Assembly (NCBI GenBank): GCA_950295325.1
Contig: OX485806.1
Location: forward strand, 38,938,001 to 39,002,000
DNA length: 64,000 nucleotides
Direction of reading: 5' to 3'
Source: Polytrichum commune
Taxonomy: Eukaryota; Streptophyta; Polytrichopsida; Polytrichales; Polytrichaceae
Shown: piece after piece, positions 1-64,000 of the stretch
Numbering within the stretch: the first letter of the stretch is position 1
Layout: every line of letters begins with the position of its first letter
Notes under the pieces: generated by a model
Databases searched by the model: none
What the model was told of the DNA's origin: nothing
Seen by the model: the letters and a program-made list of their open reading frames with translations, nothing else
Made by a program: the position numbers and the translations under genes

Positions 1-1039
1 ATCTTGCATGGAAGAGAAGTCGACGCAAAATGCAAGTGTGCATGACGTAAAAAAGATGGTGTGGCAGTGGACAATTGGACTATGGTAATCAGGAGGTGCA
101 TGGCAAATGGCCAACCAAGGGCCATCAGAGAAGGAGATAGAAAGGTGTTGTGACACACAAAACAAGTTGGTGGTAGGTAAGTACCCCAAATCATGTGTAT
201 TTCTTGTAAACGTTGCATTCAACATATGAATCATGTAGTGCACAACACACAAAGAAGTCATGCAATTCAAGTGTAAACAAAAGTTTAACAATCATGCAAC
301 CAAGATGGAACACATGATGACAACACCAAATGTGATATGGAGTCGTGGATAATGGCTGCGGAGACTAAGTGCCATGCAAATGTTGCATGATGGTCATTCA
401 TGAAATATAGTGCACACATGAGTTGGGAGGACATCGTATTTTGCACTAATGTGGGTGTGGTTGGGTGTAAGGACTTGGAGGCATGCGGGAACATGAGAAT
501 TATGGAGGGTTGATGATGGGGTTCAAGAAAGGACTTCAAATACAAGTCACTGGGTATTGGGCGCTTACCTTGAATTTGTTTGTTACTAAAATTTGTGGCT
601 TAGTATTGTGGGGTTTATGCTTTCTGTTGCGGGCTTTGGAATTGAGCAGCGGGCATTGGGTGGTGGGGTTTGCAACTAGGGATATCGCCATGGCTCTTGG
701 ATTTATCTTTGGGGGCAAATCATTCGATCTTCATGCAAAGGGTGTTGATGATTTACACCCACGGGAAGTTTAGGGTTGGCCGCCATCCATGAGCGTTCTT
801 TAATTGGGAATTCTTCCATCCCAATGTCTTTGTCCATGTGTGCAACCTCTTCATCTACATCAACATATTTCAATGATTCTCAAACCACAAATGAAGCTCC
901 TTCAATTGATGGAAGCTTTGATAGCGTCCTAGAGCATTTAGACACCGAGCTCCTCCTCCCTTTCGTACATGAGCCGTCGCCCAAGATACGACAAGCCAAA
1001 AAAATAGGTAAATGTGCTTGTTCATTTTTGTGTTATTCT
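1..1039. other. AT-rich stretch with no supported gene
   Basis: Only short open frames without recognisable motifs occur here. I see no RNA gene and no clear inverted or tandem repeat. It may be the upstream part of the decayed transposon relic that follows, but nothing in the sequence proves this. Confidence 0.4.
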
Positions 1040-1385
1040 TGTTTGTTTTCCTGATGCTCTTGATGGTTTATTTGATGCTCGTCCTAATGCTCTTGGTATG
1101 TTTTTCCTAATGATTATCATGATGCTTGTCTTGATGCTCTTCTTGAATCATGATGGTCGTCCTAGTGCTCATCCTAATGGCCATCTTGATGTTTTTCCCA
1201 ATGCTCAACTTGAAACTCTTTATGATGCTCTTTGTCATGCTCGTCCTGATGCTCTTCCTTATGGTCATCTTGATACTCTTCTTGATTCTCATCTTCATGA
1301 TCTTCCTGACAATTTTTTTTCATGCTTTGTTGGTTTATTTGCTAGTCTTATTAATGGTTGTCTTAATGCTCTTGTTTTCTGACTT
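1040..1385. repeat. Degenerate 12-bp-type minisatellite
   Basis: Variants of gatgctcgtcct / gatgctcttgat are repeated in rough tandem for about 340 bp. Translated, this gives low-complexity frames on both strands, so the open frames here are repeat artefacts. A typical acceptor-like tgtag closes the stretch just before the BED-finger relic, so it may lie in an old intron of that relic. Confidence 0.55.
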
Positions 1386-1390
1386 TGTAG

Positions 1391-1593
1391 GATGTGGGTG
1401 TAGGTTCTAAGAGACGTGGGCAACCAAATACATCTGGTCCAAGCAAGATCTAGAGGGTGATGGCACATTTGACAAAGTGAAGTGCATTGTTTGCTCCAAG
1501 ATTCTAGATGCAAAAGATGATAACCTAAAACATCAAGGCTGGAAGAAAACCCTCATGGACTTGTCAACCTTGAAAGTGAAGAAGCGGGAGTAA
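1391..1593 (+). pseudogene. BED-type zinc-finger relic of a plant hAT-like protein
   Basis: The translated sequence reads SKRRGQP, then after a change of frame DLEGDGTFDKVKCIVCSK, then NLKHQGWKK. This is the order seen in plant hAT-like and DUF659-type proteins: a basic RRGRP-like patch, an acidic spacer, a C-x2-C pair (CIVC), and a downstream K-H-x-G-x-KK. The frame breaks near position 1450, where an in-frame TAG is bypassed by the other frame, and the sequence stops at about 1590. No transposase core follows. I read it as a decayed 5' fragment of a hAT-like gene; assignment rests on motif order only. Confidence 0.45.
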
Positions 1594-2814
1594 TTTTGGG
1601 ATATGAACTCCACCCACAAGAAAACATAGAAGCATTTTGTAGCAATTCTAGTGGGTAACATTGCCACTAGGATTATCTAGTCCTATGCTTGTTAGATATC
1701 CTTGTAAACCTTACCCCTACTATTGTATTGGTTTGGTCGCGTCTCGGGAATTACCTCCGTGGGTGCATACCTAGTGTGGTGGGGAGGGTCCATCCCTATG
1801 GACGTGCTACCTTCGACTGTCATTTCCACATCCGGCAAGAAGTTTGTCTGTTCGTTGAGTCGTTGTAATTTATTTACACCCCCCCCCCTGTTTTGTTTTT
1901 ATACCTAGTTTGTTTCTCTGTGTGAGGGAGGGGTTACTCTCCCTTCCCAATGTATTCTGTCACTTCCCCATGCCTCAGGCCCTCAACCTCACCTACCCAG
2001 TTGAGTCCCTTAGATCAGCCGATGCCGTGAGCCTTGGCTCCATTCTCAGCAGGGGCCAGTCCCCTATTTACCACTTCATCCTCCCCATGGGCCACTTGCT
2101 TGTGCCGGCCTTCATTGTCCCCCTCCCTTGTCACTCTCTCCGAGCTGCGCATGCCCTTGGCTGCTCACTCCGCCCCTTGCTTACCCATGGTTGCTCTTAA
2201 CGGCTAGTTGTTCCTTTCTTCTCTCTTATTCCTTGCTTCTCTCTTCATATTCTTGCTTTTCCTCATCATTTTCCTCATCTTCGGAGGCGGATTCGCTCTC
2301 CTCCTCTTCTTCCAAGGCGTTGATATTTATCTTTTGCCATGTTAGCTTTGTTAGTGACCAATTCATTGTTGTTTCGAGGACTTTCTAGTTTTCCTCTTTG
2401 GAGATCTTTGGTTTGTCCCTAATTGCCTATGACTTGGGATTCCAGTTCCTCTTCAATGAACTCCCATGGCTTGCTTAGGCCCTCTTTCGCTATGTGCGGC
2501 GTTAGCTTGGTCGCTATATGTTGGCTTTCCTTTGCCACCTAGCTGCTCCTACGTGGTTCATCCCTCGCCGATCCTCCGTCTGTCTTCCACCAGATGTATT
2601 TTGCCTTGTGCATGCATGCCCTGCCCACCCCTTTCTTCCATACATGTTACAGTGCGTGCAAGAACCATTGTCCATTTGTCTTTGTGCGGTGGGTTGTTGC
2701 CTATTCCGGCACCCTGGGCCATTTCTATGTAGGGCCCCAGGTCACTAGTCAATGCACACCCGGCCATACCATGTTTCGTAGTTGCGATTCCAGTATCCTT
2801 TCCAGCCTTTCTAC
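1594..2814. other. No supported gene; probable 3' continuation of the gag-like relic on the minus strand
   Basis: Pyrimidine-rich on the plus strand, with a C10 run near 1879. Minus-strand frames are proline/glycine-rich and broken. The region may be the degraded tail of the DUF4283/CCHC relic at 2815-3960, but no reverse transcriptase motif could be read. Confidence 0.3.
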
Positions 2815-3960
2815 CTATTGCATCTTTGTCCACTGGCAGAATTTTCCCACTGTAGCCTCAGTCCATTTGGCCACCCTCCTACATGCTATCTCACCAGTTT
2901 CTTGTCTTGGATCATTGCCATTTTCTCTCACCCCCATATTGTTATCGAATATATTCCTCCTAGTGTTTTTCTTGCTTTTAACCTGTTGAAACCCATCTAG
3001 ATCCACTACCACAATTTTGTCTTTTCCCTATTGATGTATGTGATGTGTATACATTTGCCTACTTTCGCCCTTCATTGGCCTTTTTTGCATCTCGTTGCAG
3101 TCACTTGCTTTGTGTTTCCAACTTAGGCACAATTTACATCTGATGGGTAGTTTATCATAATCAACCAATATTTTCTATGGTGGCAAGATCCCCCCCTTCC
3201 GATTCCAACTCAGTGCATGTTGCCCATCCTTTGTTGATCTCTAAGTTAATGCAAACTTAGGGTCCTTGGCATTCTCATTTGTCGTGTCCATGCCTATCAT
3301 CTCTCTTAGGGTTTTAGCTATGTTAATAGCTTGATCTTGATGCTCTTGTGGCATGTTCCTCAAACTAAACCATGTTGGGAATACTAGATTGTTGGGGTTG
3401 TCAAGGTTGAATCCTGGAACCCAACTTTGAAGCGTACAAGTGCCCCATTTGGATATGAATGGTGATAACATCTACTCATTGTTTATCGCATCTTTGTCAT
3501 CACTACTAAAGAGGAAGAATCTTTTCCCTACACTCCTACAAAACATCAGGGTGTTCCCTCTCAATGCTTGATTTAGGGTTTGGATCCAAAGCCTCATTGC
3601 TTGTGGAGGAGGCTTAGGGCCAACAAACTTTCCGATCAAGAGTTGATCTTTCAATAACGCGATTCGCGCAATCAACATTTCCGTGTTAACCTTAAACTTA
3701 ATGGCATTTTTCCTCACTAAAAACCCACTAAAACTTCTTTCCAAGTTTGATGGAAGGATCTCACCATATTGTCCCTTGGACATGTTGAAATCACCTCCAT
3801 ATATCTATCGGCTTGGTGCCGCTATCCCTTCGATCACCGCATCTTCCATCTCAATGTCTTGTTTTGGCGCCTCACTGGATATCCATCCGCCCCTTTCTTC
3901 CATCAACAGATCAAAACATGGTGCGTTGCCCCAACAAACTTTAGAAGCAAACGATTCCAT
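2815..3960 (-). pseudogene. DUF4283 / CCHC zinc-knuckle gag-like ORF of a plant retroelement, broken
   Basis: A minus-strand frame opens with ATG at 3960 and reads through 3241 with in-frame stops near 3804 and at 3472-3474. It shows the DUF4283 pattern: LIGKFVGPKPP, then a W-x-L helix, then GKRFFLFSS, then W-x-PGFN and FPTWFSLRNMP. A shifted frame near 3180-3130 reads KILVDYDKLPIRCKLC followed by a full C-x2-C-x4-H-x4-C knuckle (C-KL-C-LSWK-H-KASD-C). Further on, at about 3000-2970, DGFQQVKSKK resembles the linker usual in this family. Such proteins are ORF1/gag-like nucleic-acid binders of plant LINE-type elements. At least two stops and one frame change make this copy dead. No reverse transcriptase was found beside it. 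Confidence 0.7.
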
Positions 3961-4690
3961 CTTCGTTGTGCTGACTCTCGTTTTTCCTCGATCTCACGGC
4001 CGGTTACCCCTTGAACCAAATTTCGAGGAGTTCTGTAGAGAAAACGGATAATTTCCTAGCTTCTAGGAGGTGGCTCGGATTTTTCATTTTTTACCCGGAA
4101 GTGAGCCTACATAGTGCAAATTTTATCGGTTGATATCCCCCATTTCCTAATGTATTTAAGCAATTAGCTGACATTTTTTTTTCATTTATCTAGTAACCTA
4201 AATGTCTAAAATGGGGTTGGTTTTGTATTTTGGTGGTGGATGTTTATTCCCTCCTCATTTTTTTCCTTTAAATTTCATTGTCATTCATAACCTTTTCTTG
4301 TTTCAAGTGTTATGGGTTAAAGAATGTTGGCATTCACTCTTTATTTTTTTAGTCTAAATAGTATCTTATGTAGGAGTTGAACTTGGCAAAGCCCCTACCA
4401 TCTTAGGGCCAAGGATGTAGCCTTCAGATTATACTAGATCCACAAAGGGTCCAAGCATTTTCCGGAGGTTGGTTAGTATTGAAAATCACAAAATTTGAGT
4501 ACCATTCCCATTATTATCAACTACCCCAAACGAATAGGACACATCACTCACACTTAGGGTATTAGGAGTATTCAAATAAGAATAGGGATTAGCATACTAA
4601 AAAAAATGGTATTTATTGTCATTCTCCTAAAGTGGGACAACGTCTGGGATGCAACAAGTTTTTATGGAGCATTAAAAAAAATTTGCGCAG
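3961..4690. other. No supported gene
   Basis: AT-rich sequence without convincing frames, repeats or RNA folds that I could recognise. Confidence 0.4.
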
Positions 4691-4967
4691 ATGAAATCTT
4701 TGGAGTCAATGGGTATGTATGACAATTCTCTCAATGGTAGCATACCCCAAGAGTTTGGTATCCTAAATCAATTAGGTTATTTGGATTTGTCTTGCAACAA
4801 CTTGTCAGCGGACATACCAACAAGTGGCCACTTCAATATACGATATCCACTTCAAGATTTTCAAGGAAATCCTTTTCTTTGTGGGTATCATCTACCAGCA
4901 TGCACTCGGAATGCAAGCTGCGGCAGCAAGCATCTAACCCTAAACCACAAGCTAGCAAGGCAACGGT
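4691..4967 (+). pseudogene. Isolated exon-like fragment of an LRR receptor (kinase or protein)
   Basis: The frame gives about 92 residues with two LRR-like units (NSLNGSIPQEFG.L and LGYLDLSCNNLSADIP) followed by a C-terminal cap ending F-QGNPFLCGYHLPAC. This is the usual end of the ectodomain of plant LRR receptor-like proteins, just before the membrane segment. The first codon is preceded by an acceptor-like tttgcgcag, and the frame ends at a donor-like acg/gtaact, so it could be one exon. No membrane helix, kinase domain or further LRR exons can be found nearby. The unusual NLSADIP in place of NLSGxIP also points to decay. Most likely a stranded gene fragment. Confidence 0.6.
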
Positions 4968-5389
4968 AACTCCAAGTCTCCAACTATGCATAATATTTAA
5001 AAAAATCTCAAAAAGTATATGTCTGGTCAACTGCATGCCATGAAAAATGCCTTTCAATCGGTAATTTTCCATGGATACTCCTAGGGCAACCTGCCTAAAT
5101 GCCAACATTTGTTTTTTCTTCTAATCGGTCCATTTCCGAAAACCTTGATTTTTCTTCCGGAACCCCTTCCTAAACATTTCTATTTCATTCGGAAATTCTC
5201 AAAATCAACCGGCTAGCTTGTAACTAACTGCCGACACTCCTTTTTCACTGCCTTGAACCTTTCTAGATTCACGCCAGATTTGGATCTACAACACCCCCTC
5301 TACAGTTTTCTGGTCGTCGTAACCTTCCTACCATAGATCTCTTGATTACTAAACTTGCATGAATTCCCGCACAACTCAATCTCAAATCA
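4968..5389. other. No supported gene
   Basis: The sequence contains scattered ccgg/cggtaatttt words resembling the CAGTG-family MITEs that follow, but no intact copy. Confidence 0.35.
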
Positions 5390-5397
5390 ATGATAGG

Positions 5398-5613
5398 GGA
5401 GAACTGGCAGTTAGTTACAAATGAACCAGTCGAGTTTGAGAAATAATCGGTTGAAGTTCAAAATTGCAAGAAAATTACCAATCATTTTAGAGGAATTTGT
5501 AGAATATACCCCGATTTAATAAAGGAAAAGTGGAGGATGTCAACATGTAAACGGTTGGACTTGCAAACATTAGGATCTCAACTGATTATGTCCAAAAACT
5601 TCCCCAATCAATG
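5398..5613. mobile_element. hAT-type MITE, CAGTG/ACCGGTT family, copy 1
   Basis: 216-bp element with imperfect terminal inverted repeats (caatgataggggag at the left; the right end read in reverse is cattgattgggga). It is flanked by an 8-bp target duplication with one mismatch, tctcaaat at 5390-5397 and tcccaaat at 5614-5621. Internally it carries family landmarks: gaaataatcggttgaa, ggaggatgtcaacatgtaa and tatgtccaaaaactt. The 8-bp duplication fits the hAT superfamily. There is no coding capacity. Confidence 0.75.
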
Positions 5614-5621
5614 TCCCAAAT

Positions 5622-5948
5622 CTCAATACATCTCTAGGACCAAAACTTTGTACAATGTTTCTTCTTCCTCAGACGCTCATTGTCGATACCTAGGCCACAC
5701 CGCGACGGCGGCTGGCCTAGCCATCCAACCATCCCCGTCCGGTGGGCCCTGAAAAATAAGGCGGCTAGCCAGGCCGCTAACGCCAAGGCTGGGCCGACAC
5801 CTCGGTTGGCTAGCTACAAGCCCCCACCATTACATCCAGCCAACAATGGGATCTGCCCAATGCCCTTAGCCTGGCAAGTTGGCCGGGCCCTTCATTTTTT
5901 TTCATTTAAAAAAAAAAAAAAAAAACTTCTTTCAAGCTCCTATGAGTT
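5622..5948. other. GC-rich stretch with poly-A run, no gene
   Basis: Between two MITE copies lies a GC-rich block (about 5690-5890) full of ggcc/ggct words (ggctggcctagcc, gccgggccc), followed by a run of about 17 A. It looks like a fragment of another repeat. No ORF is credible. Confidence 0.35.
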
Positions 5949-5956
5949 CTTTAGAC

Positions 5957-6136
5957 CACTGATCGGGGAGAACTACCGATTAGTTCAAGACTTCAGGAGA
6001 ATTACCATTCACAGAGGAAACTATAGAATGCTGCTCAAGTGATTAAAGCAAAAGCGGAAGATGTAAACATGTAACTGGATGGATTTAGAATCACTCAGAA
6101 CTTGACTGACTATGCCCAAAAACTTCCCAGGCACTG
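5957..6136. mobile_element. hAT-type MITE, CAGTG/ACCGGTT family, copy 2
   Basis: The element starts cactgatcggggag and ends cttcccaggcactg, an imperfect inverted pair. The 8-bp target duplication has one mismatch: ctttagac at 5949-5956 and cttcagac at 6137-6144. Its interior is a shortened, diverged version of copy 1. No coding capacity. Confidence 0.75.
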
Positions 6137-6821
6137 CTTCAGACTGTTGAGTTCCGTTCTTGCACCTCTGCTTCGTCATCTTCTTTCTTCCAGTGTCAAA
6201 GAAATCAATCACCGCATTCCAGATACAGTAGGTGGTGTCACCATGGATCAATACAGCATTTCCGCAAAGCAGGAGAGGAGATGAGATGCATCTAACAAGT
6301 GATGAATTTCTGATCATGCAGCTCCGTGGCTCCCGATCGGTGTGCCATCAGTGGACGTGCACATCTAGGAAATATATTACATAAAAATTATTATAATTTA
6401 ATTCCTTTTATTGGATAGATATATATATAGAGAGAGAGCCGGGCAAGGGCATCAATCCCCTCCGGCACCACCAGCCGCAAGCCTGGATGGACAAGGGCCA
6501 CACCGGGCAGCCTGGGCAGCTGCACCGTAGCCCGCCACCATTGGCTGGCTGGGGCCGGACGCTAAAGAAGCCCTATCGAGCTCTGTGCGCCTAAGAATCC
6601 GCGTCCCCTGGCCCACGTGTCAGTGCCCAAACCATAACTTTCTGGACCTGCCCACGCTGTTGCCCGCACCTTGCCAAACCGGATGGAACCTTGGACGGAG
6701 TTAGCTCCAACGACGTTAGTCATCCTTCGAGCCATGAATCCTCTTCCGAGCATTGGGAACATTCCCTATCTCCTTCCCATCGGTTTTCAACCACATTTGC
6801 TAATGTGTTATGCAAACGATA

Positions 6822-7080
6822 TCTGCGGATGTGTTATGCATCAAAATCTCTGGAATGTGTTATACGCCAGTCCCAAATCCAAAAATGTGTTATGCACTAA
6901 ATCCAAATTTACAAATGTGTCATCTGTCATATTCATGTTTACAAATGTGTCATGCACAAGATCCATATTTACAAATGTGTCATGCGTCATTTTCAAATGT
7001 GTCATGCACTTGATCCAAATTTGTGAATGTGTCATACATCATATTCAAATTTACAAATGTGCTATGCACTACATCCAGGC
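6822..7080. repeat. 30-bp tandem array in the left foldback arm
   Basis: Units of about 30 bp with core tttacaaatgtgtcatgca are repeated about eight times. The matching array in the right arm is longer. The 212-residue open frame running through it is a product of the repeat period being divisible by three. Confidence 0.75.
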
Positions 7081-8369
7081 GGAGGACGTTAAGTACCCCC
7101 CCCACAAACTTTTCGGGGAGGGGGAATATTCTGTCAGGGGCAGTTGCCTGTCAGTTTTTCTACACCCGACCGAAAACTACTGCCCGCCCGCCCGACTTCG
7201 AAAAAACTATTGTACTTGCATTTTTGAAGGCTACTTGTCCACAAATCCCATATTGAGTGCACTTTATTTTCAAGGTCTCAAATCCAATATATATGTTCAC
7301 TTTCATTGAGTAAATAAGCAATTGAGTGGATTTCATTTTCAAAGTGAAACCGCCCGTAAAGCACGTAATAAACTTGGAAGTCAAAAATATTACAAAATCC
7401 TCATTAGCATTGAGGTTATAATTTTTGTCACTTATAATTGAAAGGGACTTTGTCATTTTAAAGTGAAACTCAAATTGATGATTTTTTTAAAAATTTAATA
7501 GTTTAATATTATATATAGTTAATATAGTTAATACCGACTACTATCACAAATTTTTCATACGCATTTAAACTAGTTAAGTAAGATTGAATGCAACTTAGTC
7601 TAGTAATTTCTGATTTATCCTAAATAATCCTTTTTAAGCCCAATTAAATCAGAATATATGATTACCAAATTAATTAAGCCTAATTGATCATAAATTATAT
7701 TTACTGGAGTTAATTCCATTTAAATCATGATTGATTCCAGTAAGTACATTTTATAATTAATTAGGCTTCATTAATTTGGTATGCATATTTTCTGATTTAA
7801 TTGGGCTTAAAAAGGATTATTTAGGATAAATCAAAAATTACTAGACTTAGTTGCATTCAATCTTACTTAACTAGTTTAAATGCGTATGAAAAATTTGTGA
7901 TAGTAGTCGGTATTAACTATATTAACTATATATAATATTAAACTATTCATTTTTTTTTTAAATCATCAATTTGAGTTTCACTTTAGAATGACAAAGTCCC
8001 TTTCAATTATAAGTGACAAAAATTATAACCTCAATGCTAATGAGGATTTTGTAATATTTTTGACTTCCAAGTTTATTACGTGCTTTATTGGCGGTTTCAC
8101 TTTGAAAATGAAATCCACTCAATTGCTTATTTACTCAATGAAAGTGAACATATATATTGGATTTGAGACCTTGAAAATGAAGTGCACTCAATATGGGATT
8201 TGTGGACAAGTAGCCTTCAAAAATGCAAGTACAATAGTTTTTTCGAAGTCGGGCGGGTGGGCAGTAGTTTTCGGTCGGGTGCAGAAAAACTGATAGGCAG
8301 CTGCCCCTGATATAATATTCCCCCTCCCCGAAAAGTTCGGGGGGGGGGGGGTACTTAACGTCCTCCACC

Positions 8370-8725
8370 TGGATGTAGTGCATAGCACATTTGTAAATTT
8401 GGATCAAGTGCATGACACATTTGAATATGATGCATGACACATTTGTAAATCTGGATCTTGTGCATGACACATTTGTAAATATGAAAATGATGCATGACAT
8501 ATTTGTAAAACTGGATCTTGTGCATGACACATTTGTAAATATGAATATGACGCATGACATATTTATAAATATGGATCTGGTGCATGACACATTTGTAAAC
8601 ATGAATATGACGGATGACACATTTGTAAATTTGGATTTAGTGCATAACACATTTTTGGATTTGGGACCGGCGTATAACACATTCCAGAGATTTTGATGCA
8701 TAACACATCCGCAGATATCGTTTGC
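8370..8725. repeat. 30-bp tandem array in the right foldback arm
   Basis: The reverse-complement counterpart of the left array, with core tgcatgacacatttgtaaa at a steady 30-bp spacing and about eleven units. The extra units relative to the left arm show expansion or contraction after the palindrome formed. Confidence 0.75.
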
Positions 8726-9262
8726 ATAACACATTAGCAAATGGGGTTGAAAACCGATGGGAAGGAGATAGGGAACGTTCCCAATGCTCGGAAGAGGATC
8801 CATGGCTCGAAGGATGACTAACGTCGTTGGAGCTAACTTTGTCCAAGGTTCCATCCGGTTTGTCAAGGTGCGGGCAACAGCGTGGGCAAGTCCAAAAAGT
8901 TATGGTTTGGGCACTGACACGTGGGCCAGGGGACGCGGATTCTTAGGCGCACAGAGCTCGATAGGGCTTCTTTAGCGTCCGGCCTGGCGGGGCTTGGCCA
9001 CCCGGTGTGGCCAGGGTAATATTATTATTATATGACTCTGCATTGTCCTTTGCGAACCTGAAATCGGAGCTTCTTTATTTGTTACCTGAAATTATTACCT
9101 GCTACTATACTGCAGCCCATCAGGCGGGCGCTCACTTTTGTCTGGGCTGTTCCTACTGCAAGAGACAAGGAGTTGATGACTTTGAGAACATTCCGACCAG
9201 TACAGACAACACACAGCATTTGCTCCATACGATAATCATCACAAAGTGCCCTACATATGAGG

Positions 9263-9883
9263 AGTTGCTGAACCTGTTTCTATTGTTGTTATTACACTAC
9301 ACTATTAGTTATGGTATATATAATGTATTAATGTACTTAATTGGTTTGAATGTGTATGAATACTTGTGAAAGTAGATGGCATTACTAAAATATTATAAAA
9401 TATACATACTAAATCAGCACACTAAATTTAAGTGTCATTTTAGAATGACAAAGACAATTTCAAATGGTAAGTCATAAAAATTATAACCTCAATGTTAATG
9501 AGGATTTTGTAATTTTATTTGACCTCCAAGTTAATTACGTGCTTCGTTGATGGTTTCATTTCCGGAATGAAATCCCAATGAATTGCTTATTTACTAATAG
9601 GAAGTGCACATATATATTGGATTTTAGATCTTGAAGGCGAAGTGCACTCAATATGGGATTTGTAGGCAAACGGCCTTCAAGAATGCAAGGGCAACATTTT
9701 TTTTGAAGTTGGGCGGGGCGGACAGTAGTTTTCGGTCGGGTTCAAAAAATTCCCTGGAGGTTGCCCCCCGCCCGGATCTGACACCCCCATAGTTCATAGG
9801 GGCGAACTTAATGTCCGCCAGAGTTGCTGAACCTGTTTCTATTGTTACACTACACTATTAGTTATAGTGTATATAATGTATTA
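9263..9883. repeat. Diverged third copy of the foldback arm between two copies of a 60-bp host sequence
   Basis: Positions of about 9420-9820 match the inner part of the right foldback arm (7960-8350), including gaaatcccaatgaattgctta and agtagttttcggtcggg. Host-like sequence beginning gagttgctgaacctg occurs on both sides, at about 9263-9330 and again at about 9821-9883. The segment therefore sits between direct repeats too long to be a normal target duplication. Confidence 0.6.
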
Positions 9884-11133
9884 AAGTGTATGTGCAATCA
9901 AGCTGCCCCATGCTAATATACCCACACTATTTTCAACCTTTACTTCCACAGTAACAACACACACAGTAATTATTGTGGTTTCCCAGTGTGTGGTTGCAAT
10001 ACAAATGATAACGATCAAAGTTACAAGTGTTTGTAATCTAGTTCTGACCCAACGTGAATTGCATGAGTAAAGAGGCAACCCTCTTTGGAAAGCAATCCAA
10101 TTGCACATATTAGTGTACATTGTATCGATTATCTTATTTAGTGCATGTTATCATTTGGAGTTGTGCGATAACGTCTTCTTAAGTCGTTTGACTTTTTAGT
10201 TATGAGGGTTGAATAGGAATTTCGTACACTACAAAACGTAAATGACTTTTCTTAGTAAAATATTACATTCTCGTTAAAGAGTTATAGCATCGCATGACTT
10301 CGAATAGTAACATGTACTATTTGGGATAATCAGAGTACTTATATATAGTGTGACTTACCTCGGGTTTAGGGTTCATGGTGTCTATGTACACTCATCCATC
10401 GTGGATGAATAGTCTCTAGTCAAAACAAGTCCCCTACATGTTGGGGGCCAACTCGTTCCAATTGAACCCCAATAAACTAATTCGCGGTTTCAAATTGCTA
10501 TTTTCGGGGTTAGAATCATTTAGAATTATTAAGTTCTATGCTATAGAATAGTTCACTACGATTTCCACCTTCCCTATGGAAGAGTTTATTTAGACAACAC
10601 AATTTCCTATCCACTTATCATGGATATGGCCCAGAATGTACATCATCCTACATGAAGACAATGTGCAACTCTAGTTGTACTTGACATGCCCTTGTAGTAT
10701 ACTTTAATCCAATGCACAGCAAAATCAATCATAAAGAACCACTCTAGTTAAGTTTACAATGTGAACTTCTAACATTTGTTAAATATCTTGGGTTGGTAAA
10801 TATTGCACATCCACAACATTATCCCCAATGTTTTTAATGGGGAAGTGTGGCCCTCGGTTTTACCATAATTAATTCACTTGACCATTGCGTATTGATTTAA
10901 AGAAAGTCAAGGAATGTTGAATGTATATTGAACCTAAAACTAATACTATGCACCACAATCATGCTTTTGGATATTTGCCATTATGACATAGATTTAGGTT
11001 TACAAAGCAATCATACTCATAGATTTGGATACCCAAGATGTACTTTGCAGAGGCAAATAACTACTAGTAGCAATGACCCATGATCCTTGTAGTAAATGTA
11101 TACACCTTGGTTCTTTAGAGATAAGTATTACAA
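9884..11133. other. No supported gene
   Basis: AT-rich sequence without readable coding motifs, tandem repeats or RNA genes. Confidence 0.4.
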
Positions 11134-11542
11134 TAAGGGTGAGTTTCCATGTGGACCGCTCACCCATTAAATTCTATAAGGACAAATATGCCCAAATGTA
11201 AAGAAAATATGGTGGAGAAGGGTATGTATGTGCCAACTACACTAAATATGATATTTAGTGTCACCATTTCTAATTATCTTGTTCAATGTTGGTTGTAAAC
11301 CACAGTATAGTGTCACCAACACCAAATGTTAACCCAACACTATTTGTCATTCCTTGTAAATTTTTGGGGGGGATTATAGATTTACAGTGTTGCAATTAAC
11401 TTCAGTTACCAAGTGATTGTTCATCCAATTTTCAATCATCCATGACAACATATCATCATAAGTTGCTGACAAGAGAAGGTAGGGTTTTGGCCAATGGACG
11501 AACTCATCCATCATGCATGACAATATTTCACACCTTTTATAG

Positions 11543-11730
11543 CCCATTAGCTAGCTGGGCTAGCCCATATTTTTGAGGCCTTAATCTTGCCATAGCTAGG
11601 CTAGCCCATATTTTTTGAGGCCTCAATCTAGCCATAGCTAGGCTAGCCCATATTTTCTAAGGCCTCGATCTAGCCATAGCTGGGCTAGCCCATTTTTTTT
11701 GGGTACCATTTTTAGCCATATAGCTGGACT
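11543..11730. repeat. Left subterminal array of the hAT element
   Basis: Units of about 52 bp containing agccatagctgggctagccc and a ttttttgaggcctcgatct spacer, about four copies. A second array of the same unit lies near the right end. hAT transposases commonly bind short subterminal repeats, so these are candidate transposase sites. Confidence 0.65.
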
Positions 11731-11822
11731 AGCTGACCTAATAAATTAATTCATGTAGCTCATATAATGAATTCAAGGAGACATTGTCTCATCAATACAA
11801 CAATATTTCATATCAGTCAAAA

Positions 11823-12188
11823 TCACTCATCGTCATCAATATCTAAAACATGTTGCTCATCATTCTCTACCAACAAATTGTCATCATCCTCTATCTGCAA
11901 CTCCTCATCGAAAATAGGGCGTTTGGGAATGTGATTCTTCCAATCGGAATTATCCAACAAGATCAACTTTTCAGGATCGTATGGCATTAGATGTTTGTTC
12001 AACTCCAACATCATTGATGCCTCTGCAAATCCTCCCCCAAACGATGATCTCTTTGGAGTAATGATATCATTTAGACTGCCAAAGTCACATTCTAGCCCAC
12101 CCGATCCGGGCTTGGAGGCTAGTAAAGCAGCGGCTACTTCCGCCAAACATGGCATTCTATATCGTTCATTCCACCACCAACTAACCAA
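11823..12188 (-). pseudogene. hAT transposase C-terminal dimerisation domain, truncated
   Basis: The 121-residue minus-strand frame begins near SWWWNERYRMPCLAEVAAALLA and continues SGGLECDFGSLNDIITPKRS, then an N-K-H segment and an acidic tail ending DDDE. The W-W, tyrosine, the LA-x-P-like turn, the E-C-D-F and the I-x-T-x-KRS order are those of the hAT C-terminal dimerisation region. The catalytic core and N-terminal zinc finger are missing. The 5' side is cut by a CAGTG-family MITE-like segment at about 12190-12445. It cannot encode a working transposase. Confidence 0.75.
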
Positions 12189-12189
12189 A

Positions 12190-12445
12190 TTCCCAGGTTC
12201 TGGCTACTTACTTACAGAGTTCCGGCTACTAGTTGCAGATGAGCTGGTTGAGTTTCAGAATGAACTTGTTGAAGTTCTTGTTCAAGACTTCAAGAGAACG
12301 ACCCATCTTTTTAGAGGAATGTAGAGAATATAGCCCACTTTGAGTAAAGACATATCAAAAGATGTAAACATGTAACCGGTTGCACTTGGAAGCACTTGGA
12401 TATAGACAGATGATCTCAACCCTAAAATTTTTATGATAGTGGTAG
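12190..12445. mobile_element. CAGTG/ACCGGTT-family MITE segment inside the hAT element
   Basis: Recognised by gatgagctggttgagtttc, cttcaagagaacgacc, ttttagaggaatgtagag and atgtaaacatgtaaccggtt. The ends and target duplication are not clear, so the boundaries are approximate. It separates the transposase remnant from the right-hand subterminal array. Confidence 0.55.
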
Positions 12446-12499
12446 GGATGACACGGCTGGGCCTTAGCTTGAGCCAATTGAGTTACATGACTTATCTTT

Positions 12500-12740
12500 A
12501 GCTAGCTAATAACTAGCTGGGCTAGCCCATATTATCTGAGGCCTCGATCTAGCCATAGCTGGACTAGCCCATATTTTTTGAGGCCTCGATCTAGCCATAG
12601 CTAGGCTAGCCCATCATTTTTCAAGCCGCGATCTAGCCATAGCTGGGCTAGCCCATTTTTTTCGAGAACCGTTTTCAGCCATAACTGTTAGCTATTAGGT
12701 TAGCCGCTAGCCCAAAAAGTCCGTGGGCTAGCGGCTGTAC
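12500..12740. repeat. Right subterminal array of the hAT element
   Basis: About four diverged copies of the same gctagcccat-containing unit as at 11543-11730, in the same orientation, next to the right terminus. Confidence 0.65.
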
Positions 12741-13441
12741 AAGGTCTGCAATATTTGTAAACTTATTCATGAGAAGCATCATCCAAAAAGTTACCATAGT
12801 GACATTAAATACCGTATGTCACTGAATATCATATTTTGTGTAGCTACTCCCATCTTCTTGAATTCGGACCCACTTACTAACCTCTTCTTCCTAGTTACCA
12901 AGGATGGAATTTCTAGATCAACATTGGTTCTCTTTAGTCCTCAACCAATCTTAATCCTTCAGTGACCGGCACTTGTAGATTAAAGACTCTTTAGCGGGTG
13001 CAAAGAAATCTAGGAGCCTGTGTCCACGGACCTCCACATTCTAACGGATCACCGAACAACTTCGTACTTGAGTACATAAGAACACCTCCGACGCACTATT
13101 ATCTAAAATCTATTGGACAATGGCCTACATGGAAACCCACCCTAAGGTGGTCCAATTTTGACATGTTAAAGTTGTCAACACATGTACTGTACTTTTAAAT
13201 GATAGATTGTGTGATGTATGCCCATCCTGCAACCACATCATATATAGCCACTTGCAAGTGGACAAGTACATGGGATCTCTTGATGGGCTTACTGATTCTA
13301 TCACAATCTAGAACTGGAACTGGAAGTACTGAGGGGAAATGAAAAGTTTGTGCCTTTCGTGAGATACAACATGATTTGATTGCACACTCTTACCTCGTAG
13401 GCAAGGTACAAGGTCCTCACTCCTACGCCATCGTACCAGCA

Positions 13442-13740
13442 TCCATGGAGATTTTGGGCATAATTGGTCCAAATCCTAGTGTTTCCAAGTCCAACCAGTT
13501 ACAATGAATGGGGAGAACCGACCGCCAGTTACAGATGAACTGGTTGAGTTTGAGAAATAACTGGTTGAAATTCAAGACTTCAGGAAAATTACTGATCCAA
13601 TTGATGGAATTTAGAGAACATTCTTCAACTTCGTAAAGGAAAGCTGGAAGATGTCAACACCACAACCAGTTGGTCTTGGAAACACTAGGATCTCCACTGA
13701 TTATGTCCAAAAATCTCACTGGACGCTAACTGGGTACAAG
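13442..13740. mobile_element. CAGTG/ACCGGTT-family MITEs, head-to-head pair
   Basis: A reverse-oriented partial copy (gagattttgggcataattgg to tccaagtccaaccagt, 13449-13500) is joined directly to a forward, nearly full copy starting caatgaatggggagaacc at 13502. A further inverted scrap lies near 13781-13820. No target duplication was found, so this is a rearranged cluster. Confidence 0.55.
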
Positions 13741-14395
13741 TTGCGATCTTTCAGTTTTCTTTTATTAACTTTAGGTGTATTCCATAGATTCCTCTAAAAT
13801 GATCGGTAATTTTCTTGAAGTGGGTTCCTACCGTTCATTTCATCATACTTGAGACTTTTGTGAATGAGCTTCTGTCCGCTAGAGACTCCACCTGTGATGT
13901 TTGGCACAGTCAAAGCAGATCAAAGAAGAATTCACACTAGTAAATCAATGCAGATCAAGAACTTATCTCCAGGGTGAGGACTCCGGAGTGATAGCTATGG
14001 CCAAATCTTTGCATTGTTGCTGTAAGCTCGCCAGGCTTTCTCAAGTTCAAGTCTGAGGTGTGCTTCTTGTCGCTTACAATCCTTGGTTTGCTAGGTATCC
14101 CTCCCAAAGATTCTTCGTTTCTACTACCCTCTCTCTCAAGAACTGATAAACTCGCAGAATTACAAGCCCCAGAATTATTTGATTACTCAGACCTCATGTA
14201 ATCAAACATCACAAAACCACTGTGCACATATGCGAATTAAAGAGGGTGAGAGGTGAATGTGATCTAATTGTGGATATGCAAACTTGCTAGGAGTGAAGGG
14301 AACTTCATGCATCACAAAATTGTACATGCATTCCAAAAAGCTTTGCAACACACATCACATGGTGAGGTCCATGCTCAGGAAGGGCTTTCAAAACT

Positions 14396-14475
14396 TGACG
14401 GCTGTGGGGTTTGAACCCACGCCCTTTCGGACTGGAGCCTAAATCCAGCGCCTTAGACCACTCGGCCAAACCGTC
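14396..14475 (-). tRNA. tRNA-Leu (anticodon UAG), nuclear type
   Basis: On the minus strand the sequence folds into a class II tRNA. The acceptor stem is GACGGTT with AGCCGTC. The A-box is TGGCCGAGTGG. The anticodon stem CTGGA/TCCAG holds loop TTTAGGC, giving anticodon TAG. The variable arm includes GTCCGAAAGGGC, and the B-box is GGTTCAAACCC. There is no intron and no encoded CCA. The first base after the acceptor is the discriminator A at 14396. A run of four T on the minus strand (14390-14393) follows as a pol III terminator. The plastid trnL-UAG differs in sequence, so this is a nuclear gene. Confidence 0.95.
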
Positions 14476-14803
14476 ACATGTGTCAATAAGCCACATATTG
14501 TAATCTCATGACGATGTTAACAATCCGAGACCAACGAAATGGCTGCAATGTGTTTCTCAATCATAAATATACAAACATAGCACACGAGTTAATGGTAGAC
14601 TGATACCAAGCGATTACATGGACTGTATATACGTAGAGTGAGTGGAGTTTTCTGGTTAGATCGTCTTCTCGACACGAGTTGCTTGATAAACCTCCCGTTG
14701 CAAATCCATAAACATAATCAAACTTCCATCACTCTCAGTCAAAGATAGCAGGCGATTATTTACCACTTCAGAACAGGGGAGCCGCTATAGCCGCCACCCC
14801 AAG

Positions 14804-16024
14804 CTAAACTGTCTCCAGTTCCGGATAGATCCAACTCTGCTCGGGTGTAGGCAGATTAACGAGAATCTGAAGGACAGTGTCATATGCAGGTGCAATTTGC
14901 ACTTCTCCAGCCCGGTGATATCTTGCTTCAGGAGGATCCTCTTGGCCAGCGGAATCAGCATTCAAATTGGGGCCATCTTGATCTCCACCCTCGTCGTGAA
15001 TAGGAACCAGTTGACTGGGAGGATCGGCAGTACCCAGAGCTGTTTCTTGCGGTATACCTAGCATCCTGGAAAATCCAATTTAAGGTTGAATATCTGGTTT
15101 AAAACATGCAATGGCAATCTGTTGAAGGTGCGTGCGGCGTGCCTGCTTCTGAATTTTAATCTCCGGGTGGCAACTATCTGTAGCACTATTGCCCAGTTTT
15201 GGAGCTGCTAAAGTATATTTTTAAAGGCACTGTGTTGGAGCTGCAGATTATAAACATCTTTAATACGATATATTCTAATATTTTCTTAAATTTTCTTAGA
15301 AATAAAAACGAGTACCTAGGGGTCTGGATGGCGACCCCACCTGCTTCGACTAAATGCTTCTAAACTCGACAATCTAGACTAGTGTAAATCCTCTCTCTTT
15401 CAGACGCTCGTATGGTATCGATGGGTTTCTCTCAATGCCCTGTTTGCAAGTATGTTGCTCCTCTTTGCGAAATCACAAATGATCAATTCATTAGAATCGA
15501 TTGAGAACCAATTGTTATGGAGTGAGCTGTCACTCGGAGCTTTGCCCAAGACATCGAATAAGAAAAAGCATTTTTCCACAAATACATAGTATGATGCTTC
15601 CACAGTCAGTCCACCCTATCTATTGCTTACCCTGATTCGGGAGCCATCTGGTTCTCTGCAAGTCTGGGTAGGTACCCGGTATCACTTTCATCACCCAAGC
15701 TTGCTGCCGCAGGATCGACTATGTGGTCACCGACGCATGCTCCTCCCGGGACATTGGAGAAGACGTCAGAGCTACTGGCGATGCTTAGTTTGTCGCTAGA
15801 GCCGCGTGGCGGCTCCAGGCTGCAAATCATCAACACTCAGCAGTGCAAGCAACAAGGCAAAAAATTCGAATAGAAATGTTGGGTCGCCGGGTCAAAATGA
15901 TGGGTTCTTAAAGGTGCATTGAGGATTGAACACCTCACCTGAGTCCCGAACCAGCGTCGTTCGTTATTGCACAGCTTGTTGGTGCAATCGAGCCATCAGG
16001 CGCGTCCGCCAAGTGAGCATCCAT
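14804..16024 (-). CDS. Three-exon gene of unknown function, 178 residues
   Basis: I read three minus-strand exons, 16024-15939, 15819-15631 and 15065-14804. The splice sites are canonical (CTCAG/GTGAGG donor, TTTGCAG acceptor, CAGG/GTAAGC donor, TTTTCCAG acceptor). The phases agree throughout, giving 537 coding bases. The protein starts MDAHLADAPDGSIAPTS, is acidic and serine/glycine-rich with no membrane segment, and ends with a more ordered tail, TVLQILVNLPTPEQSWIYPE. I recognise no domain. It could be a complete small protein or the 3' end of a longer gene, since the start ATG was chosen only as the first in the open exon. A plus-strand CT-rich (minus-strand GA-rich) stretch just upstream resembles a plant leader or promoter. 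The tRNA gene lies 0.3 kb beyond its stop. Confidence 0.5.
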
Positions 16025-16059
16025 CGTCAAAAACTTCTGAATGTGCGTCGCAAATCAAC

Positions 16060-16330
16060 TCTCGCTCCCTCCTCTCCGTTGTCCTTCTCCTTCTCTTTCT
16101 CCTTTTCACACCTACCAACCACATCGCCAGCTCTCCGCTTACCAACAAACGACATACAAAACGAGAAACCTTCCAAAACTCATATGGACACCCTACTCTG
16201 CCACCAACTACATGGGAGCAAGCTACCTTCTCCTTCTTCCAACCCTACCAAACTACCTTCATCGGAGCAAACTAATGTTGACGCGGGGGGCGGGGGGGAG
16301 GGGGGGGGGGCGGGTGTGGTGATGGTTCCA
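16060..16330. promoter_or_regulatory. CT-rich upstream region of the three-exon gene, with G-rich run
   Basis: ctccgttgtccttctcc and tctttctccttttcac form a pyrimidine tract about 50-120 bp upstream of the gene's ATG. A related block (accaaccacatcgccagct) recurs at about 16563-16582, so part of the region is duplicated. At about 16280-16316 the plus strand has several runs of four or more G that could form a quadruplex. The promoter role is inferred from position only. Confidence 0.3.
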
Positions 16331-17339
16331 ACCCTACCAACTGCCTTTATCGGAGCAAGCTAATGTTGAAGCGGGGAGGTTTGTGGTGATGATTTCGGCT
16401 CTACCTCCACACATCCCACATCAAGAAACTTAATATCAAAATGCGAATGCAATCAAATAGTAAATTAAGCAAGATTGCCTCCTCTAGCGCAGGTATGAGG
16501 CCTAATGCGCGCTGGGAACCGATTCTCGCTCCCACCCCTCCCTTCCTCTTTTCCTACACCCACCAACCACATCGCCAGCTATCCACTTATGATGGAAACG
16601 ACTTCTGATGGAAACGACTTATACAGCAGAACCCTCTCTAAACGGCCACGTAAACCTCAACGGTGTGAGCAAGCTGACGCTTTTTGCAAGGGGGAGGGAG
16701 CTGTATACGTTCTACCTTTCCACATTACCATCCCACGAATCAAATGTGGTAGTAAATTCAAATAAGAATGGAAATTCAAGGGCCATCAAACAAATGGATT
16801 GAGCAAGCTTACCTCCTCAAGCTCACCTTTGGAGCTCACCTTCCGACATGCGAAAGCTACACCCCAATCTATCAGAAGCCTTCCCTTCCTCCGAAACTTA
16901 GTTGCCACTCCTTCCTAGATGCCACCTGAACTCATACTACACCCCACAAACGAAATACCTCTCAAGGTTCTTAATCAAATTCTTAAATCACTCTCGGAGC
17001 AGGCTGCTCGCCTTGCTGTTGCTCTACTTGCACGACGCACACCTAACTCAAATGTGTAGGAAAAAAGATGGAGATTGAAGGTAAAGATGGATCCAACAGG
17101 GTGATCACCAACCTGACCTCTTTGTTGTGCACCCTTGTTCAGATACTATAGAGGTCTGCGAATCCCTTTGAGCACTCCAGCGGAAGCCGGCATCGGCTTC
17201 GCGGAATCCCGTTACCACGGCATCGGGCGAGGTGGTCGAAGAGCACGACAGGGATGTGGATGCTATCCATATATACATCGTTCAGCTTGTGGATGTTTCA
17301 TCTTAGTGGATGATGTTCGTTGAAATGGGCACAAAAACG
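16331..17339. other. No supported gene
   Basis: Contains the duplicated CT-rich block near 16520-16590 and short open frames without motifs. Confidence 0.35.
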
Positions 17340-17414
17340 CACTAGTGGGCGGAGCCGTGTCAGAATCGCCCACACACGGCGGCGCTGGAGTAGATTCTGA
17401 CACGGCTCCGCCCA
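17340..17414. repeat. Perfect 22-bp inverted repeat next to a CACTA-like tip
   Basis: tgggcggagccgtgtcagaa plus tc at 17346-17367 is exactly inverted at 17393-17414, with a 25-bp loop. It directly follows the word cactag at 17340. This may be the end of a CACTA-type element, but no partner end was found. The right arm overlaps the left duplication of the hAT MITE at 17413. Confidence 0.6.
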
Positions 17415-17637
17415 GTGCCCGGGAAGTTTTTGGCCATAGTCGGTCAAGATCCTTGTGATTCTAAATCTAGCCGGTTACATGTTGACATCTTCCGGTTTTG
17501 CTTTCATTCATTTGAAGTATATTCTATAGATTCCTCTTAAATGATCGACAATTCTCCCGAAGTCTCCAACTTCAACCGGTTATTTCTCAAACTCAACCGG
17601 TTCATCTGTAACTACCGCCGGTTCTTCCCGAGCAGTG
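17413..17637. mobile_element. hAT-type MITE, CAGTG/ACCGGTT family, copy with tips CAGTGCCCGGGAAG
   Basis: The left tip cagtgcccgggaag is inverted at the right as cttcccgagcagtg (12 of 14 match). The 8-bp target duplication has one mismatch, gctccgcc at 17405-17412 and actccgcc at 17638-17645. It is oriented opposite to copies 1 and 2. About 150 bp of it were later captured in the 302-bp tandem array. Confidence 0.8.
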
Positions 17638-18387
17638 ACTCCGCCACAACCCTGTGCTAAATGTCAATATAAGCTAAGCGGAGCTAATCCGTTTACTCAT
17701 CTGGAATGGACACTTCAATTTGAGTGGTGTGTGGTTCAGTGCGGATCTAAGAATGGACACCAAAAACACATGTGTTCAAAATACACGTGTGTTCCGGTTT
17801 TGCTTTCAGTCATTTAAAGTATGTTCTATAGATTCCTCTTAAATGATCGACAATTCTCCCGAAGTCTCCAACTTCAACCGGTTATTTCTCAAACTCAACC
17901 GGTTCATCTGTAACTACCGCCGGTTCTTCCCGAGCAGTGACTCCGCCACAACCCTGTGCTAAATGTCAATATAAGCTAAGCGGAGCTAATCCGTTTACTC
18001 ATCTGGAATGGACACTTCAATTTGAGTGGTGTGTGATTCAGTGTGGATCTAAGAATGGACACCAAAAACACATGTGTTCAAAATACACGTGTGTTCCGGT
18101 TTTTCTTTCATTCATTTGAAGTATGTTCTATAGATTCCTCTTAAATGATCGACAATTCTCCCGAAGTCTCCAACTTCAACCGGTTATTTCTCAAACTCAA
18201 CCGGTTCATCTGTAACTACCGCCGGTTCTTCCCGAGCAGTGACTCCGCCACAACCCTGTGCTAAATGTCAATATAAGCTAAGCGGAGCTAATCCGTTTAC
18301 TCATCTGAAATGGACACTTCAATTTGAGTGGTGTGTGGTTCAGTGTGGATCTTTGAATGGACACCAAAAACACATGTGTTCAAAATA
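17490..18387. repeat. Three tandem copies of a 302-bp unit
   Basis: Units start at 17490, 17792 and 18094, each at ttccggttttgcttt or a one-base variant. The period is 302 bp and the copies are nearly identical. The unit joins the right two-thirds of the MITE at 17413-17637 to about 150 bp of downstream host sequence (ccgccacaaccctgtgc to caaaatacacgtgtg). The two 60-residue open frames inside are the same frame repeated. Confidence 0.9.
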
Positions 18388-19952
18388 AATGAACTGTTCT
18401 AGATTTAAGTAGATTGAAGTATTCTATCAGTAGATGTGGGAGGGGAGGGGGTTTGCGTGGCCAACATATGGTTCCTTGGCCACTACCTTTGGAACTTCAT
18501 ATCAATTCAAGGCGGATTTCAAGTTCCTCTATGGTTAGAACTAGCTTATCCATCCACGTTCATGGATCAACCATAATTTGTAGGTCGTGATTTAAAGTCG
18601 TATTTCCTAGCAAACTTGGAAAAAGAAAATGGTTTGAGACCCATCTACTTTCTTTACTCATGAGGTAGTATTGGGTGCCACGCTTGTTTTACATGAAGTT
18701 TTCTATAGTTCAACCATGTCTTGAATTGATACAAATAATTCAAGCAGCGCAAAACCAAGAAGTTGAAGTCATATTACGTACTCAAAAACTAACATGACAT
18801 TGTTCAACCTCATACATGCATTCTTTTTGACAAAGATGAGTGTGTTTTCTTCTTCAAATAAGCGGTAAATATTTGTCTTAAATTAGTAGGGCCGGTCCCC
18901 TTGATGCACAACCGGTCTTTTGGCCAAATGGGTCTCCATGATGCAGAGGGTCCATGCAATTCTTTGGTTGCCCAAGCTTCATATTTCATGATTGAAAAAT
19001 TAAATAAAAGTAAAAGTAAAAACATTCAAAAAATTTAATAAAAAAACAAACATGGGGTTGGGGAGGCACCCACTAATGTGCATATCATGGGCGCTTCCAC
19101 ATCCATAGATTGATATGGTTGTTTGATGACCGACCTAAAGAACTCATTATGCTATGCTAGTGAGAAATGTGCAATCATAGTTATGCAATTGGAGTTTGTG
19201 TGCCTTGAAATCTATAGGTAAAGTGTAAACTCATTATTCATACATCGGTTGTGTACAAGTTCACATGTGCTTGAAGTGGCATTATGTGTGTCTACTTAGG
19301 CTTGACATTCTTCATCAATCAAAAAAAGAGTGTTCTCTCTAAATGAGAATAAAATCTTAGTGATGTTGATCAATTTTAGGCGATTATTCGAACAATGTAA
19401 GATGTGGCTAAACCTCTTGAATAGGTTCTAGCATCTAATGGTGTGCTACTTTTCAAGCTATAATAAGAATGTGTACTACAATTCTATGAATTAATATGCT
19501 CTACAAATTAATTAAAATGGAATATTCAAGGACTTCTTCATAATATAATGTATATCATGTTGGTATGCCATGTTCAAATAAACATGTATGTTGTCTAAAA
19601 CTTTGCTTATGAGGGTCCTGTTGGATATATGGAAGTGCTTCCAAGTTCATTACAATAGGAGATTTTGATCTATTTTCAATTGGAAGTGATGCCAATTGCT
19701 TCAACAATTGGCACTCAAGTTCCATGAACAAAAATGAATGCATGCTTTGAGGTTGTGCAAATATGAGGTCTCACTAAGCAATGTGACCACACAAGAAACA
19801 CATTCTTAATAAGGACATATTTGAGTGCATGTGTAGGTTGTTTTGGCAAAGGAAATTATATTGTATGATGACATTTTGTGATGTTTGCAAAGAACTCATG
19901 AAATTGAATATTTTGTTAATAGTGTGGCCCACAATATATACCATAAACAAAG
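18388..19952. other. No supported gene
   Basis: AT-rich unique-looking sequence. Only short frames without motifs. Confidence 0.4.
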
Positions 19953-20329
19953 TACGCTAAACATGATATTTAGTGTCATATGGTATTTAATGTCACTTTG
20001 GTAACTTTTCAGATGACACTTCTTATGAATAAGTTTACACATACTGTTGTGGATGATGGATGAGTTCGTCCATTGGCCAAAACCCTACCTTCTCTTGTCA
20101 GCAACTTGTGATGAAATGCTATCATGGATGATTGAAATATGGATGAAAGTTCACTTAGTAACTGAGGATAATTGCAACACTGTAAATCTATATTCCCCAA
20201 AAACGTTTGCAAGGAATAACAAATAACATTGGGTTAACAGTTAGTGTTGGTGACACTATACCTCGGTTTACAATTAGTATTGAACATGATCATTAGAATC
20301 AGTGACACTAAATATCATATTCAGTGTAG
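19953..20329. mobile_element. MITE with TAGTGTC palindromic tips, intact copy
   Basis: About 377 bp, from tacgctaaacatgatattta to acactaaatatcatattca..gtgtag. The tips are themselves nearly palindromic. The interior (gatggatgagttcgtccatt, ttctcttgtcagcaacttg) matches 11290-11515 in inverted orientation and 54958-55333 in direct orientation. No clear target duplication and no coding capacity. Confidence 0.65.
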
Positions 20330-20774
20330 TTATTTCTAACTCTCATCTTGTGATGTATAAAAAACTACATGTGCTCAAGAGGCTTAGAGTCTCAACTTAG
20401 AGCTATGTATTCTTTAACGTAGATGTGCCTAACTTGGTTTCTAATCTTAAATGGACACCTACATTTCAATGGTGTATGGTTGGATGTGAGTCTAAGTATG
20501 GACACCAAAATTAAGTGTTGGAAAAGAGATTGGTCTACATGCTCAAAATTTGTTAACCATTCTAGATGTAATAATCAATGCAATGAGGGGAGCCGATATG
20601 ATCATGATATGACTCCTAGAATCTTCACTTTAGAATGAATAGGGTACTCATACGGGCTCCGATGATTATGAGGGAAGTACGTACATGCACAATTGGATTT
20701 GCTAATCATCTCGTACTAATTGTGTGTTTCATATCCTACAGTTTGTGGGTGCAGAGTAAAAAGTATTCATTTAA
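20330..20774. other. No supported gene
   Basis: Short frames only. Some wording (cttggtttctaatcttaa, acaccaaaat) recurs at 21390-21500, which suggests an old duplicated repeat. Confidence 0.3.
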
Positions 20775-21309
20775 GGGCCGCTTTACACCTAGAGGTTGGG
20801 CCAATTCATTGTGTAAGAGGCTTGAAACCCTCACTTGTGATTGGCCAAAAGGTTGAAATCGGCCCCAACCCCTTTACACCTAGAGGCCGGGCCGATTTGG
20901 TGGTAAGAATTCTTTAATCAAAAAATGCATGGTATGACACGGCCCGAGCTTGTTGAATTGGGTGCACCCAAAATGGAGGGCCAATTCTTGGCCTCGGGGC
21001 CAATGGCACATTTCAATTTTTTTTAGAAAAAAAATAAAATATGATGCTTTCAACGAACTATATCCTTTGGATTATGCGGAAATATGAATGGCTCTATGCT
21101 AGATTATGCTAGATCCGTTGGATTTATGCTAGATTTATTGAATCGGCCTAGCTTCTTGGCCCTAAGGCCTTTACACATGGTAAAATTGGCCCCCATTATA
21201 ATCTTATTATAATGTGTAGTTGAGGCCGACCTCCAACCCAAAAAAGGTTGAAATTTCATGCAATCGGCCTCAAGGGGAATTGGCCCAGATCCTAGGTGTA
21301 AAGCGGCCC
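20775..21309. mobile_element. Harbinger-like MITE with TAA duplication
   Basis: The left tip gggccgctttacacctagag is inverted at the right as ctaggtgtaaagcggccc. Flanking TAA occurs at 20772-20774 and 21310-21312. A second copy of the left-tip motif at about 20871 suggests internal duplication or nesting. A relative lies at 62169-62548. Confidence 0.75.
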
Positions 21310-21658
21310 TAAGATCCATTAACCTTATATATGAGGAATTTATTTAAGTTTAAGCATAAGAAGAGATGCATTCATAAAGTAGATGCGCCTACTTGGGTTA
21401 CTTATCTTAATATGACACCTATTTTTCAGTGGTACGTGGTTAGGTGTGGCTCCAAGAATGGCTATAACAATACACATGTTTAAAAAAAGATTGGACTGCG
21501 TGCTCATAATATGATGACCATTCTAAGTTCAATAGTCAACATAATTGGAAGACCTATATGACCACTTAATGAGCACAAATTCCTTCACTTTGGTAAATAA
21601 AAAGGCATATATTTGAGCTCCACATTTTACGAGGAAAGTGTCAACAACCTCAATTTGG
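21310..21658. other. No supported gene
   Basis: AT-rich with no motif recognised. Confidence 0.3.
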
Positions 21659-21890
21659 ATATATATCCATGTATTATTATTATTATTATTACCGAGACAG
21701 AAGGCCAACACAGCCAGTGCCCAAAGTTAATTAAGAACCAATAAAATGCGGCCACACTGAGGGGCGGGGCCTCTCGGATGCGAAACACCACCATGTAAAA
21801 AGTAACAACATCCGCCCCCCACCAAGGACAACCCGCTGGGCCCACCAAACCAAAGACCACCCCCACCCCACCAGCCAAGTGCAACCCCCA
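21659..21890 (-). mobile_element. Possible LINE 3' end with (AAT)n tail
   Basis: On the minus strand a GC-richer block with ggccccgcccctcagtgtgg runs into ttggccttctgtctcgg and then a TAATAATAATAATAAT-type tail at 21674-21690. Plant LINEs often end in such short A/T microsatellite tails. No reverse transcriptase motif is visible and no target duplication was found, so this is tentative. Confidence 0.3.
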
Positions 21891-22276
21891 ACTAAGGGTT
21901 TGACTATCTACCTACATTACCTTTTCCAGTTCCACTCAATATGTGAATCGTGCCTCCTACAAAGAACATTCCTAGCGCCCCCAAGTTTTGTCGAAACCTT
22001 GGAACATGGCCGCTACAGAGAAGCTGCTAATCTTAATTTCGTCTAGATTTGGAGCTGATAACCATCTTGTACTTGTCGGGTGTTTTATATCCTAGGAGAA
22101 GTGGACTAGTCAAAAAAAGAAAAAGAAACCAATTCAGATCCATCTACCTTACCTTAGAATGGGCCCTGGCCATCTGGGACACAAGCAAGCAAGCTGCCAA
22201 AATAAGCAACTGGGTAATCCGGGGAGTCAGGAAGCCGGCTATAAATAAGAAGGTAGTTGAAAATTAATTTAGTTTA

Positions 22277-22771
22277 GGGCCACTTCACACATGACCATTA
22301 CACCTCAAGCACTCTCATTGGTGGAAAAGGCGGACCCGGTCCAAGTTCGCTTCACACTAAGTTATGCTTGAGGGACCAACGGGGTATGTGAATGCACGAT
22401 GGATGTAAAGTCTACATGGATTCGTACATGGCATCAAATGAATCATGTTTCATGGTCACTTGGACTACTTTCAAAAACCACCTCTTGGAGGTAGGCCTAA
22501 CACAAAACCATTGGGAGACCATATATGGCACACCAAACATTCACAACCATTAATTTGTTTTATTTTATCATGCGTGAGGAGCCGCATGAATAGACATTCA
22601 TTGCAGTAGCATTTGGTTGAGGGCCCGGTGATATATGACTTCACACTACACTTGAGGGTCCGTGACCACACTACATGATTTTGGAGGTGTCTTGGGACGG
22701 CCTTTGGACACTTTCTTTTGGGCTCTCACAATTTCATGGTCACGGCTCTTGGCTCGTGTGTGGAGTGGCCC
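22277..22771. mobile_element. Harbinger-like MITE, gggccacttcacac tips
   Basis: The left tip gggccacttcacacatgac is matched by the right tip gctcgtgtgtggagtggccc inverted. The flanks are TTA (22274-22276) and TCA (22772-22774), one mismatch from a TWA duplication. The family member at 28471-29060 shares tips and interior wording such as ttggtggaaaaggcgga / ttggtcgaaaaggcgga. Confidence 0.6.
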
Positions 22772-25700
22772 TCAGTAGGATCTTCTAGCAGCCTCCTCAA
22801 CGCTTGTTTGAGGAGTACATATACAACTCGGTTATATATATATATATATATTCACACACGAGATTGAAGGTCCATTGCATTCTAAGATCCTTCAATTGGT
22901 CAAAAAGACCAAGATTGTCCAAGTTCACTTCATACAAGAAGGTGAAGGTCTAAGGATTTAAAGAAACTATAGTAAAGGCACCTATTCATAATCAAGGCCC
23001 CATCGGCAAACTATAGGGTACCAAAATTTTGATCACGCTGGGATTAATTTTTTTATTAGGCTGGGATTGAATTTTGATCAAGCTCAAACCAATAGTGACA
23101 TGACACGTGTTCTAGTTTTGAGTGCTAATGTGAGAAGGAGTGAGCGGTTAAGGCAAACTCTAGACATTGGTAATATGTTGGGACCAACTTTTAGCTTCAA
23201 ATCTTCATAGTTTTTCAGTTTAAAGAATGAAATTACCAAAAAATTTACAATCCTCATGATTACTATCTTCCTACACGGATTTTTTTTGCAAGACCTTACA
23301 CTTTTCCAAATCTTGCACAAACTCTTTAAGTGATCAGTTATGAGTGCCTCTACTCTACTATGGATGAGAAGTCTACTTGGATTCCTAGATGATAGATTAT
23401 AAATAATGTTTTATGATATGCTGAAATTTGCATAAGGTCTACGCAAATTCCAACATATCATGTCAATGGTACAACCTTTAGATGAGAATCACAGGCCTTC
23501 ATAGTAACATGGTCATGGCCCTTTGGCTTGTGTGTGAAGGGATTAAAAGTAGATAGTTTCAACTCCTCAAGGCTCACATGAAACATATTTTGACCTCTCA
23601 TATGTTCATGGAAACTTATATAACGCATTATAAATGGGATATGTGAACATCCAAGAGGCTTGAAATAAGTTTTCATTTATTGTCTTGTACCTAAATGTGA
23701 TGGTAATCCTAAATGTCTCGGGGGCTTTCTTCCGTTTTCACCAATTACGGCTCTAACTTAAATAATGCATTGGACTCATTTTGTCGGTGTTGTATAACAA
23801 ATGCATATTGCTTAGTAATGTTATGATTGGTATGCTACAGAATTGTCAAGAGGCTTGGAATGAGTTTTTGTAAAAGTAGTATATCTTCTATAGATGGTAC
23901 ACCTAAATATGTGAGGTTTTCTTGTTTTGGCCAACTATGATTGCAATTTACAATTCCCCATTGGACTAATTTAGTGAGTATGGAACATACATTCAAGTGA
24001 GATCCGGATGCCAATAAGTGAATGTGTGCAACACACGATGGAGTTAGTTTTTTTTTCTATGTGTGGTGTATTTGGAAGTTGTGAACACATTTCTAGCAAT
24101 AAAATATGTAATTTATTTACTTGTTGCAACTTGTTATGCAAAATTAATGTCAATGTCATCAAGAAAGGAAAGATGCACGTTGAGGTTGTTAGAGCAATTA
24201 TGGAAAGGTGAGATAGAGGACGAAACACAAGAGAAAATCATGAAATTCATTTTGTACTTTTCTTTTTGTATACCTTGTCTCTCCCATGTTTGAACTTGTA
24301 AACCAACACAAGTTCAAAGAATTTCTCTTCTTATCCTCGGCTTCATTAGCATTTGGTTGTTTTCTTTTGGCAACATGTGTGCTGAGCTTGAAAACGTCTT
24401 GGGAGCCATGAACTTGGCCTACCATGTTTATATGCGGAGTATCGAGGCATAACATCCTAGACTGCATCACGGGACACCGTAATCAGTACAAGGTCAACGG
24501 GCTCATATTCATGCCGGTATAAATGAGGCGGGCGTTATTTTTTCTTTTCTTTTCTTTTCTTTTTGCGGAGTATCTCCTGAAACCGGAGAATTCACGATAT
24601 ACACATCAAAGATAAGATGCATAATCAAACATTAGATGGTTGTGCGTGTCTTTTTAAAGATGACTATATTACATGTTTCTTTGTGTATGAACTTGATGAT
24701 ATTGCTCCAAAACATTCCAAAATCCAAGACTATATGTCAATCTCAACAACTTCTATAATAATACGTAGATTTAATTCAAAGGTTATTGAACCTTCCATTT
24801 AGTTAAACTTACTTGTCAAAGCACAACTCCATAACAAGTTAGAATTTGTAGACCTCAAGGATCAATACATATAATGTGACAAATGCAAGGATTGTATTGG
24901 GCATGTCTACACAAAAGCCATTATGCCATGGCTCTTGAGAATCCTTGAATTCTCATTGGTAGAGAGTGTCACGGACCCCACTTTAGGTTTACATGAGGGT
25001 AGTTTGGGACCACAATCCGTAACATCTTCAATGAGTGAAAAATCTACATGAATCCCACATGGAAAGTATGGATAGTGTTGACTTGGGTTATAGGGGATTT
25101 CTTTGACATGGTTCTTTAAGGTAGGCCTGACGGAATTTGTGACGAAATTTGGATAAGGGCTTGTGGCCTCCAAAAGACTTTGGATTGTGGTCCATGAACT
25201 TCTCTATGCGCTTATCTAAAAAAGCGGGGCACCATGGTCACTTAAAATCCATGGCCTAAATGTCTTTGGTTGTAGGCATGCCCTTAGCTACAAGTTTTGC
25301 CAACCGAAGAACTTGCACAAGTCCCAACAACTTGACACCTTCGTGGGTAAACAAAGAGTGGTTTCAAGTTCTTTTTCTTTTTCTTCAATAAGGTTGTTTG
25401 TCAATGCCATATTATGGTTGTAAATGGCAATAGGCACTTGGGAATTATCAGTTGGAGGACTTCCTTGTAGAAATAGGTGTAATAGGTGTGTATTTCTAAG
25501 GGGGGGGGGGCTATGAAGTAATGTGCAAATTTATAGCATATTCCACATATGTGATGAATATTCTCAATGTACACTTATTATTTTATTTAAAACTTTTATA
25601 TGGTATGCCTTCTATTTATATTGGATTTTAAAATATACTTGGATGTTATTCTACCCTATATGTTTTTGCACGTGATTCTTAATATCTTAAAAAGAGTGAC

Positions 25701-26432
25701 CTCCCCGGGTTGTGGAATTTTCTAAATCATTAGATAATGGCTTGAGTTGGATCCCACAATTCTAAGGGTCACAAAGTTTTATCATCATATACATTGTCAT
25801 GAAGTTTATGATAAAGTGACAATTGATTGAGTATTCTTGTTGCATGTGCCTAGATATAACATAACCAATCAGTTGTAAGCCCTAGGAAGATAACCATAGG
25901 ATGTTGAGAACTCAGTTTGGATCCGAGCCTCCCCGCGCAGGTTTGTGTATCCCATGGTTATATTCTCAAGGCTTGTAGAACGAATGCACACTACTTGATA
26001 ATGTTATGGATATTTTGAAAATTCATACATTCAATCAGAATAATTTAGCACAACCTCAATTGTGCCTCTCAATGTGTTAGGTGAAATTTAAGTTGTATGT
26101 GTTGCCTAAATACATTGCAATCCTTGGTATGATGGTGATCTAACACGTGAAAAAACTTTCTAGCGTGTTTGGTAAACTTGATGTATGCAAAATTTGGTTT
26201 GCGCTAGGAGAAAGGTACTCAATCCTGCTAGAACGTTGTAGGCCAATGTTAAACATCCCTTCAAGATATGTGAACTATACTAAACATTGAAATGAAATGA
26301 TCAGCAGTGTATTTGCCCAAGTTAAAGGAATGAAATAAGTGAATGTTCACCTCTTTTCTCCAATTTCTTCAGTATAGATTCACATGCCTTGTGTAAGATC
26401 TAGATCTATGTTGTTGCACATTCCACATTATG
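22772..26432. other. Long AT-rich stretch without supported genes
   Basis: It contains a (TA)n run at about 22833-22852, inside the MITE margin, a ttttcttttcttttc run at about 24541-24560 and a G11 run at about 25501-25511. Short frames at 24198-24470 (minus) and 24617-24802 (plus) have no recognisable motif. Several words around 23000-23350 recur at 27170-27500 (cttgtcttggttttgagtgct, aagtgatcagttatg), so an old dispersed repeat is present. Confidence 0.35.
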
Positions 26433-26440
26433 GTTTGCAT

Positions 26441-27037
26441 CAATGAACTGGCTGCTAAGGTAGGGGTGGCTATTTCCGTCCAAATTTCAGATGTGCCTAG
26501 TTGGGATGCTGAAACTTTTTTTTTTTAAATTTCGAGCGCTCCGCAAAGCTAGTGCAAGAGAAACTATGAAAAAATCAAAAATTTCCGGCATGTTTATGGT
26601 TTCCTACAAATTTTTAAAGGGAACCTTGTAGACTGACCAACACTCGCACATAGGGTACGTGGTATATCCACATGGTGGATTTCTAAAACCGACCGCTGGC
26701 AGCCAATGAAATGCTGGCAACGATGTGAACGGTAAAAGCACCTTGATAGGTGCTTTTGTAAACCCAGGTAAAAGCACCTAAAAAGGTGCTTCTGACATAG
26801 GGGTCAACTTTAGGATCCGCACGGAAATTGCCACCCTTACCTTAGTTACATATGAACCGGTTCAGTTTGAGAAATAACCAATTGAAATTCAAAACTCTAG
26901 GAAAATTACCAATCATTTGGAGTAACTCATACCCCAATTTAATAAAAGAAAACTTGGAAGATGTCAACATGTAACCGGTTGGACTTGGAAGCACTAGGTT
27001 CTCGATCAATTATGCCCAAAAATCTCCTTGGGCATTG
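26441..27037. mobile_element. hAT-type MITE, CAGTG/ACCGGTT family, with perfect 8-bp duplication
   Basis: gtttgcat occurs at 26433-26440 and 27038-27045, a perfect 8-bp duplication. The left end starts caatgaactggct and the right ends cttgggcattg. The element is split by the insertion at 26458-26842. Without it the element is about 210 bp, the usual family length. Confidence 0.8.
26458..26842. mobile_element. Mariner-like MITE with TA duplication, nested in the hAT MITE
   Basis: The left tip aggtaggggtggctatttcc is inverted at the right as ggaaattgccacccttacct. TA flanks both ends at 26456-26457 and 26843-26844. Removing it rejoins the hAT MITE text (aactggctgc/ttacatatgaacc), which fixes the boundaries. 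An internal hairpin (taaaagcacc...ggtgctttt) lies near 26730-26790. Confidence 0.7.
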
Positions 27038-27045
27038 GTTTGCAT

Positions 27046-27791
27046 CCCCTGCGAGGAAGTAGGGTTTTGAGGTTTCATGAAGGGTTGGGTTTCTAGTTTG
27101 TGAACATACTATAGTACAGTTGAGACACCTATTCTCAAACATGGCCCCATCGGCCATCTATTGGAAACTGTGATTTCAATCAAGGCATGGTTCAATTTAG
27201 ATTAGGTTGGGACTCAATTTCGATTAGGTCATAACCAAGAGTGCCACAACACTTGTCTTGGTTTTGAGTGCTAAAGTCAGGAGGAACGAGCGGCTTAAAC
27301 AAGTCCTTATGGTAGACTCTAGGCATTGATATTATGTTCATGCCAACTTTTGGCTTCAAAAATTTGTAGTGGTTTCATTCAAGGAATAAAATTACCGAAA
27401 AACCTGCAATCCTCCTTATTTCTATCTTCCTACATGAGAACACTTTACACTGCCTTATACTTCTCCAGACTTGGCACAAAATCTCTTAAGTGATCAGTTA
27501 TGGGTGCCTCCACTCATACTTGACCGGACAAGATTTAGGTGTTGAAAAATTGACATTCGAGTCAAGGGACTAAAGGACATGGCAGGAGCAGATCTCAATT
27601 CAAGCCCTTGTAATGCCAAACATGGGGTTGCACCACTAAACTATTGTCGTTGGTCAACGTAAACTTGTGATTTTATACATTGACCCCTAGCCTGAAGCTC
27701 CCTTTTGTAGGAAAGGGCCCAGGAGGTGAGGTTTAAATTATAATTGATCTAAAGTCCAGGCTTCCCAGAGTGCTAGGGTATGCAAAGTTGG
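27046..27791. other. No supported gene
   Basis: Contains repeat wording shared with 23000-23350. No coding motif. Confidence 0.3.
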
Positions 27792-27793
27792 TA

Positions 27794-28087
27794 CTGCCTC
27801 CGTCCCAAAATGATTGTCCTACCTTCTGGAATTTTTTGTCTCAAATCAAATGATTGTTTGGTTTATCTGCCCAGGTTAGAAATTTGAGGCTCAAAGTCAA
27901 ATATTCTCGAGCCAGACTTTCTTTATCAAGAAGTCTTTCGACACCGCAACTTCCGGGGGCATAACGGAGTAGTTGTGTCAGTGTTTTCTATTTTAAGAAT
28001 CCTACTCACAAATACTCGGTCAATGGTCAACATGCTTTAATCTCGCCAAAGTTAAGAACACGGACAATCGTTTTGGGACGGAGGGAG
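27794..28087. mobile_element. Stowaway-type MITE (Tc1/mariner)
   Basis: The left tip is ctgcctccgtcccaaaatga and the right tip read inward is ctccctccgtcccaaaacga. TA flanks lie at 27792-27793 and 28088-28089. This is the classic CTCCCTCCGTYCCAAAAT tip of plant Stowaway elements. At 294 bp it has no coding capacity. Confidence 0.9.
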
Positions 28088-28371
28088 TAGTTGTCATGCA
28101 AAACTAGAATTTTGGTGAATCCGGAGAAAGTACTTGTTCAAAATTAATAATGTATTTGAGAGTATTTTTTGGCACAGCTATCACATGTATATTGTTAAGC
28201 AAATTATTTGGAAGTATGAATTAGAAGCATATGATGAAATCCCCAATTATACATGCTTTGAGACACAATATGGTCGAATATTCCTTTAGATGTGTGTTTT
28301 CTTATAAATAACATAGTGTGCATGCAAAAATCACGTGCTACACCAAGAGATGCAATCCACATCTAGGATTA

Positions 28372-28470
28372 GGGCCGGTTTACACTATGGACCATGAAGT
28401 TGGACCATGGCTCTGCAAGGCAGTTGATTGGCTGCTGAAGTTGTCCCAGGACAACTTCGGTTTACACTGA
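28372..28470. mobile_element. Left end of a gggccggtttacac Harbinger-like element
   Basis: gggccggtttacactatgg follows TTA at 28369-28371 and is echoed by tttacactga just before the next element. Its inverse end (ccatagtgtaaaccggcc) is found at 54061-54079 in a related copy. Here the right end is displaced or lost. Confidence 0.45.
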
Positions 28471-29060
28471 GGGCCACTTCACACACAAGGCTGAAGGCCC
28501 TTGACCATGGCAATGTAAGAGCTCTCATTGGTCGAAAAGGCGGAGACCGTCCAAGTTCACGGTGAAGGCCTAAAGGCCCAAAGAAAAGTTTGTGGATGAA
28601 AAGTCTACATGGAGTCCTACATGGCTAGTTGTGGATAAGGGTGCATGGTCTACCCGAATTTGCGTTAGACCCACCTCCAAGAGGTGGGCTTGACGCAAAT
28701 TTTGGGAGACCATGACTTTTTTAATATTTTTTCCAGCAGGACATATTTCAGGACAAACTGCATGGCAGATTCCAAGACAGATTCCAAGACATATTCCAAG
28801 ACAAACAAACACCACCAAGTAGTTATCTTAAATTAATAAACTTGGAAACATATTATATTAAACCAAATCCTCCCCTCTTTTTCCGCCAACAAAATATGCA
28901 ATGGTCCCGCAACATGGTTCATTCTCACTTCACACTATGCTTGAGGGCCAAAGACTACATAAAATGGCTTTCCCAACACCCATGGTACGGCCTTTGGATG
29001 AGAGTCAAGGGTCCTCACCATTACAAGGTCACGGCTCTTGGCTCATGTGTGAAGTGGCCC
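28471..29060. mobile_element. Harbinger-like MITE, gggccacttcacac tips
   Basis: gggccacttcacacacaagg at the left and catgtgtgaagtggccc at the right form inverted tips. The flanks TGA and TAA do not match exactly, so the target duplication is damaged or the copy is nested. Close relative of 22277-22771. Confidence 0.55.
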
Positions 29061-29166
29061 TAAGAAAAAAATGTCAGAGGGACCATGAAGGTCGAGGTCC
29101 CCAAAATATAATTTTTAAGGCCTTATAAATGCACTGACTTGGTCCAACGGGTTTGGCGGTGAGAGA

Positions 29167-29175
29167 GGCAAGAGA
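29167..29175. repeat. Left 9-bp target duplication of element A
   Basis: ggcaagaga, repeated exactly at 40639-40647. Nine bases is the standard Mutator-superfamily duplication. Confidence 0.95.
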
Positions 29176-29630
29176 CCCTAACATTACCAAACCCAATAGA
29201 GTTGAATGCGGCGCACACATCGAGGCCTGTCAGAGCCTCTACAGAGCAGCAGACCCTCGACCCCCGGGACCCGCCCCCGCCCGCAACCGGTCCCCTGCCG
29301 CCCCGGGCCAGAGTGCCTCGCTGGACATGCCAGCCTGTCCGTTGAGGCGCCGAGGACGAGGTGGACCGCCACGTTGTCCGCCTGTGGGTCCCGATCATCC
29401 ACGGAGGCGTCGTCCTCGCCAATGGGACGTGTCATGCATGCGGATGGCATGCTCGGGGTCTTGTTACGGGTACATCCCATCTGCCTCTACCATACCATCC
29501 CATGGAGACCATGGGCGGCATCCACCCATCGAGGTGAGGCCTTTTGAAATATGTATTTAAACCGCCTCCTAAAGCGACGCCCCTCTTTCTTTGTAACCTG
29601 CACGCTCCGGAGGTCTGCCGCCTCCAGCAG
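29176..29630 (+). repeat. Left terminal inverted repeat of element A (455 bp)
   Basis: Very GC-rich in its middle third. It matches 40094-40638 inverted, except for one 90-bp unit duplicated in the right copy. The inner margin carries tgtaacctgcacgctccgg, a variant of the element's GTAACATG word. Mutator elements usually start transcription in such repeats. Confidence 0.95.
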
Positions 29631-29684
29631 CGATGGCTTCTCTTTCTCCGTAACATGCACGCTCCGCTTCTCTGCCGCAATGGA

Positions 29685-29780
29685 GCGCAACAAGCGATCG
29701 CAACAATGATGCAGGGAAGGGAGTACGAGCAAGATTAGCATCTTCAGCGCTTCTGGACGAACACGGTGGTTACATACCAG
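29685..29780 (+). promoter_or_regulatory. Candidate untranslated leader exon of the large gene, copy 1
   Basis: gcaacaagcgatcgcaacaa to acataccag is followed by a strong donor, gtaagt, at 29781. The block recurs nearly unchanged at 30456-30549, where an acceptor-like ttttcag precedes it. It lies next to the left inverted repeat, so it could be the first exon spliced to the coding exon at 31794. No RNA evidence is available. Confidence 0.4.
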
Positions 29781-29989
29781 GTAAGTGACACAACTTTTCA
29801 GGAAGCATCGTTTCTAATTGAGTGTAACCTAATAATTAGCGCCCCCCTTTGGGTTATTGTTGTAGTACATTAGGTCCCACAACCTGATGGGAATGCAACA
29901 ATGATGCAATAAAGAGTTCTTTGTGTTTAATATTTGTTTGCAAATGTCTATTCAACCATCATTTCTTAGTCATTGTAACATAATCAGTG

Positions 29990-31450
29990 CATGCACTTGA
30001 CTGTCCTTCACTTCCTGGTCGATTTAGAGGGTTGATTTGCTACAGTGTGGCTTTATTTTTTATATTTCTTTGCAACACTCCATTCAACCTTCCCTCCTGA
30101 TTCATTGTTAGCTAAACATTATGTGGAGTAGAGTGTTGTTCACTTCCTGGTCGATCTAGAGGGTTGATCTGCTACACTGTGGTTTTTTTGTTTTCTTATT
30201 TCTTTGCAACAATCCATTCAACCTTCCCTCCTGATTCATTGTTACCTAAACATTAGATGCACGTTGTTCACGGCCTGGTTGATTCAGAGGGTTGATTTCA
30301 TACACTGTGGCTTTTTTTTTCCATATTTCTTTGCAACAGTGCATTCAACCTTCCCTCCTCGTTCATTGTTACCTAAACATGTGCTGCACGTGAGTGTTGT
30401 TCACTTCTTGGTCGATTTAGAGGGTTCATCTGCTAAATCATGCCTTCATTTTTCAGCAACAAGCGATCGCAGCAATGATGCAGGGAAGGGAGTACGAGCA
30501 AGATTAGCATCTTCAGCGCTTCTGGACGAACACGGTGGTTACATACCAGGTAAGTGACACAACTTTTCAGGAAGCATCGTTTCTAATTGAGTGTAACCTA
30601 ATAATTAGCGCCCCCCTTTGGGTTATTGTTGTAGTACATTAGGTCCCACAACCTGATGGGAATGCAACAATGATGCAATAAAGAGTTCTTTGTGTTTAAT
30701 ATTTGTTTGCAAATGTCTATTCAACCATCATTTCTTAGTCATTGTAACATAATCAGTGCATGCACTTGACTGTCCTTCACTTCCTGGTCGATTCATTGTT
30801 ACCTAAACATTAGCTGCACGTGAGTGTTGTTCACGGCCTGGTTGATTCAGAGGGTTGATTTCATACACTGTGGCTTTTCTTTCCATATTTCTTTGCAACA
30901 GTGCATTCAACCTTCCCTCCTCGTTCATTGTTACCTAAACATGTGCTGCACGTGAGTGTTGTTCACTTCCTGGTCGATACAGAGGGTTCATCTGCTATAT
31001 CATGCCTTCATTTTTCATAGTTGTTTGCAACAGTCCATTTAACCTTCCATCTTCATTTACTGTAACCTAATCATCAGCTGCATTACATCCTGTCCATTTC
31101 CTACTGGGTTTAGGCTAGTGATATGCTAGGGTTTGATATCTTCTTTCATATTTCTTTGTAGTAGTCCATTCAACATTCACTCCTGATTTACTAAAACCTA
31201 ATCTTTAGCTGCACTACATCCTGTCCACTTCCTACTAGGCCCAGGGTATTCTAAGGACTCATTTCATGTTTCATATTAGCTTCTGCTAGTCCATCCAACC
31301 TTCCCCCTCCTCATTTACTTCAACCTAATTATTAGCTGCACTACAGTGTCGTTGACATTCTGGTGGGTTTAGGTGAATTATATGCTAAAATGTGCCTTCA
31401 GTTTAGGCATTTGTTTGCATCAGACCATTCAACATTCGGCAGGTTCAAGC
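29990..31450. repeat. Left subterminal tandem array of element A
   Basis: Units of about 120-130 bp containing tttctttgcaacagtccatt, caaccttccctcctgattca and cacttcctggtcgattta are repeated at least eight times with divergence. A block of about 340 bp (29687-30024) is also duplicated at 30456-30793. The reverse complement of the same unit forms the right array at 39597-40035, so the pair extends the inverted symmetry of the element. Confidence 0.8.
30456..30549 (+). promoter_or_regulatory. Candidate leader exon, copy 2
   Basis: Second copy of the leader block with acceptor-like ttttcag in front and donor gtaagt at 30550. Whether one or both copies are used is unknown. Confidence 0.4.
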
Positions 31451-31793
31451 TTAATCTCGAGCACTTGGTCGTTAAATGGCTTAATCTCCGTTTTTGTCCA
31501 GTATCTTCAACGCCACATGACAAGAACGTGCACGCACGGTGGTTACAGTAGGTGTCTGCCATACGTGTAGCATACAATACTGTAACATGTCGCATTCTCC
31601 GGTCTTTTCACGGTCCTTTTTATGCAGTTTAGGGATTCGTGTAAGCACAGATTGCACTTTTTTGTATTCTGCTATGTGTTTCCTGCATTATATGTGTTGT
31701 TGTCATTTGGGTTTCTTGGAAGCAGTGCACTCATGTACTCTCAGATTCTAGGGTTTAGGGTGTGTAGGTGGAGCTTGCAGGCAGTGTGTTAGG

Positions 31794-34700
31794 ATGGCCG
31801 TTGATGCTGTCCCTCCTCCGGAGAGCTTCGGCGACCTGCATCCTCGGCCCTTGCGCCATATTCCCCGTCCTGTCCTAGGGCCTCTGAGTGCGTTGTTTAT
31901 GGCTATTGACTCACATTCTTCTTTGCAGGATATGGCTTTCCAGTCAGAAGCGGCTATGGCAGATGACGACGAGGTGGTGTTCTACGTCAACAGGGATTCA
32001 GCGGGGTGGGTGGAGCAACATGTCAGGCGAAGAGTCTATATTGAGTTGAAGTTGGAGTCGACTCGCAACCGCACTCGAAATACTCACAAGGCCAGAGACG
32101 ATTGGTTGTGCCTCTACTGCAGAGGATCCTTTCCTAGCAAGCTGCGGCTCACAGATCACAGAGTTGGAGGCTGCCCATGTGGACCTGTCACATCGACTGG
32201 AGCGAAGTGGCAACTTCCTGTCTACCCAAATTTGAAGACTGCAAAACAAGGTAAGGACCTTAAACTTGCACTGCAACGCGGGGAGGGATCTGTGTGGGAC
32301 AACCTCCACGACAAAGAGGTTTGGCTAGACCTAAACCCTGAACTTAGGGATGTCACTCTGCCTCCCCCCGGAGCCAGAGTGCAAGAGCGTTGGTTCATGG
32401 AGGCGACGCTGGAATCTCTAACGGCGTATCCCGCACCAAGAACAGATTTCCGTCCACAACCAAAGTGCAAAGCGCCACTCCCTCCCAGGCGAGACCCTGC
32501 TCCACGTGCGCCAGCAGCTTTCGTGGACCTTCCAGATGACTCAAGCGACGAGCCACAAGTGCCACCTGCCCGGCAGAAAAAGCGGAGCCATGCGGAAATG
32601 GCGGAGGGCCACCCAGTCTACCATTCCAGCAGGCAGTTCAGAGCAACGCACCGGAAACAAAGCCATGGGCAGCCGCGACAGAGTGCTGCCGGAGATGGGC
32701 GAGCGCCAACCCCTCCGCGAGGCGGGCATCCTTCGGCTTCTGGTCACAGAGGTCCACCTCTCTACCCCATTTCCGTTACACCGATCCAAACACGCAGCCC
32801 CTCACCAGAGGGCTCTGCAATTTTGGCGACTCTTCCTCCTGTACTCCATGTTCCACCCTCTCCTGTTGCGCACTCTCCTGCTTCCCATGTGCCTCCCTCT
32901 CCTGCTGCTCCCTTTCCTACTTCTCCCTCTGCTGCTGCAGCCTCTCATGCTACTCCTTCTGCTGCTGCTCCCTTTTTTGCTGCTCCCTCTCCCTCTGCGT
33001 ATGTGCCTCCTTCCCTGCCTGCTTATGCGCCACCCTCTCCTGCTGTTGCGCATGTCCCGACCGGTGCGCCTACGCCACCTGTTGCCCATATGGAGACCCC
33101 AAGAGGGGAGCAGGATTTGGCAACGGGCCTTCGAAACGAGCGACATGCTTTCTACATGAAAGCCACAAGTGCTGCGCGCGGCACTGTGAAGATGGATACT
33201 CCGAAACCACCCCTAAGGCCTCCAATCCAACCCCCCGGCTTGTTCCATTTGTTGGCATGTGGATTGCTGGTTTTCGATTTGGAGCACGGCAAATTTGATG
33301 ACTTCGAGGCGGAAGTTGCAGAATGGAAAAACCACCCAGCGGCCATGGACAGATTGTTTGCCGCATACGGCAGGTTTCATCTTCCTTCCCATCAGGTAAC
33401 AAGTCAATGTTTTCCATCCCTGCAATTTACGATATTCTGCATTTGCTCTTTAGGACTATTAGGAAAATGTTTTCAGTGTGGACTATAATCATGTTGTCTG
33501 GCTTGTTGTCTCTTTGTTTGTAACATCTATTGAGGTGTCGACATGAACTCGTAACATGAGTGACCGGTTATTAATGAACTCGTAACGTGTTTTTTTAGCT
33601 GTTATTGAACTCCTCACATGTACTATGCTCGTAACATGTACTGTACTTGTTGTTGCAGGGCAAGGAAGAAGTAACACCGCCAATCACAGAGGCTGTGGTG
33701 GGGGTCGTCACGAGGATTGCGGAGGCTCCTCACGCCATGGAGGTGGAGATTGCTGATCTCATCGCTTACGTCCAAGACATCTTCGTCGTGCGGGAGGTGG
33801 CGAGAGATCGAAAGCGGTGGGAGGATGACCGCCTCAAAAAAATCAGCGAAGCCATCGCCAAAGCAATGAAGGAGTGGGATGATGAGCATTACCCGCGTCT
33901 CCTGCAAGCTTATTGGGGTTGGCACCCATTCTATTCCTCTTTTCTTGCCAACCCTCTGTGTGTGAACTTCTTACCCACGTACCCTTTGTTACATTCAGCC
34001 GTTGAGGGTTGGGATGTACATGAAGTCGTATTGCAACAATCCCAGGTTACAAGGGTGTACCCGGTGCCATGGTCCGTCCTGCTGCTGAGATGTTTTCTTA
34101 AGTTTTATACCCCATTGCCCCCAGTGCTATTACACCCGCAGAATGGACTCACCGGAGCGAACATTACAAAATGGTTGAGGGACGCAAAAGAGGTCGAGGG
34201 GGATGGCCCCAAAGCTTGGCGTTTGGCAACTTCACACTTGAAAGAAGAGGGTTTCTTGTTGTTTGCAGGTGCCAGGCCGGTGGATTCGAAACACCAGTGG
34301 GTTGCAGATGTAGAGGCTGCTTGGTTTAGTTTGAGAAATCCCAGCCCCCAATGGTGGAAGGAGTTACGGCATTGGTGCAACTCAACCCAGTTTAGGGCTG
34401 TGCAAGACATGGCCCTCCATGACAAGCAATTGTGGATGAATGCATGGGTGATGCGGAATCCTCCCACTTCGTCTGCACCCTCCCTTGCACGTTACGAGTG
34501 TTGGTTACAATACCGAGAGGAGCTGGACATTGGATATGTCCTCGCCGACCCAGGTAAATTTGTGGACATTCAGTTGTAACATGTATCATTTTTTTAAACA
34601 TATCTTCCACATGTGACAAACATAACAATCACAATGTCTGTATTGGTGGGCAGATGGTATGGTCACACCGCTGGCACCCACAGAGTACTTGTACGAGCTC

Positions 34701-35243
34701 CGGGCTATTGCAGAGAACATCACCAGTCAACGTTGCCAAGATGCGGACGTACACAAATCACAAACCACACTCCTCGAAGAGGACATTCATCATTGTGAGC
34801 AGCAAGTTACAAATGCTACCACCGCCAATACGAGTTGCGATCCTAGCATACGAGAAGCGTCGGAGGTTGTGCGGCCGTTGGTAGAACCAGAATCCAAACA
34901 CATGGCTAATGATCCCCCCTCCGCGGATGTAGGCCCCGTTGGACCCGCATGGCACATACCTATGACTCAAGAGAGGACTTTGCAGGACTTGCCCAGTCAA
35001 TTGGAATTGGACTGGACAGATTCGGTGCCATCTACTCCCACGGCCTCGCCTGCTGCAATTCGGGTGTCATCTACTCCCACGGCCTCGCCAGCTACTCCCA
35101 TGGCCTCGCCTGCTGCAATTGCGGAGGAACTCGGAGCGGTAGGGCCATCTCAGGTTGTCGAACCACATGTAGTAGTGGCCGTCGACACGTTTGCTGAAGT
35201 ATCACAGATTGCAGCAGAGGTTGTCATGGATGCTACTCAGTAG
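31794..35243 (+). CDS. Element A large accessory protein with CCHC-type zinc finger, about 1,028 residues
   Basis: The exons are 31794-33395, 33659-34553 and 34654-35243, with GT/AG introns of 263 and 100 bp and consistent phase (3,087 coding bases). I do not recognise the family. Near residues 106-127 there is a C-x2-C-x12-H-x4-C finger (CLYC...DHRVGGC), identical in spacing in element B. Residues of about 200-430 are basic, then proline/alanine-rich and probably disordered. Exon 2 encodes an ordered, tryptophan-rich region (RKRWEDDR, GWHPFYSSF, YPVPWSVLLLRCFLKF, WWKEL..WCNST). The C-terminus has a conserved IPMTQERTLQDLPSQ block. The start ATGGCCGTTG is the same in both elements. It is convergent with the transposase. 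A DNA-binding or anti-silencing role is inferred by analogy with VANDAL vanC and from the motif density, not from homology. Confidence 0.85.
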
Positions 35244-36165
35244 ATGCTAGGTTACAGGTTTAGATACATTTTACATGTGTGGACAATTGTTAGTGCAGTC
35301 ATAGACTTGGTGGGAATTAGTGATTGGGTGGGCCTTCAATAGAAGGACATGGAAAAATAGAGTTCATACGCAGGGAAACACCCTAAACCCCAAATCTGTA
35401 CTTTGTGTAACATGTGTAACATGGCCCATATTGTTTACTGGAGAAAGAATGTCAATCTTCTTGTCTACCCAGTCGACCAGACTCTGGACCTTGTGTGCTG
35501 CTTTCAGTTCTTGCACGCTACATCTACTGTACCCGTAATTTCACTGCGAAGTTCAGTTGCGAGTGGTGCGTGTTGAGTGGCACGGTTAGTAAGGGTTGAA
35601 TTTTTAACTTGTTACTTCCATGCAGTCGGCTAGAAGTAACCTGTGGAAAGTATGTTACGTCTTCAATTGCAGTTAAGTAATGCATTACTGGGTGCTCGTA
35701 ACATGCGGTATAGCTTGGACGCAAGTAAGTAAGATGTACATGAATGTTCAATTTCGCGTAACATGTACTAACTCAAGTCCAAGAGTTTTGTTAGCGAGAG
35801 AGAGAGAGACAGAGAGGCAATGTTACATAGATACAGAGGTTCATAGGAGGAGGAGCTATACGATCTCACAGCAACAAAAAGAGTAGCTATGGAGTTCAGT
35901 TGAAATGTATTACACGCCGAGCAGAGTATGTTACGGCTTCAAGTGCAGTTCAGTTCTGAATTGAAAAATGATGCACAACTTGAGTGGACATGGCAGGCTT
36001 CTGGAGGTTGGAGAATAAGGGTATATGCTATAATAAAATACAAACGGTTGAAGAGTAACCTTAGCTACAAATGTAACACTCAAAACAACTCCCACAAACT
36101 GGGAAAGTCTGTCATTCATTTGAAAACATTCAGAATGTAACATAGCAATGTCACTGAAATTCAAA

Positions 36166-36525
36166 CTAAGGAGCCCAACTTGGTCTATACACCTTAATTG
36201 GTCGTTGGTATGCCAGCAGCGGGCCGTGTGGGGAAGGCGTCACTGCAGGTGGCGGGGTGGTGAGTTGTTGGACAGCCTGAGCATGTCGTCGCCTCAGTCG
36301 GGCGCCCTGCGCTGGTGATAGTGCCCCATGCACGAGAAGTTTGGGGGTAGTGGATGCCGGAACTTCGGCCACGGACTGGTCCTCGGCGAGGCGCAGAGGA
36401 GTTGTTGGCGGTGTGTAGAACTCCTCATCGCTGGACATGTCAAAAACTGGTCCAATGACATCGGGGCACCTTTGGAACCATTTCCAAACAGCAGCACTTA
36501 TGCGTGCTACGTGAAGCGATGCCAT
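36166..36525 (-). CDS. Element A small conserved protein, 119 residues
   Basis: A single-exon frame lying downstream of the transposase on the same strand, 181 bp after its stop. It begins MASLHVARISAAVWKWFQRC, continues with an acidic-to-proline segment (SSDEEFYTPPTTP) and ends AYQRPIKVYRPSWAP. The counterpart in element B (123 residues) keeps both ends almost unchanged while the middle varies in length and sequence. That pattern suggests selection on the protein. There is no known domain, membrane segment or signal peptide. It might be a cofactor of the transposase or of the large protein. Confidence 0.8.
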   Translation of the reverse strand: MASLHVARISAAVWKWFQRCPDVIGPVFDMSSDEEFYTPPTTPLRLAEDQSVAEVPASTTPKLLVHGALSPAQGARLRRRHAQAVQQLTTPPPAVTPSPHGPLLAYQRPIKVYRPSWAP

Positions 36526-36706
36526 GGTGTAGGGAATGAAGTAGTTGGAAGCAAAATGACATAAGGCGGGGCAACAAGATAGGGTGGAAGTGTAGAAGAG
36601 GAAACCGTCACTGCGTTTATATGGGCTCAGGTGGAAGTTCCTAACACATGTGCCAAAACCCTAAACATGCGCCTCCTCTGTAACATGTTCATGTTACACA
36701 GCATGT

Positions 36707-39493
36707 CTACCTCTGACGTTCCAGAAAGTCCTTCCTCCGCTTCAGAGACATGTTGCTGCCATCGTCGTTGGGGCTGAAATGTAGTTCCACTTGTGATGGC
36801 TCCACCAAGCCATGTTTCATTTGAGCCAATAGTGTTTGTTGTTTCCCCCGTACGATGTGGAAGTCAGCCAGGAGATGTTCTAGCAAGAAAGTATCCCCCC
36901 TGGCAGCATCCATGAATTCGGTAGCAAGGTTACGGACAGTGGTTTCCATGTCCTCCCCACATGGGGTCATGCGTTCGCCAACAGTAACTTGCAGACCGGT
37001 TGCGGAAGTGGAAGTTGGTCCTGTATCCTCACATTCCCCTGGGAAATGTACGACCGGATCCAACATGTTCGCGCGACCTCCCTCACATGTGCCTGAAAGG
37101 GACCCGCAGTAACGTGTGATTGTTCCTTCAGCAAGTTCGGGATGGAGTATCATGAGGACTTTTATCTGATGTTTGCATATGTTGCCCTTAAGTGCCCACA
37201 CACAATCGCAACAACCCCATTCGCACTCCGGGCTATACACAGAGTATAACTTGGTTGCGTTGTTCATGGACGTTACCAATGCTGGACCGTCGGTTGCAAT
37301 AGGGAGGGTGACACAATTGTCAGGGATTTCCCTAGCTTTCAGCACTGCGTTGATAACAAATTGCTCTTGTTTCAAGTTTGGGACAAACCCATGTTGTTTC
37401 CTCATTGCCTGGTACCAGTAGTGGGAGAGAATTTCCTCTGTCAACTCGTATATGACCCAATCCAAGCGACGTCCATGCGCTCTACCTTTTGATGCACGCA
37501 ATGTGGCTTTGAGGTTTGAGTGGTAGCTCTCAATTGCCGCATTTGTGTCCTGACCAGCATATGGCAAGTTACGATGGCCAACAACCCACATATGAGTCTT
37601 GTCTGCCCATTGTCTGTCAAAATAAGCCCAGAAATTGCTCACAATGGGGAAGCTATCTCTAAGAGCATTCAATTGCCGAATGGCCCAAGGCCCCATTCCA
37701 TCTCCTTGGGGGCACTTCGTGTCGTACATAATACGACCTAAACCCTTGAGCACACCAGCCCGTATAGCATGGTCTTTGATTTTCCCTATCGCTTGCTTCA
37801 ACCATGCACGACGAACATGCCAGAGGCACAAGAAAACTCTAACTCCAGGCCACACGGATTGCAATCCACCAATCTCAGCATGCGCACAATCCGTAATGAA
37901 TGCATTCGGAGCCCAATCATGTTGTAGGGACGTCAATTTTTTCGCAAGTGCCTCCATCCATGGCTCAAGATCAGGTTGTTTGGAACTAGACGTAATAATG
38001 TATGCCACAGGCACTCCATTCAGCCAGTCATCAAACACCATGAAGGTGTACAATGGAAACTGCAAGGGGAAACAAAACAACATGTTACGATTTCAACTTC
38101 TGAAAAAAACCAAGCGTGTTACAGCAAACTTGCTAGCATGGACATGGTCTGTAACATGATGACAGTGGGTGTATGGTTCAAACAAACCTTATTCTCATTA
38201 GTTGCAAATGTGGCGTCAATGGAGACGGTTTTTTTGTGCCCGTGCTTTAGCATCATCTCTTCTTGCCAAGACGTCTGAATGCCAATTGTGAATGGCATAT
38301 TATCACGTGTAATAGCCCCCCGAACATGTACGCCTGACTCCTTGTAGTAGAACACGAGAGAGGGATGTTCCTGCACCCACATGCGTACAGATTTTGCGTC
38401 ATTGTTGTCACGTTTGTAGGTTTCAATTGCGAGATGTCCGGCGACATTACGGATATCCTGCTCAGAAATAAAGAAGTCTCGGGTGAGCTCCTCCCCTTGC
38501 TCGCACGCTTCCATGAAGCGTTTTCGGTGTTTTTCCATTATTTGGGGGACCGACAAACCCAACCGCAAATGACACATGATGAATTCCCGTACTTGCACTG
38601 AGAGATGGCATGAGAATCTACTCTTATGGCCAATCTTTGTGGACCCATGGCAGAATATCCCATTCAGGTTAACATGCTTCATTTCATGGTATGTTATTTC
38701 TGCAATTAAGGGCTGCAGGTACAATTGTTTCACCACAAATCTACACTGGCACCCCCTTCGTTGTCCTGATCCACGCATCCTGGCTGATGTGCGTGGTCCT
38801 GTGTGGCCTTTCCCGTTTGGAACATATTTGCCCTTCACGTCGAGCTTTCGTTTATTCTGTAACATGTCCTTTGTAACCTCTGGTATGTGCGAGGCATTGT
38901 CATTTGGCCCATACTGACAATGATACCTGGTAGTCGGGCATAGAGTGAACAACATAAGTCAGATTTATATGGGAACATATAAGATGTAGTTCTGTAACAT
39001 GAAAACTTGCACAATGGAATTCAAAATACATGTTACAAACACACCTCATGACGGTGGAGTAGCTGTTCCAACGGGGGAACGTGAGTTTCCCCCGTTGATT
39101 CGACGGAGTGCCTTGGCAAACAAACTTGCAGGGTCCATCAATGCGCGCTTCCTCACCTTTCACGAAATCATGTATTCTTACCCATGGTATGTACGCCACC
39201 GAAACTGGACCATGAGACCTGCGACCGTCCCACCTCCCTTTCGTGCGGATCTGGGTAGCCCACGTGAGATCCTTGTGCATGAAACTGCCTGGTGCAGGTG
39301 TCTGGACTAAACCGCGGAGCCGCTCAAAGTCCGCCTTGTGTACCTCCAGGTATGTGGAGTCGTAGGAAGGCTCTACGGCACGGGACATACGATTTGCATG
39401 TTCAAAACCTACATGTTCACCTGGAAGAAGTTGTGCGTCGGTATGCAATGCACCACATGACTCAACAACGCCGTCATTGACACAGTCACCCAT
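36707..39493 (-). CDS. Element A Mutator-like (MULE) transposase with SWIM finger, 846 residues
   Basis: The exons are 39493-39045, 38926-38188 and 38059-36707, all GT/AG, with 2,541 coding bases and an intact frame. The N-terminal part has a cysteine/histidine region (RGCQCRFVV...CHG) likely to bind DNA ends. The catalytic core reads SIDATFATN (D387), FITDCAHAE (D453) followed by C474-x2-H477 in LCLWHVRRAW, and AAIESYHSNLK (E573): the MULE DDE triad with its usual C-x2-H insertion. A SWIM finger C680-x-C-x8-C-x-H693 follows. This is the order in mudrA-type transposases, which cut and join the element at its terminal repeats and create 9-bp duplications. It starts about 0.6 kb inside the right repeat and is probably transcribed from it. 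Confidence 0.93.
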
Positions 39494-39596
39494 TTAGGTC
39501 TATATACCTCTATGGAAGAGACCTGCCCGGTACCAGTACAGGAGTTGAAAGAAAATCGATGCTTGAACCCAGATCCGGAATTATGTGTGAAAAACG

Positions 39597-40035
39597 CCAC
39601 CAGGGAGTGAAGGACACTGTGGGGCAGCTAGTGTTTAGGTGGCATGAATGAGGAGGGAAGGTGCAGTTGGTCTGTTGCAAAGAAAAATGGAAAATGTAGC
39701 CCCACTCTAGCAAATCATTGCTCTAGATCCATCAGGAAGCGAAGAACATTGTAGTGCAGCTATTGATTAGGTAACAATGAATCAGGAGGTCCGGTTGAAT
39801 GGACTGTTGCAAACAAATATGAACAATGAAGCCCCACTCTAGCAAATCATTGCTCTAAACCCACGCTAGAGTGGAGGAGAGTGTAGTGCACCTAATAATT
39901 AGGTTACAGTTGATGAGGAGGGAAGGTTGAATAGAATGTTGCAAAGAAATTTGAAAACCGAAGCCACAGATTGGCGCATCATTCTTTGATTCCCATCAAT
40001 CCCTGCAAGACACTGTAGTGCGGCAATAGTCCAAG
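39597..40035. repeat. Right subterminal tandem array of element A
   Basis: Four units of about 118 bp, with gccccactctagcaaatcat and ggagggaaggttgaatag. They are the reverse complement of the left array. The array lies just upstream of the transposase start, where a promoter or transposase-binding function is plausible. Confidence 0.75.
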
Positions 40036-40093
40036 ATGGCTAATCCTGCTTGTAATCCCGTCCCTGCATCGATGTTGGGATCGCAATGTTGTA

Positions 40094-40638
40094 CTGCTGG
40101 AGGCGGCAGACCTCCAAAGCGTGCAGGTTACAAGAAAGAGAGGCGTCGCTTTAGGAGGCGGTTTAAATACATATTTCAAAATGCCTCACCTCGATGGGTG
40201 GATGCCGCCCATGCAGGTTACAAAGAAAGAGGGGCGTCGCTTTAGGAGGCGGTTTAAATACATATTTCAAAAGGCCTCACCTCGATGGGTGGATGCCGCC
40301 CATGGTCTCCATGGGATGGTATGGTAGAGGCAGATGGGATGTACCCGTAACAAGACCCCGAGCATGCCATCCGCATGCATGACACGTCCCATTGGCGAGG
40401 ACGACGCCTCCGTGGATGATCGGGACCCACAGGCGGACAACGTGGCGGTCCACCTCGTCCTCGGCGCCTCAACGGACAGGCTGGCATGTCCAGCGAGGCA
40501 CTCTGGCCCGGGGCGGCAGGGGACCGGTTGCGGGCGGGGGCGGGTCCCGGGGGTCGAGGGTCTGCTGCTCTGTAGAGGCTCTGACAGGCCTCGATGTGTG
40601 CGCCGCATTCAACTCTATTGGGTTTGGTAATGTTAGGG
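40094..40638 (-). repeat. Right terminal inverted repeat of element A (545 bp)
   Basis: Inverse of 29176-29630, with an extra 90 bp. The extra length is a tandem duplication: 40123-40212 and 40213-40303 are near-identical units beginning gcaggttaca. Outside that unit the two repeats look almost identical. Confidence 0.95.
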
Positions 40639-40649
40639 GGCAAGAGAGG
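40639..40649. repeat. Overlapping 9-bp target duplications of elements A and B
   Basis: The 11 bases ggcaagagagg contain A's right duplication (40639-40647, ggcaagaga) and B's left duplication (40641-40649, caagagagg). Only these bases separate the two elements. Confidence 0.95.
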
Positions 40650-41122
40650 CCCTAACATTACCAGACCCAATGGTATTTACTCAGTTTAGGGAATCGAGGT
40701 GTCAGAAACGACCCTGCTGTCTCGATCCCGGAGCTGCCGAGGCCACCCTGTCCGGGAGCCCGGTCCCATCCCCACCCGGCCTGCACCCGTTCTCGGGCGC
40801 CAGCGTGTGACGGTCGCGGCCACGCTGGCAGCCTTGCCAGGCGCCACGCTGGCTGCCAGGCTGTGCACCCGTTGAAGGGGACGGCTCCACCCCACCTCCC
40901 GAGGCCACCATGCACCCCCCCTCATGAGCACATGCCATTGTCTTGGATGGAGTATCATGTGGACCATCACCCACATCCATCGATGGGTTTAGATCCAATC
41001 AACCTCGGGGATTGTGCACTCCATGGGTGTTTTCAAACTTCCATTCGGCCACCCCGCTTCATCCTCTGTAACCTGCTCCTTCAATACACACTCCGGATCT
41101 TTGCCACAATGGAGCGCGCTGC
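40650..41122 (+). repeat. Left terminal inverted repeat of element B
   Basis: Matches 52697-53169 in reverse over 473 bp with very few differences. It shares only the outer 22 bp (one mismatch) and short inner words (tgtaacctgc, gccacaatggagcgc) with the repeats of element A. The middle is GC-rich and differs from A. Confidence 0.95.
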
Positions 41123-41872
41123 ATGAAGTGACGCGATTGCATAATGATGCAGAGAAGCTTTCTGGCCAATATCACCTCACCAACACTTCTTTTAAGAGCT
41201 CCATTGTTGCTATGCTGTGATTGATCGTAACCTAGACGCTTACCAAAGAGTCCAGCAATTTCCCGCGATGAAGTTTGTTGCATGCACTGATGCGATCGCT
41301 GCAATGAAGTAGTGAAGCCATAGGGGCAAACTGACCTTGGCGCGTGCTCAACCCACACATGGTCGTTACAATCACCCTTGTTGCTAAGTTTTAGGGACGC
41401 CTTTTAAGATCTACATTCAAATATATCTACTGTTTGATTGAGTCCTGCTTTTACTGCGTACTCCACTTTGAGGTTGTATTTCAGTGTCTCCCATGGAGTG
41501 ATGCGTCTGCAACAATGATGTTGTGATGCTATACATGCGCGATCTTCTCATAATGACTGCCCTGGTATGAATGTACTCCCTTCCTCAGTCTGGAAGTCAT
41601 TGCAGTCATGTTACAAACCACTTACGAGCAATCCCTATCTCTCACTGCCGCATTAGGGTTTTTGAACTGCTCACCTAAACCATAATGATGCGGAGGTATT
41701 TGGGTCTTGCCAAGAAGACTGCGCGGTAGTATTGGCGCAACACGACCAGCAAAGTAAAAACTTGAACATATATAGCTCGATCTGCTGGTTCCTTCACCAT
41801 AGTGTCGGAAACGGGTTTCAGGAGCATTTCCACCTGGTATGTGCAGGTTCTCATTGGAGGTGTAGGGCCTAA
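41123..41872. other. Upstream region of the element B transposase
   Basis: Contains one catgttac word at 41608, several aatgatgcagaga words like those in the leader block of A, and no reading frame of its own. Presumably promoter and leader of the transposase gene. Confidence 0.4.
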
Positions 41873-44625
41873 ATGGGATCCTTTGTCACAGATGCCGTTG
41901 TTCAATCCCCTATTGTAATGCACAACGAAGACCACGTTCGCGTACCAACACTTCACCCACCGCAACACATGGAGCCTTCTTACGAATCTACATACCAGGA
42001 GGTACACAAGGCAGAGTTTCAGCGGATCCGTAGTTTAGTTCAAACTCCAAACATAGGCACTTTCATGCATACTGATCTCACATGGGCAAGCCACATGCAT
42101 ACAAAAGGGAGGAGGACTGATCCCAGGACGCTTGCTTCAATGTCGGTTGCGTATATACCTTGGACAAGAGTCGAGGATTTTGTGAAGGGCGAGGAGGCGC
42201 GCAGTGATGCTCCCTGCAAATTTGTTTGCCAGGGTGCTCCATCAAACGACAAGGGGAAACTACTATTCCCTCGGTGGAACAGCTACTCTGTCGTCCTCAG
42301 GTGTGTTTGTAACATGCAAGTTGTTTTCCACTGTGCATGTTCGTGTGTTACAGTATGTTGCCAAATTCCAACCTTGTTCTATATGGCTCTCACATCCGCC
42401 ACCTGCTGTTCTCCCCATCCCACAGGTATCACTGTCAATATGGACCAAATGACAATGCAAGCCACATACCACTGGTTACAAATGACATGTTACAAAAGAA
42501 ACGGAAACTCGATGTGAAGGGTAAATACATTCCAAATGGAAAGGGGCACACCAGTCCTAGGACATCTGCGAGGATGCGAGGCTCAGGGCAACGAAGGGGA
42601 TGCCAATGTGGATTTGTCGTCAAGCGGTTGTACCTGGAACCTGCAGTGGCAGAAATAACATACCACCAGATGAAGCATATGAACCTCAATGGATTTTTCT
42701 GCCATGGTGCTATAAAGAGTGGCCATAAGAGTAGATTCTCAAGCCATCTGTCGCCACAAATTCGGGAATTCATCATGAGTCATTTGCGATTGGGATTATC
42801 TATCCCACAAATAATGGGCGCACATAGGAAACGGTTCATGGAAGTGTGCGAGAGAGGCGAGGAGCTGACTCGGGATCTTTTCATTTCCGAGCAAGACATC
42901 CGTAACGTTGCGGGCCGCCTTGCAATAGAGACCTACAAACGCGACAACAATGATGCAAAATCTGTGCGCATGTGGGTGCAAGAACATCCTGAGCTTGTAT
43001 TCTATTACAAAGAATCGGGGTATTCTATTACAAAGAATCGTTCGCGGAGCTATCACACGAGACAATATTCCGTTTACAATAGGCATCCAAACATCTTGGC
43101 AACAAGATATGATGCTCAAGCACGGGCACAAAAAAGCCGTCTCCATTGACGCCACGTTTGCAACTAATGAGAACAAGGTTAGTGCCCATAAGATTTCCTA
43201 CAGCAGCATGTTACGTACCTGCACTGCGGCGTATTTTGCTTGAGATTGAACGTGTGATTCTCTTTGTTGTTGCAGTTTCCTTTATACACCTTAATGGTCT
43301 TTGATGACTGGCTGAATGGAGTGCCTGTGGCGTACATTATCACTTCTAGTTCCAAGCAACCCGATCTGGAACCCTGGATGAAGGCGCTTGCCACCAAATT
43401 GGTGTCAGTGCAAGGAGATTGGATGCCGAATGCATTCATTACGGATTGTGCCCAAACTGAAATTGGGGGCTTGCAGTGTGTATGGCCTGGGGTGAAAGTA
43501 TTCATGTGTCTCTGGCATGTTCGTCGCGCATGGTTGAAACAGGCGGTAGCAAAAATAAAAAATCATGCCATTAGAGCTGTTGTGCTAAAGGGGTTGGGCC
43601 GTATTATGTACAAAACAAAGTGTCCGCCGGGAGATGAAATGGGGCTTTGGGCTATTCGGCAGCTGAATGCTCTTATGGATAGGTTCCCTGTTGTTGACAA
43701 TTTTTGGACTTACTTCAACAAACAATGGGCAGACAAAACGCCCATGTGGGTTGTGGGGCATCGTAACCTGCCATACACGGGCCAGGATACAAATGCAGCA
43801 ATTGAGAGCTACCATTCCAACCTAAAAGCCACCTTGCGGGCATCAAAAGGTAGAGCGCATGGACGTCGCCTGGACTGGGTGATATACGAGTTGACAGGGG
43901 AAATTCTCTCCCATTATTGGTACCAGGCAATGAGGAAACAACACGGGTTTGTCCCAAACTTGAAACAAGAGCAATTTGTTATAAATGCAGTGCTGAAAGC
44001 GAGGGAAATTCCTGACAGTTGTGTCACTCTCCCCATTGCAGATGACGGACCAGCATTGGTAACATCGAAGACCAACCCAACTAAATTGTTCTCTGTCTAC
44101 AGCCCTGACTGTGAGTGGGGTTGTTGTGATTGCCTGTGGGCGCTAAAGGGTAACATATGTAAACACCAGGTGAAAGTTCTCATGATACTCCATCCAAGCC
44201 TTGCAGAAGGCACAATTACACGTTACTGTGGATCCCTTGCAGGCACAACTGAAGGAGGTCGTGGTAACATGCTTGATCCTGTTTTACATTTTCCAGGGGA
44301 TTGTATTGATACTGGGCCACTCTGCCCAACCCCAGCGCGTGTGCATCCTAGTGGTAGCCAATATCTCACGCAATCTGGGCAGGACATGGAAAAACGAGTT
44401 CGTAACCTTACTGACGAGTTCACGGACGCTGCCAGCGGTGATAGTTTTTTGCTGAAACACCTCCTGGCTGACTTGCACATCGTACGTGGGAAGCAACAAA
44501 CATTGTTGGCTCAGATTAAACATGGATTGGTGGAGCCATCCCAGGCGGAGGTGCACTTTCGACGTAACGACGATGGCAACGACATGTCCCTGAAGCGTAG
44601 GAGGGACTTCCTAGAACGTAGATAG
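41873..44625 (+). pseudogene. Element B MULE/SWIM transposase with a 13-bp net insertion
   Basis: The exons are 41873-42300, 42426-43177 and 43276-44625, at the same splice positions as in A. Exon 2 is 752 bp against 739 in A. The 13-bp excess comes from a local repeat: tattctattacaaagaatcg is present twice at about 43006-43043, and it shifts the frame just upstream of the catalytic core. The catalytic residues (SIDATFATN, FITDCAQTE, C-x2-H, AAIESYHSNLK) and the SWIM finger are all preserved downstream, so the break is recent. The start MGSFVTDAVVQS aligns with A. As written, the frame ends at about 43149. A sequence error cannot be excluded, although a 20-bp local repeat is unlikely to be one. 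Confidence 0.88.
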
Positions 44626-44808
44626 GTGAAGCCAGTCAAACATGTTGTAACGTGTTGTAACATGCGTTTGTTACAAGTGCGTCCCCATGTTTGAACACCT
44701 CACACGTGCAGGTGGACCCTGGTGCCAATATAAGGGCCGGACGTTCCTTCCACTTGCACACTTCCAGCCAACCTTCTTTCTCTCTTTGTTGCTGCCTTTT
44801 CCCTTGCC

Positions 44809-45180
44809 ATGCCATCTCTCCACGTTACACGGGTCAGCGCAGCTGTTTGGAAGTGGTTTTGTAGATGTCCAGAGACCATTGGACCAGTTTACGACACTTC
44901 CGAGGATGAAGAGTTCTTCACACCTCCAACAACTCCTCCGCCTGCTTCCCAGCAACAGTGTGTGGCTGTAACCGCGGGATCCCCCACAACGTTGCTATCT
45001 CCAACATATGGCGTGCCAAAGCTGCTATCACCATCGCAAACGGTTCGACTCCGCCAGCGACATGCTGAAGCCGTTCGACAACTCACAACCCCAGCCCCCG
45101 TTGTCACACCTTCCTCACACGGTCCACTGAAGGCATACCAACGTCCAGTTAGGGTTTATAGGCCAAGTTGGGCTCCATAG
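44809..45180 (+). CDS. Element B small conserved protein, 123 residues
   Basis: Single exon, 183 bp after the transposase stop on the same strand, just as in A. It begins MPSLHVTRVSAAVWKWFCRC, has SEDEEFFTPPTTP and ends AYQRPVRVYRPSWAP. Differences from the A protein are concentrated in the middle. It remains open while both neighbours are broken. The function is unknown. Confidence 0.8.
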   Translation: MPSLHVTRVSAAVWKWFCRCPETIGPVYDTSEDEEFFTPPTTPPPASQQQCVAVTAGSPTTLLSPTYGVPKLLSPSQTVRLRQRHAEAVRQLTTPAPVVTPSSHGPLKAYQRPVRVYRPSWAP

Positions 45181-45794
45181 TGCAACATGCAGTGAGCATG
45201 GTGCTACCTTGTAAACATGGTTTTGAAATGAGGGAAATTGTCTGTGTTTACGGCCTTGTAACGCATTTGTAATGTGTGGGGTCGTTGTAACATGATCAGG
45301 ATGTTACAATGTAGCAAATATGCACCCCTATCGGATATGTTTTGTGGTATTTCTAACATGGTACAATGACATTGCTCTTCACTTTGCAATATATAATTTC
45401 ACCATCACATTACAGAATTGCGTATCACATTACAGCATTCCACCTTTGTTACTCGTTCCATGTGAAATTGCATACAAGGCAGGGCAATACCTGGTCGGGA
45501 GCATTATTTTATATACATGATCTCTTAATATCTCTTACAGCTATTCAACGCCGTCACACAAAACTTGGAGTCATTCCCTGTATGCATAACATTCATGTAA
45601 CATAAGAAGTGAATGTATGTCAAATTTTTTTTGCCAATGTTGTAGATGTTACACTTTGTACACATGTACACACGGGTGTAGATCGTATGGGAAAGGTTAC
45701 ATAGTCATTAATTCTAACCCTGGTTTCCTACCCTAAACCCACCCTAACACTATGATGACTAAGTCCACGGCGCGGTTGTAACATGACCCAAATT

Positions 45795-48700
45795 TTAGCC
45801 GTTCGTGTTTGTGCTCAGCGGGTCTGATTCTTGTTCAGGTAGCTGCTGTGTGGCGTTCTTGACGGCCTCTTCTGCAATTTGAGAAACTAAAACAAATGCG
45901 TCGACTTCCATGACTTCTGGATTTCCTACAGTAGCAGCAGCCATTGCAGGGGTGGCATTAGGTGACACTGAATCCTGCCAGTCAAAGTCCATTTGACTGG
46001 GCAGGTCTTCCAAGGTCTTCGATTGGGTCATCGGTATGACGAATGCTGGGATGGCTTGCGAGCCAGCAGGTGTAGAGGGGGAGTCGATTGTCACGCGCGT
46101 GGTTTGTGGCGGGGGCTGGTCGACATCCGACGCCTCTGCATTGCCCACATTGGCGGAGCTTTCACGAAATGACTCCTGCACCTCGCCTCTCTCTTCGATT
46201 TCAGGTCCACATTGCATTGGCGGATGCACTTCAAAATGCTCTAAACGCTCTCACTGCATATTCTCAGCAATATGACGGAGCTCGTACATGTACTGACTAC
46301 GCTCCAGCGGGGGCACCATGATATCTGCCAAACCATTCACCCATTGGAGTCAATGCTGTAACATACAAGGGCCGGCATTTATGACCCATAACATTCCATA
46401 ATCATTGCAGCTAACCAAAAATACCTGGGTTTGCAAGTATATAGCCAATGTCAAGATCCTCTCGATGTTGTAGCCAACGCTCGTAACATGCGAGGGGGGG
46501 GCGAATAGGACTTGGGCCGATCACGAATCACCCATGCTTTGAGCCATGCTTGCTTGTCGTGAAATGCCATGTCTTGGATGGCCCTGAACCGGGTTGAGTT
46601 ACACCACATGTTCAACTCCGCCCACCATTCAGGGGTGGGTTGTATTAACTCTTGTGTAGCATCGTCCACTTCTGCCACCCATTGCTCCCGCGATTGCACG
46701 GGTCTAGCGCCAGCAAACATGAGGAAACCTTCCTCTTTCAAATAGGTAGTTGCCAACTGCCACGCTCCCGAACCCTCACCATCGGCTGCTTGTGCGAGCT
46801 TCGACCATTCCGTAACATTGGGAACAGTTGAGCCATTGGAAGGGTGTGATACCACAGGTGCAGATAGGGTGTGATACTTGAGGAAACAACGAAGAAGGAG
46901 GACTGACCATGGCACTGGATAAACCCTCGTAACATGGGCTTGTTGCAAAACCAGAGCATGCACATCTGAACCTTCAACAATTGAGTGATGCAGAGGGTAG
47001 GGAGGTGTGAAGCCATGGCAGAGAGGATTTGCTACAAAAGAGGAATAGAAGGGATGCCAACCCCAAGTGGCCAGCAACAAGCGAGGATAATGCTCATCGT
47101 CCCACACTTTCATAGCCCTGGCAGTGGCCTCGTTCACCTTAGCCTGGCGGTCGTCCTCCCATTGTTTTCTTTGTTTCATCACCTCTCGCATGAGGAAAGT
47201 GTGCTCGACATACTTTAGAAGAGCACCAACCTCGGCGGCCACAGCGGCAACGTCATGGATCTTGCTGACAGTTGCGACAACCACCTCTGTGATTTGGGGT
47301 CCCACGTCTGGTCTGGCCTGCATCAGCATGAGCTCTGCCTTGTTACAAAGACATCTCAACCCTAAACCCATGTTACATATATAAAATGTGAGTATTTATA
47401 AGGCACGACTAAACCAACTTCTGCAAAGCCTGTCCTAGGATTACAATTTTTTTAACTGAAACACATAACCCAATAGCAACGACCCACCCAAAAACTGCAG
47501 ATTCCGAGTCCCAACAAAATGTGATAGAAGATTGAGAGTCTGAAAACAACCTAGCATGTGCACAATTTAGCATAACAAATACCCAAACCCATAATCTCCT
47601 CCTCCTCCATAACAGAGGAATGATGCCGAGAAATCAAGTGTGGACGTACGGCAACGTCAAGTACAATGCCTGGACGCTACTTAGTACTACTCCCCTCACC
47701 CAAAATGCGAGTCAGAATAGATTCAACAAGAAATTCGGGACAGAATTTGATATCCACATAACAAAACATCTACCTCCACCTTCAAATAGATAGAGGCCGA
47801 CTCTCCTGGCCACATACATAGTAACAAGGCCTTGGAGTATATATACGGAGTGCAACAAATAAATCAAATAGAAGGTGGCGGTTGTACCTGATGTGAAGGA
47901 GCGTAGAATCTTCCATAGGCTGCAAAGAACCTGTCCATGAACGCCGGGTCGTTCTGCCATTTCTGCACCTCGTCCTGGAATGCTTGAAACTCACCGCACT
48001 CCAAATCAAACTTCAACAAACCACATGGCATCAAATAAAACAAACCTGGAGGTTGAATTGGGGGCCTCAAAGCCGGCTTCGGGGTGTCCATCTTCACGGA
48101 GGCACGCGCGGCACTTGCAGCTTTCACATAGAAGGCTTGCCTATCCTTCCGTAGCCCCACCGCCAAATCATGTGAACATGTGGAAGCATGCGTAGGAGAG
48201 ATCGGCGTAACATGCGGCATAGCAGGGGGCATAGCAGGGGGGACTAGGAGGGGGACTAGGAGGAGGCAAAATGGCAGCCCTCTCTGGGGAGGGGCTGCGG
48301 GATTGGATAGGCGTAACATGGAGGGGGTGGGGAGGTGGTCGTCGGTGGACACCATCCGCAGCTGCGTGACGTGTGCTCCGTGACGGGTGCGGTGAATGTT
48401 GCGACTGGTGCATAGGGGCGTGCCTCCTCGGTGCAGTGTTGAATTGCCGGCTAGAACAAAACACCCGGTGACCCTCGGCCATCTGCGCATGCGGTCGTTT
48501 TTTGGGCCGGCTAGGAGGTGTATCCGGTTCTTCCTCGTCATCATCTTCAATGACCACGAAGTCAGCTGCCTCGGATGCAGTATGCTGCTTGGGGGGGCGT
48601 TGTGGTTTAGGCTTTTGTTGTGGCCGCACATCTCCAACATGGGCTGGTGAAGCAGTCAAATTCTCCACGGTGGGCTGCAAGAATCGTCGTAGATGCACTC

Positions 48701-49271
48701 TGGCTCCAAGGGGGGGGTAGATGACGTCCCTTAGTTCGGGATTGAGGTCAAGCCAAATGGAGTTGTCGTGCAAGCTGCTCCATACAGACCCATCGCCACG
48801 CTGCAAGGCAAGTTTGAGATCCTTGCCTTGTTTCGCCGTCTTCAGATTCGGATACACAGGGAGCTCCAACTTCGAGCCCCTTGAGTCCACAGGTCCACAC
48901 GGGCAGCCAACCACGCGGTGGTCCGTCAACCGCAACTTGCTTGGAAAAGATGCCTTGCAATACACACACAACCAATCATCTCGCGCTTTCTGGTTTTCCC
49001 TACATCGGTTGCGAGTGCATTCTAGTTTCAATTCGATGTAGACACGCCTCCTCACACGCTGCTCCACCCAACCAGCCGAATCCCTGTTCACATAGTAGGT
49101 AACCTCGTCGGCATCGGGTGCTCCTGTATAAGAATCCATTTTCTGCAATGAACGATGCAAGTCAATAGCGAGAAACAACGCCGTTTCAGGCGCGAGCATG
49201 AATTGCGGACGCAGCGTGCAAGGTCGCAGGTGGTTGGTGCCCCCCATGGGAGGAAATTCGCCAACGGCCAT
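45795..49271 (-). pseudogene. Element B large accessory zinc-finger gene, with two run-length frameshifts and a nonsense codon
   Basis: The exons are 49271-47888, 47317-46425 and 46324-45795, with splice sites matching A. The finger CVYC...DHRVVGC keeps C-x2-C-x12-H-x4-C spacing. Exon 1 has one extra base in a six-G run at 48237-48242, and exon 2 has one extra base in an eight-G run at 46494-46501. Removing one base at each restores full agreement with A. Exon 3 has an in-frame TGA at 46253-46251, after which the frame stays open and conserved (IPMTQSKTLEDLPSQ). Both frameshifts fall in homopolymers, where sequencing errors are common. The stop codon is harder to explain that way. Confidence 0.8.
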
Positions 49272-50356
49272 GGCCAGCAAGGCTAGCGACAGCGCCTCTC
49301 TTACACTAAACTGTAAATACTATAGACATACATATACAATGCCTTCAAGAAAGAGAGGTGCCTAAACACACATGAAAAAAAAAAACCTAAACATACAAAG
49401 AAAATAAGTACCTAAACACACCGAGAGAACCCTAAGCCTGCACCCTAAATGCCCAATGCGTGCCAAAAGAAGTTGAGGAAGGAGGAAATAAATGGACCCT
49501 AAACAGAATAACGACAAAAACACATTCCCAATGCGATATGCGATGGCAGAGGAGAAGTTGGGGGCCCGAAAAAGGTGCCGGCTTGCACACAACGCGAGGC
49601 TTGTGAAAGAGGAGGCTTCTGCTGAATGCTCCGGACAAATATGATTCGGGAACAAGACACGGGCTCCTCAGAAGAAGAGGATTCGGCACAGAGCAGGCGG
49701 CTGCCACAGAATGCGAGGAGATTGGAAAGAAGCGGGCGCTGGTACAGAGAGAGAATCTACGAAAATAAGTGCCAAGTGCCTACGAAAATGAGGGGCCCGC
49801 ACATAAGAGGCGGATGCCGCAAAGAAGTGCCGGGAAGTGCCAACAATCCTAGTACGAAATAACTGAAACCCTAATGCGCAGCGAAAGAACAAGAAGAGGG
49901 AGGAGAAAAATGGAGCATGCACATATGAAGGGGGGAGGAGAAAAATACAGGGGAAACATGGAGTAGGTCTCACATGTTACAACAACGTGCGGCTGGTGGC
50001 CGTTGTAACCACCTATGTCGCCGCGTTGCCACCGTGCAAGCCTGAATGTACTACGGCCCAGTGTGGGCCCAGTCAACGCCAATCAAATTTGTTGTGTGAA
50101 CAACAACACGCACGTTTGTTCAATAAATCAATGGCATACCAATCGAGTGGTGTGTGCCATAGATAAACCAGATTTGGGCATTGCCAGGCTGCAGCCCAAA
50201 AACCAGATTAGGACTTCATTTAGCAGGTTTCATTAGTTATTGACAAACATGCTTTCACATTTGAAGTAATATGTGTTGTCCTTAGAAAAAGCACACTGCA
50301 AAAGACTCATATGACCTGGAAGACCCTAAAATTTCCCTGATATAACATTCTTTAAG
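49272..50356. other. Upstream region of the element B large gene
   Basis: No gene. Contains gaagtgccgggaagtgcc, echoed at about 51735-51755, and a catgttac word at 49973. Likely leader and promoter sequence read toward the large gene. Confidence 0.35.
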
Positions 50357-51483
50357 AAATTGATAAATAAACTACGTGAAGGAAAGTAGAATCCTATACA
50401 AGTTTAAATAGACCCGCATTGGCTCTTATAGGAGAATTGGTAAACCTATTTTCGGAATGTCCAGATGTATGTGAGAATGTACCTGGACGAGCTCAACTGA
50501 ACATCCACTTTCAGCATGGATGAAGACCACAGGCGGGACAGTTTTTAGGCGTATATACTACCTGTACACAAATTTTTAAACATGAGTGCATGTTACAAAA
50601 AGTTAAGTAACGAAATCATAGATCTGCAAAGTGTGATAGAGTCCAAAGATTCAAATGATGAGTTCATGCAACCTGATTGTTGTAAATATAAACTACCAAT
50701 AGTATGACCCCTAAACTCTAAACCCCACCCTAAACCCTAAACCCAAATTGATAAATAAACTATGTCAATGAAAGTAGAATCCTATACAAGTTTAAATAGA
50801 CCCGCATTGGCTCTTATAAGAGAATGGGTAAACTTATTTTCGGACTAATGAGATGTATGTGAGAATGTACCTGGACGAGCTCAACTAAACATCCACTTTC
50901 AGCATGGATGAAGACCACAGGCGGGACAGTTTTTAGGCGTATATACCACCTGTACACAAATTTTTAAACATGAGTGCATGTTACAAAAAGTTAAGTAACG
51001 AAATCATAGATCTGCAAAGTGTGATAGAGTCCAAAGATTCAAATGATGAGTTCATGCAACCTTATTGTTGTAAATATAAACTACCAATAGTATGACCCCT
51101 AAACTCTAAACCCCACCCTAAACCCTAAACCCAAATTGATAAATAAACTACGTCAATGAAAGTAGAATCCTATACAAGTTTAAATAGACCCGCATTGGCT
51201 CTTATAAGAGAATGGGTAAACTTATTTTCGGACTAATGAGATGTATGTGAGAATGTACCTGGACGAGCTCAACTAAACATCCACTTTCAGCATGGATGAA
51301 GACCACAGGCAGGACAGTTTTTAGGCGTATATACCACCTGTACACAAATTTTTAAACATGAGTGCATGTTACAAAAAGTTAAGTAACGAAATCACAAATC
51401 TGTAAAGTGTGATAGAGTCCAAAGATTCAAATGATGAGTTCATGCAACCTGATTGTTGTAAATATAAACTACCAATACTATGA
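50357..51483. repeat. Three tandem copies of a 388-bp unit with telomere-like ends
   Basis: Copies start at 50357, 50745 and 51133, exactly 388 bp apart, at aaattgataaataaact. Copies 1 and 2 end in ctaaactctaaaccccaccc followed by taaaccctaaaccc, a telomere-like run. The third breaks off after ccaatactatgac. Each copy carries one catgttac word (50589, 50977, 51365). Copies are nearly identical, so the amplification is recent. Confidence 0.92.
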
Positions 51484-52259
51484 CAGTGCAAAATTGCAAG
51501 CCTCAATGTGGAAGCAATCTGTTGCATGGGGATTCTTCAAAGTGGAGCACAAGAAAAACAAGTCTGTCACAGCCTTACCTCCAAGTAGCCATTCAATACA
51601 TACCATGTAGTTGGATAACAAAGCCACCTGCACATCACTCGGTAGATGAGAACATCAATGAGTTGCCTATTTCAAGTGTAACTTTGGTGTATACTAAACC
51701 TATTGACGGCCACAAAATGAAAGGATTCCGGAGAGAAGTGCCGGGAAGACATAGGAAGAACTACAATACTCATTAAGAAAGCCTGAACATGCACGAAACG
51801 CCAGATGCACCTAAACGCCACAGCAGAAGAGGATGGAGGGGAAAAATTTCGGGAAAACATGTTACAACAACAACCGTTGCTTGCCCCTGTAACCACATTT
51901 ACATGCAGCTAGCGCTCGTGCTAAGTTAGTAAGTCTCCCTGCTTTTTGTGGTACTTCAGCCCAAAACCCACACAATGACGAGGAACTCAATGACCCTTAT
52001 GCGCCAGTTAGAAGTTCCTTAACCCAATGAAGTGATGTGTAACATGACTGCTTTATGACAAAACAGAAGGAGCAAGTACGTTTGGTACACAACAATCCTA
52101 ATGGCACGATCTTCCATTGACACGCCTTGGCACATGATTGGTGCATTCTATCATTTCAAGGAAGACACTCAAGTGCCAACTGAGTGCGGACTGTACAAGA
52201 AATGAGTAGGTTACGATCAAAGAAGTGATGGCTGATTGGAGGTTTAAGCAACAAAAAAA
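51484..52259. other. Non-coding interior of element B
   Basis: No gene. It has GTAACATG-type words at 51858 and 52039 and a second version of the gaagtgccgggaag block. Confidence 0.4.
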
Positions 52260-52790
52260 GGTAAAGTGATGTAACTCACCCTTGCTGTAACCACCGTGTT
52301 CGAAGCACTCCAAAGTGCGATCTCCCCAAACCCTTGACTCCATCATTGCTGCAATCGCAGCACGCTCCTAAACCCTAAACCCGGAGTCCCTATTGAAGGA
52401 GCAGTTCAGGAAGAATCAAGTGGGGTGGCTGAAGGGAGGTTTATTTCAAAACACAATTGCAAACCATCACTTCAATGAAGACAGTCTAGTGCGGCACAAA
52501 TTCGGACTGTACAGCAAATTCCTAGGTTACGATCATGCAGAAATGATGGTTGCTTAGAGGTTCAAGCAAAATGGTGAAGTGATGTCACTCACCTTTGTTG
52601 TAACCACCGTGTTCGAAGCACGCACTCCACAGTGCGATCTCCCTAACTCCTTCACTGCGATCTCCCAAAACACTTCACTCGATCATTGCTGCAATCGCAG
52701 CGCGCTCCATTGTGGCAGAGATCCGGAGTGTGTATTGAAGGAGCAGGTTACAGAGGATGAAGCGGGGTGGCCGAATGGAAGTTTGAAAAC
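52260..52790. repeat. Duplicated subterminal block at the right end of element B
   Basis: About 180 bp (52268-52450: ctgtaaccaccgtgttcgaa, cattgctgcaatcgcagc) recurs with changes at 52568-52790, where it runs into the inner end of the terminal repeat. The first copy carries taaaccctaaacccgg where the second has the terminal-repeat text, as if the block had been copied out of the terminal repeat. Confidence 0.65.
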
Positions 52791-53169
52791 ACCCATGGAG
52801 TGCACAATCCCCGAGGTTGATTGGATCTAAACCCATCGATGGATGTGGGTGATGGTCCACATGATACTCCATCCAAGACAATGGCATGTGCTCATGAGGG
52901 GGGGTGCATGGTGGCCTCGGGAGGTGGGGTGGAGCCGTCCCCTTCAACGGGTGCACAGCCTGGCAGCCAGCGTGGCGCCTGGCAAGGCTGCCAGCGTGGC
53001 CGCGACCGTCACACGCTGGCGCCCGAGAACGGGTGCAGGCCGGGTGGGGATGGGACCGGGCTCCCGGACAGGGTGGCCTCGGCAGCTCCGGGATCGAGAC
53101 AGCAGGGTCGTTTCTGACACCTCGATTCCCTAAACTGAGTAAATACCATTGGGTCTGGTAATGTTAGGG
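52697..53169 (-). repeat. Right terminal inverted repeat of element B
   Basis: 473 bp, inverse of 40650-41122. Ends gtctggtaatgttaggg, followed by duplication caagagagg at 53170-53178. Confidence 0.95.
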
Positions 53170-53178
53170 CAAGAGAGG

Positions 53179-53425
53179 TGGTCTGGTAGGAAAAGGCAAG
53201 GGTGCATGGTAGAGAAATGCCATTTTAGTAATTTTTAATGAATCTACCCTCTATGTGCCTTAGTCACATCATAGCCCATGAGACATGCCACTACTACCTT
53301 GCCCTACCCCTTAAACCGGCTCCCACGTGTTTCACCAAACAACGTGGGACATCTAAAACTCAAGAATTTGAGTGCATATTTGTTTTTTGGCTCTACCAAC
53401 TGAAATTCTTGGAATTTGTGGGTTT
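53179..53425. other. No supported gene
   Basis: Resumed host sequence after element B. Together with sequence before 29167 it reconstructs the empty site gagagaggcaagagaggtgg. Confidence 0.5.
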
Positions 53426-53476
53426 GTAATATACCGTTGGAAAGGTCTTCAAAATACCTTTCCAACGGTATATTAC
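53426..53476. repeat. Perfect 21-bp hairpin with 9-base loop
   Basis: gtaatataccgttggaaagg plus t at 53426-53446 is exactly inverted at 53456-53476. The loop is cttcaaaat. It could be the core of a tiny MITE or a small-RNA hairpin. There is no terminator-like U tract. Confidence 0.85.
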
Positions 53477-53948
53477 ACGCCCCAAGAAAATGTAAAATTA
53501 AAGTTTAAAAACAAAAAAGATACATTTGTAGTCGTTTAATGACTGTAGATCAGGGTGGTCAAAAGAACTGCAATGGGATATCTTCTAACACTAATCATCA
53601 GCGAATTGAACTTTCGTGTTGAGCAAGCTATGGTGGTAACAACATTAAATATAATCAAACACTAAATATCTTATTTAGTGTAGTGACAACACAAGGTACA
53701 TGTCACATGTAAATTACAATGAACATGTACAAATTAAATCGCTCATTTTTTGGTAAAAATTGTTGTGAGAAGATTTGCAAGCCACATCTTCGACACATTT
53801 AACAAGAAGTGAAGACAAGTGAAGCCCAAGAAAAGACAAGAGGATGGTCAAACTGATTTTTTTTCAAAATTGCCCTTTTTGGGCATGTATTAAAAAAATC
53901 AGCACCTTCACATTTTGGTGTATGGTCATTCTTCTCGGTCCACATTCA

Positions 53949-54079
53949 GTTTACACCTAGTGAGGGGCCCAAGTCTCTTATAACTAACTAATTTTTAATG
54001 AAGTCGGACCATGAAGTCGGACCATTGACAAAGGCCATCTTCCATGGTCCGACTTCATGGTCCATAGTGTAAACCGGCC
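53949..54079. mobile_element. Short Harbinger-like fragment with tttacacc / gtgtaaaccggcc ends
   Basis: Ends catggtccatagtgtaaacc-ggcc at 54079, inverse of the left end at 28372. The left side carries cagtttacacctag. The inner text gaagtcggaccatgaagtcgg is inverted as ccatggtccgacttcatggt. No exact target duplication. Confidence 0.45.
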
Positions 54080-54647
54080 TTAGTTGCTATCATTTCTATC
54101 ATATGGTCTGCCATAAAAATGAACATATGAAATTTCATTGTGCCCATAATTCATGCATACATGTAGAGTTACTTAAAATATAGTTGCAATTATCCAAAGT
54201 GTCTTGGACATGGTTTGTGAGTTGTTGCCTCTCCCATGTCATATGCTTGAGCATGATCATTTTCACATAATAAATGCTCTTATAAAAATGTTTATTCATC
54301 TTGCTTACATTGCTCTTATGAATGGCCAAAGTAGTGCTATTTTTCTCTTGATGCCGCATATGATTAATTGCTTTTAACAATAACTTACTTGAAGACATCG
54401 TTGCACTCGCTTGTTGACAACTTAAGGATGAAAAATAGGTGTCACCAAATGAAAGGCATTACTTAAAGGCCTTAGTATCTTATGTGGGCTTTATGTGGTT
54501 GCATTTCTCAATTGAACTCCTACATTTGAGCCGTATATGGCAAGTTTGTATACGTGTCATGATGAAATTGGACTGTGTGCTTGAAATATAGACATCATTC
54601 TACATCTTTAATGTTTGGTATAACTGAATGGATTCATGTGATCATAT

Positions 54648-54684
<37 letters not shown>

Positions 54685-54957
54685 GCATGTCTCCTCCGAT
54701 ATTGAAACTTGAAATGACAATCTTTGTTGCACACAATGGCTAAATGGATGAGACAACTCCTAATATGATCCAATGGGCGAAATTATGTAGACTTCGAATT
54801 GTCTACAATAGAGTCACACAAAATAAAATAAAACGTTGGTGCTACTTTTGCACCCAACGTGACGAACGGCCTATTGGCCATAAGCCGTTCATAAGCCATG
54901 AAGCGGAATATGGTGTATAACCTTCCCTTCCAGGAGGTGGGTTCTATGATGGTGTTT
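54080..54957. other. No supported gene; (AT)n microsatellite at 54650-54679
   Basis: AT-rich with an uninterrupted AT dinucleotide run of about 30 bp. Short frames only. Confidence 0.4.
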
Positions 54958-55333
54958 ACACTAATTATTGTATATAATGTGATATGGTATTTTATGTCAT
55001 TGTAATAACTTTTTGAACGACACTTCTTGTGAACAAGTTTACAAGTATTGTCGTCCCAACTTACTTTAAGTTCATCCACTTTTGGTATATGTTGCATCCT
55101 ATAATTTTTGTAAGGAAACATTGTCATGGATGATTGAAATTTGGATGAAAGATCACTTAGTAAGTGATAGTAATTGCAACATTGCACGCCTATAATGTCC
55201 AATTTTGTTTTTACAAAGAATGACAAATAACATTAGGTTTACATTTAGTGTCGGTGACACTACACAAGCAGTTCACAAGTAGCATTGAACAAGACAAATA
55301 GAATGATTGACACTAAATACAAAATTTAGTGTA
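54958..55333. mobile_element. MITE with TAGTGTC-type tips, diverged copy
   Basis: Same layout and interior as 19953-20329 (ttgaacgacacttcttgtga, gaatgacaaataacattagg), ending acaaaatttagtgtag. The left tip is eroded. No coding capacity. Confidence 0.6.
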
Positions 55334-58300
55334 GTGAGTCGGGAAGGGGGGGGGGGGTGGGATCAATTGGTGCTTGGTTTTTGTCTAGTTTCCTAATAGG
55401 GTCAAAGAGAGAAGAAACGTTGACCTCAGTGGGATCGACGTGATTGAAATGCCCATTCGACCCACCCTTCATATTATGTCCACTGGACATAATATCGGTA
55501 GTGCATGACTACTAACCCCTCTTAACATGGTCAAATGTTTTACACACGAGAACTATGATGAGTCTTTGCCTTCCAATGCCATGGAACATGGTCACTTTTC
55601 AATCAAAGTGTAGACTAATGGGAAAGATGGTGTCAAAGTACCAAGTGGCAACAATTCTCCCAAGGTAAATGTGAAGGTGGAGAAATGTGAACACATCTCA
55701 CGGCATCTTGGATTTGGCAGAGTAATTTATTTTGCCATGGTCACACTAATTTTGGACTGAGTACAGTAGTAGTGTGGAGGTCACTTTTGTCTAGTGCAAC
55801 TTTCTTAAGGGTTGACCAGTAAATAATTGGATGACATTCAGGTGCTTAATTCTGCCATAACATTCTTATTAATTAAGACCATAGAATTTGTACTATTTCC
55901 ATTTGAGGGTGCCTAACTTTTAGTTTGAGGGAGGCAATGACTTGGAAGGTACTAACCACATTTGACTAGTAATGATACCGTATAGGACTTGGTTGGTGGT
56001 GGAGCATATAAAGTAAGTATTATGACATGATGAAGGAAAGACGTGATATGGAAGCATTGTTTATATGACATGTGGTGAGAGTTGACTAGTATTACCGGGA
56101 AAGGGAACAAGCTCTTGAAAAATGGTGGGGGGTGGGGGGGGGGGGGGAACACGACACACCATATTGGGAGCCAATAAGAACGCAACATCGGGTCTTAGAT
56201 TTTATTTTTTAATTCATATTTTGATCTTTTTGTAAAGCAATCAACTTTGAGGTGGGGTGTCACTAAACTGACGCAAAGAGAAACTCATTGGCACAAGTAA
56301 TGTGGCCGCAAGTTTTAAATATTTACTCGATTGGGTTCACCCACCTTATTGAGTCGCAATAGATTGATAGAATCACATAGTTTTACATTTGGCTAATCAT
56401 TTGCTACCTAACTTGGAATATGTGTGTGCGCACGCGCGCTCTCACAAAAACTATTCATGAAACATTTTGTAATCACCAAACCTGAATTAGGCATCAATTT
56501 CTTTGTATTTGTTAATGGGAACACATTGTGCAACCAAGGCTTAGAGAATTACGGTTACCGTTGCATTCTATTTTATTTTAAAAGCATAATTGTTTTTGTC
56601 TATCTGCACTTTGATCCGATCAATGTGATGGAGTTGGAGGCATGCACTTTAGTCTTTATGGTGCAAAGTGTACGACTCACAATAAGAGTCTTGAGTCTTG
56701 ACCATCCTACCGACATAAGTATTATATGACATCCCAACTGGATCATGACTCAGTGGAGAGCTTGTGAAACATCACTAGGGAAGGGAGATATTTTGACATG
56801 GTCCACTTGACACATTGTCATCTAGGACTTGTTAAAACTATCACATCTTGTGTTGAAATGGTTGATTCAACATATTTGACATAAAATGCGACATTTTTTA
56901 AGTCCCAAATAACATAGGTCAAGTGGACCGTGTCAAAAATACCATTCTCATATCTTTTTCCTTGGTACTGAAAGGTGCTACTACAAGCATAAGATTCTAG
57001 GATGATTGTATTGTGTCAATGAAATATCTATGAAAAAATCACATCAATAGATTTTCGTATATCAATGTCCAACGATTGCCTTGGACTCATAAGTTGGTAG
57101 TGTGCTTATGTTGTTGGATTACATGGACATGTCTGTAGTCAAGTTTTGCATAGTTCCTTATAGAATCCCAGATGTGGATTGGAGGGCCGACTCGGATGCA
57201 AACAAGAGCTCAATAAGTAACCCGTTTTGCACCTACCATATCTACACATGATAACAATACTACAAAGGTAAATCGGGGTAAAAACACACCACTTATTGAG
57301 CTCTAATTTACACCTACTAATGGTGAGATGTTGGTTGCTATGAAGAGTATGTGTATTATACTTTGAGCCAAATGTGTAGATCATGGTGAGGATGGCACAC
57401 TAAAATGTTGATAACGCTCTACAATCCCCCCCCCCCCCCACCTTCTCTACTCAACGTATTGACATACTAAATATGAGTTGTAGTTGGATTGTTAATGAGC
57501 ATTACGCTACGTCCCCTAGGGTTGGACTCTTCATACCACGTATGAACTAACACAATTTTAAGAAGGGATATCCTTTGAGGTATTAGTGTGCATAGTATAG
57601 ATAAGGGAGAGGCCCAAGTACTTTTCTGACATGTGTACATTTAAGAAGGGCATTAACTATTTTGAAGTAAAGGCAGATGCACAAGAAGGGAGCCCTAACA
57701 TTTAGAAAATTCCTTGACAAAAATGTGTTAGTTTCATCTAATTCACATTTTCATTCATTGTTGTCATATGATAGTAGTCCCCAATGGTCCCCTTATTTAT
57801 TTTTGTTGGGGTTCACATTTGGGTTATAAGACAAGCTAGAGGCTCTTGGAGTGCTTGTGGGCTCTGTTGAGTGTTTCTCTTCAGATTGTGGCTAAGATAT
57901 TGTGCTCTTGTCTTTGTATGTTTGATGCAATCGTTGAGTTATGTTAAGGATGAGGGAATGTTCAATGAAATTCTCATTAGAAGTGAAGATGTATTTAATC
58001 CATGATTTATGTTTTGTATATGTAGCAAAGGCATTTATCACATTAAATTAAGAAACTCAACATAAACACATGAGTTCATTTTCTAACTTGTCATTAGTAC
58101 ATATACATTTTTTTTGTGTAAACTTCTTGTATATTGGGGGTTTAATTTCATAGTGACCCACACACGCCATTTAGATTCCCAATGAAGAGTCCACCCCTCG
58201 GGGCTACGCCTCAACAATTGAAGCCACCTTGGTATTCAAAAGCCATAATTCTTGAGACTTGATCATAGAGATTCTATCACTCAGATAGACATGCTAAGAC

Positions 58301-61300
58301 ATCCTACACCCTAGAACCTTAGATACGCATTTTGGAGGCAAGTTGTAGAAATTATTTAGAGGGATGCCACCAAAAGGGGCATTCCCAAGAACACTAGGGA
58401 GATCCATGTCAACCCAAATTCCTTTTGTGGCCACCTTAAAACAAACTCATGCTAGCGGACACAAAGAGAGGCACCTCCATAATGAAAGACCCAACCATAC
58501 TCCCATTTGTAGCACTTCATACACAAGGTGTTGTTCATTGATCGATGCACTTATTTTGCCTCTTATGTTGGTTGCAACAACACTATGGAGAAGCAACCGC
58601 CATATCATATCCTCCTACTTATAAAAACAACAAGTGTTTCCTGAGTTGAATTCTTAGCAACTTCAAGTCTAAAATGGGCTCAAGGTTATCTTTTGATATT
58701 CAATACCAAAAGTACACTCCTCAAGGGCCATATCCAAAAAGATATTGTGGAATTAAGCTTCTACGTTATGCATGCTTATAATGTCTTTGTTTCTATCTCC
58801 TCAATAGAGACATTTGCCACCTCCACGTCCCCCTCATCTTGTTGGTTGTGTAGCCAATATTTGCTTCATGTCATCTTGTCTTCCATTTTGGTATCATGAA
58901 GAGGTCAAATTGTCTCACGGGTGGTGTTAATGCAACTTAGTGTGGAGCTATATTTTCTTTTGTCAAATGTGATGGTGTGCACTTGCAACACACCTCTTCT
59001 AGCCTCATAATGACTCCCCCATTTTTATCCACTTGACATCCACTTTTATTGGGATTTCATACTATTGATGGCGGAAATTTTAGAGATCCGGTAGGCCATG
59101 TGGAGGTTGTCACTCATGCTTTTCATATTCTTTGGGCATAATTCCCTTGCACAACCGATCTCCCAAACCTCATGCAACTCGCAAAGAGAGTGATGCAACC
59201 CACTTCACCCAAATCCAATTGTGAATTCCATTCTTGAAGGGAAAGTCTTGAATATTATATGCCACCTTCAACAACAATTGAGCTAACTTTAGGGGGTGGC
59301 TAGTGGTAGCCATGCTCAATTTGAAATTGACTAATTCCTCCACTTTTGTCATGCTCAATAGTCATTTTTTGCCCCTCTTCCTATATCTATTTATTTCCAC
59401 TTAGGTGACACCTAAGTGTGCTCACTGGAATGATAAAACTTGAGCTTGCGGTGAGGATTTTCTCACTAACATCAACAAATTCAATGCCATATGCAAGTGC
59501 CTCTGAAATCCAAATCCAATTTCTCCTAAATTTATGCTTTTAGAGGGCGTACATAGATTTCTAAGGATGGTCCTACCCCATTCACCTATGATATTCTCAA
59601 GGGGAAGGGAAGTACATTCCTATGGGTAGAAGGAAGTCATTGCAATTAGTTGGAGTGGTTTACAAGGCCAAATTGTCATGTGATTGTCTATGTTGAGAGC
59701 TATGTGATAGCCTCATAATTCTCAAGGGGCAAGTTGATGGTAAGCTATAGGCTGCCCAAGTTGAGCCGCATGAGACCCTACAACCACCTTCCCTTGAGAG
59801 TGTCAATGCAAAGACTAAAACCTATTAATTATTGCCACACAACCCAAATTTAAGGTATGTAAGCTATTGCTCCTTGATTTGAATAATGTCAAGTTTGATG
59901 TTATTAGTGAAGACCGATTATACTTCAACTCCTTTTGCATTCATTGCTTGTTGATGTTATATCAATTTCTCGGTATTTACGGGACTCCTCAAACTAACAA
60001 AGTTATTTGTAAAGTCCCTTGAAGAAAGATGAAAGCCAAAAACCCTAAGTCTGATCCTTCTTCGATGATTTTTTTTAACTGAAACATTGTATGCTCATCG
60101 TATGTCGGAGCTTATTATGAAAGTTGGGTGAAGCGTTTGGGACCTCCTCTTGCCAAACCAAAAACTTAGGATTTGAATTAGGGTATGCCCATGAGACCCA
60201 CCAACCTGAATCCCAAATTAGCCTATCCAAGGCTAGCTTGGCTCAGCCAACCAAGTACTACGAGACAAGCTAGAAATTTGATTTTCAACAACCCAACACC
60301 ACTCTTTGAGTATGGTAAATTAAGCATTGAAAAAACTTGACATTATGCATAAGCTCTCATACTTGTGTTTTAGCCAACTCGATGGGAGTTTGATGCCACG
60401 ACTTTTACAAATAGCTTGAGTGAGCTCCATTTATTCTAAATCAACTATGATTTTGGCCTAGGTCATGTGGGATACATTCTTATTTATGAGAAACGATAGG
60501 TATAGGACATAAGGTACCCAAGTACGTAACTCCCGTATTATATGGCCCTGATTATAATCACTTATAATGCATTTTAGTCCAATCTCAAGTGATGAAATTT
60601 GTTTTAATGTAGGAAACTCTTGTAGTCCCTCTAATAATAAATCAAAAATATAATTATATATAGGACATGAATATTCCTTGAATCATATAATTGCATTAAA
60701 ATTTATATAAAATTTTAATACATGTACCATAGGTCAAAGTACCCAACTTTTTGGGTATTTTAAATAAAAAATTAATAGTTTTATTTTAAATAAAACATCG
60801 CCAATGACTTTTGAATTTTAATTGGAGCCAACTACTTGTGTGGATTTTTCAAATTTATGCATAGGTTTTAAAATAGGTGATTATGTTCTTTAAATATGTT
60901 GCAAAGTTTTTTTAAATAAATAATTATGCAACCCAAAAATCTTAAATACCTCATTTTATTTAACTTGGTCTTCACCCAAATTTTTGGTCCTTTTATTTTT
61001 GTATAATTTGATATAATTTTTACAAAAACCATCCTCTAAGTTGTTTGAATTTGATGCCCTCTACGTATAATATAGGATTTGTGTACCCGAGATAAGGTAT
61101 TGAGGCCTTAAAGTAACACGTTTTCTTTGGTGACACTTAATTTTAATCCTTAAGCCTCAACAAGTTAGTGCAATATTGCCATCAAGTCATTGTTAAAAGT
61201 GATTAATCATATGTTGCAATAAGTATTAAATAACAACACTTGGGCCATTCCATAATAGCGATGTAAGAAGGATGCAAGAACATGTTTAGAAAAGCACCAA

Positions 61301-61406
61301 CTATGGTCAATCACAATGGCTAATCAGGATCTATATGCTCAACGAGGTGGTGTACAAAGCCATCCACAAAAGGGCGACAACATCTTCATAGATGACTCTC
61401 ACTTAC
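55334..61406. other. Long AT-rich stretch without supported genes
   Basis: Contains G-runs at about 55347-55356 and 56128-56147 and a C13 run at about 57427-57439. Many short frames have no motif. Around 58350-59360 the minus strand has proline/leucine-rich stretches that could be another decayed retroelement, but no diagnostic motif is readable. No RNA gene was recognised. Confidence 0.35.
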
Positions 61407-61782
61407 GGTGAGTTTCCATGTAGGTTGTTTGTCCTCTAGATTCTAGAAAATAATGGGTCGGAGGTGTTCGCATCTACTTAAGCACAAGCTACCATTCAAC
61501 CACGTTTTGGCAGTCCACTAGAATGTGGAGGGTTGTGGATACGGGCCACTAGACTTCCATGCGCCCACTAAAGAATCTTTAACCTACAAGTCTTGGTCAC
61601 TGAAGGTTTTGAAGACTTGATTTAGAAAGAGGATGAGGTTAGTAGGCTGGCCCAAATTTGAGAAGATGGGAGTCACTAGTTAGCACATACGAACCCTACC
61701 CCACCAAATTCCCTCTACATTTGGACAAGGTTGTCCGTATTCACACTAGAATCTGGTGGGCGAGTCTACATGGAAACTCACC
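61407..61782. mobile_element. MITE related to the 11137-13142 element tips
   Basis: ggtgagtttccatgtaggtt at the left and ctacatggaaactcaccc at the right are inverted. Interior blocks (aagaatctttaacctacaag, aggttagtaggctggccc) match 12880-13060 in inverse. No exact TWA duplication. Confidence 0.55.
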
Positions 61783-62168
61783 CCTAGCAATTCAACATCA
61801 AAAGACCCCCCCCCCCAAGTTGATAGTAGAAGGCTCTTTCCTCAAGAGAACTTTGAGAATTTATGTAGGTTGCATATGAATTTATTATTATTATTTTGAT
61901 TTTTTATTTGGTAAACTTTGTAGAGATTCGGTCGTCTATGGAATTTCTTTGAAAGTTTTCCAAGCTACTTAACATTCCCGAAATAGAAAAGTTTCTTAAT
62001 GTGTCACTTTAATCCCTCAGTACCTTATGCTTCAACTCCATTTAGGAATGAAGAGACTCCCTTGCATGATTCTTTAGCTCCTTTTGGGATCCACCATTTT
62101 GATGCATAGATAAAGTTTGCCTAAACACATTAACATGTATGTTGTAACTTACTTCTCTGGGCAACCTA
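61783..62168. other. No supported gene
   Basis: AT-rich with a C10 run near 61806. No motif. Confidence 0.35.
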
Positions 62169-62548
62169 GGGCCACTTTACACCTAGAGGCCGGGCCAATT
62201 CCCCTTGAGGCCGATTACATGAAATTTGAGCCCCTTTTGTGTTGGAGGCTGGCCTCAACTACACATTATAATAAGATTATAATGGGGGCCAATTTTCCCA
62301 TATGTAAAGGCCTTAGGGCCAAGAAGCTAGGCCGATTCCATAAATCTAGCATAATCTAGCATAGATCCGTTCATATTTCCACATAATTCAATGAATATGG
62401 TTTGTTTAAAATATCATGTTTTATTAAATAAAAGTATTTTTTAATTGAAATTTGACATTGGCCCCGAGGCCAAGAATTGGCCTTCCATTTTGGGTGCAGC
62501 CAATTCAATACCACCAAATTGGCCCGGCCTCTAGGTGTAAAGTGGCCC
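62169..62548. mobile_element. Harbinger-like MITE, gggccactttacaccta tips
   Basis: The left gggccactttacacctagag and the right ctctaggtgtaaagtggccc are a near-perfect inverted pair. The flanks are CTA and TTA, one mismatch from a 3-bp duplication. The interior matches 20960-21300 in inverse (aagaagctaggccgattc, gaattggccttccattttgg). Confidence 0.75.
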
Positions 62549-64000
62549 TTACACTAGTTGCTGCACATAATTACCATTCAAAGTTGGGCATTGATGCTCG
62601 GCAATGTGTATGTTTGACAAATTTTATTTGATGTTCAACTTCAAATCCAAAGTGTCATGTAATGTTTTCATAAATGAAAAGGAATGTTAATTGACATCTA
62701 TATTTTCTTCTAAAATGTCACCTCAATGTCACATGTCAAGTAGTATGTGTTATTTCAATTTATAAAGTGTCAATTGATGTGTGCGTTTTTTTTCCACAAG
62801 TCACACTACATGTCAAATTCTAAATTGCGTGTGTCAATTGACATGCTTTTTTTTTTTTTTTTTTTTTTTTTGGTACAAGTTTTTGTGTGTCAAATGTCAA
62901 AAACTTGCAAATACTTTGTCAAAAATACACACTGAGGCTTGGGAACTTGCATTTGAGTGTACCTCTTGTACCAGTATAGAATCCCTGGAATTATCTGAAA
63001 TCAAGAGTGTTATTATTTTTTGTTTGATTTGGCACCATAATTTGTTTTGAAGACCTCAAATCAATGTAGTTCAAGTCTTTTGAAATGAATTGATCACAAA
63101 CCCAAAGGGGTTGTATGTTTATGTTGGATGGATGAGAGGTACATTTGGATGCGATTATTTCCCTCTCTCCTAATGTGTTTGGGGCATGAAGTTGCAATCG
63201 GTTTGTGCTAGAAGACTACATTATACCTCCCATGTACTATGGTTCAAAATGTTTATCTGCATTTGAGTGGAGTTGACCATAGACTCTACAATATTGGGTC
63301 GATATGGGGCGTTAAACCATAAAATCTATCTATCTATCTATCTATCTATCTATAGTTCAAGACAATTCCACCATTTGCAATCAACCCACATAAATAATCT
63401 TGCAAATAAGAAGGTGGCATGGGGCACTTGATGCTATAAGACAATTAATATAAGTCTATCCAGTTAACATGGCATGTCAATTTTTATGAGAGACTTTGTA
63501 ATTTCAGGTTGCACATTTTGTTGTGAAAGAAGTTGCAACTTGGTGGCAAGACTTGATATATGTGATTAATTTATTTATATATATATATATATATATATTC
63601 ATTTGATGTGTAAGAATGGAAAGGTACCCTAAAAGGCCCAAGAGTATGGTTTGTACTTGTACGTGTAATTATCATTTATCAATCTATGTATGACTTATGT
63701 ATAATATATTGTTGTTGGGTCTAAAGATGCACTATGTACAACTATGGACGAAAGACTCTTGTAGAAATTGTCTCTTGCAAGTTTGATGTTGATTTTTATG
63801 GTTGATTCATTCCAACTAGGTCCTAGTGGACTCATTCGAGTTTTCTCATGCCAATTTTGAAGTCAAATCAACTTTCAAAAGCTGTATTCAAGGTATAAAA
63901 TAATTCATTGCATTTTCAACCTTCAAATGTATGAGGTTATGAGGGTAGATGAAGCTCTAGAGATCTTTAATCTATATATAATTTGATACATTGAGGTCCA
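62549..64000. other. No supported gene; several microsatellites
   Basis: Includes a T23 run at about 62849-62871, an (ATCT)n run at about 63324-63354 and a (TA)n run at about 63576-63599. The rest is AT-rich with short, motif-free frames. Confidence 0.4.

Follow-up and report, generated by a model that had tools for sequence, protein, structure and literature searches.

Elements A and B, two neighbouring insertions in a 64,000-nucleotide stretch of the Polytrichum commune genome (the whole stretch that was analysed, referred to here as the window), belong to a lineage of Mutator-like elements (MULEs) with long TIRs that carries its own accessory system. This reading, put forward in a preliminary description made from the sequence alone, is supported within the refutation tests that were run. 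For the way the system works, the explanation we favour, at a rough probability of 0.45, is that the large zinc-finger protein binds short words scattered through the elements and acts in a VANC-like manner, with no detectable homology to VANC. We infer that the large protein would be the binder and anti-silencing the outcome.

Element A (29176..40638, with its transposase on the minus strand) is a complete MULE with TIRs and a perfect 9-bp TSD. Its two 427-bp TIRs (29176..29602 on the plus strand, starting CCCTAACATTACC, and 40212..40638 on the minus strand) are 100% identical, and the 9-mer GGCAAGAGA flanks them at 29167..29175 and 40639-40647. The transposase gene (36707..39493, minus strand; exons 39493-39045, 38926-38188, and 38059-36707) is open and encodes 846 aa, and the intronless small gene (36166..36525, minus strand) encodes 119 aa. 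Facing both is the large zinc-finger gene (31794..35243, plus strand; exons 31794-33395, 33659-34553, and 34654-35243), which encodes a 1028 aa protein with a C-x2-C-x12-H-x4-C finger. The convergent intergenic region (35244..36165) contains five TGTAACA sites, transposase intron 1 (38927..39044) contains two, one per orientation, and subterminal arrays of ~132-bp units occupy 29919..31216, with related repeats near the opposite end (39644-39965).

Element B (40650..53169, with its transposase on the plus strand) is also a complete MULE, with broken genes. The arms of its 473-bp TIRs (40650..41122 on the plus strand and 52697-53169) are 100% identical, and its TSD, the perfect 9-mer CAAGAGAGG (40641..40649 and 53170-53178), overlaps the right TSD of A by 7 bp. 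The transposase gene (41873..44625, plus strand; exons 41873-42300, 42426-43177, and 43276-44625) is frameshifted in exon 2 by a 23-bp tandem duplication (42997-43040; net +13 bp), the small gene (44809..45180, plus strand; 123 aa) is open, and the large gene (45796..49271, minus strand; exons at about 49271-47888, 47317-46425, and 46324-45796) is frameshifted in its first two exons and interrupted by a TGA stop in exon 3. Five TGTAACA sites lie in the convergent intergenic region (45181..45795), and a tandem array of 388 bp x 2.9 copies (50357..51484) has one TGTAACAT per unit, at 50590, 50978, and 51366.

The mirror layout that had been described for A and B, i.e., a transposase, a small gene on the same strand, and a convergent three-exon large zinc-finger gene, is confirmed with its coordinates, as are the splice sites and phases common to both elements, the finger of the large protein, and the conserved ends of the small ORF. 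TIRs and TSDs are complete in both elements, but that description needs one correction: of the two, only A has all three genes open throughout, the transposase and large genes of B being broken. The two resemble each other beyond chance, with 75% identity across 3.3 kb covering the transposase and small genes and ~69-77% in parts of the large gene; their noncoding DNA, for the most part, fails to align.

Both transposases match the Pfam MULE profile PF10551 (A, E=8.9e-09, 36.1 bits; B, E=3.3e-07, 31.1 bits; cut-off 27.6). A SWIM pattern, C-x-C...C-x-H, was seen by eye, and the Pfam SWIM profile matched in B only, below its cut-off (E=0.076). The best-matching named transposase relative is from a moss, Ceratodon purpureus (48%); others belong to Cryptomeria japonica (32-33%), Riccia sorocarpa (32%), and Rehmannia glutinosa (30%).

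A genome search (407.8 Mb, 64 contigs) with 93 of 688 candidates scored gave at least 118 places, of which at least 61 reach 61% identity; some of these rows are pieces of one copy. We fetched the ten best-scoring places after B (E01-E10) and one further place (E11). All 13 elements (A, B, and the 11 fetched) match every one of the seven exons, with exon coverage of 73-100% in the fetched-copy comparison, and splice sites are conserved across the lineage. The accessory genes are therefore not absent from other copies, the gene set being found in all 11 further copies of the same genome. Long inverted repeats accompany it: both TIRs are present in nine of the 11 fetched copies, and thus in 11 of the 13 elements, with arms 91.6-100% identical, and TSDs are found in most of these nine. 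Perfect 9- or 10-bp TSDs, in the 8-11 bp range expected of MULEs, flank A, B, and six of the nine other complete elements; of the remaining three, E03 has one mismatch, E08 has one slip, and for E10 no TSD was found.

The accessory genes are also not free of constraint. ML omega is 0.26, 0.28, and 0.32 for the exons of the large gene and 0.34 for the small gene, indicating purifying selection, and 0.124 and 0.158 for transposase exons 2 and 3; frameshifted exons were excluded from dN/dS and stops were masked. Raised values in the closest pairs, up to 0.78 (E08/E09), count against our favoured explanation. We would like to note that E08 and E09 are near-identical and that E05 and E07 are identical over half their length, so that the 11 complete elements are not independent families. 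E05 has swapped its large gene, which is a single exchange.

The small gene begins with an ATG in 13 of 13 elements, with a TATA-like string 80-172 bp upstream in all 13, and is truncated by stop codons in E07 and E09. Reading the small ORF as the last transposase exon was considered and rejected, since in all 13 elements the transposase ends at its own stop and the small ORF has its own ATG.

The large protein consists of one C2HC-type finger, whose residues are invariant in 17 of 17 alignment rows, a proline-rich linker, and a conserved exon-2 domain. As the preliminary description had it, neither accessory protein is recognisable: there was no convincing match in Pfam, NCBIfam, or PDB. PDB profile searches with three accessory alignments gave nothing below E=0.4, and the Pfam candidates HSA, BEN, zf-C2H2_4 (9 of 17 finger rows), and DUF6248 (6 of 10 small-protein rows) were judged unconvincing at best E-values of 0.04-0.09. 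The VANC domains DUF1985 and DUF287 had no Pfam match in the accessory proteins at E up to 1, or up to 10, and the plant mobile domain (PMD) had none at E up to 10. AlphaFold2 models were poor, with a pLDDT of 41 for exon 2 (9 rows) and 45 for the finger region (17 rows). As to whether these are ordinary host genes, the large protein had no named host gene among the matches listed in either of two protein searches.

Beyond the A/B lineage, the shared gene set holds in part. A convergent homologue of the large gene is present in three distant elements of two families (D1, D2, and D5), with transposases that are 42-45% identical, but it was not detectable by profile in a fourth, D4, and the small gene, seen in the A/B lineage only, was not found in the distant D elements. 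The exon-2 profile matched D1 at E=1.9e-6, D2 at 1e-7, and D5 at 8.2e-7, and hhalign of the large gene gave E=6.1e-6 for D2 and 2.6e-5 over 246 columns for D5. The finger of D2 matched at 9e-6; the finger-profile scores of D1 (0.002) and D2 (0.0011) are near a chance-looking match of another profile (0.0045). The finger of D5 was read by eye, the finger profile having no match there, and its exon 1 aligns weakly (E=0.018). D1, D2, and D5 have perfect 9-bp TSDs by reading of their ends; the ends of D3 and D4 were looked for and not found.

The word CATGTTACA is scattered across the noncoding DNA of all 11 complete elements; motif counts leave out E02, which has nested insertions, and E11, whose left end was not found. 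Noncoding copies of TGTAACAT number 9-18 per element, against shuffle means of 0.17-0.65 (maximum 3 in 40 shuffles); the coding mask of E10 was too wide (13 TGTAACAT inside), and its noncoding counts are therefore low. In an unguided 8-mer count, the word was within the top six in 11 of 11 elements. Of the 33 TGTAACAT sites in the window, 32 lie inside A or B and one in the 39.8 kb of window flanks. Density reaches 16.4/kb in transposase intron 1 and 6.4/kb in the convergent spacer, with 3-16/kb in introns and spacers overall versus 0.5-1.1/kb in subterminal DNA, and no TGTAACAT was present in the 250-bp ends of 22 TIRs, nor anywhere in the TIRs of A and B. Unlike TGTAACAT, GTAACATG is found in coding DNA too (0.54/kb vs 0.08/kb in flanks). 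The five spacer sites of A have 0-1 aligned columns in common with B, E04, E10, and E07 (39-46% identity); related pairs have more in common, e.g., B and E08 three of five.

Different but similar words, CAGTGTCACA and AGTGCTACA, are enriched in the distant families. AGTGTCAC occurs 17, 15, and 9 times in D1, D2, and D3 (shuffle means 0.47, 0.40, and 0.23) and 0-1 times in A/B-lineage elements, and it also exceeds shuffle in host flanks (7 in the 39.8 kb window flank). AGTGCTAC occurs 15 times in D5 versus 0.1, a word chosen from a tandem array by resemblance, other words of the array being commoner. D4 has six copies of AGTGTTAC, yet no detectable large gene. We also observed that CAGTGTTAC (two copies of CAGTGTTACA in D4) is one base off CAGTATTAC, a form of the VANC21 word, a resemblance that is post hoc and weak. 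In D1, the word stands twice in transposase exon 3 and once in either TIR, and further sites fall in large-gene ORFs.

In the mechanism we propose, the transposase would cut at the TIRs, as is established for MULEs, and the large protein would bind a short word, which in the A/B lineage is CATGTTACA and lies mainly in introns and intergenic DNA. Once bound, it may hold the element's own chromatin in an active state or bring it into one, by analogy with VANC in Arabidopsis VANDALs, with the small protein as a putative lineage-specific partner. The suggestion in the preliminary description that the accessory proteins may resist silencing gains indirect backing from the scattered word. More doubtfully, the lineage could represent sequence-specific self-targeting anti-silencing by a finger protein unrelated to VANC, in which protein and word (CATGTTACA, CAGTGTCACA, AGTGCTACA) diverge together and the gene can be swapped as a module between families sharing a word. 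The D-family sites in ORFs and TIRs, and the D4 word without a detectable large gene, lower the odds of both readings. Those same ORF and TIR sites weaken the case against the transposase as reader. The word could be bound by the transposase, alone or in its complex, with the large protein a transposition helper and any anti-silencing coming from the transposase, as reported for MURA, which is said in the partial source consulted to cause TIR hypomethylation. Both genes are present in the A/B lineage, D1, D2, and D5, so that either may read the word, the D1 word stands once per TIR arm, D4 has its word but no detectable large gene, and the terminus CCCTAACATTACC contains TAACAT. Nevertheless, the lack of TGTAACAT in A/B-lineage TIR ends, its low subterminal density, and a word that stays constant while TIRs differ strongly between most families make this unlikely.

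Somewhat less likely is a host factor (an activator, insulator, or silencing reader) that binds the word, leaving the large protein an unrelated role such as integration-site choice. Protein and word are tied by co-occurrence alone, and the enrichment of the telobox-like AAACCCTA on the 5' side of the large gene suggests host-factor use; however, a single host factor does not predict words that vary between families in one genome, nor is the single flank site of TGTAACAT in its favour. That the word is an RNA-level signal for splicing or polyadenylation favoured by element transcripts would suit its location in introns and 3' spacers, the likeness of TGTAA to a green-algal polyadenylation signal, and the 15 sense versus 6 antisense sites in large-gene introns. 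We consider it very improbable on account of site orientation, transposase introns having 12 sense versus 21 antisense sites and spacers 31:29 (all counted over related copies), and other families use a different word. Less probable still is an origin of the large and small genes by capture from the host, i.e., as Pack-MULE cargo kept by chance: capture of host DNA is described as frequent in MULEs in the partial sources consulted, but the accessory genes are in 13 of 13 copies with omega well below 1, elements with 42-45% identical transposases have a homologous large gene, and no named relative is among the matches listed for the large protein.

Anti-silencing encoded by transposons has been studied well in only a few plant elements, and no literature describing this gene set was found among the open-licence texts, titles, and abstract openings listed. 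The lineage offers several families in one genome, an unrecognised accessory protein, predicted target words that differ by family, and one natural gene exchange, and it bears on how often anti-silencing arose and in what way a protein and its target sites change in concert. In the portions of the sources consulted, the closest parallel is VANDAL21/Hiun, likewise a MULE with a transposase and two further genes. VANC likewise combines conserved domains with a repeat-bearing variable stretch, though it has DUF1985 and DUF287, whereas the A/B accessory proteins match neither and have a C2HC-type finger instead. The VANC word YAGTATTAY is described there as 9 bases long, dense, mainly noncoding, and different in VANC6, and VANC21 sites as having a single orientation and often lying in arrays (PMC5735166, PMC10398659). 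The dense noncoding short word, with another word in related families, is thus common to both systems, while D-family sites lie partly in ORFs and the A/B-lineage word occurs in both orientations, is common to the lineage, and is mostly non-arrayed. VANDAL TIRs are described as degenerate, in contrast to the 427 and 473 bp of A and B and the 263-731 bp of the nine other complete elements. An antisense accessory ORF, as in A and B, is also described, in the part consulted, for plant MULE groups with a SWIM transposase (PMC6446971), the ORF being of PMD or unknown type. The PMD of PMD-carrying plant MULEs, as partially described, sets them apart, having no match in the accessory proteins here at E up to 10. 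Maize MuDR, by the excerpts consulted, is also a long-TIR MULE with a second gene, mudrB. Its mudrA and mudrB are convergent and MURB is a small protein; by description alone, MuDR thus differs from our elements, in which the convergent gene specifies a finger-bearing protein of 1028 aa. En/Spm TnpA, described in the partial sources as an element-encoded activator correlated with demethylation, offers an analogy to the anti-silencing role proposed here. En/Spm belongs to the CACTA superfamily and its sites are subterminal, whereas the A/B-lineage word is mostly internal.

Elements A (29176-40638) and B (40650-53169) are Mutator-like elements (MULEs) with TIRs of 427 bp and 473 bp, respectively, the two TIRs of each element being 100% identical to each other, and each element retains a perfect 9-bp TSD (GGCAAGAGA for A and CAAGAGAGG for B). 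Both have the three-gene layout claimed for them in the preliminary description, i.e., a transposase of three exons (Pfam MULE match, E=8.9e-09 in A and 3.3e-07 in B), an ORF of 119-123 aa that has no intron and shares the transposase strand (the small gene), and a convergent three-exon zinc-finger gene (the large gene). All three genes are open in A but not in B, where transposase exon 2 carries a 23-bp tandem duplication and a net gain of 13 bp shifts the frame, large-gene exons 1 and 2 are frameshifted, and large-gene exon 3 contains a stop. The identical TIRs of B make it probable that B moved recently with enzyme from another source, barring TIR homogenisation; the closest listed genomic match to its transposase exon 3, B itself aside, is 92%. 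The insertion points of A and B lie no more than 2 bp apart (29167-29175, 40639-40649, and 53170-53178), which suggests a local target preference, and since the two TSDs overlap by 7 bp, the later element inserted into the target duplication created by the earlier one. Outside the elements, the window also holds a 2.4-kb near-palindrome (6553-8984; arms 95-97% complementary) with 30-bp tandem repeats and long ORFs, and a minus-strand tRNA-Leu gene (14395-14476).

At least 118 places in the 407.8 Mb host assembly match the B transposase exon 3, of which the ten best after B, plus one more, were fetched. In 13 of 13 elements (A, B, and the 11 fetched), every one of the seven exons that make up the three genes was matched (coverage 73-100%), so the accessory genes are not missing from these other copies of the family, and splice sites are kept across elements. 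Both TIRs were located in 11 of the 13, and eight of these 11 have perfect TSDs (9 or 10 bp), two near-perfect ones, and one none. One fetched copy, E02, is split by nested insertions (~14.5 kb of extra sequence whose ORFs look reverse-transcriptase-like by eye), and its large gene is severed by additional DNA bearing a SWIM-like ORF.

The accessory genes are also under constraint. With frameshifted exons omitted and stops masked, the large-gene exons had ML omega values of 0.26, 0.28, and 0.32 and the small gene one of 0.34; the transposase values were 0.54-0.55 (exon 1), 0.124 (exon 2), and 0.158 (exon 3). By contrast, dN/dS was higher in the three closest pairs (maximum 0.78, E08/E09), in which few changes were counted, a rise of the kind that decay of recent copies would produce. 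Transposase exons 2 and 3 change far more slowly than exon 1, and the TIRs differ widely between most families, a combination predicted if the TIR reader is encoded by exon 1.

A tree of transposase exons 2-3 plus the small gene agrees with a large-gene tree except for E05 and for a weakly supported (56-58%) placement of E03 and B. E05 groups with E07 in the former and with E10/E11 in the latter, each with 100% support (AU p against the other tree, 1.5e-78 and 1.5e-58). Identity between E05 and E07 is 97% across the left TIR, the transposase, and the small gene, 98% at the right TIR, and 72-77% in the large gene, a profile indicating that the large gene was swapped while the TIRs stayed together with the transposase. 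E05 is thus a chimera of E07-like TIRs, transposase, and small gene with an E10/E11-like large gene. This single event would fit a large-protein target that is a word common to both families.

Such a word is present. Across the 11 complete elements, CA[T/G]GTTACA is the top word shared by their noncoding sequences, in which each element has 9-18 copies of TGTAACAT, where shuffling gives means of 0.17-0.65 and never more than 3 in 40 shuffles; an unguided 8-mer count places the word within the top six in all 11. Transposase intron 1 carries it at 16.4/kb and the convergent spacer at 6.4/kb, and none of the 22 TIR ends (250 bp each) contains it. A and B account for 32 of its 33 occurrences in the window, two of them in transposase exon 2, which leaves one in 39.8 kb of flank; one more lies in 14.3 kb of the E02 nested insertion. 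The overlapping word GTAACATG gives a noisier picture, with coding DNA at 0.54/kb vs 0.08/kb in flanks. Orientation is mixed, at 31:29 in the spacer and with sense:antisense counts of 12:21 in transposase introns and 15:6 in large-gene introns. At most one aligned column of A's five spacer sites is common with B, E04, E10, or E07 (39-46% identity), which argues that the word persists during turnover of the surrounding sequence. Closer pairs have more spacer sites in common (B/E08, 3/5), and transposase intron 1 has two sites that hold position across elements. A telobox-like motif, AAACCCTA, is also enriched 5' of the large gene in the 11 complete elements (1.18/kb pooled).

More distant MULEs of the same genome (D1-D5) have transposases 42-45% identical to that of B; D1 and D2 are 98% identical over aligned stretches, and D3 is partly masked. 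Profile searches detected a convergent gene carrying the exon-2 domain in D1, D2, and D5, and hhalign bore this out for D2 and D5. A finger C-x2-C-x12/13-H-x5-C was read by eye in all three; hhalign supports it in D2 (E=9e-6) but not in D5, where the alignment is weak (E=0.018) and limited to the end of exon 1, and the finger profile by itself scored 0.002 and 0.0011 in D1 and D2, close to what chance gives in these searches, where another profile produced a stray 0.0045. No small gene was detected in D1, D2, D4, or D5, and its profile has a borderline match in D3 (E=0.064). Among the protein database matches listed, nine were relatives of the A large protein (536-599 aa, mostly matching exon 1) and none of the D5 protein. 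D1 adjoins ORFs that by eye resemble a plastid EF-Ts/S1-domain protein, which points to a green plant as host.

The D elements have their own words. AGTGTCAC occurs 17, 15, and 9 times in D1, D2, and D3 (shuffle means 0.47, 0.40, and 0.23) and 0 or 1 times in A/B-lineage elements; host flanks too contain more of it than shuffles do (7 copies in the 39.8 kb of window flank and 6 in 43.7 kb of flank elsewhere), with a density no more than about one-sixth of that in D1-D3. D5 has 15 copies of AGTGCTAC, a word picked by resemblance, in a tandem array of ~21-bp repeats that lies between its transposase and its large gene and in which other words are commoner, and D4 has six of AGTGTTAC (shuffle 0.3). 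Aligned after the fact, the D and A/B words look like variants of CA(G)TG[T/C][T/C]ACA.

A MULE transposase should act at the TIRs, and we would place the transposase of these elements there, with the finger-bearing large protein as the candidate reader of the word in its own element. The large protein and an enriched word are both present in the A/B lineage, D1, D2, and D5; D4 is the exception, a degraded-looking element with a word and no detectable large gene. The lack of the word in A/B-lineage TIR ends is evidence against the transposase itself as the reader, a case made weaker by D1, where one site lies in each TIR, two in transposase exon 3, and others in large-gene ORFs. For the large protein as reader, we infer from sequence a regulatory role that is testable; the accessory gene set itself is firmly established.

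We found no description of this gene set in the portions of the literature available to us. The VANDAL/VANC domains DUF1985 and DUF287 have no match in the present elements, and calling the large protein a VANC has no sequence support. Unlike VANDALs, A/B-lineage elements have long TIRs; they are not VANDALs. The lineage is a member of an ordinary superfamily with its own accessory gene set and an unexpected noncoding signature. Its nearest precedent is nevertheless VANC, the Arabidopsis VANDAL anti-silencing factor, which binds a 9-base word in its own element's noncoding DNA and causes methylation loss (PMC5735166, PMC10398659). That the large protein may work like VANC is our leading hypothesis, held at slightly under even odds (about 0.45).
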